NCBI RefSeq assembly: GCF_041222825.1 | Contig: NZ_CP139482.1 | Location: 3,663,501 to 3,727,500, forward strand | Direction: 5' to 3' | DNA: 64,000 nt | Source: Candidatus Thalassolituus haligoni | GTDB lineage: Bacteria > Pseudomonadota > Gammaproteobacteria > Pseudomonadales > Oceanobacteraceae | Shown here: positions 1 through 64,000 of the stretch, one piece after another | How the letters are laid out: the number at the start of each line of letters is the position of its first letter | How positions within the stretch are numbered: the stretch's first letter is position 1 | Notes under the pieces: generated by a model | The model's database searches: none | What the model was told of the DNA's origin: nothing | The model's input: only the letters and a program-made list of their open reading frames with translations | Made by a program: the position numbers and the translations under genes

Positions 1-15
1 CATTAGATGGAGAAC

Positions 16-32
16 TTGGCGTGAGAATTGAA
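16..32 (+). promoter_or_regulatory. possible sigma-54 (-24/-12) promoter of eutA
   Basis: TTGGCGTGAGAATTGAA resembles the RpoN consensus (TGGCACG, 4 bases, TTGCW). The GG is at 18-19 and the -12 element begins with G at 30, but the second -12 base is A instead of C. It lies about 60 bases before the preferred eutA start. In Pseudomonas aeruginosa ethanolamine catabolism depends on RpoN and an enhancer-binding protein, which makes the match reasonable. No enhancer site can be checked because the window starts here. Confidence 0.3.
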
Positions 33-93
33 TATTCCTTTCAGGAAATTTAATTTCACAAAATTCCCCTCGCTAACCACACTGGGATCCTTC

Positions 94-1551
94 ATGGCGT
101 TTACCCAATCGGACTCCATTCGCTTGCTTGGACTGGACTTCGGCTCCACGACATCCAGCATGATGGTGGTGCAAGTCAGCCTTGGTAGACACAGCGTCAA
201 CGGTCGGATGAGCTATACCAACCCTACCCTGGTTTATCGCTCTCCGCCCTGCTTTACTCCCTTCCGTAACCAGCAAATCGATACCGAAATCTTGTTGCAG
301 CAGCTAACCGTCTGGATGCAGCAAGCACAACTGGATGTGTTTCCAGCCCATACCGGTGCCGCACTGATTACCGGTTTGGCAGCCCGCAGTGACAATGCCC
401 GAATTCTTAGCCGCATCATTGGTGAGCAGATTGGAGATGCCATGATTGCCACTGCCGATGACCCTGGGCTGGAGTCGTGGATGGCGTTTATGGGCAGCTG
501 CCAGCTGCTGAGCCGTTACTACTATGACCAGCCCGTGCTGAACCTCGATATCGGTGGTGGCACCACCAATCCAGCCTTGGGTATGGCCGGGAATGTGCAG
601 AGTTGTGGTTGTTATTACATTGGTGCGCGCCACTTCCGTTTTGAACCCGGCAGCTATCACCTGACCGGAATCTCATCTTACGGAACCCGATTATTGCGAC
701 AACTGGGCATCACCGCAGTACCGGCGGTTTTCGATAACAGCCTGCGCCAGCGCATCGTGCAGTGGATGGTGCGGAGTCTGGAGCAAATCGTTACAGGCAA
801 CGAAGCGGCAATTGACGATTATTTTCGCCAGTTGGCACTGCAGAACCAGGCCGGACTGGTCGGCCAGGAAGCGGCGCTGGTGACCTTCTCTGGTGGTGTC
901 GGCGAACTGATCTATCGTTTTCAGGATAGTGGCCGCTGGCCAGGAACCACCGAGTATGGCGACCTGGGGATTGATCTGGCTCAGGCGATCGTAGCGTCCC
1001 CGATTCTTTCTCGCACACTATCGGTACGCCCGGACAATGCCGGTCGAGCCACCGTACTGGGGCTGACGTTACACAGCTCGGATATTTCCGGCACCAGCCT
1101 CTACATCAGCAATCCAGAGTTATTACCACTCACTGACTTGCCGCTGTTATCGCACCTGGATCTGGATGCCAGCCAGGATCAGATCAGACAAGTGATGCGA
1201 TTGGCACAGGGTTGCCAGCGGGGGGCGGCCATTCGGATTGGTGTTGGCAACACGAATACCCAGCCAGCCTCCTTGCTACTCATTAAACAGTTTACCCGGC
1301 GGCTGAATAGCGCCAGAGACTGTGCCACCGGAGACGGTGCCGCCTTGTCTGCACCGCCACTGGTGTTATTACTCGAAAGCAATATTGGCAAGACCCTTGG
1401 CAACTACCTCAGCAATTGGGGGCAACGCCCGGAATCCTTGCTGGTTATCGACGAAATTCCCGACCGACAAGCCCAGTTTATTCATGTCGGTCGACCACTC
1501 AAACAGGTCGTACCGGTCTCTTTTTTCGGTATGAGTCAGGAGGCTAGCTGA
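94..1551 (+). CDS. eutA: ethanolamine ammonia-lyase reactivating factor EutA
   Basis: EutA is the ATP-dependent reactivase of ethanolamine ammonia-lyase: it removes damaged cobalamin so that fresh adenosylcobalamin can bind. It acts in the cytoplasm. The protein has actin/Hsp70-type phosphate-binding motifs, LGLDFGSTTS at residues 12-21 and DIGGGTTN at about 152-159, and a late GVGNTNTQPAS segment. The length of 485 aa is close to the 467 aa of the E. coli protein. I chose the ATG at 94 over the in-frame TTG at 28 because GGGA sits 6 bases upstream and the DFGST motif follows directly. The gene ends 2 bases before the fused eutBC gene, so the enzyme and its reactivase are co-translated. No microcompartment shell genes are visible. 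Identification is by motif and neighbour. Confidence 0.9.
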   Translation: MAFTQSDSIRLLGLDFGSTTSSMMVVQVSLGRHSVNGRMSYTNPTLVYRSPPCFTPFRNQQIDTEILLQQLTVWMQQAQLDVFPAHTGAALITGLAARSDNARILSRIIGEQIGDAMIATADDPGLESWMAFMGSCQLLSRYYYDQPVLNLDIGGGTTNPALGMAGNVQSCGCYYIGARHFRFEPGSYHLTGISSYGTRLLRQLGITAVPAVFDNSLRQRIVQWMVRSLEQIVTGNEAAIDDYFRQLALQNQAGLVGQEAALVTFSGGVGELIYRFQDSGRWPGTTEYGDLGIDLAQAIVASPILSRTLSVRPDNAGRATVLGLTLHSSDISGTSLYISNPELLPLTDLPLLSHLDLDASQDQIRQVMRLAQGCQRGAAIRIGVGNTNTQPASLLLIKQFTRRLNSARDCATGDGAALSAPPLVLLLESNIGKTLGNYLSNWGQRPESLLVIDEIPDRQAQFIHVGRPLKQVVPVSFFGMSQEAS

Positions 1552-1553
1552 CT

Positions 1554-3764
1554 ATGTCCATTTTTTGCCCAACCCCACTGCAACAGATTGATACCCCTGC
1601 CAGCACAGATCCCAAAGCGTACGACATTCTGCTAATGCAGAAGCATTACCGCTTTCGTAATCTGGCGCACTTGTTAGGGGCTGCGGATGTCAGCAAGGCC
1701 GGTGATCGTATCGCCGGATTGGCTGCCAGCGACGAAATTGAGCGTGAAGCAGCCCGTTCCCTGCTGTCCCAACAGACACTACAGCATCTTTACGATACCC
1801 CGCTGACCGACGCTGAAGGCCGTATCGACAGTGTGATGCGGGTCAATTACGACATAAATCCGGCCACCTTCAATACCTTGCGGCAACTGACTCTGGGTGA
1901 ATTAAAGGATCTTATGCTGGCCAGTAAAGGGCCGCGTATTCGTGAGATTGGCCAGGCGTTGACCGGAGTCATGGTCGCGGCAGTCACCAAGCTACTCGAC
2001 GTCCATGAGCTGATTCTGTTGGCCAAGCGCCTGAAAAATGGCGCGGCTGCTCAGGCACGAACCCGTGTTGGCCTGCCAGGCACCTTGTCCTCACGGTTGC
2101 AGCCAAACCACCCCACCGACAATCTCGCCGGGATCAGCCTGCTGACCTATGCCGGACTGTCGATGGGAGCCGGAGACGCACTACTGGGCCTCAACCCGGC
2201 GATTGATACCGTCGACAACATCAGCGCGGTATTACACCACCTAGACAGGTTGCGGCGGGAAACCGGTGCTCCAACCCAGATTTGTGTGCTGTCTCATATC
2301 AAAACCCAAATGGCCTGCCTGCAAGGCGGAGCGCCGGTGGAAATCATGTTCCAGAGCCTGGCGGGCACAGAGCGTACTCTGACCGACGAATTTGATGTCA
2401 CCGTTGAGCTGCTGGATCAGGCCTATGAGTTGATGCAAAACCACGGGCCACTGCGAGACTCTGGCGCAGAAAATGTTATGTACTTCGAAACCGGCCAAGG
2501 CAGTGAACTGACCTACAACAAGCACAACGGTCTGGATATGGCGACCTGTGAAGCCCTGTGCTACGGACTGGCACGTCGCTACCGCCCGTTTATGGTGAAT
2601 AACGTCACCGGATTTATTGGCCCTGAAACCCATCTTGATAATTTTGAAATGACCTACAGCTGTTTGCAGGATCATTTTATGGGCAAGTTAATGGGATTAC
2701 CCATGGGCATGGCCCCCTGCTTTACCCTGCATTCCCAGGTGACTGCCGAAGGCCAGCAAATGGCCACTGAGCTGCTTGCCGCAGCCGGGGCCAACTTTTT
2801 TATGGACGTTTACCTCGGTAACGACCGCATGCTGGCCTATTTCGATACCAGTGGCCACGACGACCAGACCTTGCGCGAGATTCACAACCTCGAACCAGCA
2901 CCCGAATACCTCAGCTGGGCAATGGCCAAAGGCATTTTCATACGCAATGAAGAGGGAGAACTGGAACGTGGGCCGAACTGGGGCAAACCAGAACAATTTT
3001 GTGCCTCAGAAAGTGATTATCAGCGTCTGCTGGAATCGGTACCAGCCGCTTATGGATTCGACAATGCCGGGCCACGTCCAAGCAATCAGGTTGCCCGTAC
3101 CCTGAGAAGCAATCAGGCGGTTGCCAGGGAGGCAATTTATGCCGACCTCAATGTCAATAAACTCACCGACGTACTGGGATTCCGCCAGTTGATCACTCGC
3201 GCCAACACCAGGGAAACGCATCTGTCCAACCCGGAAACCGGTGCTTATCTCGACACTCATTGCCGTTTGAGCCTGGTGCCAGAATTCACCGATGTCCAGA
3301 TTCTGGTGACCGATGGACTCAGTGCCGAGGCCATCCACCACAATATTGAGCAACTGCTACCCGTGCTTCAGGACGGTTTACAAAGCCAGGGCTATCGTTG
3401 TGGCCAGGCCGTTGTTTGTCAGTATGGCAGGGTCAAACTGGCGGAAGATATTGGCAATGCACTGCAGTCACGGCTGATCATCAATTTGATTGGTGAACGC
3501 CCTGGTGGTGATGCCATGGCGTCCCGAAGCATGTCGGCCTATCTGGCTTATCGCGTTGCAGATGAACACCAGCAGCAGGCTGCCATATTCAGTGGCAACC
3601 CGGACATCGAGTGGGAATACAGCGTTATTTCCAATATTTACCAGAAGGGGCTGCCAGCCACCGAAGCCGGTTCCGTCATTGCCGAAAAAGCGATTCAGAT
3701 ATTGACCCACGGCGCGGCAGGAAATCGTCTGGAAGCGCAGCTAAAACCGCATGTCGCCGCCTGA
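1554..3764 (+). CDS. eutBC: fused ethanolamine ammonia-lyase, EutB-EutC (large and small subunits in one chain)
   Basis: The enzyme splits ethanolamine into acetaldehyde and ammonia using adenosylcobalamin. Residues about 1-475 are EutB: RLQPNHPTDN (Arg181, Gln183), LNPAID (Asn214), YFETGQGSELT (Glu312) and GNDRMLAYF (Asp424) match the substrate-binding and catalytic residues known in the E. coli large subunit. Residues about 500-736 are EutC: AGPRPSNQ, VQILVTDGLSAEAI, YGRVKLAEDIG and LIGERPG match the cobalamin-binding small subunit. The roughly 90-residue variable N-terminal arm of E. coli EutC is missing; the linker is only about 25-30 residues. There is no stop or frameshift between the parts, and a strong AGGAGG at 1538-1543 precedes the ATG. 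In enterobacteria and Pseudomonas the two subunits are separate genes. The fusion is seen directly; retained activity is inferred from intact motifs. Confidence 0.93.
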   Translation: MSIFCPTPLQQIDTPASTDPKAYDILLMQKHYRFRNLAHLLGAADVSKAGDRIAGLAASDEIEREAARSLLSQQTLQHLYDTPLTDAEGRIDSVMRVNYDINPATFNTLRQLTLGELKDLMLASKGPRIREIGQALTGVMVAAVTKLLDVHELILLAKRLKNGAAAQARTRVGLPGTLSSRLQPNHPTDNLAGISLLTYAGLSMGAGDALLGLNPAIDTVDNISAVLHHLDRLRRETGAPTQICVLSHIKTQMACLQGGAPVEIMFQSLAGTERTLTDEFDVTVELLDQAYELMQNHGPLRDSGAENVMYFETGQGSELTYNKHNGLDMATCEALCYGLARRYRPFMVNNVTGFIGPETHLDNFEMTYSCLQDHFMGKLMGLPMGMAPCFTLHSQVTAEGQQMATELLAAAGANFFMDVYLGNDRMLAYFDTSGHDDQTLREIHNLEPAPEYLSWAMAKGIFIRNEEGELERGPNWGKPEQFCASESDYQRLLESVPAAYGFDNAGPRPSNQVARTLRSNQAVAREAIYADLNVNKLTDVLGFRQLITRANTRETHLSNPETGAYLDTHCRLSLVPEFTDVQILVTDGLSAEAIHHNIEQLLPVLQDGLQSQGYRCGQAVVCQYGRVKLAEDIGNALQSRLIINLIGERPGGDAMASRSMSAYLAYRVADEHQQQAAIFSGNPDIEWEYSVISNIYQKGLPATEAGSVIAEKAIQILTHGAAGNRLEAQLKPHVAA

Positions 3765-3884
3765 ACCGGATGGTTCGTTACGCCGGAAAAGGATTTCCGG
3801 CCACGCAGACTGATTGGTGGCTCATGCCCCTTTCTGCCCCTCTCCGGCATAAGGCGTCCGTAGCAAGTAGCAAATTACTGGCAT

Positions 3885-3911
3885 AAAAAAACCCGCTCGA
3901 AAGCGGGTTTT
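3885..3911 (-). terminator. rho-independent terminator of the alpha operon (after rplQ)
   Basis: On the minus strand the stem CCCGCT/AGCGGG with a four-base TTCG loop is followed by a run of T, 20 bases after the rplQ stop. The plus-strand reading has only a short T run, so it may weakly stop transcription from eutBC too. Confidence 0.85.
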
Positions 3912-3929
3912 CAGGAAGAGCAGCCAATA

Positions 3930-4337
3930 TTACTCAGCTGCATCATCCTCGACTTCTACAATGTCTTCTGCATCAACAACCGGACGATCGACCAGCTCTA
4001 CATACGCCATAGGCGCAGCATCACCAGAACGGAAACCGCATTTTAAAATACGGATATAACCGCCTGGACGAGCTTGGTAACGAGGACCGAGTTCGTTAAA
4101 CAGTTTACCAACAGCTTCTTTGCTGCGGGTACGAGAGAACGCCAGACGACGGTTTGCAACTGAATCTTCTTTAGCCAGAGTGATCAGTGGCTCAGCAACG
4201 CGGCGCAGTTCTTTCGCTTTTGGCAGAGTCGTTTTAATGACTTCATGTTCGAACAGGCTCACCGCCATGTTTTTCAACATGGCTTGACGGTGTGCGCTGG
4301 TACGATTGAAGTGACGACCACTTTTACGATGACGCAT
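3930..4337 (-). CDS. rplQ: 50S ribosomal protein L17
   Basis: Large-subunit protein near the exit tunnel and last gene of the alpha operon. The 135-aa protein starts [17 protein letters not shown], the family signature; it is slightly longer than the 127 aa of E. coli because of an acidic tail ([14 protein letters not shown]). It follows rpoA by 31 bases and is closed by a terminator. Confidence 0.97.
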
Positions 4338-4368
4338 GGTTTAATTCCTTACTAACTGAACGCTCAGC

Positions 4369-5370
4369 TTACGCGAGCACTTTGTCGTCGTTACGGAGGC
4401 TGGCGGGTGGCCAGTTCTCCAGATGCATACCCAACGACAGGCCACGGGAAGCAAGAACGTCTTTGATTTCAGTCAGAGACTTTTTACCCAGGTTAGGAGT
4501 CTTCAACAGCTCAACTTCAGTGCGCTGGATCAGATCGCCGATGTAGTAAATATTTTCTGCTTTCAAACAGTTGGCGGAGCGGACGGTCAACTCCAGATCG
4601 TCGACAGGACGCAGCAGAATAGGATCAATCTCTTCTTCTTCGCGTACCTGTTCAACTACCTCATCGTTCTCAAGATTGACGAAGATAGCCAGCTGTTGTT
4701 GCAAGATGGTCGCGGAACGACGGATCGCTTCTTCCGGATCAATAGTGCCATTGGTTTCCAGATCGATAACCAGCTTGTCCAGGTCTGTACGTTGTTCCAC
4801 ACGAGCGCTATCGACGCTGTATGAAACCCGCTTGACCGGGCTGTAAGTGGCATCCAGCTGAAGTTTACCAATTGCCTTGGTTTCCTCGTCATTCTGGTAG
4901 CGAGATTCGACGGTTTCATAACCGCGACCTGAAGCGACCTTAATGGTCATCTTCAGCTCGGCACCTTCACCCAAATGGGCAATGACGTGGTCCGGGTTGA
5001 CAATATCAACACCATGATCCAGTTGAATATCGGCAGCTGTAACCGTCGCCGGGCCAGTTTTGGCCAGAGTCAGGTTCGCTTCGTCGCGCTCATGCAATTT
5101 GACTGCAACACCTTTCAGGTTCAGCAGGATTTCAATAACATCCTGTTGAATACCTTCAATTGCGCTGTACTCGTGCAATACGCCGTCGATTTCACACTCG
5201 ACAATGGCCGCACCCGGCATTGATGACAGCAGGATACGACGCAGGGCTGCGCCCAGTGTGTGACCAAATCCGCGTTCCAGAGGCTCAAGAGTGACCTTGG
5301 CATGGGTACCGCTAACTTCGTCTACCTGGATGTTACGAGGTGTCAAAAATTCATTAACTGCACGCTGCAT
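4369..5370 (-). CDS. rpoA: DNA-directed RNA polymerase alpha subunit
   Basis: Alpha dimer scaffold for RNA polymerase assembly. The N-terminal assembly domain spans about residues 1-235. The C-terminal DNA-binding domain (about 250-320) contains [18 protein letters not shown], the helix with the conserved Arg that touches UP elements, and [13 protein letters not shown]. The 333-aa length is typical of gammaproteobacteria (E. coli 329). It lies between rpsD and rplQ as usual. Confidence 0.98.
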
Positions 5371-5391
5371 AGCTGCCCTTAAGCTCCTCTA

Positions 5392-6012
5392 TTATTTGGA
5401 GTAAAGTTCCACGATCAGGTTTTCGTTGATTTCCGCAGGGAGATCAGCGCGTTCCGGAACATTGGTAAAAGTACCTTCCATCTTGCCGGAATCGACATGG
5501 ATCCATGCGCAATCACTGCGCTGACCAGCCAGTTCCAGAGCAGTCTTGATACGATCCTGGTTTTTCGATTTTTCGCGAATCGCAACCACATCGCCAGTTT
5601 GCACCTGGTAAGACGGAATATTAACAGTACGTCCGTTAACGGTTACTGCCTTGTGAGAAACCAGCTGACGCGATTCCGCACGGGTAGAACCAAACCCCAT
5701 ACGGTAAACAACGTTGTCCAGACGGGATTCCAGCAATTGCAGCAGGTTTTCACCCGTTGCACCTTTACGGCGCGCTGCTTCTTTGTAGTAGCTACGGAAC
5801 TGCTTTTCCAGAATGCCGTACAAACGGCGGACTTTCTGCTTTTCACGCAGCTGCAAACCATAGTCAGACAGACGACCACGACCTGCGCCATGAACACCTG
5901 GCTTGGTTTCAAGCTTGCATTTTGTATCGAGTGCGCGAATGCCGCTTTTCAGGAACAGATCAGTTCCTTCACGACGAGACAGCTTACACTTGGGACCAAT
6001 ATAACGTGCCAT
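5392..6012 (-). CDS. rpsD: 30S ribosomal protein S4
   Basis: Primary 16S rRNA binding protein; in E. coli it is also the translational repressor of the alpha operon. The 206 aa begin [18 protein letters not shown] and contain the S4 RNA-binding domain at about residues 95-160 ([20 protein letters not shown]). It does not have the four-cysteine zinc knuckle of C+ S4 proteins. It is spaced 12 bases from rpsK. Confidence 0.98.
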
Positions 6013-6024
6013 AATTCTGCCTCC

Positions 6025-6414
6025 TTATACGCGACGCTTCTTAGGTGGACGACAGCCGTTATGAGGAATCGGAGTCACGTCTGTGATGTTGGATATTTTG
6101 TATCCACATGCATTCAGAGCGCGAACTGCAGATTCACGGCCAGGACCTGGACCTTTAACTTCAACGTCCAGATTCTTCAGGCCATACTCTTTGGCAGCTT
6201 CACCAGCACGTTCTGCTGCCACCTGAGCGGCAAAAGGAGTGCTCTTACGAGAACCACGGAAACCAGAGCCACCGGCAGTAGCCCAGGACAATGCATTGCC
6301 CTGACGGTCGGTGATGGTCACAATGGTGTTGTTAAAAGAGGCGTGGATATGGGCAATGCCATCCACTACCTGCTTTTTAACCTTTTTCTTGGTTGATCTT
6401 TGTGGCTTAGCCAT
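6025..6414 (-). CDS. rpsK: 30S ribosomal protein S11
   Basis: Platform protein of the small subunit, 129 aa as in E. coli. Conserved segments include [17 protein letters not shown], the glycine-rich [13 protein letters not shown] and the C-terminal [18 protein letters not shown]. It follows rpsM after 80 bases. Confidence 0.98.
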
Positions 6415-6494
6415 TTTTTACAATCCTGCTTTTAATATCAACACTGCAACAAGTGAATGCAGCTACACTAAAAGTCCAACCCGGTAATCAGTGA

Positions 6495-6851
6495 TTACTT
6501 ACGGATTGGCTTGCGCGGGCCCTTACGGGTACGAGCATTTGTTTTAGTACGCTGACCGCGAAGAGGCAGGCTACGACGGTGGCGAATACCGCGGAAGCAA
6601 CCCATGTCCATCAAACGCTTGATGTTCATTTGTACTTCACGACGCAGATCGCCTTCGACCGTAAACTTAGCAACTTCATTACGGATAATGTCCAGCTGAT
6701 CTTCGCTCAGAGAACCAATTTTGGTGCTCTCTGCGATGCCTGTAGCGGCACAGATTTGCTGGGCAGTGGTCTTACCAATGCCAAAAACATAGGTCAGAGA
6801 AATCACTGCATGCTTGTTGTCAGGAATATTGACACCGGCAATACGGGCCAT
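6495..6851 (-). CDS. rpsM: 30S ribosomal protein S13
   Basis: Head protein of the 30S subunit that contacts the large subunit and P-site tRNA. The 118 aa match E. coli length; signatures are [19 protein letters not shown], the helix-hairpin [12 protein letters not shown] and the basic tail [15 protein letters not shown]. First gene of the alpha group, preceded by a long hairpin at 6897-6927. Confidence 0.98.
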
Positions 6852-6896
6852 GTCTAACTCCGTTACACTTACTTGATGAAAGGGCGCGAGATACTA

Positions 6897-6927
6897 CAAG
6901 TAGCTTGCATAAAATGCAAGCTACTTG
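6897..6927 (-). other. perfect 14-bp stem-loop between rpmJ and rpsM
   Basis: CAAGTAGCTTGCAT at 6897-6910 and its exact complement at 6914-6927 enclose a 3-base loop. No T run follows on either side, so it is not a standard terminator. It sits exactly at the border of the spc and alpha operons and could be an RNase III processing site or a regulator-binding structure. Confidence 0.75.
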
Positions 6928-6954
6928 TTAACCACACCCGCCGTGCCAGGAGAA

Positions 6955-7068
6955 TTAACCCTGACGTTGTTTGTGCTTGGGATCTGTACAGATCACGCGC
7001 ACGCTGCCGTTTCGACGAATGATTTTGCATTCACGGCACATTTTTTTAACAGACGCACGTACTTTCAT
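6955..7068 (-). CDS. rpmJ: 50S ribosomal protein L36
   Basis: A 37-codon gene between secY and rpsM. The translation begins [19 protein letters not shown] and ends DPKHKQRQG. Cys11, Cys14, Cys27 and His32 form the zinc site, so this is the zinc-binding (C+) form of L36. The start is ATG at 7068, with an AGGAGA-like site just before it; it lies 20 bases downstream of the secY stop. Confidence 0.96.
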
Positions 7069-7088
7069 GACAGTCTCCTAAAATGGCC

Positions 7089-8417
7089 TCAGCGATTAGC
7101 CGAGCCCATATTTTTCAAGTTCGCTTTCTTCATCAGGGATTCATACTGATGAGACATCAGATGTGATTGCACCTGCGCCATAAAATCCATAACCACAACC
7201 ACTACGATCAGCAGTGATGTACCGCCAAAGTAGAAAGGCACATCTGCTGCAACCACCAGAAACTGGGGCAACAAACAGACAGACGCAATATAAAGAGAAC
7301 CAAACAGGGTCAGGCGACCCAATACGGTGTCAATATATTTGGCGGTCTGGATTCCGGGACGAATCCCTGGAATGAAAGCACCGGATTTTTTCAGGTTTTC
7401 TGCGACATCTTTCGGGTTAAACATCAACGCCGTATAGAAATAGCAGAAGAAAATAATACCGGCAGCAAACAATACGATATAAAGCGGCTGGCTAGGTGCC
7501 AGAGCCAGGCTAATGTCCTGGAGCCATTCCATGCCTTCGCCCTTGCCAAACCATTGCCCCAGAGATGCCGGGAACAACAGCAAGCTTGATGCGAAAATCG
7601 CAGGAATAACACCCGCCATATTCAGCTTGAGTGGAAGATGGCTGCTTTGGGCACCCATCATCTGACGGTTACCCATCTGGCGCTTGGCATAGTTGATGGT
7701 GATACGGCGTTGACCCCGTTCTACAAAGACAACGAAAGCTATAACCGCTACTGCCAAAGCAGCAATCACCAGCAACAACAGAATATTCAAATCGCCCTGG
7801 CGGGCAGATTCAAAGGCCTGTCCAATCGCGCTGGGCAAACCGGCAACAATACCGGCGAAAATCAGAATGGATATACCATTACCAATACCACGCTCGGTTA
7901 CCTGTTCGCCCAACCACATCATAAAGACGGCACCCGCCACAAAGGAGGGTACTGCTGCGATATAAAAATCGATACCAGAAGAGAAGGTAACACCCTGCCC
8001 TGCCAGTCCTGCTGAAACACCGAACGCTTGTACGGTGGCCAGCAAGACAGTGCCGTAGCGGGTGTATTGGGTAATCTTGCGACGACCCGATTCACCTTCC
8101 TTCTTTAGCTGCTCAAGCTGAGGGCTCACCGCCGTCAGCAATTGCATGATAATGGACGCGGAAATGTACGGCATGATCCCGAGCGCAAGAATACTCATAC
8201 GCTCCAGTGCGCCGCCGGAAAACATGTTGAACATTTCCAGGATAGTGCCCTGATTCTGTTCAAACAACCGTGCCAGCGCTTCCGGGTTAATCCCTGGTAC
8301 CGGAATATGGGTACCAATCCGATATACAACAATTGCCAGGAGTACAAACCGGATCCGGGAGAAAAGTTCTCCCAAACCCTTGTTCATTCCTTGTGGTAGT
8401 GAGCCTTGAGTAGCCAT
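7089..8417 (-). CDS. secY: preprotein translocase subunit SecY
   Basis: Ten-helix channel of the Sec translocon in the inner membrane, working with SecE (encoded at 56761-57129) and SecG. The 442 aa include the first helix region [15 protein letters not shown], the plug-proximal [10 protein letters not shown] and the cytoplasmic loop [22 protein letters not shown]. Its ATG overlaps the rplO stop by one base (TAATG), giving translational coupling. Confidence 0.98.
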
Positions 8418-8851
8418 TAGTCTTCGACCTTACCGCCTGCTGCTTCAATGGCAGCGCGAGCGCCTTTAGTGACTTTCAGACCTTTAACAGTCACAGCCTT
8501 GCTGATTTCGCCAGACAGGATAACGCGACCTTCTTTAAACTTGTCGCCAATCACGTCTGCTGCTTTCAGTGCTGCCAGATCTACGACATCGCCTTCTACC
8601 AAAGACAGTTCGTTGAGACGAATCTCTGCAACGTACTGGGCTTTACGGGAAGTAAAGCCAAACTTTGGCAAACGACGGTGGATAGGCATCTGACCACCTT
8701 CGAAACCGGGTGCAACGCTGCCACCAGAACGGGATTTCATCCCCTTGTGACCACGACCACCGGTTTTACCCAAACCAGAACCGATACCACGGCCAACGCG
8801 CTTACGCGATGGCTTGGAACCAGGAGCAGGGCTCAATTCATTGAGGCGCAT
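8417..8851 (-). CDS. rplO: 50S ribosomal protein L15
   Basis: 144 aa, as in E. coli. Starts [20 protein letters not shown], with the family glycine-rich [13 protein letters not shown] segment. An upstream in-frame ATG at 8866 lies inside the end of rpmD and would add five residues; the conserved MRLN start at 8851 is preferred. It lies 1 base from rpmD and overlaps secY by 1 base. Confidence 0.97.
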
Positions 8852-8852
8852 A

Positions 8853-9038
8853 TTACTCCCCTTCAACCTTAACCATGTATTGAACTTGGTTGATCATGCC
8901 GCGAATGGAAGGAGTATCTTCCAGTTCAACAGTATGACCAATCCGACGCAGGCCCAGACCTTTCATGGTTTCGCGGTGCTTTGGCAGTTTGCCAATAGTG
9001 CTGCGAGTCTGGGTAACCTTTACAGTTTTCTTTTCCAT
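8853..9038 (-). CDS. rpmD: 50S ribosomal protein L30
   Basis: Short 61-aa protein with the family pattern [20 protein letters not shown] and [20 protein letters not shown]. It sits between rpsE and rplO as in other gammaproteobacterial spc operons. Confidence 0.97.
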
Positions 9039-9044
9039 ATCGAA

Positions 9045-9569
9045 TTACCCCAGAATTTCTTCAACAGTCTTGCCGCGTTTTGCCGCCACCTCTTCAGGTG
9101 ACTTCATTTGCGCCAGGCCATTAAAGGTTGCACGAACCACGTTGTTTGGGTTAGTAGAACCGTAGCACTTGGCCAGTACGTTCTTGACACCAACCATCTC
9201 CAGTACTGCACGCATCGCACCACCGGCAATAATACCGGTACCTTCAGATGCTGGCTGCATATAAACCTGTGCACCGGAGTGACGGGCTTTAATCGGATAC
9301 TGAAGCGTGTTGCCATCCAGCTGCACAGTGATCATGTTGCGTTTGGCTTGTTCCATAGCTTTTTGAATTGCCATTGGAACCTCGCGGGATTTACCGCGAC
9401 CAAAGCCGACACGACCATTGCCATCACCAACCACAGTCAGAGCAGTGAAGGCGAAAATACGACCACCTTTTACTACTTTGGCTACACGGTTAACCTGAAC
9501 CAGTTTTTCCTGGAATTCACTTTCTGAGCGATCGTTGTTGCGATCGTTATTACGTTCGTTATTTGCCAT
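9045..9569 (-). CDS. rpsE: 30S ribosomal protein S5
   Basis: Decoding-fidelity protein of the 30S body. The 174 aa contain [21 protein letters not shown] core (here [19 protein letters not shown]), [15 protein letters not shown] and [18 protein letters not shown]. The N terminus has a small asparagine-rich tandem repeat, [12 protein letters not shown], not present in E. coli S5; it is encoded by near-repeats at about 9530-9565. Spaced 6 bases from rpmD. Confidence 0.98.
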
Positions 9570-9580
9570 GATCTTTACCC

Positions 9581-9931
9581 TTAGAATTCGAGGCCGTTTT
9601 CACGAGCCGCGTCAGCCAGAGCCTTGATGCGACCATGGTATCTAAAACCGGAACGATCGAAAGCGACCTTGGTAATACCGGCGGCTTTTGCACGCTCAGC
9701 AATCAACTGACCCACTTTCGTGGCAGCACTGACGTTACCAGTTAAATCGTTACGCAGATCTGCTTCTACTGTAGAAGCCGTTGCAAGGACGCTAGCGCCA
9801 TTGGCAGCGATGATCTGAGCATAAATGTGTCGGGGTGTACGGTGTACACACAGACGAACCGCGCTTTTTTCACGGATATTTATCCGGGTTTTCTGGGCAC
9901 GGCGCAGACGAGCTGTTTTCTTCTCATTCAT
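9581..9931 (-). CDS. rplR: 50S ribosomal protein L18
   Basis: 5S rRNA-binding protein of the central protuberance, 116 aa (E. coli 117). Family landmarks are the basic N terminus [33 protein letters not shown] and the end [20 protein letters not shown]. Confidence 0.97.
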
Positions 9932-9941
9932 GGCCTAGACC

Positions 9942-10475
9942 TTACTTTTTCTTGGCTTCTTTACGACGAACAATCTCGTCAGCGTAACGAACACCCTTGC
10001 CTTTATAAGGCTCAGGAGGACGGTAACCGCGAATTTCAGCGGCAACCTGGCCGACAACTTGTTTGTCGACACCCTTGATCACAACTTCCGTCTGGCTTGG
10101 TGTTTCACAAGTCACACCGTCAGGCAGTTCATAATCAACCGGGTGAGAGAAGCCCAGGGACAGGTTTAGAGTTTTGCCGGAAGACTTGGCACGATAACCA
10201 ACACCTTGCAAAACCAGTTTCTTTTCAAAACCAACACTCACACCGGTAACCATATTGTTTACCAGAGCGCGGAACGTTCCCGCCAAAGCATTAGATTGCT
10301 TGTCATTCTTTTTCGGAGCGAACTTCAGTTCATTCTCTTCTTGCTGAATATCCACAGCAGTGTGGATAGCCAGTTCCAAGGAACCTTGTTTGCCCTTAAC
10401 GGAGATCTTGTCAGCGGCCAGTGTGATTTCAACACCAGTCGGGATCTGTACAGGAGCCTTAGCTACACGAGACAT
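9942..10475 (-). CDS. rplF: 50S ribosomal protein L6
   Basis: 177 aa, two repeated alpha/beta domains near the sarcin-ricin loop. Landmarks: [37 protein letters not shown], and the C-terminal [18 protein letters not shown]. Order rpsH-rplF-rplR is standard. Confidence 0.98.
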
Positions 10476-10486
10476 GGTATCCCCTC

Positions 10487-10879
10487 TTAGAATACGGTGG
10501 CGATAACTTCACCACCGACACCCGCAGCACGGGCAGCGCGGTCAGTCATGACGCCTTTCGAGGTGGATACAATGGCTACGCCTAAACCTGCCTCTACTTT
10601 CGGCAGTTGTGCGGAACCCTTGTACTGACGCAAACCAGGGCGTGATACGCGCTGGATACGTTCAATAACCGGCTTGCCTTCGTAGTATTTCAGATCAATA
10701 GTCATAACCGATTTGGTTGACTCTTCTACTGAAAAACCACTGATGTAGCCTTCTGCTTCCAGAACCTGGGCAACAGACGCCTTCATTTTTGAAGACGGCA
10801 TGCTCACAGTCGTATGACCAGCTTGCTGGGCATTACGAATGCGGGTGAACATGTCCGCCAACGTGTCTTGCATACTCAT
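10487..10879 (-). CDS. rpsH: 30S ribosomal protein S8
   Basis: Primary 16S rRNA binder; in E. coli also the translational repressor of the spc operon. 130 aa starting [21 protein letters not shown] and ending with the conserved [23 protein letters not shown] 13-bp hairpin lies just upstream in the gap to rpsN. Confidence 0.98.
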
Positions 10880-10911
10880 TTATATTACCTCTGTTGTGCA
10901 GCGGCCTTCAG

Positions 10912-10943
10912 GCAAGACCTGAACAATAACGTTCCGGTCTTGC
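10912..10943 (-). other. stem-loop in the rpsN-rpsH gap
   Basis: GCAAGACC at 10912-10919 pairs with GGTCTTGC at 10936-10943; inside, after one mismatch, GAAC pairs with GTTC around a 6-base loop. It has no T run. It may stabilise or regulate the spc messenger; this position differs from the known E. coli S8 target at the rplE start. Confidence 0.55.
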
Positions 10944-10956
10944 GCAAAGGGTGTGC

Positions 10957-11262
10957 TTACCAACTCGCCTTTTTCAGACCTGGCACGTTACCTTTCATTC
11001 CTTCTTCACGCAGTTTGATACGTGACAGCTTGAACTTGCGGTAAACACCGTGCGGACGGCCCGTTATTTGACAACGACGTCGCAGACGGCTCGCGGATGA
11101 ATCGCGAGGTAGTTTCTGCAACGCTTGTTGTGCATCCCAGCGTTCTTCATCAGAAGAATCCTGGTTACTAATGATTGCCTTGAGCTCAATACGCTTGGCA
11201 GAATATTTCTCTACCAGTTTTTCACGCTTCAACTCACGCTGCTTCATGCTGATTTTAGCCAT
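10957..11262 (-). CDS. rpsN: 30S ribosomal protein S14 (zinc-free form)
   Basis: 101 aa, length of the C-minus type. It lacks the two CxxC pairs of the short zinc form; signatures are [36 protein letters not shown] and the C-terminal GLKKASW. Confidence 0.97.
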
Positions 11263-11272
11263 GACTAACTCC

Positions 11273-11812
11273 TCAGTTACGGAACGGGAACTGCAGCGCT
11301 TTCAGCAAAGCACGGCCTTCTTCGTTGGTTTTGGCTGTGGTGGTGATGGTCACATCCATACCGCGAACCTTGTCTACTTTATCGTAGTCAATTTCCGGGA
11401 AGATGATTTGTTCCTTCACACCCATGCTGTAGTTGCCGCGACCATCAAATGACTTGCCGTTAATACCACGGAAGTCACGTACACGAGGCAGGGAGATATC
11501 GATCAGACGATCCATAAAATCCCACATGCGTTCGCGACGCAGGGTCACTTTACAACCAATTGGCCAGCCTTCACGAACCTTGAAGCCCGCGACAGATTTA
11601 CGTGCCTTGGTGACAACCACTTTCTGGGCAGCAATCAGTTGCATATCAGCAACCGCGCTATCCATCAGTTTCTTGTCGCCCAATGCTTCACCGACACCCA
11701 TGTTCAGGGTGATTTTGGTGATTTTTGGCACTTCCATGATGTTCTTGTAACCAAACTCTTCTTGCAGCTTGGCTACTACTTCTTGTTTATACAGTTCTTC
11801 TAAACGTGACAT
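11273..11812 (-). CDS. rplE: 50S ribosomal protein L5
   Basis: 5S rRNA-binding protein of the central protuberance, 179 aa from [13 protein letters not shown], equal to E. coli. An in-frame upstream start at 11830 would add six residues that include no family sequence. Landmarks: [32 protein letters not shown], and [21 protein letters not shown]. Confidence 0.97.
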
Positions 11813-11830
11813 AGCAGTATCCAGCTCCAA

Positions 11831-12145
11831 TTAGGCGTCGATTACATCGCCAGTGGATTTGAAGATACGTACCTTCTTTTCACCGTCAACCTGGAAGCCA
11901 ACACGATCAGCTTTTTCAGTTTTAGGGTTCCAAATGGCCACGTTGGAAGCTTGAATACCAGCTTCACGCTCGATGATGCCACCTGGCTGCTGCAGGTACG
12001 GGTTAGGCTTCTGGTGTTTTTTCACCATGTTAACGCCGGTAACTATCAGACGGCCATCCTGCTGTACCTTTTGAACGGTACCGCGTTTGCCCTTGTCTTT
12101 ACCTGCGATAACAACCACTTCGTCTTTACTACGGATTTTCAACAT
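11831..12145 (-). CDS. rplX: 50S ribosomal protein L24
   Basis: Assembly initiator of the 50S subunit with a KOW motif ([17 protein letters not shown]). Two in-frame ATGs exist. The Shine-Dalgarno AGGGAGG ends only 2 bases before the one at 12151 but 8 bases before the one at 12145, so the latter is preferred, giving 104 aa as in E. coli. Confidence 0.96.
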
Positions 12146-12159
12146 TTGCATTCCCTCCC

Positions 12160-12528
12160 TTAGAGCACTTCAGGTGCTAGGGAAATGATCTTCATAAACT
12201 TCTCTGAGCGAAGTTCACGAGTCACAGGGCCAAAGATACGAGTACCGATTGGCGACAAGGATGCGTTCAGAAGAACCGCAGAGTTGACGTCAAAGCGGAT
12301 AATTGAACCATCGGGACGACGCACACCTTTACGGGTACGTACAACCACGGCGTTCATTACCTGGCCTTTTTTAACTTTACCGCGAGGAATTGCTTCCTTA
12401 ACGGACACTTTAATCAAATCACCGATGCCGGCATAACGACGATGCGAACCGCCCAGTACTTTAATGCACTGAACACGCTTTGCGCCGCTGTTATCGGCAA
12501 CGTCTAGCATGGTTTGAGTTTGGATCAT
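12160..12528 (-). CDS. rplN: 50S ribosomal protein L14
   Basis: 122 aa, start [20 protein letters not shown], with the family signature [21 protein letters not shown]. First gene of the spc group; only 33 bases separate it from rpsQ and no promoter is evident there, so the S10 and spc groups appear co-transcribed. Confidence 0.98.
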
Positions 12529-12561
12529 GCCTCTCGCTCCTTAACTGACTCCGCCTGGTGG

Positions 12562-12828
12562 TTAAACCTTGGCGGCGCGCTCGTCGATGTTTACCAACGC
12601 CCATGTCTTGTTTTTAGACAGTGGGCGTGACTCTTTTACTGTAACGAAATCGCCAATCTGGCATTCGTTGTTGGCGTCGTGCGCCATAATCTTGGTAGAA
12701 CGCTTCACGAACTTTTTATAGATCGGATGCTTTACAAAACGCTCAACCCGGACAGTGATGGACTTGTCCATCTTGTTGCTCACGACACGACCACTCAGGG
12801 TACGAACGGATGTTGTGTTCTCAGTCAT
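12562..12828 (-). CDS. rpsQ: 30S ribosomal protein S17
   Basis: 88 aa, OB-fold primary binder of 16S rRNA. Landmarks: [18 protein letters not shown] and [19 protein letters not shown]. Start chosen at 12828 because AGGTGA ends 6 bases upstream; an ATG at 12834 directly touches that site and the rpmC stop. Confidence 0.97.
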
Positions 12829-12830
12829 GA

Positions 12831-13022
12831 TCATTCACCTGCCTTGCTTGCCAGCTCAGTTTTAACGCGAGCGATGTCGCGACGGGTCTGACTCACAAGG
12901 TGAGTCTGTCCCAACTGGCCAGTCGCTTTTTGCATACGCAACTTAAATTGTTCGCCCAACAGTTCTATCAGCTGAGATTTCAGCTCAGCCACTGATTTTT
13001 CTTTCAGTTCACTTGCTTTCAT
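12831..13022 (-). CDS. rpmC: 50S ribosomal protein L29
   Basis: 63 aa, two-helix protein at the exit tunnel: [18 protein letters not shown] and [17 protein letters not shown]. The ATG at 13022 overlaps the rplP stop (TGATG); the preceding GTG codon is less likely. Confidence 0.97.
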
Positions 13023-13435
13023 CACAGCACCGTCCGTTTAACGAATACAGTATCGAAAGGCAGCTTGGCCGCAGCCAGAGCAAACGCTTCACGCGCCAAC
13101 TCTTCAGGCACACCTTCCATCTCGTAAAGAACACGACCTGGCTGAATCTGGCATACCCAGTATTCAACGTTACCCTTACCTTTACCCATACGAACCTCGA
13201 GAGGTTTTTCTGTAATAGGCTTGTCCGGGAACACGCGAATCCAGATCTTGCCGCCACGTTTCACCTTACGGGTCATCGCACGACGTGCTGATTCAATTTG
13301 ACGCGAAGTCAGACGACCACGGCCGGTAGCTTTCAGCGCATATTCGCCAAAGCTGACCTTGGAGCCACGAATGGCCAAGCCACGGTTACGGCCGGTCTGG
13401 ACTTTGCGGAATTTGGTACGTTTTGGTAACAACAT
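13022..13435 (-). CDS. rplP: 50S ribosomal protein L16
   Basis: 137 aa, contacts the A-site tRNA. Starts [19 protein letters not shown]; conserved [19 protein letters not shown] and [20 protein letters not shown] with the arginine that can be hydroxylated in E. coli L16. Confidence 0.98.
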
Positions 13436-13447
13436 AACTCAATCCCC

Positions 13448-14137
13448 TTATGAACGACCGGATTTCTTCTTACCCTGGCTCTTGGCGCGTTCGCGTACCT
13501 CTTGGATACCGCCCAGAATCTCACCTTTGAAGATCCAGACTTTAACGCCAATAACACCATAGGTAGTGTGTGCTTCGTAAGTTGCGTAGTCGATGTCGGC
13601 ACGCAGTGTGTGCAATGGCACACGTCCTTCACGATACCACTCGGCACGAGCAATCTCGGCTCCACCCAATCGGCCGCTCACCTGGATCTTGATACCTTCA
13701 GCACCGCCACGCATGGCGTTCTGAACGGCGCGTTTCATAGCACGACGGAACATAACTCGACGTTCCAGCTGGCTAGCAACGCTCTGGGCAACCAGTTTGG
13801 CATCCAGATCAGGCTTGCGAACTTCTTCAATGTTGATGTGTACCGGAATACCCATCACTTCGCTCAGGTCCTTACGCAGAACCTCAACGTCTTCACCTTT
13901 TTTGCCAATCACAATACCTGGGCGGGCAGTGTGGATGGTGACTTTGGCGTTTTGCGCAGGACGCTCAATGACGACCTTACTGACTGATGCCTTTTCCAGG
14001 CGCTTTTCGATCATGGATCGAACAGCGATGTCAGTCAGCAGATTGTCGGCGTACTTATCCTTACCGGCATACCAGATCGAATTGTGATCTTTGACAATGC
14101 CCAAGCGGATACCGGTTGGATGAACTTTCTGACCCAT
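13448..14137 (-). CDS. rpsC: 30S ribosomal protein S3
   Basis: Entry-channel protein with a KH domain (about residues 40-110: [18 protein letters not shown]). Start set at [13 protein letters not shown] (14137), the universal S3 start, rather than the upstream in-frame GTG-type extension to 14182, which overlaps rplV. 229 aa (E. coli 233). C terminus GKKKSGRS. Confidence 0.97.
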
Positions 14138-14148
14138 CTGACCAACTC

Positions 14149-14484
14149 CTATTTTTCTGAAACTTTCACAGTGATGTGACAAGTACGCTTGAAGATACGA
14201 TCCGCACGGCCTTTCGCACGAGGGCGAATACGCTTCATGGTCATACCTTCGTCGACGAAGATCGTGCTGACATTCAGCTCATCTACGTCAGCGCCATCAT
14301 TGTGCTCAGCGTTGGCGATGGCAGATTCCAGAACTTTCTTGACCAGTTCAGCGCCTTTTTTGGTGCTGAAAGTCAGGATTTCCAGAGCTTCATCCACTTT
14401 TTTACCGCGGATCTGGTCTGCGACCAGGCGCGCTTTTTGAGCGGACAAGCGAGCACCACGTAAAACAGCGGCTACTTCAGACAT
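14149..14484 (-). CDS. rplV: 50S ribosomal protein L22
   Basis: 111 aa. The long beta-hairpin that lines the exit tunnel is present ([20 protein letters not shown]), as are [16 protein letters not shown] and the end HITVKVSEK. Macrolide-relevant loop residues appear ordinary. Confidence 0.98.
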
Positions 14485-14497
14485 ACTTCACCCCTTC

Positions 14498-14773
14498 TTA
14501 GCGTTTGGCTTTCTTATCCGCTACGTGACCCTTAAAAGTACGAGTCAGCGCGAATTCGCCCAGTTTATGTCCAACCATGTCTTCAGTGACGAAAACAGGC
14601 ACGTGTTGTTTACCGTTATGTACAGCGATGGTCAGCCCCACGAAATCCGGGAAGATAGTGGAGCGGCGAGACCAGGTCTTGATCGGACGCTTGTCGTTCT
14701 TCTCAAGAGCGGCCTCTACCTTCTTCATCAAGTGATGGTCAATAAATGGACCTTTTTTCAATGAACGTGGCAC
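14498..14773 (-). CDS. rpsS: 30S ribosomal protein S19
   Basis: 91 aa, head protein that forms a pair with S13. Starts [20 protein letters not shown], with [20 protein letters not shown] and [15 protein letters not shown]. Confidence 0.98.
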
Positions 14774-14790
14774 AGTTCAATCCTCTCTAG

Positions 14791-15618
14791 TTATTTCGCA
14801 GAACGACGGCGTACGATCAGATGGTCGGTACGCTTATTCTTACGAGTCTTGTAGCCTTTGGTTGGAACACCCCAAGGAGAAACAGGATGGCGACCACCAG
14901 AGGTACGACCTTCACCACCACCATGTGGGTGGTCCACAGGGTTCATCACCACACCGCGAACGGTAGGACGAACACCACGCCAGCGCGTAGCACCAGCTTT
15001 ACCCAGTTCACGCAGAGCGTGCTCAGCATTACCCACTTCGCCCAGGGTGGCGCGACAGTCAGACAAAACCTTGCGCATCTCACCGGAACGCAAACGCAAA
15101 GTGCAGTAAGTGCCTTCACGAGCAACCAGCTGTGCAGATGTACCCGCAGAACGGGCGATCTGACCACCTTTACCAGGCTTCAGCTCGATGTTGTGAATAA
15201 CGCTACCAACCGGCACGTTACGCAAAGGCATCGCAGAACCTACTTTAATAGGAGCATGCTCGCCAGATACGATTTCATCACCTGCACTCATGCCTTTGGC
15301 AGCAAGAATGTAGCGACGCTCACCGTCTGCGTACTTCAGCAGAGCAATGTTGGCGCTGCGGTTCGGATCGTATTCCAGACGCTCAACAACAGCTGGAATG
15401 CCATCTTTGTTGCGTTTGAAATCGACGACACGATAGTGATGTTTGTGACCACCGCCAATATGACGAGTGGTAATCCGACCGTTATTGTTACGACCGCCAG
15501 ACTTGCTGTTCTTTTCAAGCAGAGGCGCAAAAGGTTTACCCTTGTGCAGCTCTTTATTCACGACTTTAACGAGATGGCGACGGCCAGCTGAAGTCGGTTT
15601 AGTTTTCACCAATGCCAT
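14791..15618 (-). CDS. rplB: 50S ribosomal protein L2
   Basis: 275 aa, needed for peptidyl-transferase centre assembly. The universally conserved [20 protein letters not shown], with the essential histidine, is intact. N terminus [19 protein letters not shown]; the basic C terminus ends RRRSAK. Confidence 0.98.
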
Positions 15619-15629
15619 GACTTAAGCTC

Positions 15630-15926
15630 CTATTCCGCGTCAGCGAAGTCGATGTCCTGACCGGCGACCAGGCGAACGTATGCTTTACGCACATCATTAC
15701 GCTTGCCAACACCGCGAGCAGTACGTTTGGTCTTGCCTTTAATGTTGACAACCTGCACTGACTGAACTTTTACTTCAAACAGGGCTTCAACGGCTTGTTT
15801 GATTTCTGGCTTGGTTGCATCAGGAGCCACACGGAAAACATACTGTCCGTGTTTTTCGGCAACCCAAGTTGCTTTCTCAGAAATCTGAGGTGCGATCAGC
15901 ACCTTGTAAAGGCGTTCACGAATCAT
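15630..15926 (-). CDS. rplW: 50S ribosomal protein L23
   Basis: 98 aa, docking site for trigger factor and SRP at the tunnel exit. Landmarks [19 protein letters not shown] and [20 protein letters not shown]. Overlaps rplD by 4 bases (ATGA). Confidence 0.97.
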
Positions 15927-16525
15927 GCGTAAGCCTCCTCAAGTTGTTTCAAGGCTTGCACAGTCACCAGGACTTTTTCGAATGCAATCAGGCTCACAGG
16001 ATCGATCGCTGATGCTTCGGTCACGCCGACATGAGGAACATTACGAGCAGCCAGATACAGCTTCTCGTCGATATCCTCGGAGATGATCAATACGTTGCTC
16101 AGGTCCAGTTCGTTCAATTTGGCAACAAACTCTTTGGTCTTATGGCTTTCGACGCCAAAGGAGTCTGCAACCACCAAACGCTCTTGACGAACCAGCTCAG
16201 ACAAGATGACCTGCATGGCTGCGCGGTACATTTTCTTGTTCAGCTTCTGGTCGAAGTCGCGTGGCTTGGCAGCAAACGTAACACCACCTGAACGCCAGAT
16301 CGGGCTACTTGAAGTACCAGCACGAGCACGACCAGTTCCCTTCTGACGCCAAGGCTTGATACCACCACCGGCAACTTCAGAACGGGTCTTTTGTGCTTTG
16401 GTACCCTGACGGCCACCTGCCATATAGGCAGTAACCACCTGGTGAACCAGGGCTTCATTAAATTCACGGCCGAAGGTAGCGTCAGAAACAGCTACCGCAT
16501 TGCCTGCGTTAGTTTTCAGTTCCAT
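15923..16525 (-). CDS. rplD: 50S ribosomal protein L4
   Basis: 200 aa; in E. coli also the autogenous repressor of the S10 operon. The tunnel loop is intact ([20 protein letters not shown]), as is the end [14 protein letters not shown]. Follows rplC after 3 bases. Confidence 0.98.
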
Positions 16526-16528
16526 CGC

Positions 16529-17161
16529 TTACCCCTTCGCCTTAACAGCTGGCTTCACAATCACGTCAGAACCTGGAGCACCAGGTACTGCGCCCTTGAC
16601 CAGCAGCAGGTTGTTTTCCACGTCAACGCGTACGACTTCCAGGCTTTGGGTGGTCTGTTGTTCAGAACCCATATGGCCAGCCATTTTCTTGCCTTTCCAG
16701 ACACGACCGGGAGTCTGACACTGGCCGATAGAGCCAGGTGCGCGATGTGACAGGGAGTTACCGTGGGTAGCATCCTGAGTACGGAAGTTCCAGCGCTTGA
16801 CGCCACCCTGGAAACCTTTACCTTTGGTAGTACCAGTAACATCTACTTTCTGGCCCGCTTCAAACTGGGTAACAGATAGTTCATCACCGGCACTGAAAGA
16901 TTCTTCAGTACGGAACTCGATAGCGCCTCGTCCAGCTTCGATATTTGCTTTTGCAAAGTGACCAGATGCTGGCTTGGAAACGCGTGACGCTTTTTTAGCG
17001 CCAAAAGTAACCTGAATTGCACTGTAACCGTCAGTATCAACGGTTTTTACCTGAGAGACGCGGTTTGGCGTTACTTCCAGGACAGTAACAGCAACAGATT
17101 GACCTTCTTCGGTAAAGATACGGGTCATGCCCGCTTTTTTACCGACAATACCAATTGCCAT
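16529..17161 (-). CDS. rplC: 50S ribosomal protein L3
   Basis: Assembly-initiating protein whose long loop reaches the peptidyl-transferase centre ([20 protein letters not shown]). 210 aa from [16 protein letters not shown], with AGAGGT upstream of the ATG at 17161. A longer in-frame version to 17212 adds 17 unrelated residues and is rejected. Confidence 0.97.
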
Positions 17162-17218
17162 TTTATTTACCTCTCGTGTACGGGGCTTGGACCCACTATG
17201 GCCGCCTGACATTAGGCG

Positions 17219-17238
17219 TTACACAGAGCACTGTGTAA
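17219..17238 (-). other. 8-bp hairpin in the rpsJ-rplC gap
   Basis: TTACACAG and CTGTGTAA flank a 4-base loop within the 95-base gap between rpsJ and rplC. No T run follows. It may be an mRNA stability or processing element; function unknown. Confidence 0.4.
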
Positions 17239-17256
17239 GGTTAAGCCTGTTCGCTC

Positions 17257-17565
17257 TTAACCAAGACTGATCTGAACTTCCACACCGGCAGCCAGATCCA
17301 GTTTCATCAGCGCATCAACGGTTTTTTCTGTTGGCTCAACAATGTCGAGCATGCGCTTGTGCGTACGGATTTCGTACTGATCGCGCGCGTCTTTGTTGAC
17401 GTGCGGAGAGACCAGGACGGTAAAACGCTCTTTACGGGTGGGCAGTGGAATAGGACCACGCACCTGAGCGCCCGTACGTTTGGCGGTATCGACAATTTCC
17501 TGAGTCGATGTATCGATCAGGCGATGGTCGAAAGCCTTTAAACGGATACGGATTCGTTGGTTCAT
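17257..17565 (-). CDS. rpsJ: 30S ribosomal protein S10 / NusE
   Basis: 102 aa, first gene of the S10 operon, also a NusB partner in antitermination. Starts [18 protein letters not shown]; the flexible loop is [23 protein letters not shown] at 17565 has GGAG 7 bases upstream; the TTG two codons earlier is not needed. A near-consensus promoter lies at 17625-17653. Confidence 0.98.
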
Positions 17566-17624
17566 TACCAAACTCCAAATTTATGTGCCAGAGCTCGCTT
17601 TCACCCCAATTCAAGGGGACGCGA

Positions 17625-17653
17625 ATTGTATGCGGCTGTACAAAAAGTGTCAA
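17625..17653 (-). promoter_or_regulatory. sigma-70 promoter of the S10 operon
   Basis: On the minus strand TTGACA (17653-17648), a 17-base spacer, then TACAAT (17630-17625): eleven of twelve consensus bases. Transcription should start near 17618, leaving only about 50 bases of leader before rpsJ. This is too short for the roughly 170-base L4-responsive leader of E. coli. Confidence 0.88.
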
Positions 17654-17717
17654 CCGACAAAAATAAAAATGCCACAAAGCTGTGGTGAAGACAGGGATAT
17701 TTTTTGGGAGGGAGAAA

Positions 17718-17739
17718 AAGCCCCGACTGAGCGGGGCTT
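17718..17739 (-). terminator. terminator after tuf (copy 1), bidirectional
   Basis: AGCCCCG (17719-17725) pairs with CGGGGCT (17732-17738) around a 6-base loop; T runs flank it in both orientations. It separates the str operon from the S10 promoter. The same hairpin, with one changed loop base, follows the second tuf gene. Confidence 0.9.
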
Positions 17740-17779
17740 TTTTGATCTGGGCCGAATAACTCAGCCCCGACGTTTGGTC

Positions 17780-19003
17780 TTACTCGACGATCTTGGCTAC
17801 AACGCCAGCACCAACGGTACGGCCACCTTCACGAATCGCGAAGCGCAGACCTTCATCCATCGCAATCGGCGCGATCAGGGTAATGGTCAGCTGAACGTTG
17901 TCACCTGGCATGACCATTTCCACGCCTTCTGGCAGTTCACACGCACCGGTGACGTCGGTGGTACGGAAGTAAAACTGGGGACGGTAACCTTTGAAGAATG
18001 GGGTATGACGACCACCTTCATCTTTACCCAGTACGTAAACTTCGGATTCGAACTTGGTGTGAGGGGTGATAGAACCTGGCTTCGCCAGTACCTGCCCACG
18101 TTCGACTTCGTCACGCTTGGTACCACGCAGCAGAACGCCGACGTTTTCACCCGCACGGCCTTCGTCCAGAATCTTGCGGAACATTTCAACACCGGTACAG
18201 ATGGTCTTGATGGTGTCCTTGATGCCGATAATGGCGACTTCTTCACCAGTACGGACGATACCGCGCTCAACACGACCGGTAACAACGGTACCACGACCCT
18301 GAATCGAGAAAACGTCTTCGATCGGCATAATGAAAGCACCGTCAATCGCACGCTCTGGCTCAGGAATGTAGCTGTCCAGGGTTTCTACCAGCTTACGTAC
18401 TGCGGTAGTTCCCATTTCGTTGTCATCTTCTCCATTCAGGGCCATCAGCGCTGAACCTGGGATGATGGGGGTGTCGTCACCGGGGAAGTCGTATTCAGAC
18501 AGCAGGTCACGCAATTCCATTTCGACCAGTTCCAGCATCTCTGCGTATTCTTCTGAGTCTGCGCCACCGCAGTCTTCAGCCAGCAGGTCGGCCTTGTTCA
18601 GGAATACCAGGATGTAAGGGACACCCACCTGACGGGACAGCAGGATGTGTTCACGAGTCTGCGGCATTGGGCCGTCAGTCGAACCACATACCAGGATCGC
18701 ACCGTCCATCTGCGCAGCACCGGTGATCATGTTTTTCACATAATCCGCGTGTCCTGGGCAATCTACGTGCGCGTAGTGACGGTTTGGAGATTCGTACTCA
18801 ACGTGAGAAGTTGAGATGGTGATACCGCGCTCACGCTCTTCTGGTGCGTTGTCGATACCGTCGAATGCAACGGCTGCGCCGCCCCATACTTCAGCACATA
18901 CGCGAGTCAGAGCCGCAGTCAGAGTGGTTTTACCATGGTCAACGTGACCAATAGTACCTACGTTTACGTGGGGTTTGGAACGTTCAAACGTTGCCTTAGC
19001 CAT
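17780..19003 (-). CDS. tufA: elongation factor Tu, copy 1
   Basis: GTPase that brings aminoacyl-tRNA to the ribosome. G motifs: GHVDHGKT (residues 19-26), DCPGHADY and NKADL. The 407 aa are longer than E. coli EF-Tu (394), mainly from an acidic stretch after [20 protein letters not shown] in the G domain. The predicted protein is identical to that of copy 2 at 61680-62903. I find three synonymous differences between the DNA copies (17972, 18497, 18514). It lies 29 bases downstream of fusA, as last gene of the str operon. Confidence 0.98.
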
Positions 19004-19032
19004 AGAACACCTCGTTCAATATCTTTAACTGA

Positions 19033-21135
19033 TTAAGCTTTTCTCATTACTGCTTCAGCAACACTTGCAGGCGCTTCCGCATATTTCTCAAATTCCATGG
19101 AATAGGTAGCACGCCCCTGGGTTGCAGAACGCAGGTCAGTTGCATAACCAAACATTTCTGCCAGTGGCACAGACGCATTCACCACCTTGCCAGATGGCGA
19201 GTCGTCCATTCCTGAAATCAGACCTCGGCGACGGTTCAGGTCGCCCACCACATCACCCATATAATCTTCAGGGGTAACAACTTCAACTTTCATCGTCGGC
19301 TCAAGCAAAACTGCACTGCCTTTTTCTGAAAGTTGTTTGGTTGCTTGTGAGGCGGCAATTTTAAACGCCATCTCGTTAGAGTCAACGTCATGAAAAGAAC
19401 CATCGTAAAGAGTCGCCTTAAGACCGAGTAACGGATAACCCGCCAGCACCCCGTTCTTCATTTGCTCCTCGATACCTTTCTGTACCGCCGGGATGTATTC
19501 ACGCGGAATGGCACCCCCAACAACATCATTCACAAATTCAAGCTGATCAGCATCAGCCTCGGCCGCAGGCTCAAAGCGGATGACGACATGACCATACTGT
19601 CCGCGTCCGCCGGACTGCTTGACGTACTTGTGATTGATTTCGACGGTAGCGGTAATTTTTTCGCGATAAGCAACCTGTGGCTTACCGACATTACATTCAA
19701 CGTTAAATTCGCGGCGCATACGATCGACGATAATATCCAGGTGTAATTCACCCATACCGGAAATAATGGTCTGCCCGGTTTCTTCGTCAGTCTCAACGCG
19801 AAACGACGGATCTTCCTGGGCCAGCTTGCCCAGCGCCACACCCATCTTTTCCTGATCCGCCTTGGATCTCGGCTCAACCGCTACAGAAATAACGGGATCC
19901 GGAAACTCCATGCGCTCCAGCGTGATGATGTTATTCATATCACACAGGGTTTCCCCCGTCGTAACATCTTTCAGACCAACCAGCGCAACAATATCGCCTG
20001 CCCGGACTTCTTTGACCTCTTCCCGACTATTGGCATGCATCTGCACCATGCGACCAACACGCTCGCGGCGTGATTTGACCGGGTTGTACACACCATCACC
20101 GGAATTCAATACACCGGAATAGACCCTGACAAACGTCAGCGTGCCGACAAAGGGGTCGGTAGCAATCTTGAATGCCAGCGCAGAAAATGGCTCGTCATCG
20201 GCTGAACGCCGAACTCCGGCAGAGCCTTCGGCATCATCCAACACACCTTCAATCGCTTTCACTTCCGTCGGTGACGGCAAAAAATCGATCACGGCGTCCA
20301 GAACGGCCTGCACACCTTTGTTTTTAAAGGCAGATCCGCAGGTCACCAGCACAGCCTTGTTCGCCAGCGTCGCAGCTCGCAAACCAGACTTGAGGTCGGC
20401 TTCAGATAATTCACCTTCTTCCAGGTACTTATCCATCAATTCATCGGAAGCATCCGCTGCAGCTTCGAGCATCCGCTCGCGCCATTCAGCTGCTTTCTCT
20501 TCCAGTTCCGACGGAATCTCCTCATAGGTGAAAGTCATGCCCTGATCTGATTCGTTCCACATAATGGCTTTCATCTTGATCAGATCAACAACACCTTTGA
20601 AGTTTTCTTCACTGCCTATATTTATCTGAATAGGCACAGCATTGGCCCCGAGCCGGCTTTTCAGCTGCTCGACTACCATAAAAAAATCTGCCCCGGCACG
20701 ATCCATCTTATTGACGAACACCATGCGAGGAACTTCGTATTTATTGGCTTGACGCCATACAGTTTCTGTTTGTGGCTGCACACCGGACGAGCCACAAAGG
20801 ACGACAACAGCGCCGTCGAGTACACGCAAGGAACGCTCTACCTCAATGGTAAAGTCCACGTGCCCCGGGGTATCAATAATGTTGATACGGTGCTGCTCAT
20901 ATTGCTGCGCCATACCTGACCAGAAACAGGTCGTAGCAGCCGAGGTAATGGTAATCCCTCGCTCCTGCTCCTGCTCCATCCAGTCCATCGTTGCTGCACC
21001 GTCGTGCACCTCACCAATTTTGTGAGACACGCCGGTATAGAAAAGTACACGCTCAGTTGTTGTCGTTTTACCAGCATCCACGTGTGCGCAGATGCCAATG
21101 TTACGATAACGGTCAATAGGGGTTGTGCGTGCCAC
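19033..21135 (-). CDS. fusA: elongation factor G, str-operon copy
   Basis: Translocase/recycling GTPase, 700 aa. G motifs [15 protein letters not shown] (near residue 17), DTPGHVDFT and [10 protein letters not shown]; domain IV tip region [13 protein letters not shown] terminus AEAVMRKA. It lies between rpsG and tuf. A diverged paralogue (57728-59815) lacks the extra segments seen here (for example [14 protein letters not shown] in the G domain), so the two EF-Gs are different lineages rather than recent copies. Confidence 0.98.
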
Positions 21136-21154
21136 TGCGTCGTCCTCGGATCAA

Positions 21155-21649
<495 letters not shown>

Positions 21650-21678
21650 TCAGTCTGTGCATCAAAGTTGAGCACAGC

Positions 21679-21703
21679 CTTACTCTTATCTAAAACGAGT
21701 AAG
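21679..21703 (-). other. hairpin in the rpsL-rpsG spacer
   Basis: CTTACTC (21679-21685) pairs with GAGTAAG (21697-21703) around an 11-base loop. In E. coli the corresponding spacer binds S7 for autoregulation; whether this structure does so is inferred from position only. Confidence 0.4.
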
Positions 21704-21727
21704 CATCAAGGATTATTCCAGCTGGAA

Positions 21728-22102
<375 letters not shown>

Positions 22103-22167
22103 TTAGCAAACTCCAAACGTTATAGAAAACATACCCCTTCAATTGAGGTACAATAAAAGGGGCGGAG

Positions 22168-22196
22168 ATAGTAATCTCACGCACTGGTCAGGTCAA
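22168..22196 (-). promoter_or_regulatory. sigma-70 promoter of the str operon (rpsL)
   Basis: Minus strand: TTGACC (22196-22191), 17-base spacer, TACTAT (22173-22168). The start would be near 22161, giving a leader of about 58 bases. It lies in the 112-base gap between the last gene of the inserted block and rpsL, and so makes rpsL expression independent of rpoC. Confidence 0.82.
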
Positions 22197-22214
22197 GTAT
22201 TAGACAGCCCAATA

Positions 22215-23669
22215 TTACCCGGCGGTGCTGATATCGAGCCCTATCAGACTGCCGCCCGGATTGGCATCGCCGGTATTGGGTAGCCAGGGGTTCAGGCAGC
22301 GGGAAGATTCAACGCATGGATCGGTCAGCGCGGTCATGAATGCCATTAAATCCTCAATCTGCTGATCACTCAGGCGAGCATCCTGCAGGATTGCATTACC
22401 TTGCTGGCGCAACATCGTCAGTTGTGCCAGCGCATTATTGCTGAATTCCCGGCTGTGCGGGTGCACCAACCCGGACTGACGTTGACTCAGGGCATCAAAA
22501 TCAAAGCTGGCGACACTCTGTTGAGGATCAAGATGATGACGAATCATGGCCTCCAAGCTGTCAAACACGCCCGAGTGACCATACGGAGCGGTATGTTCAA
22601 TGTTGATCAGGGATGGCGTCCGGAAGGCGTAACGATCGTCATAGATGCCGGTGCGCAGGAAACGCCCGGTGTCTTCTTCATTTATATCCTTGCCAATTCC
22701 CGCATGGGGCACAGCCAGCACATGGAACTCCTCATCACTCAGCAAGGCGCCCTGATGGCAAGCGACACAGCCGCCTCCGCCCTGCTCTACCGGCGTATGA
22801 AATACCACAGCACCGGCTTTTTGCCGCTGTGACAGCGCCGCTTGATCCCCCAGCAGATAGCGATTCCAGGGCGTGTCCATAAACACCTGGCTTTGCTCGT
22901 AGGCGGACAGCAGGTTTTGCACCCGCTCGAAATCCAGCAGCTCGTCCAGCGGGCGCGAGGCCTCCTGCGGATACAACTGCAGAAACAGCTGATCCCAACT
23001 GTTGTCACCCCGACCCGCAAGGCGATCCCGCTCAACATCCGCCACCAGGTTCTCGACCAGTACGCGACGGATACGCTGGTTACTGGCGGTTTCGTTAAAG
23101 GTAGAGCGCATCTCATGTTCGGAAGTCACCGGAAATCCCGCCTGGGCACCAATCAGGCTGGATACCGTGCTGTCGATATCGCCATAACGCACGTCCGGCG
23201 TACTGATTCCCGACGTTGTGTGCGCCGCCGTCGAGTGCTGCAAGCGTTCAATCCGGCCGTCATAAAACATCCGTCGTTGCCACAGCGAGGAATTGAAGGT
23301 GGTGGGAGAGTTACGTGGCACCAGCGGCTTGCTGTTTCCCTGGCGCTCCCTGCCAAGGACGTTGCGATCAATCGCCCCTACTCCAATAGGCAACGGCAGC
23401 TGATCACCACCTGCCATCATCGGGTGATGGCAGGTAACACAGGCAACGTCATCGCTGCCCGACAACGAGGTCGAGAAAAACAGCAATTTCCCCAGCCGTG
23501 CTTCTGCTGAATGAATATCCACCGCGGCCGTGAATTGCTGCCCTTCGATGCCGTGATAATCGATCCAGTACTGCAACTGACTGTCGAGTGTTGGCGAGCG
23601 CTCACCACACCCCCACAGCAGCATCAGCAAAGCGCTGATGCCAATCCCCCGGAGACAGTCAGAATACAT
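22215..23669 (-). CDS. MauG/cytochrome c peroxidase-family di-haem lipoprotein
   Basis: Predicted periplasmic, lipid-anchored di-haem c protein; family members reduce hydrogen peroxide or oxidise protein side chains (MauG). Two haem c motifs are present, CVTCH near the N terminus and CVACH in the second half, with the family segments RNSPTTFNSSLWQRRMFYDG and FRTPSLINIEHTAPYGHSG. The start at 23669 (484 aa) is preferred over 23690: GGGGGTGG lies just upstream, and the signal peptide MYSDCLRGIGISALLMLLWG ends in a lipobox-like LWGC. Its ATG lies within the last codons of the giant gene upstream, overlapping by 11 bases, so the two are coupled. No terminator follows, so transcripts may run on into rpsL. 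Substrate unknown. Confidence 0.85.
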   Translation of the reverse strand: MYSDCLRGIGISALLMLLWGCGERSPTLDSQLQYWIDYHGIEGQQFTAAVDIHSAEARLGKLLFFSTSLSGSDDVACVTCHHPMMAGGDQLPLPIGVGAIDRNVLGRERQGNSKPLVPRNSPTTFNSSLWQRRMFYDGRIERLQHSTAAHTTSGISTPDVRYGDIDSTVSSLIGAQAGFPVTSEHEMRSTFNETASNQRIRRVLVENLVADVERDRLAGRGDNSWDQLFLQLYPQEASRPLDELLDFERVQNLLSAYEQSQVFMDTPWNRYLLGDQAALSQRQKAGAVVFHTPVEQGGGGCVACHQGALLSDEEFHVLAVPHAGIGKDINEEDTGRFLRTGIYDDRYAFRTPSLINIEHTAPYGHSGVFDSLEAMIRHHLDPQQSVASFDFDALSQRQSGLVHPHSREFSNNALAQLTMLRQQGNAILQDARLSDQQIEDLMAFMTALTDPCVESSRCLNPWLPNTGDANPGGSLIGLDISTAG

Positions 23670-26600
23670 CGCCACCCCCGGCCGGTTCATCAGTCACAGG
23701 CAGATCAGAGCCGGACTCCGGTGCCGTGTATCGCACCGAGGTATCGTGACGGTAGTGACAGGCGTCCACGACCCGGCGGATAAAGTCCCCACGCTCGGCA
23801 TCGTCACTGATGGCCTCCACCGGGAAGCCGGTGAAGACACCCAGATGAGTGCCGCTGTCGTACATCACCGCCGCATTGTGTTCACTGTAGCGGAAGATCA
23901 CTTCAGCGCTGGCCGGGGTAATGGTGTCACCGTAGTTCTGACGGGTGAATTGCAGCAAAACCGACTGTTCTTGCGGATACAGGCTGCCAGTCGCCGTCAC
24001 CGTCAGGCTGCTGCCGCTGTCACCCATATCCGACCCCACTGCGGCGACGCCCATGAAGTCCGTCAACAGGTAGGTGAGACCTTGCGAGTAAACATGATCC
24101 TGACTGCTGAACAAGGCACAGCCGCCACCGTTCAGATAACTGCCCAGCAGTAATTCCTGATCATCACTCAGATAGCCATAAGTACCATTGGTCCACAACA
24201 CCAGCTTGTAGGCCGTCAGCTGGTCGCGCAGATCATCGATCAACCCGGATTGCATGGATGTTTCCAGCTCACTGCCCATCATCACCTGATAGTCCAGCGA
24301 TGCCGCCGTAAGGGCATTCACCAACGCCAGCTCAATGCCCTCTTCGTCACCAACATCCACCACTACCAGCACGTCAATGCGTTCGGTGCGGGTCGGGTCC
24401 AACGGCATTTCATCGCTGGCATCGTCAACGCCATCCCCGTCGCTATCGGCCAGTGTCGGGTTTGTGCCCAGCGCAAATTCCTGCGCGTTGGTCAGCCCGT
24501 CACCATCGCCGTCAAGGACTTGCTCGCCGGCCAGGTTGGGATCGAAACCATAGTCGACTTCAAAACCGTCGCCGAGGCCATCGCCGTCAGTGTCGCTATT
24601 GACTGGCGAGGTTTGCGTCACATCCAGCTCTTGTTGGTCGGACAAACCATCGTTGTCGCTGTCGGCCAGCCCTGGGTGTGTGCCCACGGTAAATTCCTGC
24701 AGGTTGGTCAGGCCATCAGAGTCGATATCCGTTGCAGCATCCTGGGCATCGTTGGGATCAAGGCCATAGAGGGCTTCAAAGCCGTCGGTCATGCCGTCAG
24801 CATCGGTGTCCGCCACGGTCGGATTGCTGCCCAAGCCAACTTCCTCACCATCACTGAGGCCATCAGCATCACTGTCGGACAGCAGCGGGTCGGTGCCGTG
24901 GCTGTTGATTTCCTCACCGTCAGCCAGGCCGTCACCATCACTGTCGGCGGCGACCGGTGACGTACCCAATGAGACTTCCAGCTGATCATCGAGTCCGTCT
25001 GCATCACTATCAGCCTGGGTTGGATTACTGCCAAGCCCCTGCTCGGTGAGGTTATCAAGTCCGTCGCCATCTGCATCTGCGGATTCATCACCAGCAACCA
25101 GCGGATCAAATCCCCACTGCACCTCAAAACCGTCGAGCAGGCCATCGCCGTCAGAGTCCGCCAGCGCCGAGTCGGTCCCCAGTGTGGCTTCGACATAATC
25201 CGGCAGGCCGTCGCTATCGCTGTCGATCACCATGTTGGGCATGGTTTGTTGCTGCGCCGCAGAAATACCGTCAAAGAAGGCCGACGGATTTTGCGCCAGA
25301 TCCTGCATCAGGGCTTCCAGTACCGAGACGTCGGTATCGGCCGCCACCAGGTGCATCAGGTTGACCGTTTCGCCCGGTGCCAGCGTCAGCCTGTATTCAA
25401 CATAGAACTCCATCGAACTCTGGCTGATCGCATCCGGTTCCAGACCTGCCGCCGTGCGCCACATAAAGGCCGCCTGATAACCATTGGCAAGCATCTGGGT
25501 GCGCGCCCACTGGTGTTGCCGGTCCAGCTCTGAACTGCCATCGTCAGCAACCATCGCGGTGGCGGAAGCGGATGGCAGATAGAAGTGCAGTCGCACCGGC
25601 AGCAGCAGCTGGCTGGTCGAAATGTTGGTAAAGGTATCGAGGTAACGAACATAACCACGGGTCGCTGATACCGTCACTGCACGATTCACCTCGACGCTGG
25701 TCGTTTCTTCCCAGGAGAAGAAGCTGCCAACAAAGTCGAGCTGGCTGTCACTCAGGCGCAGCGCTCGCGTATCCCATTGCAGATCGGAGTATTCGTTAAA
25801 CAGCCGTGATGTATGACCGCCGTCCTCTCCAATGGAGTTGGCGTAGCCACCGGAATTAAACGTCCAGCTGTTGCCAGCGCCGTCCGTCAGGGTGTACGGC
25901 AACGCCACCGAGATACTGGAGTTGGCATCAAGCGGGTCTGAACCACCCTCAACTTCAAGGCCATCACTATCGCCGTCACCATCGCTATCGCTGTCCAGCG
26001 GATTGGTACCCAGGCTGACTTCATCGCCGTCATTGAGGCCATCGGCATCGGTATCAAGATTGTCGAAATCGGTTCCCTGAGCGATCTCCTCAAGATTGCT
26101 CAAGCCGTCACCATCGGGATCGGCAGCGGCATCGTCCGGGTCCAACGGATTGAATCCAAGGCTGACTTCGGTAGCGTCATCCAAGCCATCGGCATCGCTG
26201 TCGGCCGCATTCGGGTTCAGCCCAAGGGAATCTTCCACACCGTCATTGAGGCCATCGGCATCGCTATCTGCCAACAGTGGCGAACTGCCAAAGGTGTCGA
26301 CTTCATAGCCGTCGGACAGGCCATCGCCATCGCTGTCGCCCAGCAATGGGTCTGTGCCGGCGCTGATTTCAGCGCCATCGTCCAGGCCGTCGCCATCAGT
26401 ATCGGCATTGTTCTCCAGCGTACCTGCCAGCATCTCATCGGCAGCGCTGAGGCCGTCGCCGTCAAAGTCGGCGGTTGGATAATTGGCCAGCAGCGGATCC
26501 AGTCCGGATTCGTACTCGAAACGATCACCAAGGCCATCGTTGTCGCTATCGGTCGACGCGGTGCTGGTGCCAATCGCCACTTCAATCGGGTCAGGCAAAC

Positions 26601-29600
26601 CATCGCCGTCGGCGTCCATTCCCAGGTTCACCACTGACGACAGCTTCTCCAGGCTGAGGTCGCCAATCCAGTTGCTGTCCAGCTGCACCATCTCAGCCAG
26701 CAGGTTGGCTGTGTCCGTCTGCGTAGTGCCCAGCGCAACAAAGTGCATGATGGATACCTGCGAATGGGCAGGCACAGTGACATCCCAATAGAAGTCGAGG
26801 TCGTCACCGGCAAAGGTGGAATCCGCTGGCATCACCGGCGCACTGTCATCCGACCACAGGAAAGCGGAGGCCTTGCGGCCCGAGCCATCGCTGTCGTCGA
26901 AGATAGCGTAGTGATCGGCAGCACTGAGGGTGCTGGTATCGGTTCCACTCGACTTGCTCACCAGTGTCGACGAGCTGTCGTAGTTGAAGTCGGTATCCAG
27001 CCACACCTGCAGGGTAACGTCAGTGTCGCTGTTGTTATGCAGCTGTTCTACGTAGCGGATCATAGGTTTCAGCGTCGACACATGAATGTGGCGCTCAACC
27101 CGCAGGGTAACCGCCGTTGACGTCACGGCGTCATTCACGGTGATGTCGTCTTCCAGCAGCCACAAATCGTCGCGCTCACGCACCGCACGGTAGTCACTGT
27201 CGTTGAAGAGCGAGCCGTTCAGCTTGAGGTAGAAGCCTGGATCGAACACATAGTGGCCGTAGTTGATGGTGCCGTAACTGGAGACATTCCACTCGTTGCT
27301 GTCACTGTCAAACAGACTGCCGGACAGTCCCACGGTCACGCTCGATTGCGGATCGTTCGGATCGGTACCGGCCGCGACTTCAACACCATCGCTGTCGCCG
27401 TCGTAATCGGTATCGGCATTGGTTGGCGAGGTGTTGTAGCTGTTGTGCTCATCGCCATCGCTGAGACCATCACCATCGCTGTCGACATTGCCCGGGTCGG
27501 AACCCAGCGCAATTTCGTCGATATTGATCAGGCCGTCGCCGTCACTGTCGATGTTGGCATCGCTGGCATCGGCAGGATCAAGGCCATAGTTGGCTTCGTC
27601 TGCGTCATTGATGCCGTCACCATCGGTGTCGGCCAACAGCGGGTCAGCGCCCACCGCGGCTTCAGCGCCGTCGGCAAGGCCATCGTCGTCGCTATCACTG
27701 TCCAGCGGGTCGGTACCGAGGCTGACTTCGTCACCGTCCGACAGGTTGTCGTTGTCGCTATCGGCATCGTTGATACCGGTGCCCAGGCCCAGCTCATCAA
27801 TATTGCTGACGCCGTCACCGTCGGCATCGCCGTTGGCGTCGGTCGGGTCCAGCGGATTCAGCGACTGCTGTACTTCCACCAGGTCGTTGATGCCATCGGC
27901 GTCGGTATCAGCCAGTAACGGGTCAGTGCCATGCAGATTGACTTCATCGCCGTCGTTGAGGCCATCACCATCGCTGTCGGCCACCGCCGGGTTGGTGCCA
28001 AGCAGTGCTTCCTGCTCATTGCTGAGGCCGTCCTGGTCGTCGTCGATGGTCAGCGCAAGGCTGTTGGTCTGGAAGCCGTCAACATCGATATACAGCTCAC
28101 CACTGGCGAAACCGGCTGGCAGCTGTATCAGGATGACGCTCTTGGTCGAAGACACTGGTGTGATCGGCTGGCCATTCAGGTACACGGTGTTAACGGCAAT
28201 TTCACCGCTGTCACTCGCTGACGGAATATCGGTGCCATCGGCAATCAGATAACGACCATAGACTCGCACGTTGGAGCCACTGGCTGCGTTTTGCGGATTC
28301 AGCTCCACCAGCACAGGTTCGGTTTCGGCTGGCAACAGCGTCACGCTGACCGCTGCCGAATCAGTGCTGTTGTCGCCATAGTCGGTTGCCACCGCCTGCA
28401 CGATCACCTCGACCGCCTCATCCACGCTTGGCAGCGCTGAGGCCAGACTGTATGGCGCTTCGCTATCCAGCTGCTCATCCAGCACAGTGCCATCGGCGAG
28501 ACTGGTACGCAGGGTGACGTCACGCACGGCAACGTCGTCGCTGGCCTCTGCCAGGGAGATCAGTGAGTCGAGGCCGAACAGCACGGTTTTGGGTAGGATT
28601 TCGACCACCTTGCTGGCGTCCGAAACCTCTGTTGCAACACCACTAGTAGCATCGGCAATTTGCTCCAGCACTGTGCCATCGGCGCCACCACCTACCGCAA
28701 AGGTATTGACGATGATACCGGCGTTAATGGCGGTGCTGACGCTTGCGGTCGGGTAAGCGGCCGAGCCGTCCGACATGAACAGCAGCACCGCCGAGGCCTT
28801 GGGTCGTGAGCGGGCACCCATGACTTCGGTTATGGAGGCATTCATGGCGTTGGTGAAATTGGTGCCACCGGAGGCACCAGAGGCCAGAATCTGGTCGAGT
28901 GCCAGGTCCACGGCTTCAAAGTCGTCCGACAGGCCAGACACCACCACCGCCGAGCTGGAGAAGTCGACAACAGCAACACGGGTGGTCAGCGGGTTGAGGA
29001 AGTTCAGCAGTTGCTTGGAAGCAAATACCTCGGCTGCCAGAATGCTGTCGGCCGAACCATCACCATCCACGTCGGCACCGGAGCTGCTGCCTGCACTACC
29101 CGAGGTGTCGATCACAATCACCACGTCGCTTTCACCCAGGGTCACGATGCTGCCATCATTGGGGGCGGTAATCGCTACTTGTGGTGCAATCAGGTCGTCG
29201 ACCCGGTTGAGTGTCAGCAACTCACTGGTGGACTGGTTGATGCTGTCGACGGCGGTGGCCGTCAATTGAATGGTTTCGCCACCACTGCCGGATGGCAGTC
29301 GGTATTCCAGTTCATAAGGGGCAGCGTCGACCGAGCCAATCAAGCTGCCATTGAGATAGAAATCGACGCGCAGTAGGGCGATATCGTCGGCCGCATTGAC
29401 CGCCAGAGTTTTCAGCTCACCTTCAACCCAGTTGTCGTTCATGGCTGGCGCATTCCAGCTCACGGCAGGAGGAAGATTTTCTTCGATCAGCAAGTCCAGA
29501 GCGGCGCTGTCAGACGTTTGCCCCAGGGTATCGTAGGCACGCGCCACCAGCGTTAACGGATTTTCAACACTGTCGAGCAGTGGCATATCGAAATCAAAGC

Positions 29601-32600
29601 GATACGGCGAGGAAAAACGGGTGGTCAGCAGCTCTCCATCGGCATACAGCTCGACCTTGGCCAGTCCCATATCATCGCTGGCGTCGACCGTCACACTGAC
29701 CGCCATTCCTTCCAGGAAACCACTGCCTGCCGCCGGAGTATCGGCAGCCCAGCTCACCGTCGGAGCCTGGTCTTCTTCAATTTGCAGCGTCAGGGTCGCA
29801 CTGGCGGTGTTGCCAGCAATGTCTTCGGCCCGTAGCATCAGCGTTTCGGCTATGCCACCGGCGGCATAGTCATCGGCAATTGCCCAGTTGCCGGAATCAC
29901 TGCCGCTGTGGCTGTTGATCAGCTCGCCATTGACCAGCAGATCGATTTTGCGCAAGGCGGTGTTGTCCGACGCTTCAAATCTGTAGTTGACGGACTGGCC
30001 TTCAATAAAGCTGCTGCCACTGGCTGGGGTCAGCCAGCTGACCTGCGGTGGTTCTTCGTCGTCAACAATGGTGATGGTGCGTTGCACTGTCACCCGGTTG
30101 GCGCCCTTGTCGAGCACTTCGGCAGCAACCACGACCTCACCCGGCTCATGGTCTGCCAGGAAAGTGAACTGGAACGGCGCACTGTAGTCGCGACCGAGAT
30201 AGTTGCCAGCCAGATAGAAGTCGACCTGCTTGATGCCGTAGTCATCACTGATCTCCAGCGCCGTGGTGACCGAGCTGCCTTCAATAAAGCTGGCATTGTC
30301 GACCGGTGCTGTCATCGTTGCCGTGGGCGCCATGTCGCGGGCCAGGGTGACATTGACGGCTTGCTGCTGGTCGTGGCTGGCCAGAGTGCCTTGCTCAATG
30401 CTTTGCAGTTCGGCGTTGTTGGGGTTGGTAACCTCAACCTGCCAGTCTCCCACTGGCACATTATTAATCTGCACCCAGCCTTGGCCGGAGGTGCTACCAG
30501 CGCTGAGCCAGCGAGTGCCGCGTAGCTCGGTCTGATAGCGCACCCGGACCAGACTGCCAATGGTTTCGTCATCGTAGCCCACCGTAACCAGTAACTGGCC
30601 AACCGGCGTCAGCCCGAAGTTCTGAACTACACCTTCGCCGTCACCAACAGTGATGGCGTATTCAATCGTATTGCCAACGTTCGGGTCCGTCATGGTCACC
30701 TGATAATCCCCCAGCGGCACGTCGAGGAACTCGTAGTAGCCTGCGGAATCGGTGCGAATCTGGCGCTCGAAGCCAGCGCTCAACAGATTCACGGTGACAC
30801 CCGCCTCCACTGTGCCGGCACCGTTGGTGACAACGCCCGATACCGAGTTCACCTGGGCCAGGGTGATGTCGCGCACCAGTTGCTGGTTGGCAACCAGTTG
30901 TACATCCACCGAGCCACCAATGGACGTGCCGTTGGGGTCTGGCAAGGTCGCGATCAGGTTATAGGCGCCAGGCAACAGGCCGTTGAAAACAAACTGGCCG
31001 TCTTCGTCAATGCCGGTCTTGATGGCACTGTTAAGGGTTTCCCCCATCAGCTCGACGTAGCCGTAACTGGCCACCACGCCGTCGTAACGGCGCACCGTAC
31101 CGCTGATCTTGCCGGTATCCGAAAAGATCAGGTTGGCGACAGCATGACCTTCACTGTCGAACGCACTGGCCGGGAAATCAAACTGCATTCGGGTACTGGT
31201 TTGCGGGTGCGATGCCGTCAGGCTGAAATCCGCATCCGGGATGTATCCTGCCGAGGCATCGTTGCGGTACTGACTCGCAAAGGCAAACTCGCCGTAGCTG
31301 TTGGAGCGCACGTCCCGCAGTCGGCGGAACAGCGGATGTTCACTCTGGTAGCGGACACTGGCGTTGGCAACGACTTCAGCGCCATCAAACTCCTGCACCT
31401 GACCACTGATGTGGTTGAGCAGTGCTGGCAGCGGTGCCAGTGCAGACACCTCCGGCACATTGAAGTTAACGATTTGTGCAGACTCTTGTGGCGACAACCA
31501 ACGCAGCGCCTCAGGTGGCAACTGGCTGAGGCGATCAACGGTCGCCAGCGCTGCGGCGCGATCGGTCTGCTGCGAGATAAAGTGCATGATGGAGCGGGAT
31601 TCGCCCGGATTCACCACCACCATCCATGACAGCCGCATGCGGTTCACACCGCCGGAAGAACCGGTCAGAAATTCGCCCGACACCGCCTGCACACCGGCAC
31701 TTTCACCATCCAGAATGTGTACCACCGCAGGCTGGTTGCCGGATTCAAACGGGTCCTGATCCATGTCGTCATCGACCAGCACCCAGCGGTCTGCTTCACC
31801 ACTGCTGATGTTGAGGAAACTGTCGCCGGAGGACGAGGTCACCACCGCCATTGGCACAGCCACCCGACGGGTAGTGCCGCTGACGTCGCGGTCGTAATTG
31901 GAAATCTGGTAGTGGCTGTCGAGTTGCAACTCGACGAGTTGCACTTCCTCGGTATTGTTGGCGACAGTTTCAATGGCACGGGCAAAATAGCCATCGCGCG
32001 GCACAAACAAACGGCGGGTAACCGTCATGCCAGCATCGAACACCTTGCGGATCGAGGTTTCCCGGCCGTCACTGATGACGCTTGGCACACCACTGTCGAA
32101 GGCAAACCGTTCACCGTCGATCAGCACATCCAGACGACCGGCGCCACGGAATACATCGCCGTCACCACGGAACACATTGCGGGTGCCATCACCAACACTG
32201 CCATCCCGGCGAACACCGTACGAGAATCCGTTGCCGTCGAAGAAGTTCTCCAGCTGCGAGGTGGAACCCGGCAACTGGTTTTCCAGCATCCCAATGTCGG
32301 CGCTGACCTCGGTGATATCCTCCGTCAGGGTGCCGCTGGCAGTACCGGCAAAGCGGTTGGTACTGTCGACAGCTTCAACACTGAAACCGGCCAGTGGAAT
32401 GTCGCGCAGCAGATAGTTGCCGTAGGCATCGGTGGCGGTGGAGTCAGCATCACCGCCCGCCGAACTGGTGATCGATACCGGAATACCGGCCGCCAGTGAC
32501 CCCGACGGCGTATACACCTGACCGCTGACCGAACCATTGCCAATCATGGTCATGTCGACCACCACAATTTCTCCGTTCTGGTGCAGCTCAATATCGCTGG

Positions 32601-35313
32601 CGCTGGCACGCTGGACATTGGATGAATCCATCACTCGCAGACGGTACGGCGACATGCCCAGCGGCTGCATGTTGAACTGGTATTTGCCATCCGAACCGGT
32701 CACCACCTCAAGGTTTGCAGGCAGCAACCTGACGGTCACATTGGACGCTGGCGTCACCGTATCGGCCTGGTACACGGTACCGCGAATATCTGCAGCCGCT
32801 TCCAGCGTCACCACGGCATCAATGTCTTCCCCGGCGTTCAGCTGGGTACTGAGATTGCCACCAAGACGACCAATGGCATCAAAGGCGGAGATGTGCAACG
32901 ACCCCGCCAGTACGTTGGCAAACGAGGCAACACCACTGTCGTTGGTGACCAGCTGGTAGGTTGCCGCGCCCGAGATGGTCACATCGACACCGGGCACAGG
33001 TTTGCCGTTGAACGATTTCACCTGCACATCGACCTGACCCAGACCGTTCAATACCACGTCAGCAGTGAAGGTGGCGTTGGCAGCATCGACGTTGACGGCG
33101 GCCGAACCAATATCACCATTGGCGGTAGTTACCTTGACCGTACGTTTGCCCACCAGCACATTGTCGAAGCGATAGCTGCCGTCGGCGGCAGCAGTGGTTT
33201 GCTGGTCATCAAGACTGACGCTGGCCGCAGCAGCGATGCTGGCGTCGTGGTTGTACACCACACCGGTCACCGAGCTGGTCGGCGTCAGGGTCATATTGGC
33301 CTGCCGCTCCTCGCCATCCAGATCAATGGCGCCCTGGGCGCTGCCTGCCAGCCCGGTGGCGCTGTCACGCACCGACACCTGGAAGTCACCCACATAGACA
33401 TTGGCAAAATGGAACACCCCCTGGCTGTCGGTAACTGTGGTCAGGGACTGGTCAAACAAGGAGGAACCACTCAGCTTGACCGCCATTTCGACCATCCGCG
33501 TGCCCGCAGACGACTCCACAAATCCGCTCACACTGCCAATGCCAAGGAACACCAGGTCAGCATTGTTAACCTGGGTTGTACCAGACAGCACCACGGTAGA
33601 ACGGGCCCGTTGCAAACCGTCGCCAAAGGCTTCGATGGTGTATTCGCCAAGCGGTACAAATTCAAACTGATACTCACCAAAGGCATTGGTGGTGGTACTG
33701 GAGACATAGCCACCGCCTGAGCGGCTGAGGGTAACCTGACGGGCCTCGCCAGCACTGGTCAGTCCATCGGCCAGCAGCACCTTGCCCTTGATCGTTCCGT
33801 AGGCGCGCAACTGGATATTCAGTTCAAGGTTACCGCCATCAAGCAGCTGCCCTTCTCCAACACCGTACAGACCGGTGCGCGGGTCTTGCGCCACGATCGA
33901 AATGGTTCCCGCTGGCAGGTCTGCAAGCTGGAACATGCCCTGATAATCGGCATTACGATAACGCACCTCGTCACTGTCGCCAAGCCCAATGCTCAGGCGC
34001 GCATTGACGACCACCTCGCCACGAGGATTGGTGACGGTGCCATACACCTGGCCAAAAATGGCAGCCACTTCAATGTCACCGGCGTCGAGGTCTTCGCCCT
34101 CAACCGGTGTCAGCGACAGTGACACGCCGTCTTCAATCACACCGGCACGCACCACCCGGGCATTCAGCACGATCGAGCCATTAACTACCGGCACATTGTG
34201 GATAGTGAAACGGCCGTCCGCAGCGGACAGCGCCGAGAAGGTATCAAAGGCAACCACCGAGGCCGACATCACCGCTTCACCGGCGCTGTCAATCACCCGG
34301 CCATGGATATCAATGGTTGCATTCTGTACCGTCGGATCAAGGCCAAAGTGCACCTCGACCGCATCCGGAATGCCGTCGTTATCGGTATCGGCAGACAGTG
34401 GATCGGTGCCACGCAACACTTCCTCACCGTCAACCAGACCATCGGAATCACTGTCCGGATTCAACGGGTCGGTGCCCAGTGCGCCCTCGTCACCGTCGTT
34501 GATGGTGTCGCCATCGGTATCGGCATGCAGCGGCGAAGTACCAAGCAGATACTCTTCATAGTTGCTGAGGCCATCGCCATCGCGGTCAGCCTGACCATCG
34601 GCAGCCGAAGCCGGGTCGAGGCCGTTGCGGATTTCATATTCGTCCGGCATACCGTCAGAATCGGTGTCGACCGGGAAGAACACATCAAACTCAGTCGACG
34701 CCATCACCCCTTCGTGACGGGCCGATACAATCACATGACCGGAACGATTGGCGGTCACGACGCCATCTTCCGACACCGACACAACGTCTGAGGTCGTGGC
34801 ATACACGGTGCCCTGACTGGCGGCCGTCAGATTGGATTGCGTGCCATCCGGCAATTGCGCCAGCGCGGTCAGCGACACCACCGGAGTGTTAACGTCGAGC
34901 TGGGTGGTGCTGACCTGCAAATCGAGCGATACCGGAATCGGGTGGAACTGGTCAAAGAAAATTTCCCCGACCGCGGTTTCACCATTGGGCACGCCGTATA
35001 GCAGTGCCGACTCGCCATAAACAATATCGCCGTCGTAATCGCAAATTGCCCGCGCCCGGTAGGGCACATTGGTCGACAACGGCGTCAGCAAGGTGAAAGA
35101 GCCATCTTCCTGCACCTGTGCCGAGCCATTGAGAATATTAATGGTGCAGCGTTCATCCAGCTGGGGGATCACACTGATGTAGGTGAAAGCATTGCCTTCG
35201 CTATCAGTGCCCTCTTCTGCTGCCTGCAGCCATGGCGAAGCAAAGCCCGCCAATAACAGCAACACGCCCAGCAAGTACCGCAGCGATGTTGACCAACCGT
35301 GTATCACGTTCAT
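23659..35313 (-). CDS. giant exported multidomain protein: TSP3 calcium repeats, carboxypeptidase-regulatory-like domains, vWA domain
   Basis: 3884 aa with a Sec signal peptide (MNVIHGWSTSLRYLLGVLL, cleavage near LQA-AEE). Domains, approximate residues: calcium-binding TSP3-type repeats 213-330; eight carboxypeptidase-regulatory-like beta domains 331-1005; an unnamed module 1008-1288; about four more such beta domains to 1665; four Ig-like repeats 1667-2040; a fifth Ig-like domain interrupted by a vWA domain with MIDAS motif DTSGS (about 2058-2250); IPT/TIG-like domain 2331-2418; TSP3 block; second copy of the unnamed module 2658-2894; TSP3 block; third copy 3128-3357; TSP3 block; C-terminal Rossmann/amidotransferase-like domain 3641-3884. 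I count only four cysteines after the signal peptide, two at each end. No LPxTG, RTX or autotransporter barrel is seen, so how it is retained is unclear. AGGAAGAGGT precedes the ATG. Function unknown; adhesion or a surface filament is an inference. Confidence 0.9.
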   Translation of the reverse strand: MNVIHGWSTSLRYLLGVLLLLAGFASPWLQAAEEGTDSEGNAFTYISVIPQLDERCTINILNGSAQVQEDGSFTLLTPLSTNVPYRARAICDYDGDIVYGESALLYGVPNGETAVGEIFFDQFHPIPVSLDLQVSTTQLDVNTPVVSLTALAQLPDGTQSNLTAASQGTVYATTSDVVSVSEDGVVTANRSGHVIVSARHEGVMASTEFDVFFPVDTDSDGMPDEYEIRNGLDPASAADGQADRDGDGLSNYEEYLLGTSPLHADTDGDTINDGDEGALGTDPLNPDSDSDGLVDGEEVLRGTDPLSADTDNDGIPDAVEVHFGLDPTVQNATIDIHGRVIDSAGEAVMSASVVAFDTFSALSAADGRFTIHNVPVVNGSIVLNARVVRAGVIEDGVSLSLTPVEGEDLDAGDIEVAAIFGQVYGTVTNPRGEVVVNARLSIGLGDSDEVRYRNADYQGMFQLADLPAGTISIVAQDPRTGLYGVGEGQLLDGGNLELNIQLRAYGTIKGKVLLADGLTSAGEARQVTLSRSGGGYVSSTTTNAFGEYQFEFVPLGEYTIEAFGDGLQRARSTVVLSGTTQVNNADLVFLGIGSVSGFVESSAGTRMVEMAVKLSGSSLFDQSLTTVTDSQGVFHFANVYVGDFQVSVRDSATGLAGSAQGAIDLDGEERQANMTLTPTSSVTGVVYNHDASIAAAASVSLDDQQTTAAADGSYRFDNVLVGKRTVKVTTANGDIGSAAVNVDAANATFTADVVLNGLGQVDVQVKSFNGKPVPGVDVTISGAATYQLVTNDSGVASFANVLAGSLHISAFDAIGRLGGNLSTQLNAGEDIDAVVTLEAAADIRGTVYQADTVTPASNVTVRLLPANLEVVTGSDGKYQFNMQPLGMSPYRLRVMDSSNVQRASASDIELHQNGEIVVVDMTMIGNGSVSGQVYTPSGSLAAGIPVSITSSAGGDADSTATDAYGNYLLRDIPLAGFSVEAVDSTNRFAGTASGTLTEDITEVSADIGMLENQLPGSTSQLENFFDGNGFSYGVRRDGSVGDGTRNVFRGDGDVFRGAGRLDVLIDGERFAFDSGVPSVISDGRETSIRKVFDAGMTVTRRLFVPRDGYFARAIETVANNTEEVQLVELQLDSHYQISNYDRDVSGTTRRVAVPMAVVTSSSGDSFLNISSGEADRWVLVDDDMDQDPFESGNQPAVVHILDGESAGVQAVSGEFLTGSSGGVNRMRLSWMVVVNPGESRSIMHFISQQTDRAAALATVDRLSQLPPEALRWLSPQESAQIVNFNVPEVSALAPLPALLNHISGQVQEFDGAEVVANASVRYQSEHPLFRRLRDVRSNSYGEFAFASQYRNDASAGYIPDADFSLTASHPQTSTRMQFDFPASAFDSEGHAVANLIFSDTGKISGTVRRYDGVVASYGYVELMGETLNSAIKTGIDEDGQFVFNGLLPGAYNLIATLPDPNGTSIGGSVDVQLVANQQLVRDITLAQVNSVSGVVTNGAGTVEAGVTVNLLSAGFERQIRTDSAGYYEFLDVPLGDYQVTMTDPNVGNTIEYAITVGDGEGVVQNFGLTPVGQLLVTVGYDDETIGSLVRVRYQTELRGTRWLSAGSTSGQGWVQINNVPVGDWQVEVTNPNNAELQSIEQGTLASHDQQQAVNVTLARDMAPTATMTAPVDNASFIEGSSVTTALEISDDYGIKQVDFYLAGNYLGRDYSAPFQFTFLADHEPGEVVVAAEVLDKGANRVTVQRTITIVDDEEPPQVSWLTPASGSSFIEGQSVNYRFEASDNTALRKIDLLVNGELINSHSGSDSGNWAIADDYAAGGIAETLMLRAEDIAGNTASATLTLQIEEDQAPTVSWAADTPAAGSGFLEGMAVSVTVDASDDMGLAKVELYADGELLTTRFSSPYRFDFDMPLLDSVENPLTLVARAYDTLGQTSDSAALDLLIEENLPPAVSWNAPAMNDNWVEGELKTLAVNAADDIALLRVDFYLNGSLIGSVDAAPYELEYRLPSGSGGETIQLTATAVDSINQSTSELLTLNRVDDLIAPQVAITAPNDGSIVTLGESDVVIVIDTSGSAGSSSGADVDGDGSADSILAAEVFASKQLLNFLNPLTTRVAVVDFSSSAVVVSGLSDDFEAVDLALDQILASGASGGTNFTNAMNASITEVMGARSRPKASAVLLFMSDGSAAYPTASVSTAINAGIIVNTFAVGGGADGTVLEQIADATSGVATEVSDASKVVEILPKTVLFGLDSLISLAEASDDVAVRDVTLRTSLADGTVLDEQLDSEAPYSLASALPSVDEAVEVIVQAVATDYGDNSTDSAAVSVTLLPAETEPVLVELNPQNAASGSNVRVYGRYLIADGTDIPSASDSGEIAVNTVYLNGQPITPVSSTKSVILIQLPAGFASGELYIDVDGFQTNSLALTIDDDQDGLSNEQEALLGTNPAVADSDGDGLNDGDEVNLHGTDPLLADTDADGINDLVEVQQSLNPLDPTDANGDADGDGVSNIDELGLGTGINDADSDNDNLSDGDEVSLGTDPLDSDSDDDGLADGAEAAVGADPLLADTDGDGINDADEANYGLDPADASDANIDSDGDGLINIDEIALGSDPGNVDSDGDGLSDGDEHNSYNTSPTNADTDYDGDSDGVEVAAGTDPNDPQSSVTVGLSGSLFDSDSNEWNVSSYGTINYGHYVFDPGFYLKLNGSLFNDSDYRAVRERDDLWLLEDDITVNDAVTSTAVTLRVERHIHVSTLKPMIRYVEQLHNNSDTDVTLQVWLDTDFNYDSSSTLVSKSSGTDTSTLSAADHYAIFDDSDGSGRKASAFLWSDDSAPVMPADSTFAGDDLDFYWDVTVPAHSQVSIMHFVALGTTQTDTANLLAEMVQLDSNWIGDLSLEKLSSVVNLGMDADGDGLPDPIEVAIGTSTASTDSDNDGLGDRFEYESGLDPLLANYPTADFDGDGLSAADEMLAGTLENNADTDGDGLDDGAEISAGTDPLLGDSDGDGLSDGYEVDTFGSSPLLADSDADGLNDGVEDSLGLNPNAADSDADGLDDATEVSLGFNPLDPDDAAADPDGDGLSNLEEIAQGTDFDNLDTDADGLNDGDEVSLGTNPLDSDSDGDGDSDGLEVEGGSDPLDANSSISVALPYTLTDGAGNSWTFNSGGYANSIGEDGGHTSRLFNEYSDLQWDTRALRLSDSQLDFVGSFFSWEETTSVEVNRAVTVSATRGYVRYLDTFTNISTSQLLLPVRLHFYLPSASATAMVADDGSSELDRQHQWARTQMLANGYQAAFMWRTAAGLEPDAISQSSMEFYVEYRLTLAPGETVNLMHLVAADTDVSVLEALMQDLAQNPSAFFDGISAAQQQTMPNMVIDSDSDGLPDYVEATLGTDSALADSDGDGLLDGFEVQWGFDPLVAGDESADADGDGLDNLTEQGLGSNPTQADSDADGLDDQLEVSLGTSPVAADSDGDGLADGEEINSHGTDPLLSDSDADGLSDGEEVGLGSNPTVADTDADGMTDGFEALYGLDPNDAQDAATDIDSDGLTNLQEFTVGTHPGLADSDNDGLSDQQELDVTQTSPVNSDTDGDGLGDGFEVDYGFDPNLAGEQVLDGDGDGLTNAQEFALGTNPTLADSDGDGVDDASDEMPLDPTRTERIDVLVVVDVGDEEGIELALVNALTAASLDYQVMMGSELETSMQSGLIDDLRDQLTAYKLVLWTNGTYGYLSDDQELLLGSYLNGGGCALFSSQDHVYSQGLTYLLTDFMGVAAVGSDMGDSGSSLTVTATGSLYPQEQSVLLQFTRQNYGDTITPASAEVIFRYSEHNAAVMYDSGTHLGVFTGFPVEAISDDAERGDFIRRVVDACHYRHDTSVRYTAPESGSDLPVTDEPAGGGDVF

Positions 35314-35343
35314 GACTTAACCTCTTCCTGAGCGATGGCGAAA

Positions 35344-36303
35344 CTAGTGTCCATTGGTTTTCTGAATAAGGTGCTGAATACCCGACTTGAGCGCGTCGGA
35401 TGGAGTTTGACGTTGCAGCAATTTGAGCTGCGGCAGATACGGGCGAAGCGCCGATCCATAACCGGACAAGGCCGACACAATGGCCAGCTGCAAGGGTTCC
35501 GCAGACTGGATCAGCAGCTGGAACCGCAACGCAGGCAAGGCTTCTGCTGGAGTCAGCAAAGCCAACGCCCGGGCACTGGCGATTTGCTCGTCACTGCGGC
35601 CCGCAGCCAGCATCCGTATCAGATCCGATACCGTCGACAGTCGCTGTTGCAACGGCGCTTCGCCGCTATATCGGCCGTGCAATTGCCGTATCCACAGCTG
35701 TCGCAGTGCCGCCGGAGCCAACCAGCCAATGCCGTTCTGTTGCTGTTGTACGCCGCGATACATGGCCAGCAGATCCTGCTCTGACTGACAGGCGGCAGGG
35801 GCTGTGGTGCTGGCGCTGACCAGCGCCGCCAGCAGCTGTTCTTCAAGTGCTGTCAGCTGCCATTGCAAGGCAGCACCACGCTTGAACCACAAGCGGCAGA
35901 GGTTCAGGTAGTCGTTCGCCATGGCGTCAGCGGCCAAATAGGTGTGCTGATACCAGCCCGGAATGTCGCGCCAATTGCCAACGCCATGTACCGCAGCCAG
36001 CAGTTCGGCGTACTGGATCAACCGCGTCTCCGCAATGGCGCTGTCGTCGGCCTGGCCGTTGATATCCACCTCAGCCAATCGCCCGGCCAGCCAGCCCGAC
36101 AGGTCTTCGCTGTCGAACACTTCCGCAGGCAGAGACTGTTGTTGCAGCTCGCCAATGACTGACGCCAGCTGCCCCGCAGACAGCTCGCCATCGTGCCACT
36201 GCCAGCGATCCGATAACGGCTGTGCCAGCCCGATGCAGCGCAGCAACACCACAAGCGCAGCCAGGGCAACCAGCACGGCAGCAATACCGAACACACGTTT
36301 CAT
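35344..36303 (-). CDS. membrane-anchored protein of unknown function
   Basis: 319 aa. The N terminus (MKRVFGIAAVLVALAALVVL) is a signal anchor or signal peptide. The rest is leucine-, alanine- and glutamine-rich and probably all helical; the C-terminal third (SARALALLTPAEALPALRFQ) looks like short helical HEAT-type repeats. I do not recognise a family. It starts 5 bases after the DsbA-like gene and ends 30 bases before the giant gene, so it belongs to the same operon and probably acts in the periplasm. Confidence 0.75.
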   Translation of the reverse strand: MKRVFGIAAVLVALAALVVLLRCIGLAQPLSDRWQWHDGELSAGQLASVIGELQQQSLPAEVFDSEDLSGWLAGRLAEVDINGQADDSAIAETRLIQYAELLAAVHGVGNWRDIPGWYQHTYLAADAMANDYLNLCRLWFKRGAALQWQLTALEEQLLAALVSASTTAPAACQSEQDLLAMYRGVQQQQNGIGWLAPAALRQLWIRQLHGRYSGEAPLQQRLSTVSDLIRMLAAGRSDEQIASARALALLTPAEALPALRFQLLIQSAEPLQLAIVSALSGYGSALRPYLPQLKLLQRQTPSDALKSGIQHLIQKTNGH

Positions 36304-36308
36304 CGTGA

Positions 36309-37106
36309 TCAGGCCCCCTGGTTAAACACTTGCTGCAAGGCTTCGTCGAAGCGTGCCAGCGACTGGGCACCGGAAACGGAAACAAAATCGACCAGATCAT
36401 CACCATCAACCCGTCCGATCAGAAAGCGAGGTGTGCCAGAAACCCCCAGCCGCACCGCTTCGGAAACATCCTTGCGCAGATCCGTCAGCTGTGACGGCTC
36501 GTTGAAGCAGCTTTCAAAGGCGTCGGCCTGCAAGCCGATCCCGGCGGCAAGTCCGTCATAAATGGAGGACGACAGGCTGCGGGTGTTTTCCAGCAGCGCG
36601 TTATGCATGGCTTCAAACTGGCCCTGTTCTGCTGCGCAACGGGCAGCGATGGCGGCATTCTCAGCCTGGGCATGAAATTCCAGTGGGAAATCCTTGACCA
36701 CGTACTGCACCAGCCCGCTGTCAATGTATTTGCGCTTCAACGTTGGCAGTGTCTGGCTGGAGTGACGCACGCAGTAAGGGCACTGGTAGTCCATAAACTC
36801 AACAATGGCGTACTCGACATCGTCACTGCCCAGACGCTGGCGGGTGTCGCTCAGTCCCAGCGCCAGACGGCGCGGTTGCTGGGCCTGCGGAGCAGCGGCG
36901 GCGGCTGGTATCGCGGCCACCTGCTGTTGCAGTCGCACGACTTCGGCAGTCAGCTGTTGCAACTGCTGATTGATCTGCTCCAGATGGGCGTCTTTTGCCG
37001 AATCAGCGACAGCGGCCGGAGCAACGTCTGCTGCCTTGTGCTGGTCTTGGCAACCGGCCAGCAGCAACGCCAGTACAGCGGTCAGGGTGAGGGAAATCAG
37101 CTTCAT
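36309..37106 (-). CDS. DsbA-like thiol:disulfide oxidoreductase lipoprotein
   Basis: 265 aa. Lipoprotein signal MKLISLTLTAVLALLLAGC with lipobox LAGC. Residues about 35-80 are glutamine-rich and likely coiled coil (LEQINQQLQQLTAEVVRLQQ). The rest is a DsbA-fold thioredoxin domain: EFMDYQCPYCVRHS carries the CPYC active site, and GVSGTPRFLIG carries the cis-proline loop. The architecture (coiled coil then thioredoxin) resembles membrane-tethered Com1/DsbA-like proteins. ATG at 37106 is preferred; the ATG at 37118 overlaps the upstream stop but has a poorer ribosome site. Neighbouring products are exported, and the 1656-aa product is rich in cysteine, so an operon-specific disulfide role is a reasonable inference. 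Confidence 0.87.
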   Translation of the reverse strand: MKLISLTLTAVLALLLAGCQDQHKAADVAPAAVADSAKDAHLEQINQQLQQLTAEVVRLQQQVAAIPAAAAAPQAQQPRRLALGLSDTRQRLGSDDVEYAIVEFMDYQCPYCVRHSSQTLPTLKRKYIDSGLVQYVVKDFPLEFHAQAENAAIAARCAAEQGQFEAMHNALLENTRSLSSSIYDGLAAGIGLQADAFESCFNEPSQLTDLRKDVSEAVRLGVSGTPRFLIGRVDGDDLVDFVSVSGAQSLARFDEALQQVFNQGA

Positions 37107-37117
37107 GGCGGTATCCA

Positions 37118-37648
37118 TTATCGGGATTGACAGTCGATCACCAGATGGCCGGTCGCCAGCTGATACTCAACCGAATTGGCTTGCAGGGATTTGAGCAAAC
37201 GTTTCATGGTTGCCGGTACGGCCGACGCCGGAGCCAGGCCCGGATCAACGACCAGTGCACGACATACAGGAACGCCAACAGCACCATTGAAATACTGGTA
37301 AAACAGGGTTTGGGCATGCACCGAAGGAGGCAGACTGAAGCCCGGCAAGCGGTTCAGATTGGCTACCTGAGCGGCCGGTGTGAAAGATTCCTTGAAGGTT
37401 TCACCACGCACCGAAAACGACTGGTTGATTGCAAACTGGATGGATTCGCCCTCGGCAAGATCCCGGCTGCTTTCGGACTTGCTGTCGATCAGGTATTGGC
37501 CATCGGTATTGGCGGTGTAATTCACCGTCATACCATCAATCTGATAATCGGCATGGCATACCGACGCTATCAGGGCTGCAAATAACAGCCCTGTTATATT
37601 TCGAACAAAACCCACCGAAACACCTTTTGATATTCGATTCACAGTCAT
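37118..37648 (-). CDS. small exported protein of unknown function
   Basis: 176 aa from the ATG at 37648, which has GGAGGA 7 bases upstream. A signal peptide ends near LIASVCHA-DYQ. The mature part is predicted to be beta-rich and has two cysteines (GVPVCRALV and VIDCQSR) that could form a disulfide. No family recognised. The stop overlaps the in-frame upstream ATG of the DsbA-like gene. Confidence 0.72.
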   Translation of the reverse strand: MTVNRISKGVSVGFVRNITGLLFAALIASVCHADYQIDGMTVNYTANTDGQYLIDSKSESSRDLAEGESIQFAINQSFSVRGETFKESFTPAAQVANLNRLPGFSLPPSVHAQTLFYQYFNGAVGVPVCRALVVDPGLAPASAVPATMKRLLKSLQANSVEYQLATGHLVIDCQSR

Positions 37649-37725
37649 AACTATTCCTCCGGGGTGCAGCATTCACCCCGCCATAAACCCTGACATAGCG
37701 TATTCAACAACCCTTACGAGCTAGC

Positions 37726-38841
37726 TCACGGCATCAAACGCTGCTGTATATCCCGATACACAACACTGGTTTGAAATGCCTGGGCAATGACCCCATCCGT
37801 CCGTTCCAACTGGATTTGCGGTACGATTTTTCCGTTATCGCCAACGGCAAGAAAGGCCAGTCGTTGGTCGGTATCCGAGAATTTCATTTTGAAAAATACG
37901 AAATCGACATAATTGCCTTGAATCAGAAGCAAAGGAGATATCTCCTGAACATTGGCCAGAACGGCATTCAAGGAAATAACATTCAGCGCGTGCATCCCGG
38001 TCGAGTTTGGCCGAGGCAAGTAGGTAACGTCGGTGGAGTTTGGGTTATTCCAATAGGGAGACATGGTGGCAACGATTTTTGCCACAATGTCATCACCAGC
38101 GTTGGCGATGATATCCTGATTATCCAGGAATGCCTGACGCAACTCTTTGACCGCAGCGAACTTCGCTTTTAATTGCGCGTTATTACCGCTGGCCTGATAG
38201 CCAAAAATACCCGAACGATCCGAAGACTGCGGGTATTCGATAACATGGCCACCGACAGGTTGTTGAATGGATTCACCCGGATACACCACCACATTTGCGA
38301 AATTAATCAGTGGGTCAGAGGCAGACATCATCTGCGCACTCATTTTACAGTCATCGGCACAATGCACCAGCTCTGACCAGCCAGCCAAACGCTTGCTGCC
38401 CTCACCGTACCATTCGACGCCAACCAGGTAATAGAGACCAATGCTCGCCAGCATATTGAGCTTGACGGCCTTGACCTGATAGAAGCGCGCGTACTTGCCA
38501 GGGTTTTTACGCATTTCCTCCAGGATCTTCGAGCGGCTTTTATCCGCGACCGAAAAGGTATCGGCAATTTTAGCGGTATCATTATTGCGGGCAGCGGCGT
38601 AATACTCTTTCAATACAGATGTTACAGCTTCGGGAACACTGGCATCCGGTTGGTCAAGCCACATTGACACCGACTTTTTACGAACCGATACAGAAACGCT
38701 GCAATTCTGACCATCAAACGCCAAACAGTTGTGAACCAGTGGTACGTTTGCCGCCGTCGCCTGACATGCCAAAGACACAGAGGAAATTGCCATCGCCCAG
38801 CGCAGCACCCGCCGGATTACCGTGGTTATTAAAACAGCCAT
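37726..38841 (-). CDS. exported protein of unknown function
   Basis: 371 aa from the ATG at 38841, with GGAGGT 5 bases upstream (an earlier in-frame start at 38874 lies inside the preceding gene). A signal peptide ends near LACQATA-ANV. Four cysteines are in the mature part (NCLAFDGQNC and HCADDC), in two close pairs that suit disulfides. The region VPEAVTSVLKEYYAAARNND resembles the start of an NTF2/SnoaL-like fold, but this is only an impression. Followed by a 77-base gap, the longest inside the accessory operon. Confidence 0.72.
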   Translation of the reverse strand: MAVLITTVIRRVLRWAMAISSVSLACQATAANVPLVHNCLAFDGQNCSVSVSVRKKSVSMWLDQPDASVPEAVTSVLKEYYAAARNNDTAKIADTFSVADKSRSKILEEMRKNPGKYARFYQVKAVKLNMLASIGLYYLVGVEWYGEGSKRLAGWSELVHCADDCKMSAQMMSASDPLINFANVVVYPGESIQQPVGGHVIEYPQSSDRSGIFGYQASGNNAQLKAKFAAVKELRQAFLDNQDIIANAGDDIVAKIVATMSPYWNNPNSTDVTYLPRPNSTGMHALNVISLNAVLANVQEISPLLLIQGNYVDFVFFKMKFSDTDQRLAFLAVGDNGKIVPQIQLERTDGVIAQAFQTSVVYRDIQQRLMP

Positions 38842-38842
38842 A

Positions 38843-39422
38843 TTACCTCCATTTATCTTTTTCAAATCGTTCAAGTACTTCTGGCGGGCAGTGTTTACTT
38901 GCGGTTACTTGTAACCCGGTGATTTCTGAAAAATCGTCCAGCGCATCAAAAAAATTCCTTGCGGTTGGCAAATTCGTCCAAACTGAAATTGCCCAGCAAC
39001 GAATAGTAATCGTCGCCATAACGAGCAATACCCTGACTATTTAGTACCAGCATCGGGTAAACCATAAACGAGCTCCGGTTTCCCGCACTGGAGGCAGTTG
39101 CGATTCTGAACATCAGGCAAATTCTGTTCACATCGTCAAAACGGATTTCGATTCGTTTTTCTTTTGAAAAGCGGATTTTCCTTTCCAGCAGCTTTTCTTT
39201 GGTAATCAGAACATGAAGCTTGTATCGCAGCAGTAACCAACCCGGGATGAAAAACAGTACTGACACCACTACAATGGCCTGCCACCTCAACCCTGGACCA
39301 ATCGTCAGAAACACCAGTGCCAAAACACCAATCCAGAGTGCTCCTTTCCCCAAAGAGCGAAAAATTTTTGCTAATGGTGAGTCGATATCAATCACCCCCA
39401 GAGTCCGGTTGATATTAATCAT
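38843..39422 (-). pseudogene. frameshifted paralogue of the neighbouring two-helix membrane protein
   Basis: Two overlapping reading frames together give a product like the 190-aa protein encoded at 39507-40079. Frame one runs MININRTLGVIDIDSPLAK, through two hydrophobic helices, to EFANRKEFF and stops. Frame two continues FDALDDFSEITGLQVTASK and ends CPPEVLERFEKDKWR, matching CPPEIIERFGKDRWR of the neighbour. The switch falls in a run of seven T (38948-38954 as A on the plus strand); with six T the frame is open throughout. This could be a true mutation, a slippage-controlled gene, or a sequencing error. The start is set by alignment with the paralogue; a GTG at 39479 is possible. Confidence 0.8.
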
Positions 39423-39506
39423 TAGTACATAGACCCCGATACCATGAATGCTTTGCAAATACCCAAGAGTATCAAACACTGCTTGCCAACTAAATTGCCA
39501 CTCATA

Positions 39507-40079
39507 TCAACGCCACCGATCCTTGCCAAACCGCTCTATTATTTCGGGCGGACAATTTTTCTCTGCGAAAACATCAAGCCCAGTTAACTCTGAGAGAACA
39601 ACCATAAAGTCGTAGAATTCCGGCCTGGTATTAAAGTTTTTATAGGTAAGTATCCCCAGCAGATTAAATTCCTCACCATGCCTACTAAAAGCTGATTTTT
39701 TAATGACCAAGATCGGAAATATAAAATATTTCGATTTGATCGTTGGGGCTGTACCTCGGGCAATATCAAACCCAATACATATCCGATCAACATCAGAAAA
39801 TTCCAACACCTTTTCCTTGTGCCGAAACCACTGATATCGTCTATCCACCAGCTTTTCAGAGGTAATCACGACCTGCTGTTGATAAGTGATCATCGCCGCA
39901 CCAAGTGCGAATAAAAAAAATATAAACAAGCCCAAAGCCCAGTGCACCACAGGCTCAAAAAAAGCGGCGAACAGACACACAGAAGCAATGGCCAGTAATA
40001 TCTTGCCAAACTGGCGAGCCCCCTCTGCATTGCGAGTGTTGATGGTCAACACCCCTTCGGTGGAATCAAATGTCATCAT
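39507..40079 (-). CDS. small two-helix membrane protein with PH-like cytoplasmic part
   Basis: 190 aa. Two hydrophobic helices (ILLAIASVCLFAAFF and HWALGLFIFFLFALG) are followed by a beta-rich part (VVITSEKLVDRRYQWFRHKE; LEFSDVDRICIGFDI) like small bacterial membrane proteins with a PH-type fold. The function is unknown. Its ATG overlaps the stop of the 1656-aa lipoprotein gene (TAATG) and a frameshifted tandem paralogue follows. That position, directly behind a large exported protein and duplicated, is reminiscent of immunity genes but there is no direct evidence. Confidence 0.75.
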   Translation of the reverse strand: MMTFDSTEGVLTINTRNAEGARQFGKILLAIASVCLFAAFFEPVVHWALGLFIFFLFALGAAMITYQQQVVITSEKLVDRRYQWFRHKEKVLEFSDVDRICIGFDIARGTAPTIKSKYFIFPILVIKKSAFSRHGEEFNLLGILTYKNFNTRPEFYDFMVVLSELTGLDVFAEKNCPPEIIERFGKDRWR

Positions 40080-43000
40080 TAATCACACGACCCGTAACTG
40101 TTTTTTTCAAAGATGGTTTGGGTAGATTCAATTTGATAGCTGCCCTCATAAACGCCGCCAGCGACAAATTTCAATTCGAGCCTCGCAACAGCCTTGGTTT
40201 CTTCCAGATAGAATCCGGCACATCCACTCGGGCAGTTTTCACCAATATAGCCGAGAGCGCGTAAGCCACCTTTCGCTTCAATGCCGACGTCGGTAGCAGC
40301 GCCCAATGCAAGCAAATCATTGCAGTCCCCATCGTCAGGGTCGGAGAACCCGCAGCTCTCTATCTTTCCTTCAGCGGTAAAGGTAGCACCACCAAACAAT
40401 GTGAGTTCGCCCCCTGCCGAGAATTCGGAGCAAGGCTCATCGGTATTGCACTCTGTATTTTTATGTTCAACAGAAGCGGCCAAACTGGCACTCCCCCTTG
40501 CGACAGCTCCCACTTCCAACGTTGCACTTGCCCAAACGCCTAATCCAACATGCTTAGCTGGAAACTGCATTGCCAATCCGAACCCGGGAAGTGCAGCGGT
40601 TGCCTTGATCGATACGGAGCTATTGAGGGACAACTTTTCATAAGCCTTGGGCTCTGGCCCTTCGTCGCAATTGCAACACTCTTCACCCGTCTCAATAGAG
40701 CCTTTGTTTTCCCAACTCAGCTGCGAAATATTGATATAAGGACTTCTAGACCAAGCAGAAATAGCTTCATCGAAGCTCGTCGAAATATCGTTGCTACCTC
40801 CCAATGCGCGAGTTTTTTTCTCATTACTGGCGCCACAGTCTGGCCGCTTACAGGTGCCGTCGATACAGACAAAGCAGGCTTTCTCAGGATCATCCGAGCA
40901 GGATGTTTCTTCATTGGCCGGTACCACTTCCCCTTCACTGCAGGTTTTGCACTTGTTGTCATCACGTTTGCTCGGGTCGGGAATATCGCTGTCGTCTGCT
41001 TCTGCCGAGGGTGAACCAGCAACACACCGGGTGGTTTTACAGTCCCCATCGGTGGTGCTGTCATCCGGTGTTTCATCCGCCGGGTCCCAACCGGTACATT
41101 TCAGGGTCTTGCAGTCCTTGTTGTCCTGTTCTGACTTGACCTTGTCGTCGAGCCGTTCAGAGTCACAACTGCAGGAATCCGGATTCTTCGAGCGGGCAAC
41201 ACACTCATCGTCGCTGTCGCAGGAAATGTTGCAGGTATCTTCCGGCTCAGGCGGTACACCACCCCAACCGGAATGACGAATACCATGGCCTTCGCGGGAG
41301 GTAATAGTGGCACCGTCGTCAGACACCACCCCTGGTCCGATGCTGACCCATTCCATCAGGTCGTGGTCGAACGAGAACATTTCCAGCTCTTCACCCGGCG
41401 CACCGTTGAAGGTGTTTGGCAAGGAAACCCGTGCTGGCGGATCAAATTCAATACCGGCAGGCTGCAAGGTCCAGGCAACGTCAAACACACTGCCGTTTGG
41501 TGCAGGCATGGGAACCTTGTCGGTCTGCACCTGGGTGAACATCACGCGGCCAGACTTACGGCCGTCAGGGAAGGTCATCGAGTTGGCCGGAATAATGACC
41601 TGGGCACCCGCCACCCCACGCATCGGAATCACCACTTCTTCGTCATTGCCAGCAATCTTGCCGCCGTCGTAGTCCACTTTCGGGAAGTAGATCGGCATGC
41701 CAACGGTGTTGTTCTGGCCACTGATCGTCACCATTTCGAACATCAGGTGTGGCCACTCGCCATCCCGACTGGTGGTACTGCCGTCCAGCACCAGATGCAC
41801 AGTGCCAACCGGCGCATTGGTGAAGCGGAGCTTGCCCTGGGCATCCGTGACTTCGGTACGGGTACTGAAGGCGTTGCCTTTGATTTTGACTTCCACACCT
41901 TGCAGCGGCAGGTTGCTGTTATCCAGCACCAGCCCCGTGATAAGCGTGTCCTGGACGTTGCCCGGACGCAGGTTATTAGCGACAAAGTCGGTTTTCAGTT
42001 CCGAACGACCGTAGACCTCGGCAACCACAATCTGGCTGGCGGTCCCCAGCTCTGCAAGGGTGGCACCCAGCACAAAATCGACACTGGCATTGCCATCAAG
42101 GTCGGTCGATACCGTCACCTCGTTAGCTGCAGCGGCGTCCTCGGCGTACACCTGACCAGAGCCTTTCACCACCCGGAACACCACATCGACCCCAGCCAGG
42201 GCATTGCCATTGGTATCCGTCACCTTGGCGATCAACGGCTCAGGCAACACCGCGCCCATCATGCCGGTTTGCTGGCTACCGCGAGCAACGTTGATGCTGG
42301 CCGGAGAAGCGGCCTGGGCTGAGGCTGAAAAGACCACCACGCCAGGGAAGCCAATGGCACTGGTAGTAACCTGGTGCTTGCCTGCCCCGGAGCGCTTGCC
42401 CAGGGTAAATTCGATATTGGCAATGCCAAGCTCGTTGGTCAGCACCAGCAAGTCCCGTCCGCTACGGGCACCGGACTGCAACTCGCCGTCACCTTCGGTT
42501 ACCCGGAAAGTCACCGCACGGTCGCTGATCGGCAGGTTGTTGCGGTCCACCAGTTTCACGGTCAACGGATCGCCAAGTGTGCCCTCTACCTGAGCGCTCT
42601 GGTTGTTACCCGACAACTCCAGTATGCGTTGACCGGCATCCTTCAGATACACCACGGTACGGGTCAGCTGGCGGGAGTTACCCATGGCGTCGGTGGCCTG
42701 AATCGTCAGCACGTTGGAGCCCGGGCGCAGGTTGTAGGATGGCAGCTCAAAAGTACGGTCTACCACCGGTACAGTAATGCCATTGACGGTCACGACCGGC
42801 TCAATCACACCACTGAGATTGGAGCGCAAGTCATCGAGACTGCCTGCCACGGTAATGCTGGACTCGGTGGTCACCATGCCGTCCGAGAGACTGGAAACAA
42901 TGATATTGGGGGCAGTGGTATCAAGAATGACATTGCGGGTAGCGGTGGTTGCCCGCACGCCGGTCACACTGCTGAACTGCCCCACGGCGGTGAGCTTGTT

Positions 43001-45049
43001 AGTGCCTTCCACCAATAGCACTTCCGCAGTAAAGGTATTGCCGGACAGGGTGGCATCAACGTCTTCGACCCGCACTGAATCGACAGGGCCAACCACACGG
43101 CCGGTGACCAGCACCTGGGTGTCACGGGTTAAATAGCCGCTGACCGGTGTGTCGATCATCACCACCACTTCCACCAGGTAGCGAGAGGCGTCATCCGGGT
43201 AATCGTCTTCGTTGTTGGCAACACCATCGCCATCGCGGTCAGAATCCAGCGCATCTGCAATCAGGTCGCCATCGAGGTCGGCAGGCACACTGTCTGAGTC
43301 GCGCGGGTCGGTTCCAAGCTGTTGCTCTACTGCGTTTTCAAAGCCATCGCCGTCAATATCGGTGTCGCTGTTGTCACCAATACCGTCGCCGTCCAGGTCG
43401 GCAGTTTCATTGCCGTCATCCGGCAGGGCATCGTTGTCGTTCAGTACGCCGTCGCCATCACGATCGTCATCGAGCTGATCGGGAATAAAGTCGCCATCGA
43501 GATCGGCAGGGATATCGTAGACATTGGTGATCGATGTCCCCAGCTGGGCTTCAACGTCATTGCTGTAACCGTCACCATCGATGTCTTCGTCGCTGGAGTC
43601 CGGAATAAAGTCACCGTCCATATCCGCTGGCACCGAGCTGTCCAGCAGCGGATCGCTGCCTTCGGCCAATTCAACGTCATCGTTGTAGCCATCGTTGTCG
43701 GCATCCGGGTCGGCGTTATCGCCCATGCCATCACCGTCGGTATCGCGTGTTTCAGCGCCATCATCCGGGAACGCATCGAGCTCATTAAGCACACCGTCGC
43801 CATCGCGATCCTCATCCTGGTCGTCCGGAATAAAGTCGCTGTCAAGGTCGGCAGGTACAGAGCCGGCATCGTTCGGATTGGTGCCTGAAGTCACTTCTGC
43901 CGTATTGGTAAAACCATCGCCGTCACGATCAGGGTCGCCGTTGTCACCAACACCATCGCCGTCAAGGTCGCTGCTTTCGGCCGGATCATTGGGGAACAAG
44001 TCGACGTCGTTCAGCACCCCGTCGCCGTCACGGTCTTCGTCTTGGTCGTCCGGAATAAAGTCGCCGTCGAGGTCGGCCGGTACCGATTCGGCATCGTTCG
44101 GATTGCTGCCTGACGTGGTTTCGGAAGCATTGCTGTAACCATCGCCGTCGCGGTCGCGGTCGGTGTTGTCGCCGATGCCGTCGCCGTCGAGATCCGCACT
44201 TTCGGAGCCATCATCCGGAAAGCGGTCGTCGTCGTTGGCCACGCCGTCACCATCACGGTCGGCATCCTGGTTGTCAGGAATAAAATCGCCATCAAGGTCG
44301 GACGGCACCGAGCCAGCATCATTGGGGCTGCTGCCCGCAGCAATTTCGGAATCGTTACTGTAACCATCACCATCGCGGTCAGTGTCGGCGTTATCGCCCG
44401 TACCATCACCGTCGAGGTCGGCGCTTTCTGACGGATCTGCTGGGAAGGCATCTAACTGGTTGTCGACGCCATCGCCGTCACGGTCAGGATCGGCATTGTC
44501 ACCCGTACCGTCGCCATCCAGATCGGAAGTTTCAGTGCCATCGAAAGGAAATGCGTCGTCGTTGTTGCCGACACCGTCACCGTCAACATCAGGATCACTG
44601 TTGTCACCAATGCCGTCGCCATCGAGGTCGGAACTCTCGGCAGGATCATCCGGAAAGGCGTCGTCAATATCATCGACACCATCACCGTCGCGGTCGGTCA
44701 CTTCGGCGGCTTCCAACACCGCTGTCAGCTGACGGTCTTGCGACATCACCAGACGACATTGCGGCGCGGTGCCACAGCCGTCGCTGCCTTCCCAACGCAC
44801 AAATACAAGGCGTTCGGTTGGCTGTGCGGTCAGTACCACCCTGTCGCCCTTGTCATAGCGATAACAGAGCCCGGCCGGGTCTTCACATACCTCACCCTGC
44901 GGACTGATATCAACCAGTGACAGGTCGGCCGCAGAGGCACCTGAAGTGATGTTCAGCAACAATACACTGGAAGACTTGTCATCCTCTGACATACAGCCTG
45001 TCAGCAAGACGATGAAAAACACCCAGTAAAAACGATTAATCAGACGCAT
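40079..45049 (-). CDS. large TSP3-repeat lipoprotein with Ig-like, Big_1-like and cysteine-rich regions
   Basis: 1656 aa. Lipoprotein signal (MRLINRFYWVFFIVLLTGC, lipobox LTGC). Approximate residues: 118-628 aspartate-rich TSP3-type calcium repeats, with recurring units such as DLDGDGIGDN and DRDGDGYSN; 630-815 Ig-like; 816-1015 two Big_1/invasin-like repeats (GDPLTVKLVDRNNLPISD; EPLIAKVTDTNGNALAG); 1032-1100 carboxypeptidase-regulatory-like; 1120-1260 a region like that preceding Rhs repeats (VIIPANSMTFPDG, FDVAWTLQPAGIEFDPP); 1268-1458 cysteine-rich, about nineteen Cys; 1465-1656 a glycine/alanine-rich beta domain with more cysteines. No Rhs repeats follow. First gene of the accessory operon, 250 bases downstream of rpoC after its terminator. 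Outer-membrane or surface location is inferred. Confidence 0.88.
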   Translation of the reverse strand: MRLINRFYWVFFIVLLTGCMSEDDKSSSVLLLNITSGASAADLSLVDISPQGEVCEDPAGLCYRYDKGDRVVLTAQPTERLVFVRWEGSDGCGTAPQCRLVMSQDRQLTAVLEAAEVTDRDGDGVDDIDDAFPDDPAESSDLDGDGIGDNSDPDVDGDGVGNNDDAFPFDGTETSDLDGDGTGDNADPDRDGDGVDNQLDAFPADPSESADLDGDGTGDNADTDRDGDGYSNDSEIAAGSSPNDAGSVPSDLDGDFIPDNQDADRDGDGVANDDDRFPDDGSESADLDGDGIGDNTDRDRDGDGYSNASETTSGSNPNDAESVPADLDGDFIPDDQDEDRDGDGVLNDVDLFPNDPAESSDLDGDGVGDNGDPDRDGDGFTNTAEVTSGTNPNDAGSVPADLDSDFIPDDQDEDRDGDGVLNELDAFPDDGAETRDTDGDGMGDNADPDADNDGYNDDVELAEGSDPLLDSSVPADMDGDFIPDSSDEDIDGDGYSNDVEAQLGTSITNVYDIPADLDGDFIPDQLDDDRDGDGVLNDNDALPDDGNETADLDGDGIGDNSDTDIDGDGFENAVEQQLGTDPRDSDSVPADLDGDLIADALDSDRDGDGVANNEDDYPDDASRYLVEVVVMIDTPVSGYLTRDTQVLVTGRVVGPVDSVRVEDVDATLSGNTFTAEVLLVEGTNKLTAVGQFSSVTGVRATTATRNVILDTTAPNIIVSSLSDGMVTTESSITVAGSLDDLRSNLSGVIEPVVTVNGITVPVVDRTFELPSYNLRPGSNVLTIQATDAMGNSRQLTRTVVYLKDAGQRILELSGNNQSAQVEGTLGDPLTVKLVDRNNLPISDRAVTFRVTEGDGELQSGARSGRDLLVLTNELGIANIEFTLGKRSGAGKHQVTTSAIGFPGVVVFSASAQAASPASINVARGSQQTGMMGAVLPEPLIAKVTDTNGNALAGVDVVFRVVKGSGQVYAEDAAAANEVTVSTDLDGNASVDFVLGATLAELGTASQIVVAEVYGRSELKTDFVANNLRPGNVQDTLITGLVLDNSNLPLQGVEVKIKGNAFSTRTEVTDAQGKLRFTNAPVGTVHLVLDGSTTSRDGEWPHLMFEMVTISGQNNTVGMPIYFPKVDYDGGKIAGNDEEVVIPMRGVAGAQVIIPANSMTFPDGRKSGRVMFTQVQTDKVPMPAPNGSVFDVAWTLQPAGIEFDPPARVSLPNTFNGAPGEELEMFSFDHDLMEWVSIGPGVVSDDGATITSREGHGIRHSGWGGVPPEPEDTCNISCDSDDECVARSKNPDSCSCDSERLDDKVKSEQDNKDCKTLKCTGWDPADETPDDSTTDGDCKTTRCVAGSPSAEADDSDIPDPSKRDDNKCKTCSEGEVVPANEETSCSDDPEKACFVCIDGTCKRPDCGASNEKKTRALGGSNDISTSFDEAISAWSRSPYINISQLSWENKGSIETGEECCNCDEGPEPKAYEKLSLNSSVSIKATAALPGFGLAMQFPAKHVGLGVWASATLEVGAVARGSASLAASVEHKNTECNTDEPCSEFSAGGELTLFGGATFTAEGKIESCGFSDPDDGDCNDLLALGAATDVGIEAKGGLRALGYIGENCPSGCAGFYLEETKAVARLELKFVAGGVYEGSYQIESTQTIFEKNSYGSCD

Positions 45050-45246
45050 CCCTGCAAGCCTAAATGTAAAGTTATGAGAGAAAGTTCCGTGAAGGCGGTA
45101 CTGTATTTACATTTATTAACTTTTTCTGTGCGATTTTTAACAATTGAAGCAGTTGGCTTGGCAGAACCCAGAACGAATCCACCAGGAAGGTATGCCGAAA
45201 AGCAGCCGTGGCCAGCTGGGCAAATTGGTTGTAGAAAACCCAACGC

Positions 45247-45275
45247 AAAAAAAAGAACCCCGAGGGGCTCTTTTT
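45247..45275 (-). terminator. terminator after rpoC
   Basis: Minus strand: GAGCCC, loop CTCG, GGGTTC, then eight T, with one G-T wobble pair. It lies 25 bases past the rpoC stop and should end the rplKAJL-rpoBC transcript here, before the inserted block. The remaining 200 bases to 45049 must hold the block's own promoter; only a weak candidate is visible (TTGTTA with a TTAATA-like -10 near 45110-45145). Confidence 0.85.
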
Positions 45276-45299
45276 CAAACAGTTCAGCACTCTGGTGAC

Positions 45300-49526
<4,227 letters not shown>

Positions 49527-49613
49527 ATAAAGTGTGCTCCACTTGGCGTGAGCGAGTGCTCCATAACCGCCAGCCTTTTCAGACTGGGGTTACAGAGCGC
49601 GCTGCTAGACCGA

Positions 49614-52600
49614 TTATTCGTTTTCCAGTTCGATGTCGATACCCAGGGAACGGATCTCTTTAACCAGTACGTTAAAGGACTCCGGCATACCTGCTTCCAT
49701 CCGGTGGTCGCCATCCACGATGTTCTTGTACATCTTGGTACGGCCTGCCACGTCATCGGACTTGACGGTAAGCATTTCCTGCAGGGTATAAGCAGCACCG
49801 TATGCTTCCAGTGCCCACACTTCCATCTCACCAAAGCGCTGACCACCAAACTGAGCCTTACCACCCAACGGCTGTTGGGTAACCAGACTGTAGGAGCCGG
49901 TAGAACGCGCGTGCATCTTGTCATCAACCAGGTGGTTCAGTTTCAGCATGTACATGTAGCCAACCGTCACCTGGCGATCAAATGCTTCGCCGGTACGGCC
50001 ATCATACAAGGTCACCTGACCAGACTCCGGTATACCAGCCAACTCCAGCATACGCTTGATTTCAGATTCTTTGGCGCCGTCAAATGCAGGGGTCGCCATC
50101 GGCACACCACCACGCAAGTTATTGGCCAGTTCAAGAATCTCGGCATCGCTGTAGCTGTCGAGGTCTTCAATACGACCGTCGCCCGCATTGTAAATTTCAT
50201 CCAGCAATTCACGCAATTTCAACACTTCACGCTGCTCGCGCAGCATCCGGTCGATCTTGTCACCCAGTCCCTTGGCAGCCATACCAAGGTGGATTTCCAT
50301 GATCTGACCGACGTTCATTCGCGACGGCACACCCAATGGGTTCAGACAGATATCAACGGTCACACCGTTGGCATCGTAGGGCATATCTTCAATCGGCTTG
50401 ATGGTTGAAATAACACCCTTGTTACCGTGGCGACCCGCCATCTTGTCACCCGGCTGGATCTTACGTTTGATCGCCAGATAGACCTTGACGATTTTCAGTA
50501 CACCCGGAGCCAGATCGTCGCCAGTTTGTAGCTTGCGTTTCTTGTCTTCGAACTTGTCATCCAGTTGCTGTCGACGCTCAGCCAGAGACTGCTCGGCTTT
50601 TTCCAGCGTAGCAGCCAGCTCTTCATCCTGGGGAATGATGCGGAACCAGTCATCCACAGTCAGACCTGACAAGTATTCTTCTGTCAGGACGTCACCTTTG
50701 CGCAAACCTGGAGCCACATTAATTGCCTGGCCAGTCAGCGCACGGGTCAGACGTTCGAAGGTTGCGCCCTTGACGATGCGCATCTCTTCGTTCAGATCCT
50801 TGCGAATCTCATCCAGCTGCTGACGTTCAATCGATTTGGCACGATCGTCTTTTTCAACACCATCACGAGTAAACACCTGAACGTCAATAACCGTACCCGT
50901 GGTACCGGTTTTAACGCGCAGGGAGGTGTCTTTAACATCAGACGCCTTCTCACCGAAGATCGCACGCAGCAGCTTTTCTTCTGGCGTCAGCTGGGTTTCA
51001 CCTTTCGGTGTTACCTTGCCTACCAGAATATCACCGGCTTTGACTTCAGCACCGATATAAACGATACCGGATTCATCCAGCTTGCCCAGTGCCGCTTCAC
51101 CGACGTTAGGAATGTCGGAAGTAATTTCTTCCGCACCCAGCTTGGTGTCACGGGCAACGCAGGTCAATTCCTGAATGTGAATCGTCGTCAGACGATCTTC
51201 CTGAGCGACACGCTCAGACAGCATGATCGAGTCTTCGAAGTTGTAACCATTCCATGGCATAAAGGCGATACGGAAATTCTGCCCCAACGCCAGCTCACCC
51301 AGGTCAACGGAAGGACCATCGGCCATGATATCGCCACGCTGTACCATATCACCCGCTTTTACCAACGGACGCTGGTTGATGCAGGTGTTCTGGTTCGAAC
51401 GGGTGTATTTGGTCAGATTATAGATATCAACACCGGCCTCACCGGCCACGGTCTCGTCATCATTCACTTTGACCACGACTCGTGATGCGTCAACCGAATC
51501 GATCACACCGCCGCGTCTGGCAACCACACAGACACCAGAGTCAGCCGCAACCGCGCGCTCAATACCGGTACCAACCAGCGGCTTTTCAGCGCGCAAGGTA
51601 GGAACCGCCTGCCGCTGCATGTTGGAACCCATCAAGGCCCGGTTAGCATCATCGTGCTCCAGGAATGGAATCAGCGATGCAGCGATTGATACTACCTGTT
51701 GAGGTGATACGTCTTTCAGCGTCACGTTATCGGGCGACATGATGGTGAATTCGTTCTTGTGACGAACCGAAATCAGATCACCCTGCAAGCGGCCATTTTC
51801 ATCCACAGGCACAGATGCCTGGGCAATAACATAATCCGCTTCTTCAATCGCCGACACATAGATGATCTCGTCGGTTACCACACCGTCATTGACGATACGA
51901 TAAGGCGTTTCCAGAAAACCGTATTCGTTGGTACGGGCATAGGAAGCCAGCGAGTTGATCAGACCAATGTTCGGACCTTCAGGTGTTTCAATAGGACAAA
52001 CACGACCGTAGTGGGTGGCGTGTACGTCACGCACCTCGAAGCCTGCACGTTCACGGGTCAGACCACCTGGCCCCAGGGCGGAAATACGGCGCTTGTGCGT
52101 CACTTCTGACAGCGGGTTGTTCTGATCCATAAACTGGGACAGCTGGGAGGAACCGAAAAATTCCTTCACTGCCGCAGCAACCGGCTTGGCGTTGATCAGA
52201 TCCTGCGGCATCAAGCCTTCAGATTCTGCCATCGACAGACGTTCACGCACCGCACGCTCTACCCGTACCAAGCCGACACGGAACTGGTTTTCAGCCATCT
52301 CGCCCACAGAACGAATACGACGGTTACCCAGGTGGTCAATGTCGTCGACAATGCCTTTACCGTTACGAATATCGATCAGGGTTCTCAGCACTTCAACGAT
52401 GTCGCTGTTATCCAGCACACCGGAACCGAGTATTTCTTCACGACCGATACGACGGTTAAACTTCATGCGACCCACTGCGGACAGGTCGTAACGCTCTTCG
52501 CTGAAGAACAAATTGTCGAACAGCGCCTCTGCACTTTCTTTTGTTGGCGGCTCGCCAGGACGCATCATGCGGTAAATCTCGACCAGAGCTTCCAGCTGAT

Positions 52601-53687
52601 TGCTGGTCGGGTCGATACGCAGAGTGTCGGAGATGAACGGACCACAATCAATTTCGTTGGTGTAGATAGTTTCAAACTCGGCGATGCCGGAAGCTTCTAT
52701 CTGCGCCAATATTTCCGCCGTAATTTCGGCGTTGGCCGTAGCCAATACTTCGCCAGTACGGCTATCAATGACGTCCTTGGCGACCGCTTTACCCAATACG
52801 TATTCTGTTGGCACCACCAACTCTTCCACATTGGCCTTTTCCAGCTGGCGAATGTGACGAGCGGTAATACGACGACTGCCTTCAACAATGACATTGCCAT
52901 CGTTATCCATGATATCGAAGGCTGCGGTTTCACCACGCAGACGGGATGGGATCAGCTTCAGCTTCAATCCACCACCAACAATACGGTAGTTGTCGTTATC
53001 GTAGAAAGTTTCGAGAATTTCTTGTGTAGTAAACTTCAGAGCCCGTAACAAAATGGACGCTGGCAGTTTACGACGACGGTCAATACGTACGTAAACCAGG
53101 TCCTTCGGATCAAACTCAAAATCCAGCCATGAGCCGCGGTAAGGAATCACGCGAGCGTTATACAGCAACTTGCCGGATGAATGGGTTTTACCCTTGTCGT
53201 GGTCGAAGAACACACCAGGAGAACGGTGTAACTGAGACACGATGACACGCTCAGTACCGTTGACAATAAAGGTTCCGTTATCAGTCATCAGGGGCATTTC
53301 GCCCATGTAGACTTCCTGTTCCTTGATGTCCTTGATTGCTTTGGTCGAAGATTCCTTATCGTAAACGATCAGGCGTACTTTGACCCGTAATGGCGCAGCG
53401 TAGGTAACGCCACGCAGCATACATTCTTTTTCGTCAAAACTCGGCGTACCCAGGCGATAGCTCACGTACTCCAGAGCAGCATTCCCGGAATAGCTGACAA
53501 TCGGGAAAACAGACTTAAAGGCCGCATGAAGACCAATATCAATCCTGTCTTCAGCGTTGCTCCCTTCTTGCAGGAACTTATGGTATGAGTCGATTTGAAT
53601 GGCCAGCAAATATGGCACATCCATGACACTCGGTAGTTTACCGAAATCCTTACGGATACGTTTTTTCTCAGTATATGAGTAAGCCAT
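49614..53687 (-). CDS. rpoB: DNA-directed RNA polymerase beta subunit
   Basis: 1357 aa (E. coli 1342). The rifampicin-binding region [20 protein letters not shown] followed by [10 protein letters not shown] is wild type. The active-site segment [10 protein letters not shown] and the C terminus ([20 protein letters not shown]) are conserved. Preceded by an attenuator-type region at 53799-53857. Confidence 0.99.
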
Positions 53688-53798
53688 CAGTTATCCCCGG
53701 ACTGTTTCCTCGATCAGGTCGCCAAACCCGAAACTAGAGGACTTGCCTTGCAATTGAACCCGGCACGAAGCCAGTTTAGACACGCCTTCCATAACGCG

Positions 53799-53829
53799 AA
53801 AAAGGCCGACGGAAAAATCCCGTCAGCCC
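53799..53829 (-). terminator. attenuator-like terminator between rplL and rpoB
   Basis: GGCTGACGG pairs with CCGTCGGCC (one wobble) and is followed by five T on the minus strand. E. coli has a partial terminator in the same gap that lowers rpoBC relative to rplJL; the same role is likely here. Confidence 0.75.
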
Positions 53830-53831
53830 TG

Positions 53832-53857
53832 TGTCGTGCTTCAGAAAAAGCACGACA
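53832..53857 (-). other. 10-bp hairpin upstream of the rpoB attenuator
   Basis: TGTCGTGCTT (53832-53841) pairs perfectly with AAGCACGACA (53848-53857) around 6 bases. It directly precedes the attenuator stem in the transcript. In E. coli an RNase III site occupies this gap, so a processing role is plausible. Confidence 0.6.
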
Positions 53858-53878
53858 GCAGAAGTGAAGTAATATTAA

Positions 53879-54244
53879 TTACTTAACTTCTACGATAGCG
53901 CCAGCTGCTTCCAGCTTGGCTTTTGCTTCTTCTGCATCTTCCTTCGATACACCTTCCTTAATGGAAGAAGGAGCACCATCAACCAGACCTTTGGCTTCTT
54001 TCAGACCCAGCCCGGTGATTTCGCGAACTGCCTTGATCACGTTCACTTTCTTGTCACCAATGGCAGACAGAATTACGTCGAATTCAGTCTGAACTTCGGC
54101 AGCAGCTTCAGCAGCAGCAGGAGCAGCAGTCGCGGCAGCGGCGGAAACACCGAACTTTTCTTCCATCGCAGAAACCAGTTCTACAACGTCCATTACAGAC
54201 ATGTCAGCGATAGCGTTGATGATATCTTCTTTTGTCAGAGACAT
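53879..54244 (-). CDS. rplL: 50S ribosomal protein L7/L12
   Basis: Stalk protein that recruits translational GTPases, 121 aa. N-terminal dimer domain [20 protein letters not shown], alanine-rich hinge ([16 protein letters not shown]), and C-terminal domain [20 protein letters not shown]. Follows rplJ after 63 bases. Confidence 0.98.
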
Positions 54245-54307
54245 GAGACTTTTCCTGAAATAATTGGACGATTACGCCCGTTAAATCTTGGTAATATCTG
54301 CCAGGGA

Positions 54308-54802
54308 TCAGGCAGCTTCTTGTTCTTTCTGGTCGCGGATAGCATCAATGGTACGAACCAATTTGCCTGCGGCAGCTTCTTTCATGACGCTCATCAGCTT
54401 CGCAATTGCTTCGTTGTAAGTTGGCAGTGTTGCCAGCATATCAACGGAAACTACGTTACCTTCGAATGCACCACCCTTAATCTCGAACTTGTCATTCTTC
54501 TTGGCGAAATCCTTGAAGATACGGGCAGCCGCACCTGGATGTTCGCTAGAGAATGCAATCAGACTAGGACCTACCAGCGTCTCGGTGAGACACTCGTATT
54601 GGGTACCTTCGATAGCACGACGAGCCAAGGTGTTACGGACAATTTTCATCCAGACACCGGCTTCACGCGCTTCTTTACGCAGAGCGGTCATGGCGCCTAC
54701 AGTAACGCCGCGAGAATCCGCGACAACGGCAGACAGAGCACCTTGAGCTGCTTCCTGGACCTCGGCGACAATCGCCTTCTTATCTTCGAGTCCTAAGGCC
54801 AC
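54308..54802 (-). CDS. rplJ: 50S ribosomal protein L10
   Basis: 164 aa; anchors L7/L12 dimers on the stalk and in E. coli represses its own operon through the leader. Starts [17 protein letters not shown]; rRNA-binding segment [20 protein letters not shown]; the C-terminal helix [14 protein letters not shown] would bind L12. Confidence 0.97.
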
Positions 54803-55012
54803 GATTAACTCCTAACAAGTTAAGTTGGGCTCAGCTGAGCCAGTCTCGGTGTGACAATTCAGAAAACTGAACGGGGCCACACACTATCTACGCAGGAAAT
54901 ATTAAGTAGCAAAACCAGAAGGTCAGGCGACTCCTGCGGTCTTTGACAGCTGCCGCAAAAGCGACAACCCCAAAGATGGTTTGGGGTGTGCAACACACCC
55001 CGAATTCTTGGC
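54803..55012 (-). promoter_or_regulatory. rplA-rplJ leader with alternative hairpins (probable L10 control region)
   Basis: The 210-base gap carries two overlapping hairpins just after the rplA stop. GGGGTGTG/CACACCCC (54983-54990 with 54994-55001) and CCCCAAA/TTTGGGG (54968-54974 with 54980-54986) share bases 54983-54986 and exclude each other. A 12-bp palindrome GCTCAGCTGAGC (54830-54841) is near rplJ. E. coli has an L10-binding leader at the same place. Confidence 0.5.
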
Positions 55013-55708
55013 CTAGATGTCCAGCGCAGAATGATCGACAACCAGACCAGGACCCATAGTGGTACTGATGGTTACCTTCTTCATGTAGACACCTTTGGCG
55101 GATGTTGGCTTGACCTTTTTCAGGTCTGCCAGCAGCACAGTCAGGTTTTCTTTCAACGCGTCGGCGTCAAAATCGACCTTGCCAATAGTGGTGTGAATAA
55201 TACCGTTCTTGTCGTTGCGGTAACGCACCTGACCAGCCTTGGCGTTCTTCACAGCAGTGGCAACATCGGGTGTTACAGTACCAACCTTCGGGTTCGGCAT
55301 CAGACCACGAGGGCCCAGAACCTGACCCAACTGGCCAACAACACGCATCGCATCCGGGGAAGCAATCACAACATCAAAGGCCAAGTCGCCGCCTTTGATC
55401 TTTGCTGCCAGATCTTCCATACCCACTTCATCAGCACCGGCAGCCGTGGCGGCTTCCGCATTGGCACCCTGGGTGAATACAGCAACACGCATGGTCTTGC
55501 CAGTACCGTTTGGCAGTACAGTGGAGCTGCGCACGTTCTGATCTGATTTACGGGCATCGATGCCGAGATTCACAGCAACATCTAGAGATTCACGGAACTT
55601 GGCAGCAGGCAGTGAAGACAGTACAGACACGGCATCTTCAAAAGAGTAAACCTTGCCAGCTTCTACTTTTTCCGCAATCAGCTTTTGACGTTTGGTCAGC
55701 TTGGCCAT
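55013..55708 (-). CDS. rplA: 50S ribosomal protein L1
   Basis: 231 aa, L1 stalk protein and, in E. coli, repressor of the L11 operon. Landmarks: [38 protein letters not shown] and the end [19 protein letters not shown]. Overlaps the rplK stop by one base. Confidence 0.98.
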
Positions 55709-56142
55709 TACTCAACTCCCTCTACATTCAAACCCATCGCACGGGCAGAACCAGCAATTGTACGAACTGCCGCATCCATATCAGCTGCCGTCAGGTCAGC
55801 CATTTTGGTGGTAGCAATTTCTTCCAGCTGAGCGCGATTGACCGTACCCACTTTTTGGGTATTCGGACGCGGCGAACCACTGGTAATACCAGCCGCTTTT
55901 TTCAGCAAGAAGGACGCAGGAGGCGTCTTCAGTTCAAAGGTAAAGGAACGATCACTGTAGGCAGTGATAATGACCGGTACCGGCGCACCAGGTTCCATAC
56001 TGGAAGTCTGGGCATTAAATGCCTTACAGAATTCCATAATGTTCAAACCTTTCTGACCCAGCGCCGGACCAACCGGCGGACTTGGGTTTGCTTTACCAGC
56101 TGCAACCTGCAACTTGATATAGCCCTCTACTTTCTTAGCCAT
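55708..56142 (-). CDS. rplK: 50S ribosomal protein L11
   Basis: 144 aa, GTPase-associated centre, required for RelA activation in E. coli. Starts [20 protein letters not shown] (thiopeptide-binding proline-rich helix [19 protein letters not shown]) and has the C-terminal rRNA-binding domain. Confidence 0.98.
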
Positions 56143-56215
56143 GTTTTACTCCAAATGGGTAGTATCGCCCTTGCGGGCTCCCCTGTGCTTCAGCAACGCT
56201 GAAGATCACCTGAAA

Positions 56216-56752
56216 TCAGACCGACTTTTCGATCTGCGTAAATTCGAGCTCGACCGGGGTTGAACGACCAAAAATAGTCACAGCAACCTGAACGCGAGAC
56301 TTGTCGTAATCAACACTCTCGACCACACCATTAAAGTCTGCAAAGGGACCTTCGGTAACACGGACCACTTCACCCGGCTCGTAGATGGTCTTGTGTGTTG
56401 GACGATCAACACCTTCTTCAACACGACGCAAAATGGCGTCTGCCTCTTTCGGGGAGATCGGCGCAGGCTTGTCTGCCGTACCACCAATAAAGCCCATCAC
56501 CCGGTCAGTCTGTTTTACCAGATGCCAGGTATCATCATTCATTTCCATCTGCACGAGGACATAACCAGGATAGAAGCGACGCTGACTCTTGCGCTTCTTG
56601 CCATCGCGGACTTCAACCACTTCTTCAGTAGGAACCAACACGTCCCCAAACTGATCCTGCATTCCCAGGCGCTCGATACGTTCCAACAAAGCACCCTGCA
56701 CACGCTTCTCATAACCGGAGTAGGCGTGAACCACATACCAACGCATTGCCAT
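56216..56752 (-). CDS. nusG: transcription termination/antitermination factor NusG
   Basis: 178 aa. The NGN domain (about 1-115) starts [19 protein letters not shown]; the KOW domain (about 122-178) has [20 protein letters not shown]. It binds RNA polymerase and links it to the ribosome or Rho. ATG at 56752 has GAGG 6 bases upstream; lies 8 bases after secE. Confidence 0.98.
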
Positions 56753-56760
56753 ACTCTACC

Positions 56761-57129
56761 TCAACCAATCAGCGCGGAAATTGCCCAACCGAGCAACGAA
56801 TCCAGACCCCACAACACCAGTGCCATAACAACCACAACCACCACGACCATCAATGTCATCTGAGTTGTTTCCTGGCGTGTCGGCCAAACCACCTTGCGAC
56901 GTTCGACGTTGGCTTCTTTGAGAAGCTGCATAAATGCCTTGCCCTGAAAAGTTGTCAGTGCAGCAGCTGCGCTCACCAACATCAAGACAACGACAGCGAG
57001 AATCCGATACAGAAAAGGCGCATCGGCATACATATAATTGCCAACTACAGCCGCCGCCAAAAAAGCAACAGCCAACAACCACTTGACAACATCCATCGAC
57101 GAACCTGCTGTTTTGCTATCGGTACTCAT
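56761..57129 (-). CDS. secE: preprotein translocase subunit SecE
   Basis: 122 aa from MSTDSKTAGSS at 57129; longer in-frame readings run into the tRNA gene and are rejected. Three membrane helices as in the E. coli three-helix form, with the conserved amphipathic KEANVERRKVVWPTRQETTQ before the last helix. It clamps SecY, encoded at 7089-8417. Confidence 0.96.
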   Translation of the reverse strand: MSTDSKTAGSSMDVVKWLLAVAFLAAAVVGNYMYADAPFLYRILAVVVLMLVSAAAALTTFQGKAFMQLLKEANVERRKVVWPTRQETTQMTLMVVVVVVVMALVLWGLDSLLGWAISALIG

Positions 57130-57179
57130 TACAATTCCCTGAAGCCAAAAATGGCAGCCGAAGCTACCATCAGGATATT

Positions 57180-57255
57180 TGGCAGGCCAGGAGGGACTCG
57201 AACCCACAACTTTCGGTTTTGGAGACCGACGCTCTACCAATTGAACTACTGGCCT
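57180..57255 (-). tRNA. tRNA-Trp (anticodon CCA)
   Basis: 76 bases. Acceptor AGGCCAG/CTGGCCT, anticodon loop CTCCAAA, T loop GGTTCGAGTCC, and an encoded 3' CCA. Located before secE as in other gammaproteobacteria. Confidence 0.97.
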
Positions 57256-57727
57256 AATACACTTTATAAGGGCGCTGCACTATACAGCACCTTCTGCAGA
57301 TTGCAACCCAACATGGTTCAAAACTTGCAATTCACGACTGAACGCCTGCGCGAACGCGAGACGAAAAGATGTCCGTTTCAGACGAGGGCAGATAATACAT
57401 AGGCAACCACAGATACACCAGAGCTATTTTTCACTTGCTGCTGTTATCGTCATTTTACTGGTACCTCTTATCCACGATCTTATCCACGATCATCCGCAAT
57501 CAGCTGCCAGACAAACAAGAATCATTACTATCAATATTAGCCAAAACAGCAACGCTTGACCAACACCAACGGCATTTCAAACCCCGAAACACCAAACTCA
57601 GGCGGCTTTTACAAAAAATAATGGCTAAAACGGCTTTTTATTACGATTTCTTTGCCTGGGGTGATCAAAAACGACTGAAAAACCTGTAAATTGGCGACCG
57701 ATTTTCACTTTGCTTATCGAGTGCGCT
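57256..57727. other. 472-base intergenic region between tRNA-Trp and the second EF-G gene
   Basis: Divergent spacer without a convincing gene. It holds the tRNA-Trp promoter (57279-57306) and a tandem 12-base direct repeat CTTATCCACGAT at 57467-57478 and 57479-57490, each containing a near-DnaA-box TTATCCACG. The promoter of the plus-strand EF-G gene should be here but no clear -35/-10 pair was found. A plus-strand 84-codon frame at 57435-57689 shows no family features. Confidence 0.6.
57279..57306 (-). promoter_or_regulatory. probable sigma-70 promoter of tRNA-Trp-secE-nusG
   Basis: Minus strand: TTGCAA (57306-57301), 16-base spacer, TATAGT (57284-57279), followed by a G/C-rich discriminator (GCAGCGCCC) typical of stringently controlled stable-RNA promoters. 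It would start transcription about 17 bases before the tRNA. Confidence 0.65.
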
Positions 57728-59815
57728 ATGACTGACTTATCCAAATACAGAAACATCGGCATCTTCGCTCACGTTGACGCTGGTAAGACCACTACAACCG
57801 AACGTATCCTGAAGCTGACCGGCATGATTCACAAAACCGGTGAAGTACACGATGGCGAGTCCACCACAGACTTCATGGAACAGGAGGCAGAACGTGGTAT
57901 TACCATTCAGTCGGCCGCTGTTACCTGCTTCTGGAAGGATCACCGCTTTAACGTCATCGATACTCCTGGACACGTTGACTTCACCGTCGAAGTATACCGT
58001 TCACTGAAAGTACTGGATGGCGGTATCGGCGTATTCTGCGGTTCCGGTGGTGTTGAGCCACAGTCTGAGACCAACTGGCGCTACGCCAACGACTCCGAAG
58101 TCGCCCGTGTTATCTTCGTGAACAAGCTGGACCGCCTCGGTGCCGACTTCTTCCGCGTTGTCGACCAGGTCAAAAATGTACTGGCCGCCCGCCCGCTGGT
58201 TATGGTTCTGCCCATCGGCACCGAAGACGAATTTGTTGGTGTTGTTGACCTGCTGAGCCAAAAAGCCTACGTATGGGATGACTCTGGCCTGCCAGAAAAT
58301 TACGAAATCACTGACGTGCCAGCAGACATGCTGGACGACGTTGAAGCCTATCGCACCGAGCTGATCGAAACTGCGCTGGAAGTCGACGAAGACTTGCTGA
58401 TGGAATACCTGGAAGAAGGCACCGAGCCTTCTATGGAAGACATCAAGCGTTGTATTCGTGAAGGTACTCGTACCCTGCAGTTCTTCCCGACTTATTGTGG
58501 TTCTGCCTTCAAGAACAAAGGCGTTCAACTGGTTCTGGATGCCGTGGTTGACTACCTGCCATCACCGGATGAGGTCGATCCACAAGACCTGACCGATGAA
58601 GAAGGCAACCCGACTGGCGCAAAAGCCATCGTATCGGCAGACGAGCCATTCCGCGCACTGGCCTTCAAGATCATGGATGACCGTTTCGGCGCCCTGACTT
58701 TCATACGTGTTTACTCCGGCACGCTGAACAAGGGTGACACCATCCTGAACAGCTTCACCGGCAAAACCGAGCGTGTTGGCCGTATGGTTGAGATGCAGGC
58801 TGATGACCGCAAGGAAATCAGCAGTGCCCAGGCGGGTGACATTCTCGCCATCGTTGGCATGAAAAACGTTCAGACTGGTCATACCCTGTGTGATCCCAAG
58901 CATGAATGTACTCTGGAAGCCATGGTGTTCCCTGAGCCGGTAATTTCCATCGCCGTAAGCCCGAAAGACAAGGGTGGCGTTGACAAGATGGGTATCGCCA
59001 TCGGCAAGATGGTGGCAGAAGATCCTACTTTCCAGGTTGAAACGGACATTGACTCCGGCGAAACCATTCTGAAAGGCATGGGCGAGCTGCACCTGGATAT
59101 TAAAGTCGACATCCTCAAGCGTACCTACGGCGTTGAATTGGTCGTTGGTCAGCCGCAGGTTGCCTACCGCGAAACCATCACCCTGCCGATTGAAGACACC
59201 TACACCCACAAGAAACAGTCTGGTGGTTCCGGTCAATACGGCAAGATCGATTACCGCATCAAGCCTGGCGAACCAGGTACTGGCTACCAGTTCAAGTCAG
59301 CCGTTGTTGGCGGTAACGTTCCGAAGGAATTCTGGCCAGCCGTCGAGAAGGGCTTCAAGTCCATGATGAACGAAGGCACCCTGGCAGGCTTCCCGGTGCT
59401 GGATGTTGAAGTTGAACTGTATGATGGTTCTTACCACGCCGTTGACTCCTCTGCGATCGCATTCGAAATCGCAGCAAAAGGCGCTTTCCGTCAATCCATG
59501 CCGAAGGCCGGTCCACAGCTGATCGAACCGATCATGAAAGTGGATGTATTCTCCCCCGATGACAACGTGGGTGATGTTATTGGCGACCTGAACCGTCGTC
59601 GCGGCATGATCAAGGATCAGGAAGCAGGCACCACCGGCGTTCGCATCAAGGCAGACGTTCCGCTATCCGAGATGTTTGGCTACATCGGACACCTGCGGAC
59701 CATCACTTCTGGTCGCGGTCAGTTCTCAATGGAATTCTCTCACTACATGCCTTGCCCGGCACAGGTAGCCGAGAAGGTCATTGCAGAAACCAAGGCTCGC
59801 AAAGCCGAAGGTTAA
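57728..59815 (+). CDS. fusA2: elongation factor G paralogue (EF-G2)
   Basis: 695 aa GTPase from [16 protein letters not shown] at 57728 is preferred over a TTG six codons upstream. G motifs [24 protein letters not shown] and [10 protein letters not shown] are intact; domain IV has [13 protein letters not shown]. It differs throughout from the str-operon EF-G (19033-21135) and so is a separate lineage. In Pseudomonas two EF-Gs split translocation and ribosome recycling; a similar division is possible here. The gene runs opposite to all surrounding translation genes and sits between tRNA-Trp and tufB, which are normally close together, so it was inserted there with the LpxR-like gene. A strong terminator follows. 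Confidence 0.95.
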
Positions 59816-59830
59816 TCTTCGCACACACTA

Positions 59831-59867
59831 AAAACCCCCGCACAGTACACGCTGTGCGGGGGTTTTT
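59831..59867. terminator. bidirectional terminator between fusA2 and the LpxR-like gene
   Basis: AAAACCCCCGCACAG (59831-59845) pairs with CTGTGCGGGGGTTTT (59852-59866) around TACACG, with T runs in both directions. It serves the two convergent genes. Confidence 0.93.
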
Positions 59868-59887
59868 ATTGTCCGACCGGAGCTATA

Positions 59888-61390
59888 TCAGTCAGGCCAG
59901 TTGTCGCGATTGTGATAGGTCGCCACAAGCAGCAGCGCCGGAATAAATGCCGCCGCCCAGTCCGACTTCCCTTCTACCAGCAACTCAGCCCAGGCATGCT
60001 GTTCTTTTTGCTCCAGCGTTTCTTCTGTGCGGTAATTGTAGCGGGCACCAAATCCCCAACTATCTCTCCAGCCAACCATGACCCCGAACGATGCCGACGC
60101 AATCCAGGGATTACGATGTACCTTGAGGGTGCCACCCTGCTGCATCACCGGGTTTGTACTGTTCGGATTACTCCCGGCAGGTACATGGATGCCATCGTCG
60201 ATCAGGTAGTTATAGGCGACATAATGACCGCTGACATTACCGTTAATTTCAGTATAGAACCCGGCCGGATTGCAGCTGGTCAGGGCAAGGTTCTGCATCT
60301 CGCTATTTAACGCCTGCAACTCTGCCTGGGCTTGCTCCAATACCCGGTAAACATCCGCCATATCCTGATCATTCACACTCTCCAACGCTACCAACAAGGT
60401 TTGGATGCGCAGATAGATACGATTCGGAATATAGTTATCACCCGACAAATACGCCTGCAGCTCGCGGGTATACACGTCAAACTTCTCCGCGAGAGGAATT
60501 CCCTGCTCAGCTACCGTACTGACAAACAGCATTTTACTGGCAGCAAAACGTTCGCAACGGCGAGCCTGAGGCCAAACCATCGCCAACTCCGCCCCATAAC
60601 CCACCCGACCGATAATCGTTCCCAGTTCAGCCTTGGCAAAATGGCTGATCGCCAGATGTCCCCATAACATATCCCCCTGCAACAGATGTCTGGCGTACTT
60701 ACCGGTGTACTGTAAGGCTAAACGGTTTTCTACCTGGGTTTCCCAGCCATCTATCGGATAAGCTCCCTTGAAAGGATACTGATGAGCATTTTCTTGCACC
60801 CACCGCCCCGCCGCCGCAGGACCGACGACACCAACAGACATTTCATGCTCGGTATAACCATCCAAACCACGAATAGTGATATTACGGGCAATATTTGCCC
60901 AGGCTGCAAACGGACGATCAAAATATTCAGCATTGGCCTTGTACTGAAAACCTGCCGGAGTCATCTCTCCTTCACCGGCATGCTGATACGGGGTGTACAT
61001 CTTGTGACCCATACTGTAGCCGTAGGTCACCAGTTTGAGGTCACGATTACTGACATTTGATCTTGAGGCACTGTCACAGCTGCCATGTGTCCCATCAGGG
61101 CCACAGCGAAAACCATACAAGCGCCAGCCATCCAGCAGAAAACCACCTTCAAGATTGGCATAAGCACGTATATTCAAAGCATTGGTATAATACTGATCAG
61201 TAATGTTTTCACCGGTCAAGGCGTCGTTTTCGATCTGGCTACGCCAGATTTTCTGCAGGTGATCAACATGCCGCTGCTCAAAATCCGAGTCATTAAAAAG
61301 CAGCGATAAAAGGGAATAGCTGTCGTCAGACGCATCCGCAACAGCCAGAGAGCAAGAAACAAGCAAGCAGATAAAGGTAATCGATTTCAT
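59888..61390 (-). CDS. LpxR-family (DUF2219) outer-membrane protein, lipid A deacylase-like, with helical insertion
   Basis: 500 aa from MKSITFICLLVSCSLAVA (signal peptide); an in-frame extension upstream to 61477 is rejected. Family features: DQYYTNALNIRAY near residue 70, GHKMYTPYQHAGEG, FDRPFAAWANI, SVGVVGPAAAGRWVQENAH, and GWETQVENRLALQYTGKY. The last part, FGARYNYRTEETLEQ, resembles the closing strands of the LpxR barrel. LpxR of Salmonella removes the 3'-acyloxyacyl chain of lipid A and uses an Asn-Asp pair and a His; here IEND and the His of ENAH are candidates. LpxR proteins are about 300 aa; this one has an extra middle part (about residues 290-420) including a helical stretch VYRVLEQAQAELQALNSEMQ. 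Enzymatic activity is inferred only. Confidence 0.8.
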   Translation of the reverse strand: MKSITFICLLVSCSLAVADASDDSYSLLSLLFNDSDFEQRHVDHLQKIWRSQIENDALTGENITDQYYTNALNIRAYANLEGGFLLDGWRLYGFRCGPDGTHGSCDSASRSNVSNRDLKLVTYGYSMGHKMYTPYQHAGEGEMTPAGFQYKANAEYFDRPFAAWANIARNITIRGLDGYTEHEMSVGVVGPAAAGRWVQENAHQYPFKGAYPIDGWETQVENRLALQYTGKYARHLLQGDMLWGHLAISHFAKAELGTIIGRVGYGAELAMVWPQARRCERFAASKMLFVSTVAEQGIPLAEKFDVYTRELQAYLSGDNYIPNRIYLRIQTLLVALESVNDQDMADVYRVLEQAQAELQALNSEMQNLALTSCNPAGFYTEINGNVSGHYVAYNYLIDDGIHVPAGSNPNSTNPVMQQGGTLKVHRNPWIASASFGVMVGWRDSWGFGARYNYRTEETLEQKEQHAWAELLVEGKSDWAAAFIPALLLVATYHNRDNWPD

Positions 61391-61616
61391 ACAATCCCTG
61401 TAAACACGCAGCCAAGTAGAGCAGCAGGTTACAGCCAGATCAGCCGAAAGCAAACCATACGGGGCCAGACCATACAAAACCCGACGAGCACTGTTTACAA
61501 CGGCACTGCCAACAGCCTGCAGCTGTCCTGTCTCGTCGTAATAGATCCTGCACTATAATCATAGCCACCAATCAGCCCTGAATAACCACCCTGTCGGCTT
61601 TTCTCAGGCACAAAAA

Positions 61617-61638
61617 AAGCCCCGACGGAGCGGGGCTT
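61617..61638 (-). terminator. terminator after tuf (copy 2)
   Basis: AAGCCCCG/CGGGGCTT with loop ACGGAG and a seven-base T run on the minus strand. Nearly identical to the hairpin after tuf copy 1, including the 3' flank between stop codon and hairpin. Confidence 0.92.
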
Positions 61639-61679
61639 TTTTTGATCTGGGCCGAATAACTCAGCCCCGACGTTTGGTC

Positions 61680-62903
<1,224 letters not shown>

Positions 62904-62993
62904 GACCTTCTCTCTCTTACGTGGTAGTAGATTTCAGACCGACAGATGCACAAAAAGGCAGGCATCAGCCCACCTTTCTGCAATTTAATTCAA

Positions 62994-63069
<76 letters not shown>

Positions 63070-63082
63070 AAAACTAGTAATC

Positions 63083-63156
<74 letters not shown>

Positions 63157-63230
63157 GAACCTTCAGGCCGAAGCCGGAACCACAGGCCTCGCTCCTGTCA
63201 AATCATCGACATTGCGTTGATTCTGAATAT

Positions 63231-63314
63231 TGGTGGTGGGGGCTGGATTCGAACCAGCGAAGCTTTCGCGTCAGATTTACAGTCTGATCCCTTTGGCCGC
63301 TCGGGAACCCCACC
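63231..63314 (-). tRNA. tRNA-Tyr (anticodon GTA)
   Basis: 84 bases with encoded CCA, long variable arm. Acceptor GGTGGGG/CCCCACC, anticodon loop CTGTAAA. First gene of the tRNA-tufB operon. Confidence 0.97.
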
Positions 63315-63326
63315 GAAGTGGCGCGT

Positions 63327-63355
63327 AATATATGACTGCACCCCAGACCTGTCAA
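63327..63355 (-). promoter_or_regulatory. sigma-70 promoter of the tRNA-Tyr-Gly-Thr-tufB operon
   Basis: Minus strand: TTGACA (63355-63350), 17-base spacer, TATATT (63332-63327), then a G/C-rich discriminator ACGCGCC. Strong, stable-RNA type; start about 6-7 bases upstream of tRNA-Tyr. Confidence 0.88.
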
Positions 63356-63414
63356 CACTTTTTGTTATTTACATCATTTTTTTTGTTGATTCCGGTTATG
63401 ACGGGCGAGCGTTA

Positions 63415-64000
63415 TCACTCGCACTGGCTCATTTGCCAGGAGACACCGCGATCATCCGCCATGACTCGCTGCCGCAAGCGCTCACCAAATTCATCCGTCA
63501 CCGGGACTTCAAACCAGAACTCTTCTGCGATGTCCCGAACCTCCCGAACAGCAACCGGGATAGCGTATTTTTTCACCCGCTCCACCAGCTGTTCCGCAGA
63601 CTCACGCTGGCGGAACAGTCCCAGCGAAACCCCTTCGGACAGCTCACCCTTGGTGATGATGTAACTATCGATGCCACGGCGCTGTAATTCCTTCAGCACC
63701 CGGATTGCCGCATCCCGGCTGGCACGCGGTGGTACATGCACCCAGAATTCACGCGGTTCCCCGCCGGGCAATTCTGTTTTGGTCGTTCTACCGGCCATCC
63801 CCAGCGCTTCAGCCCGAGCCCGAGCATGGCGTGCATCCAGCTCATCCTGATAAGGGCCGAGCACAAAACAGCGTTTGTTACCCTTGCTCATCCGGCTCTG
63901 TGAGTCCTTCGCCTTGGGCAGTGTGACCGCCGCCTCCGACACCAGCGTCAGTCGTTGCCCTGACGCAATTTCAAGGTCTGCAGACGTATTAACCGGCGTT
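63415..64000 (-). CDS. SPOR-domain protein (partial, N terminus outside the window)
   Basis: The frame is open to the right edge, so only the C-terminal 194 or so residues are seen; a GTG at 63942 is probably internal. The segment CFVLGPYQDELDARHARARA is typical of SPOR-type peptidoglycan-binding folds, and a second similar stretch runs YIITKGELSEGVSLGLFRQR to VAVREVRDIAEEFWFEVPV. In Pseudomonas a SPOR protein gene stands at exactly this place, downstream of birA and coaX and before tRNA-Tyr, which fits. Probably cell-envelope located. Confidence 0.82.
   Translation of the reverse strand, partial: TPVNTSADLEIASGQRLTLVSEAAVTLPKAKDSQSRMSKGNKRCFVLGPYQDELDARHARARAEALGMAGRTTKTELPGGEPREFWVHVPPRASRDAAIRVLKELQRRGIDSYIITKGELSEGVSLGLFRQRESAEQLVERVKKYAIPVAVREVRDIAEEFWFEVPVTDEFGERLRQRVMADDRGVSWQMSQCE

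Follow-up and report, generated by a model that had tools for sequence, protein, structure and literature searches.

In most of the relatives with a readable locus, rpoC and rpsL are neighbours. In Candidatus Thalassolituus haligoni they are separated by about 23 kb of DNA holding nine genes, which raises the question of whether these genes form one working system or have simply gathered at a tolerant site. We examined the block (22215–45049) within a window of 64,000 nucleotides, the whole stretch of DNA analysed, from a genome assembled as one contig of 4,376,545 bp. Here we tentatively favour the reading that the block is an accessory operon for a surface-contact (adhesion-type) system with its own oxidative-folding helpers, and we weigh it against antagonism, accretion and recent import.

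The block is bounded upstream by rpoC (45300–49526, − strand) and downstream by rpsL (ribosomal S12; 21728–22102, − strand), beyond which lies the gene for ribosomal S7 (21155–21625). The nine ORFs between them share the − strand and are spaced by −32 to +104 bp, the overlaps being 1, 1 and 32 bp; they would be read as a single transcript. In the order of transcription these are giant2 (40079–45049), a 1656-aa lipoprotein with a lipobox read by eye; m190 (39507–40079), a membrane protein with a TM-like stretch at residues 23–67; m177 (38946–39479), a paralogue of m190; p382 (37726–38874, probable ATG at 38841), an exported orphan with a signal peptide read by eye; p184 (37118–37672), an exported protein of no family; a DsbA-like thioredoxin-fold lipoprotein (36309–37118); p319 (35344–36303), an N-terminally anchored orphan predicted to be all-helical; the giant (23659–35313), an exported protein of 3884 aa; and a MauG-like protein (22215–23690), a di-heme lipoprotein of the CCP_MauG family, its lipobox again read by eye and its gene running 32 bp into the end of that for the giant. 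All nine products look exported or membrane-bound from a signal peptide, lipobox, N-terminal anchor or two membrane helices read by eye, and a hydropathy scan places TM-like stretches in six of them, the others being the MauG-like protein, p382 and giant2. The first-pass annotation had described nine packed, co-oriented genes, nearly all for exported or membrane proteins, among them two TSP3 giants and DsbA-like and MauG-like lipoproteins. This description is borne out, with TSP3_bac in both giants and Thioredoxin_4/DSBA and CCP_MauG in the two lipoproteins. At E 0.01 there is no Pfam family for m190, m177, p382, p184 or p319, and at E 5 there is still none for m190; p382 has an NTF2-like domain at about residues 62–173. 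Pfam finds no radical SAM family among the nine proteins, and the block genes include no secretion machinery for the giant.

We compared the junction in 44 genomes of the family, this one included. A match to rpsL was found in 30 of them, that is, in 29 relatives, and in 25 of the 29 the 1.5-kb flank of rpsL reaches the end of rpoC, which upholds the earlier statement that the linkage is conserved. The pair is uninterrupted in all five same-genus relatives that have the locus. A genome labelled as the same species (G014) yielded no match to the rpoC end or to rpsL and was left out of the comparison; in G001 (L032), the rpsL match is split in two around an unmatched middle part. In the remaining four relatives, all of genus g7 (G026, G030, G033 and G034), other genes split the pair. 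The intervening DNA amounts to about 2.1 kb in G026, 3.2 kb in G030 and 6.2 kb in G034, and in G033 the stretch is cut by a contig end. When Pfam was run on eight intervening proteins from these relatives, the G034 insert proved to encode an Hsp70 (454 bits), a protein with a DnaJ domain below the cut-off, a PETase-like hydrolase and small unknowns, and the G033 insert a TrkH beside a gene that is TrkA-like by eye; the remaining four of the eight proteins gave no Pfam match above the cut-off. The G026 insert consists of unknown genes. An Hsp70-like and DnaJ-like pair is seen between rpoC and rpsL at L055:15672–18562 and, by eye only, at L054:3560–6408, so that G030 resembles G034. Farther afield, three of the four Campylobacter jejuni isolates compared have the PR2 fucose region at this junction, between rpoC and rpsL, and the fourth lacks it there, according to excerpts of PMC5749857. 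Because four relatives carry other genes here and PR2 occupies the same place, the space between rpoC and rpsL is, to judge from these comparisons, a recurrent insertion site. An occupied junction is thus not peculiar to this genome.

The initial reading had called the ends of the block clean, with an rpoC terminator on one side and an rpsL promoter on the other. At the downstream junction (22103–22214, − strand) the MauG stop is followed by an rpsL promoter region that is kept in five same-genus relatives, where it starts 2–10 bp after the position of the stop. At the upstream junction (45050–45299, − strand) a terminator-like rpoC hairpin can be read by eye ahead of the region before giant2, and little past the hairpin is alignable in same-genus relatives. 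However, a pattern scan of 35200–46000 omits the hairpin from its listing, finds no promoter-like site before giant2, and returns 5 promoter-like sites against 7.3 expected and 13 terminator-like sites against 11.0 expected. Near rpsL there is a promoter-like site at 22196–22168, and such sites are again at chance (2 found, 2.5 expected).

The giant combines TSP3_bac (16 stretches), CarboxypepD_reg (10), Big_7 (4) and a VWA domain with a DxSxS motif. A search with it gave 3649 matches at E 0.001 (7989 candidates scored, the best 120 listed). Fourteen of the listed giants (P0004–P0017) align over 66–99% of its length at 39–48% identity, and for 11 the aligned share is at least 89%; by alignment, the protein is one with colinear full-length relatives. 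Its 278-aa module A1 (residues 1012–1289) has no Pfam match at E 5 and, at E 1e-10, occurs in 1 of 369 genomes of the class (its own) and in 2 of 390 of the order (its own and G530, at 7.2e-18). Contig 59 of G530 (L146, L141 and L142) carries a 15,011-aa ORF with a weak A1 match, followed by two PpiC-type lipoproteins.

Two of the smaller proteins have recognizable redox domains. The DsbA-like lipoprotein scores above the cut-off for Thioredoxin_4 (86.2 bits) and DSBA (57.1 bits) and has a CPYC motif at residue 113. The MauG-like protein reaches 89.1 bits for CCP_MauG (PF03150; cut-off 25.6), with CxxCH motifs at residues 84 and 308. It aligns nearly end to end with the His-Xaa-Ser-associated model TIGR03981, at 228.9 bits against a cut-off of 340, a score that leaves it outside that family. 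It also falls short of MauG proper (TIGR03791; 94.2 against 443.85 bits) and scores below the model cut-off for MbnH. The profile alignment to cytochrome c peroxidases ends just before the Met that is their distal ligand, and an ungapped extension of that alignment places His386 at the putative ligand position, which in the 19 aligned family homologues is His in 10 and Tyr in 9. According to excerpts of PMC6405878, the ligand in BthA is Tyr463; a His substitution there abolishes the near-infrared (bis-Fe(IV)) feature, as Y294H does in MauG, and the Y463H variant of BthA remains able to reduce H2O2. Given His386 at the presumed ligand position and these Tyr-to-His effects in BthA and MauG, a peroxidase role seems more likely for the block protein than MauG-type side-chain chemistry.

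The block genes differ widely in how common they are. Both p319 and p382 occur in one of the 44 family genomes, their own, and are absent from the 43 relatives. Among 7998 candidates scored from a large protein database, P0002 (66%) is the single outside relative of p319; among the 2929 scored for p382 there are three (P0124, 64%; P0125, 65%; and P0126, 38%), P0125 being a near-identical form of P0124. The records of P0002 and P0124 give an identical length, 38,634 bp, for the longest contig. To judge from this, the two most likely share that contig, and in one other lineage part of the block has thus probably stayed together. None of the best 120 of the 3649 giant matches lists a longest contig of that size. 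Beyond its own genome the DsbA-like protein has weak matches, at 22–28% identity, in 4 of 43 relatives, and MauG-family matches are present in 43 of the 44 genomes, this one included (E 0.001). In one relative (G030, L069:17625–20000) a MauG domain and TSP3-type repeats share one frame of 1282 aa, and MauG-family matches in other relatives likewise lie in frames longer than 1100 aa.

The first-pass annotation had proposed that the set is a dedicated surface-structure system and had suggested looking for the MauG-like, DsbA-like and giant genes together in other genomes. On this count the evidence is divided. In its favour, the block is operon-like, exported, accessory and rare, and its orphans are probably kept together elsewhere; moreover, a same-genus relative (G018) has a 2231-aa RHS-repeat lipoprotein directly followed by a 2207-aa giant-like protein, whose N terminus matches the giant (35%, residues 52–342), on another contig than its rpoC–rpsL. 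Downstream of the giant-like gene come a 110-aa ORF and the genes for an FG-GAP protein and for a membrane protein that has five CxxCH motifs; the G018 row (L139:232–13474 and L143:14839–19887) thus comprises the RHS lipoprotein, a giant Big_5/LVIVD protein, the FG-GAP protein and the five-CxxCH membrane protein. Against the proposal, parts of the block occur scattered. MauG-like homologues of up to 45% identity lie at other places and have no relatives of the block giants nearby in any of the seven genomes with context read; near the one in G037 is an unrelated exported-looking ORF of 2526 aa. The stretches read around same-family giants in two MAGs (L078 and L079) contain no neighbouring MauG-like gene, and single m177 relatives (57–59%) in G035, G038 and G039 have no giants within the 20 kb read. 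By sequence, a Cys-rich lipoprotein immediately follows the giant relative in both MAGs; it lies at about 19.2–20.8 kb, is extremely Cys-rich and, in L079, where Pfam was run, matches DUF7107.

Another explanation is that the block arrived recently as a mobile island or is the remnant of a prophage. The junction left intact in all five same-genus relatives and the absence of p319 and p382 from 43 relatives would fit such an origin, as would the composition. The G+C content is a mosaic, with p319 (0.608) and the DsbA-like gene (0.596) at the top and m190 (0.436) and m177 (0.442) at the bottom, against a mean of 0.543 for 299 host ORFs, with p319 and m190 as the extremes, and 0.537 for 20 sampled host stretches. 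Over the giants, the tetranucleotide distance in 5-kb windows (0.26–0.31) exceeds that of all 80 host windows; the neighbouring ribosomal and rpo windows are nearly as atypical (0.22–0.29, also beyond the 80), and the 35–40 kb window is ordinary. Yet none of the nine proteins has an integrase or transposase domain in Pfam, the only tRNAs of the window lie at 57–63 kb, and the compared ends share one exact repeat of at least 10 bp, which measures 10 bp and falls within the block, so that the earlier remark on the lack of an integrase, transposase or tRNA flank holds. There is also no PHROG match for the eight proteins other than the giant, and the codon-usage distances of the nine genes fall between the 7th and 93rd percentiles of length-matched host ORFs (299 sampled). 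Composition gives no clear age for the block. The host-like codon usage makes a very recent import less likely and points to a rather long residence, and the mosaic G+C and atypical tetranucleotides would fit a piecemeal or foreign origin as well; a recent island, already disfavoured, seems highly improbable. In a further alternative, unrelated genes for exported proteins would have accumulated in a permissive rpoC–rpsL gap without any joint function. The different genes at the site in four relatives of one genus, the strong G+C differences within the block and the unlinked relatives of the MauG-like protein and m177 all lend themselves to this explanation. It accounts poorly for nine of nine genes with exported or membrane-bound products and for their overlaps of 1, 1 and 32 bp, for p319 and p382 relatives that list one longest contig, and for giant2-like and giant-like genes that adjoin in G018, and we regard it as unlikely.

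The anatomy of giant2 bears on another alternative, in which the block would serve antagonism through a polymorphic toxin. Giant2 has TSP3_bac (six stretches), Big_1 and Glucodextran_B domains, with CarboxypepD_reg below the cut-off. Its residues 408–1294 are 34% identical to the N-terminal carrier of the G018 RHS lipoprotein (L139:6779–13474), a match that stops at the start of the DUF6531/RHS core of that protein, at about residue 950 of 2231; giant2 itself has no RHS_repeat or DUF6531 at E 0.01. The protein contains 31 Cys and is Cys-rich from about residue 1275. Its C terminus (about 1295–1656) has no match in Pfam (E 5), PDB sequences (E 1) or plasmids (E 0.01), and a search of the 44 genomes with residues 830–1656 found a single match outside its own genome, in G018, covering 835–1296. 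Within the gene, GC3 is 0.648 before residue 1341 and 0.486 after it, and G+C drops at residue 1360; neither contrast is reached in any of 1000 block permutations. The gene for m190 overlaps the giant2 stop by 1 bp and is low in G+C (0.436). Its product is small, membrane-bound to judge from its TM-like stretch, and accompanied by a tandem paralogue, m177, whose C-terminal homology to m190 continues in another frame, as from an apparent frameshift. The break lies near the 3′ end of m177 (38840–38990) and marks either a decayed paralogue or a sequencing error.

In this order, an apparently exchanged C-terminal module and then a small membrane gene, giant2 and m190 resemble polymorphic toxins as described in excerpts of PMC3482391. 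Giant2 would then be a surface lipoprotein carrier, its C-terminal 360 or so residues an exchanged effector, m190 and a decayed m177 the immunity proteins, and the giant and other genes the display and maturation part. The carrier match that stops at the RHS core, the matchless C terminus, the compositional break and the position of m190 are all consistent with this proposal. Against it, giant2 has neither an RHS core nor a known toxin domain; the break lies 47–66 residues past the end of the match rather than at it; and the exchange point falls before the RHS core. In RHS toxins, it is classically the tip after the core that varies. Further, relatives of m177 occur in G035, G038 and G039 without a giant2-like gene in the 20 kb read, and the Cys-rich, apparently beta-rich C terminus could be structural. 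We consider antagonism somewhat unlikely. A specific version with a new layout, in which the RHS carrier is kept, the cage is replaced by a disulfide-rich tip, and a tandem membrane immunity pair, a second giant and DsbA-like and di-heme maturation proteins are added, strikes us as distinctly doubtful.

We return to the surface-contact reading, which we favour while giving it slightly less than an even chance. It rests on the packed genes, the domains of the exported proteins, host-like codon usage, the undivided rpoC–rpsL pair in 25 of 29 relatives, the probable co-location of the orphans' outside relatives, the full-length relatives of the giant and the recurrence of linked pieces. What counts against a single system are the scattered relatives of single parts, the mosaic composition, the atypical tetranucleotide usage over the giants, the broken-looking m177, a block devoid of secretion machinery for the giant, the lack of a promoter-like site ahead of giant2 and the chance-level counts of promoter-like and terminator-like sites in the block. 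On this reading, an accessory operon would have long resided in the rpoC–rpsL gap, a recurrent insertion site. Giant2 would be a lipid-anchored rod of Ca2+-binding repeats with a Cys-rich C terminus, and the giant an exported rod of great length, built from Ig-like, carboxypeptidase-regulatory and VWA domains with TSP3 repeats of the Ca2+-binding type, both presumably at the cell surface. The DsbA-like lipoprotein would form the disulfides of giant2, with its 31 Cys, and the di-heme peroxidase-type lipoprotein would remove or use peroxide from this oxidative folding; p319, p382, p184 and m190 would be anchored or exported accessory proteins. If the block is one system, a single operon would bring together giant surface proteins, a carrier of the RHS type whose tip differs, and private helpers for oxidative folding.

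Parts of this arrangement have counterparts elsewhere. The G018 RHS lipoprotein shares with giant2 the carrier region, lipoprotein status by eye and an adjoining giant-like gene, but its repeats are of the metal-binding MopE type and it contains an RHS core, where giant2 has TSP3 repeats and a Cys-rich, RHS-free C terminus. The bCCP/MauG family (MauG, BthA, MbnH and TIGR03981) shares PF03150 and two CxxCH motifs with the block protein; MauG and BthA have Tyr at the distal ligand position, whereas the block protein would have His386, on our extended alignment. For the giant, proteins of Pelagibaculum spongiae (P0012) and an Alcanivorax sp. (P0014), with 91% and 89% of the protein matched at 43% identity, have the same Pfam domain set (VWA/CarboxypepD_reg/TSP3/Big_7) and similar ends, in records that give no function. 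By description, the block may also be likened to the Giant1–5 cluster of the lactic acid bacterium Apilactobacillus kunkeei, which encodes very large extracellular surface proteins according to excerpts of PMC12863079. By position, it is likened to C. jejuni PR2, whose accessory genes sit at the same junction but serve fucose utilization in another phylum, in the excerpted account of PMC5749857. In unrelated bacteria, accessory genes have thus settled repeatedly at the rpoC–rpsL junction, which is commonly treated as fixed.
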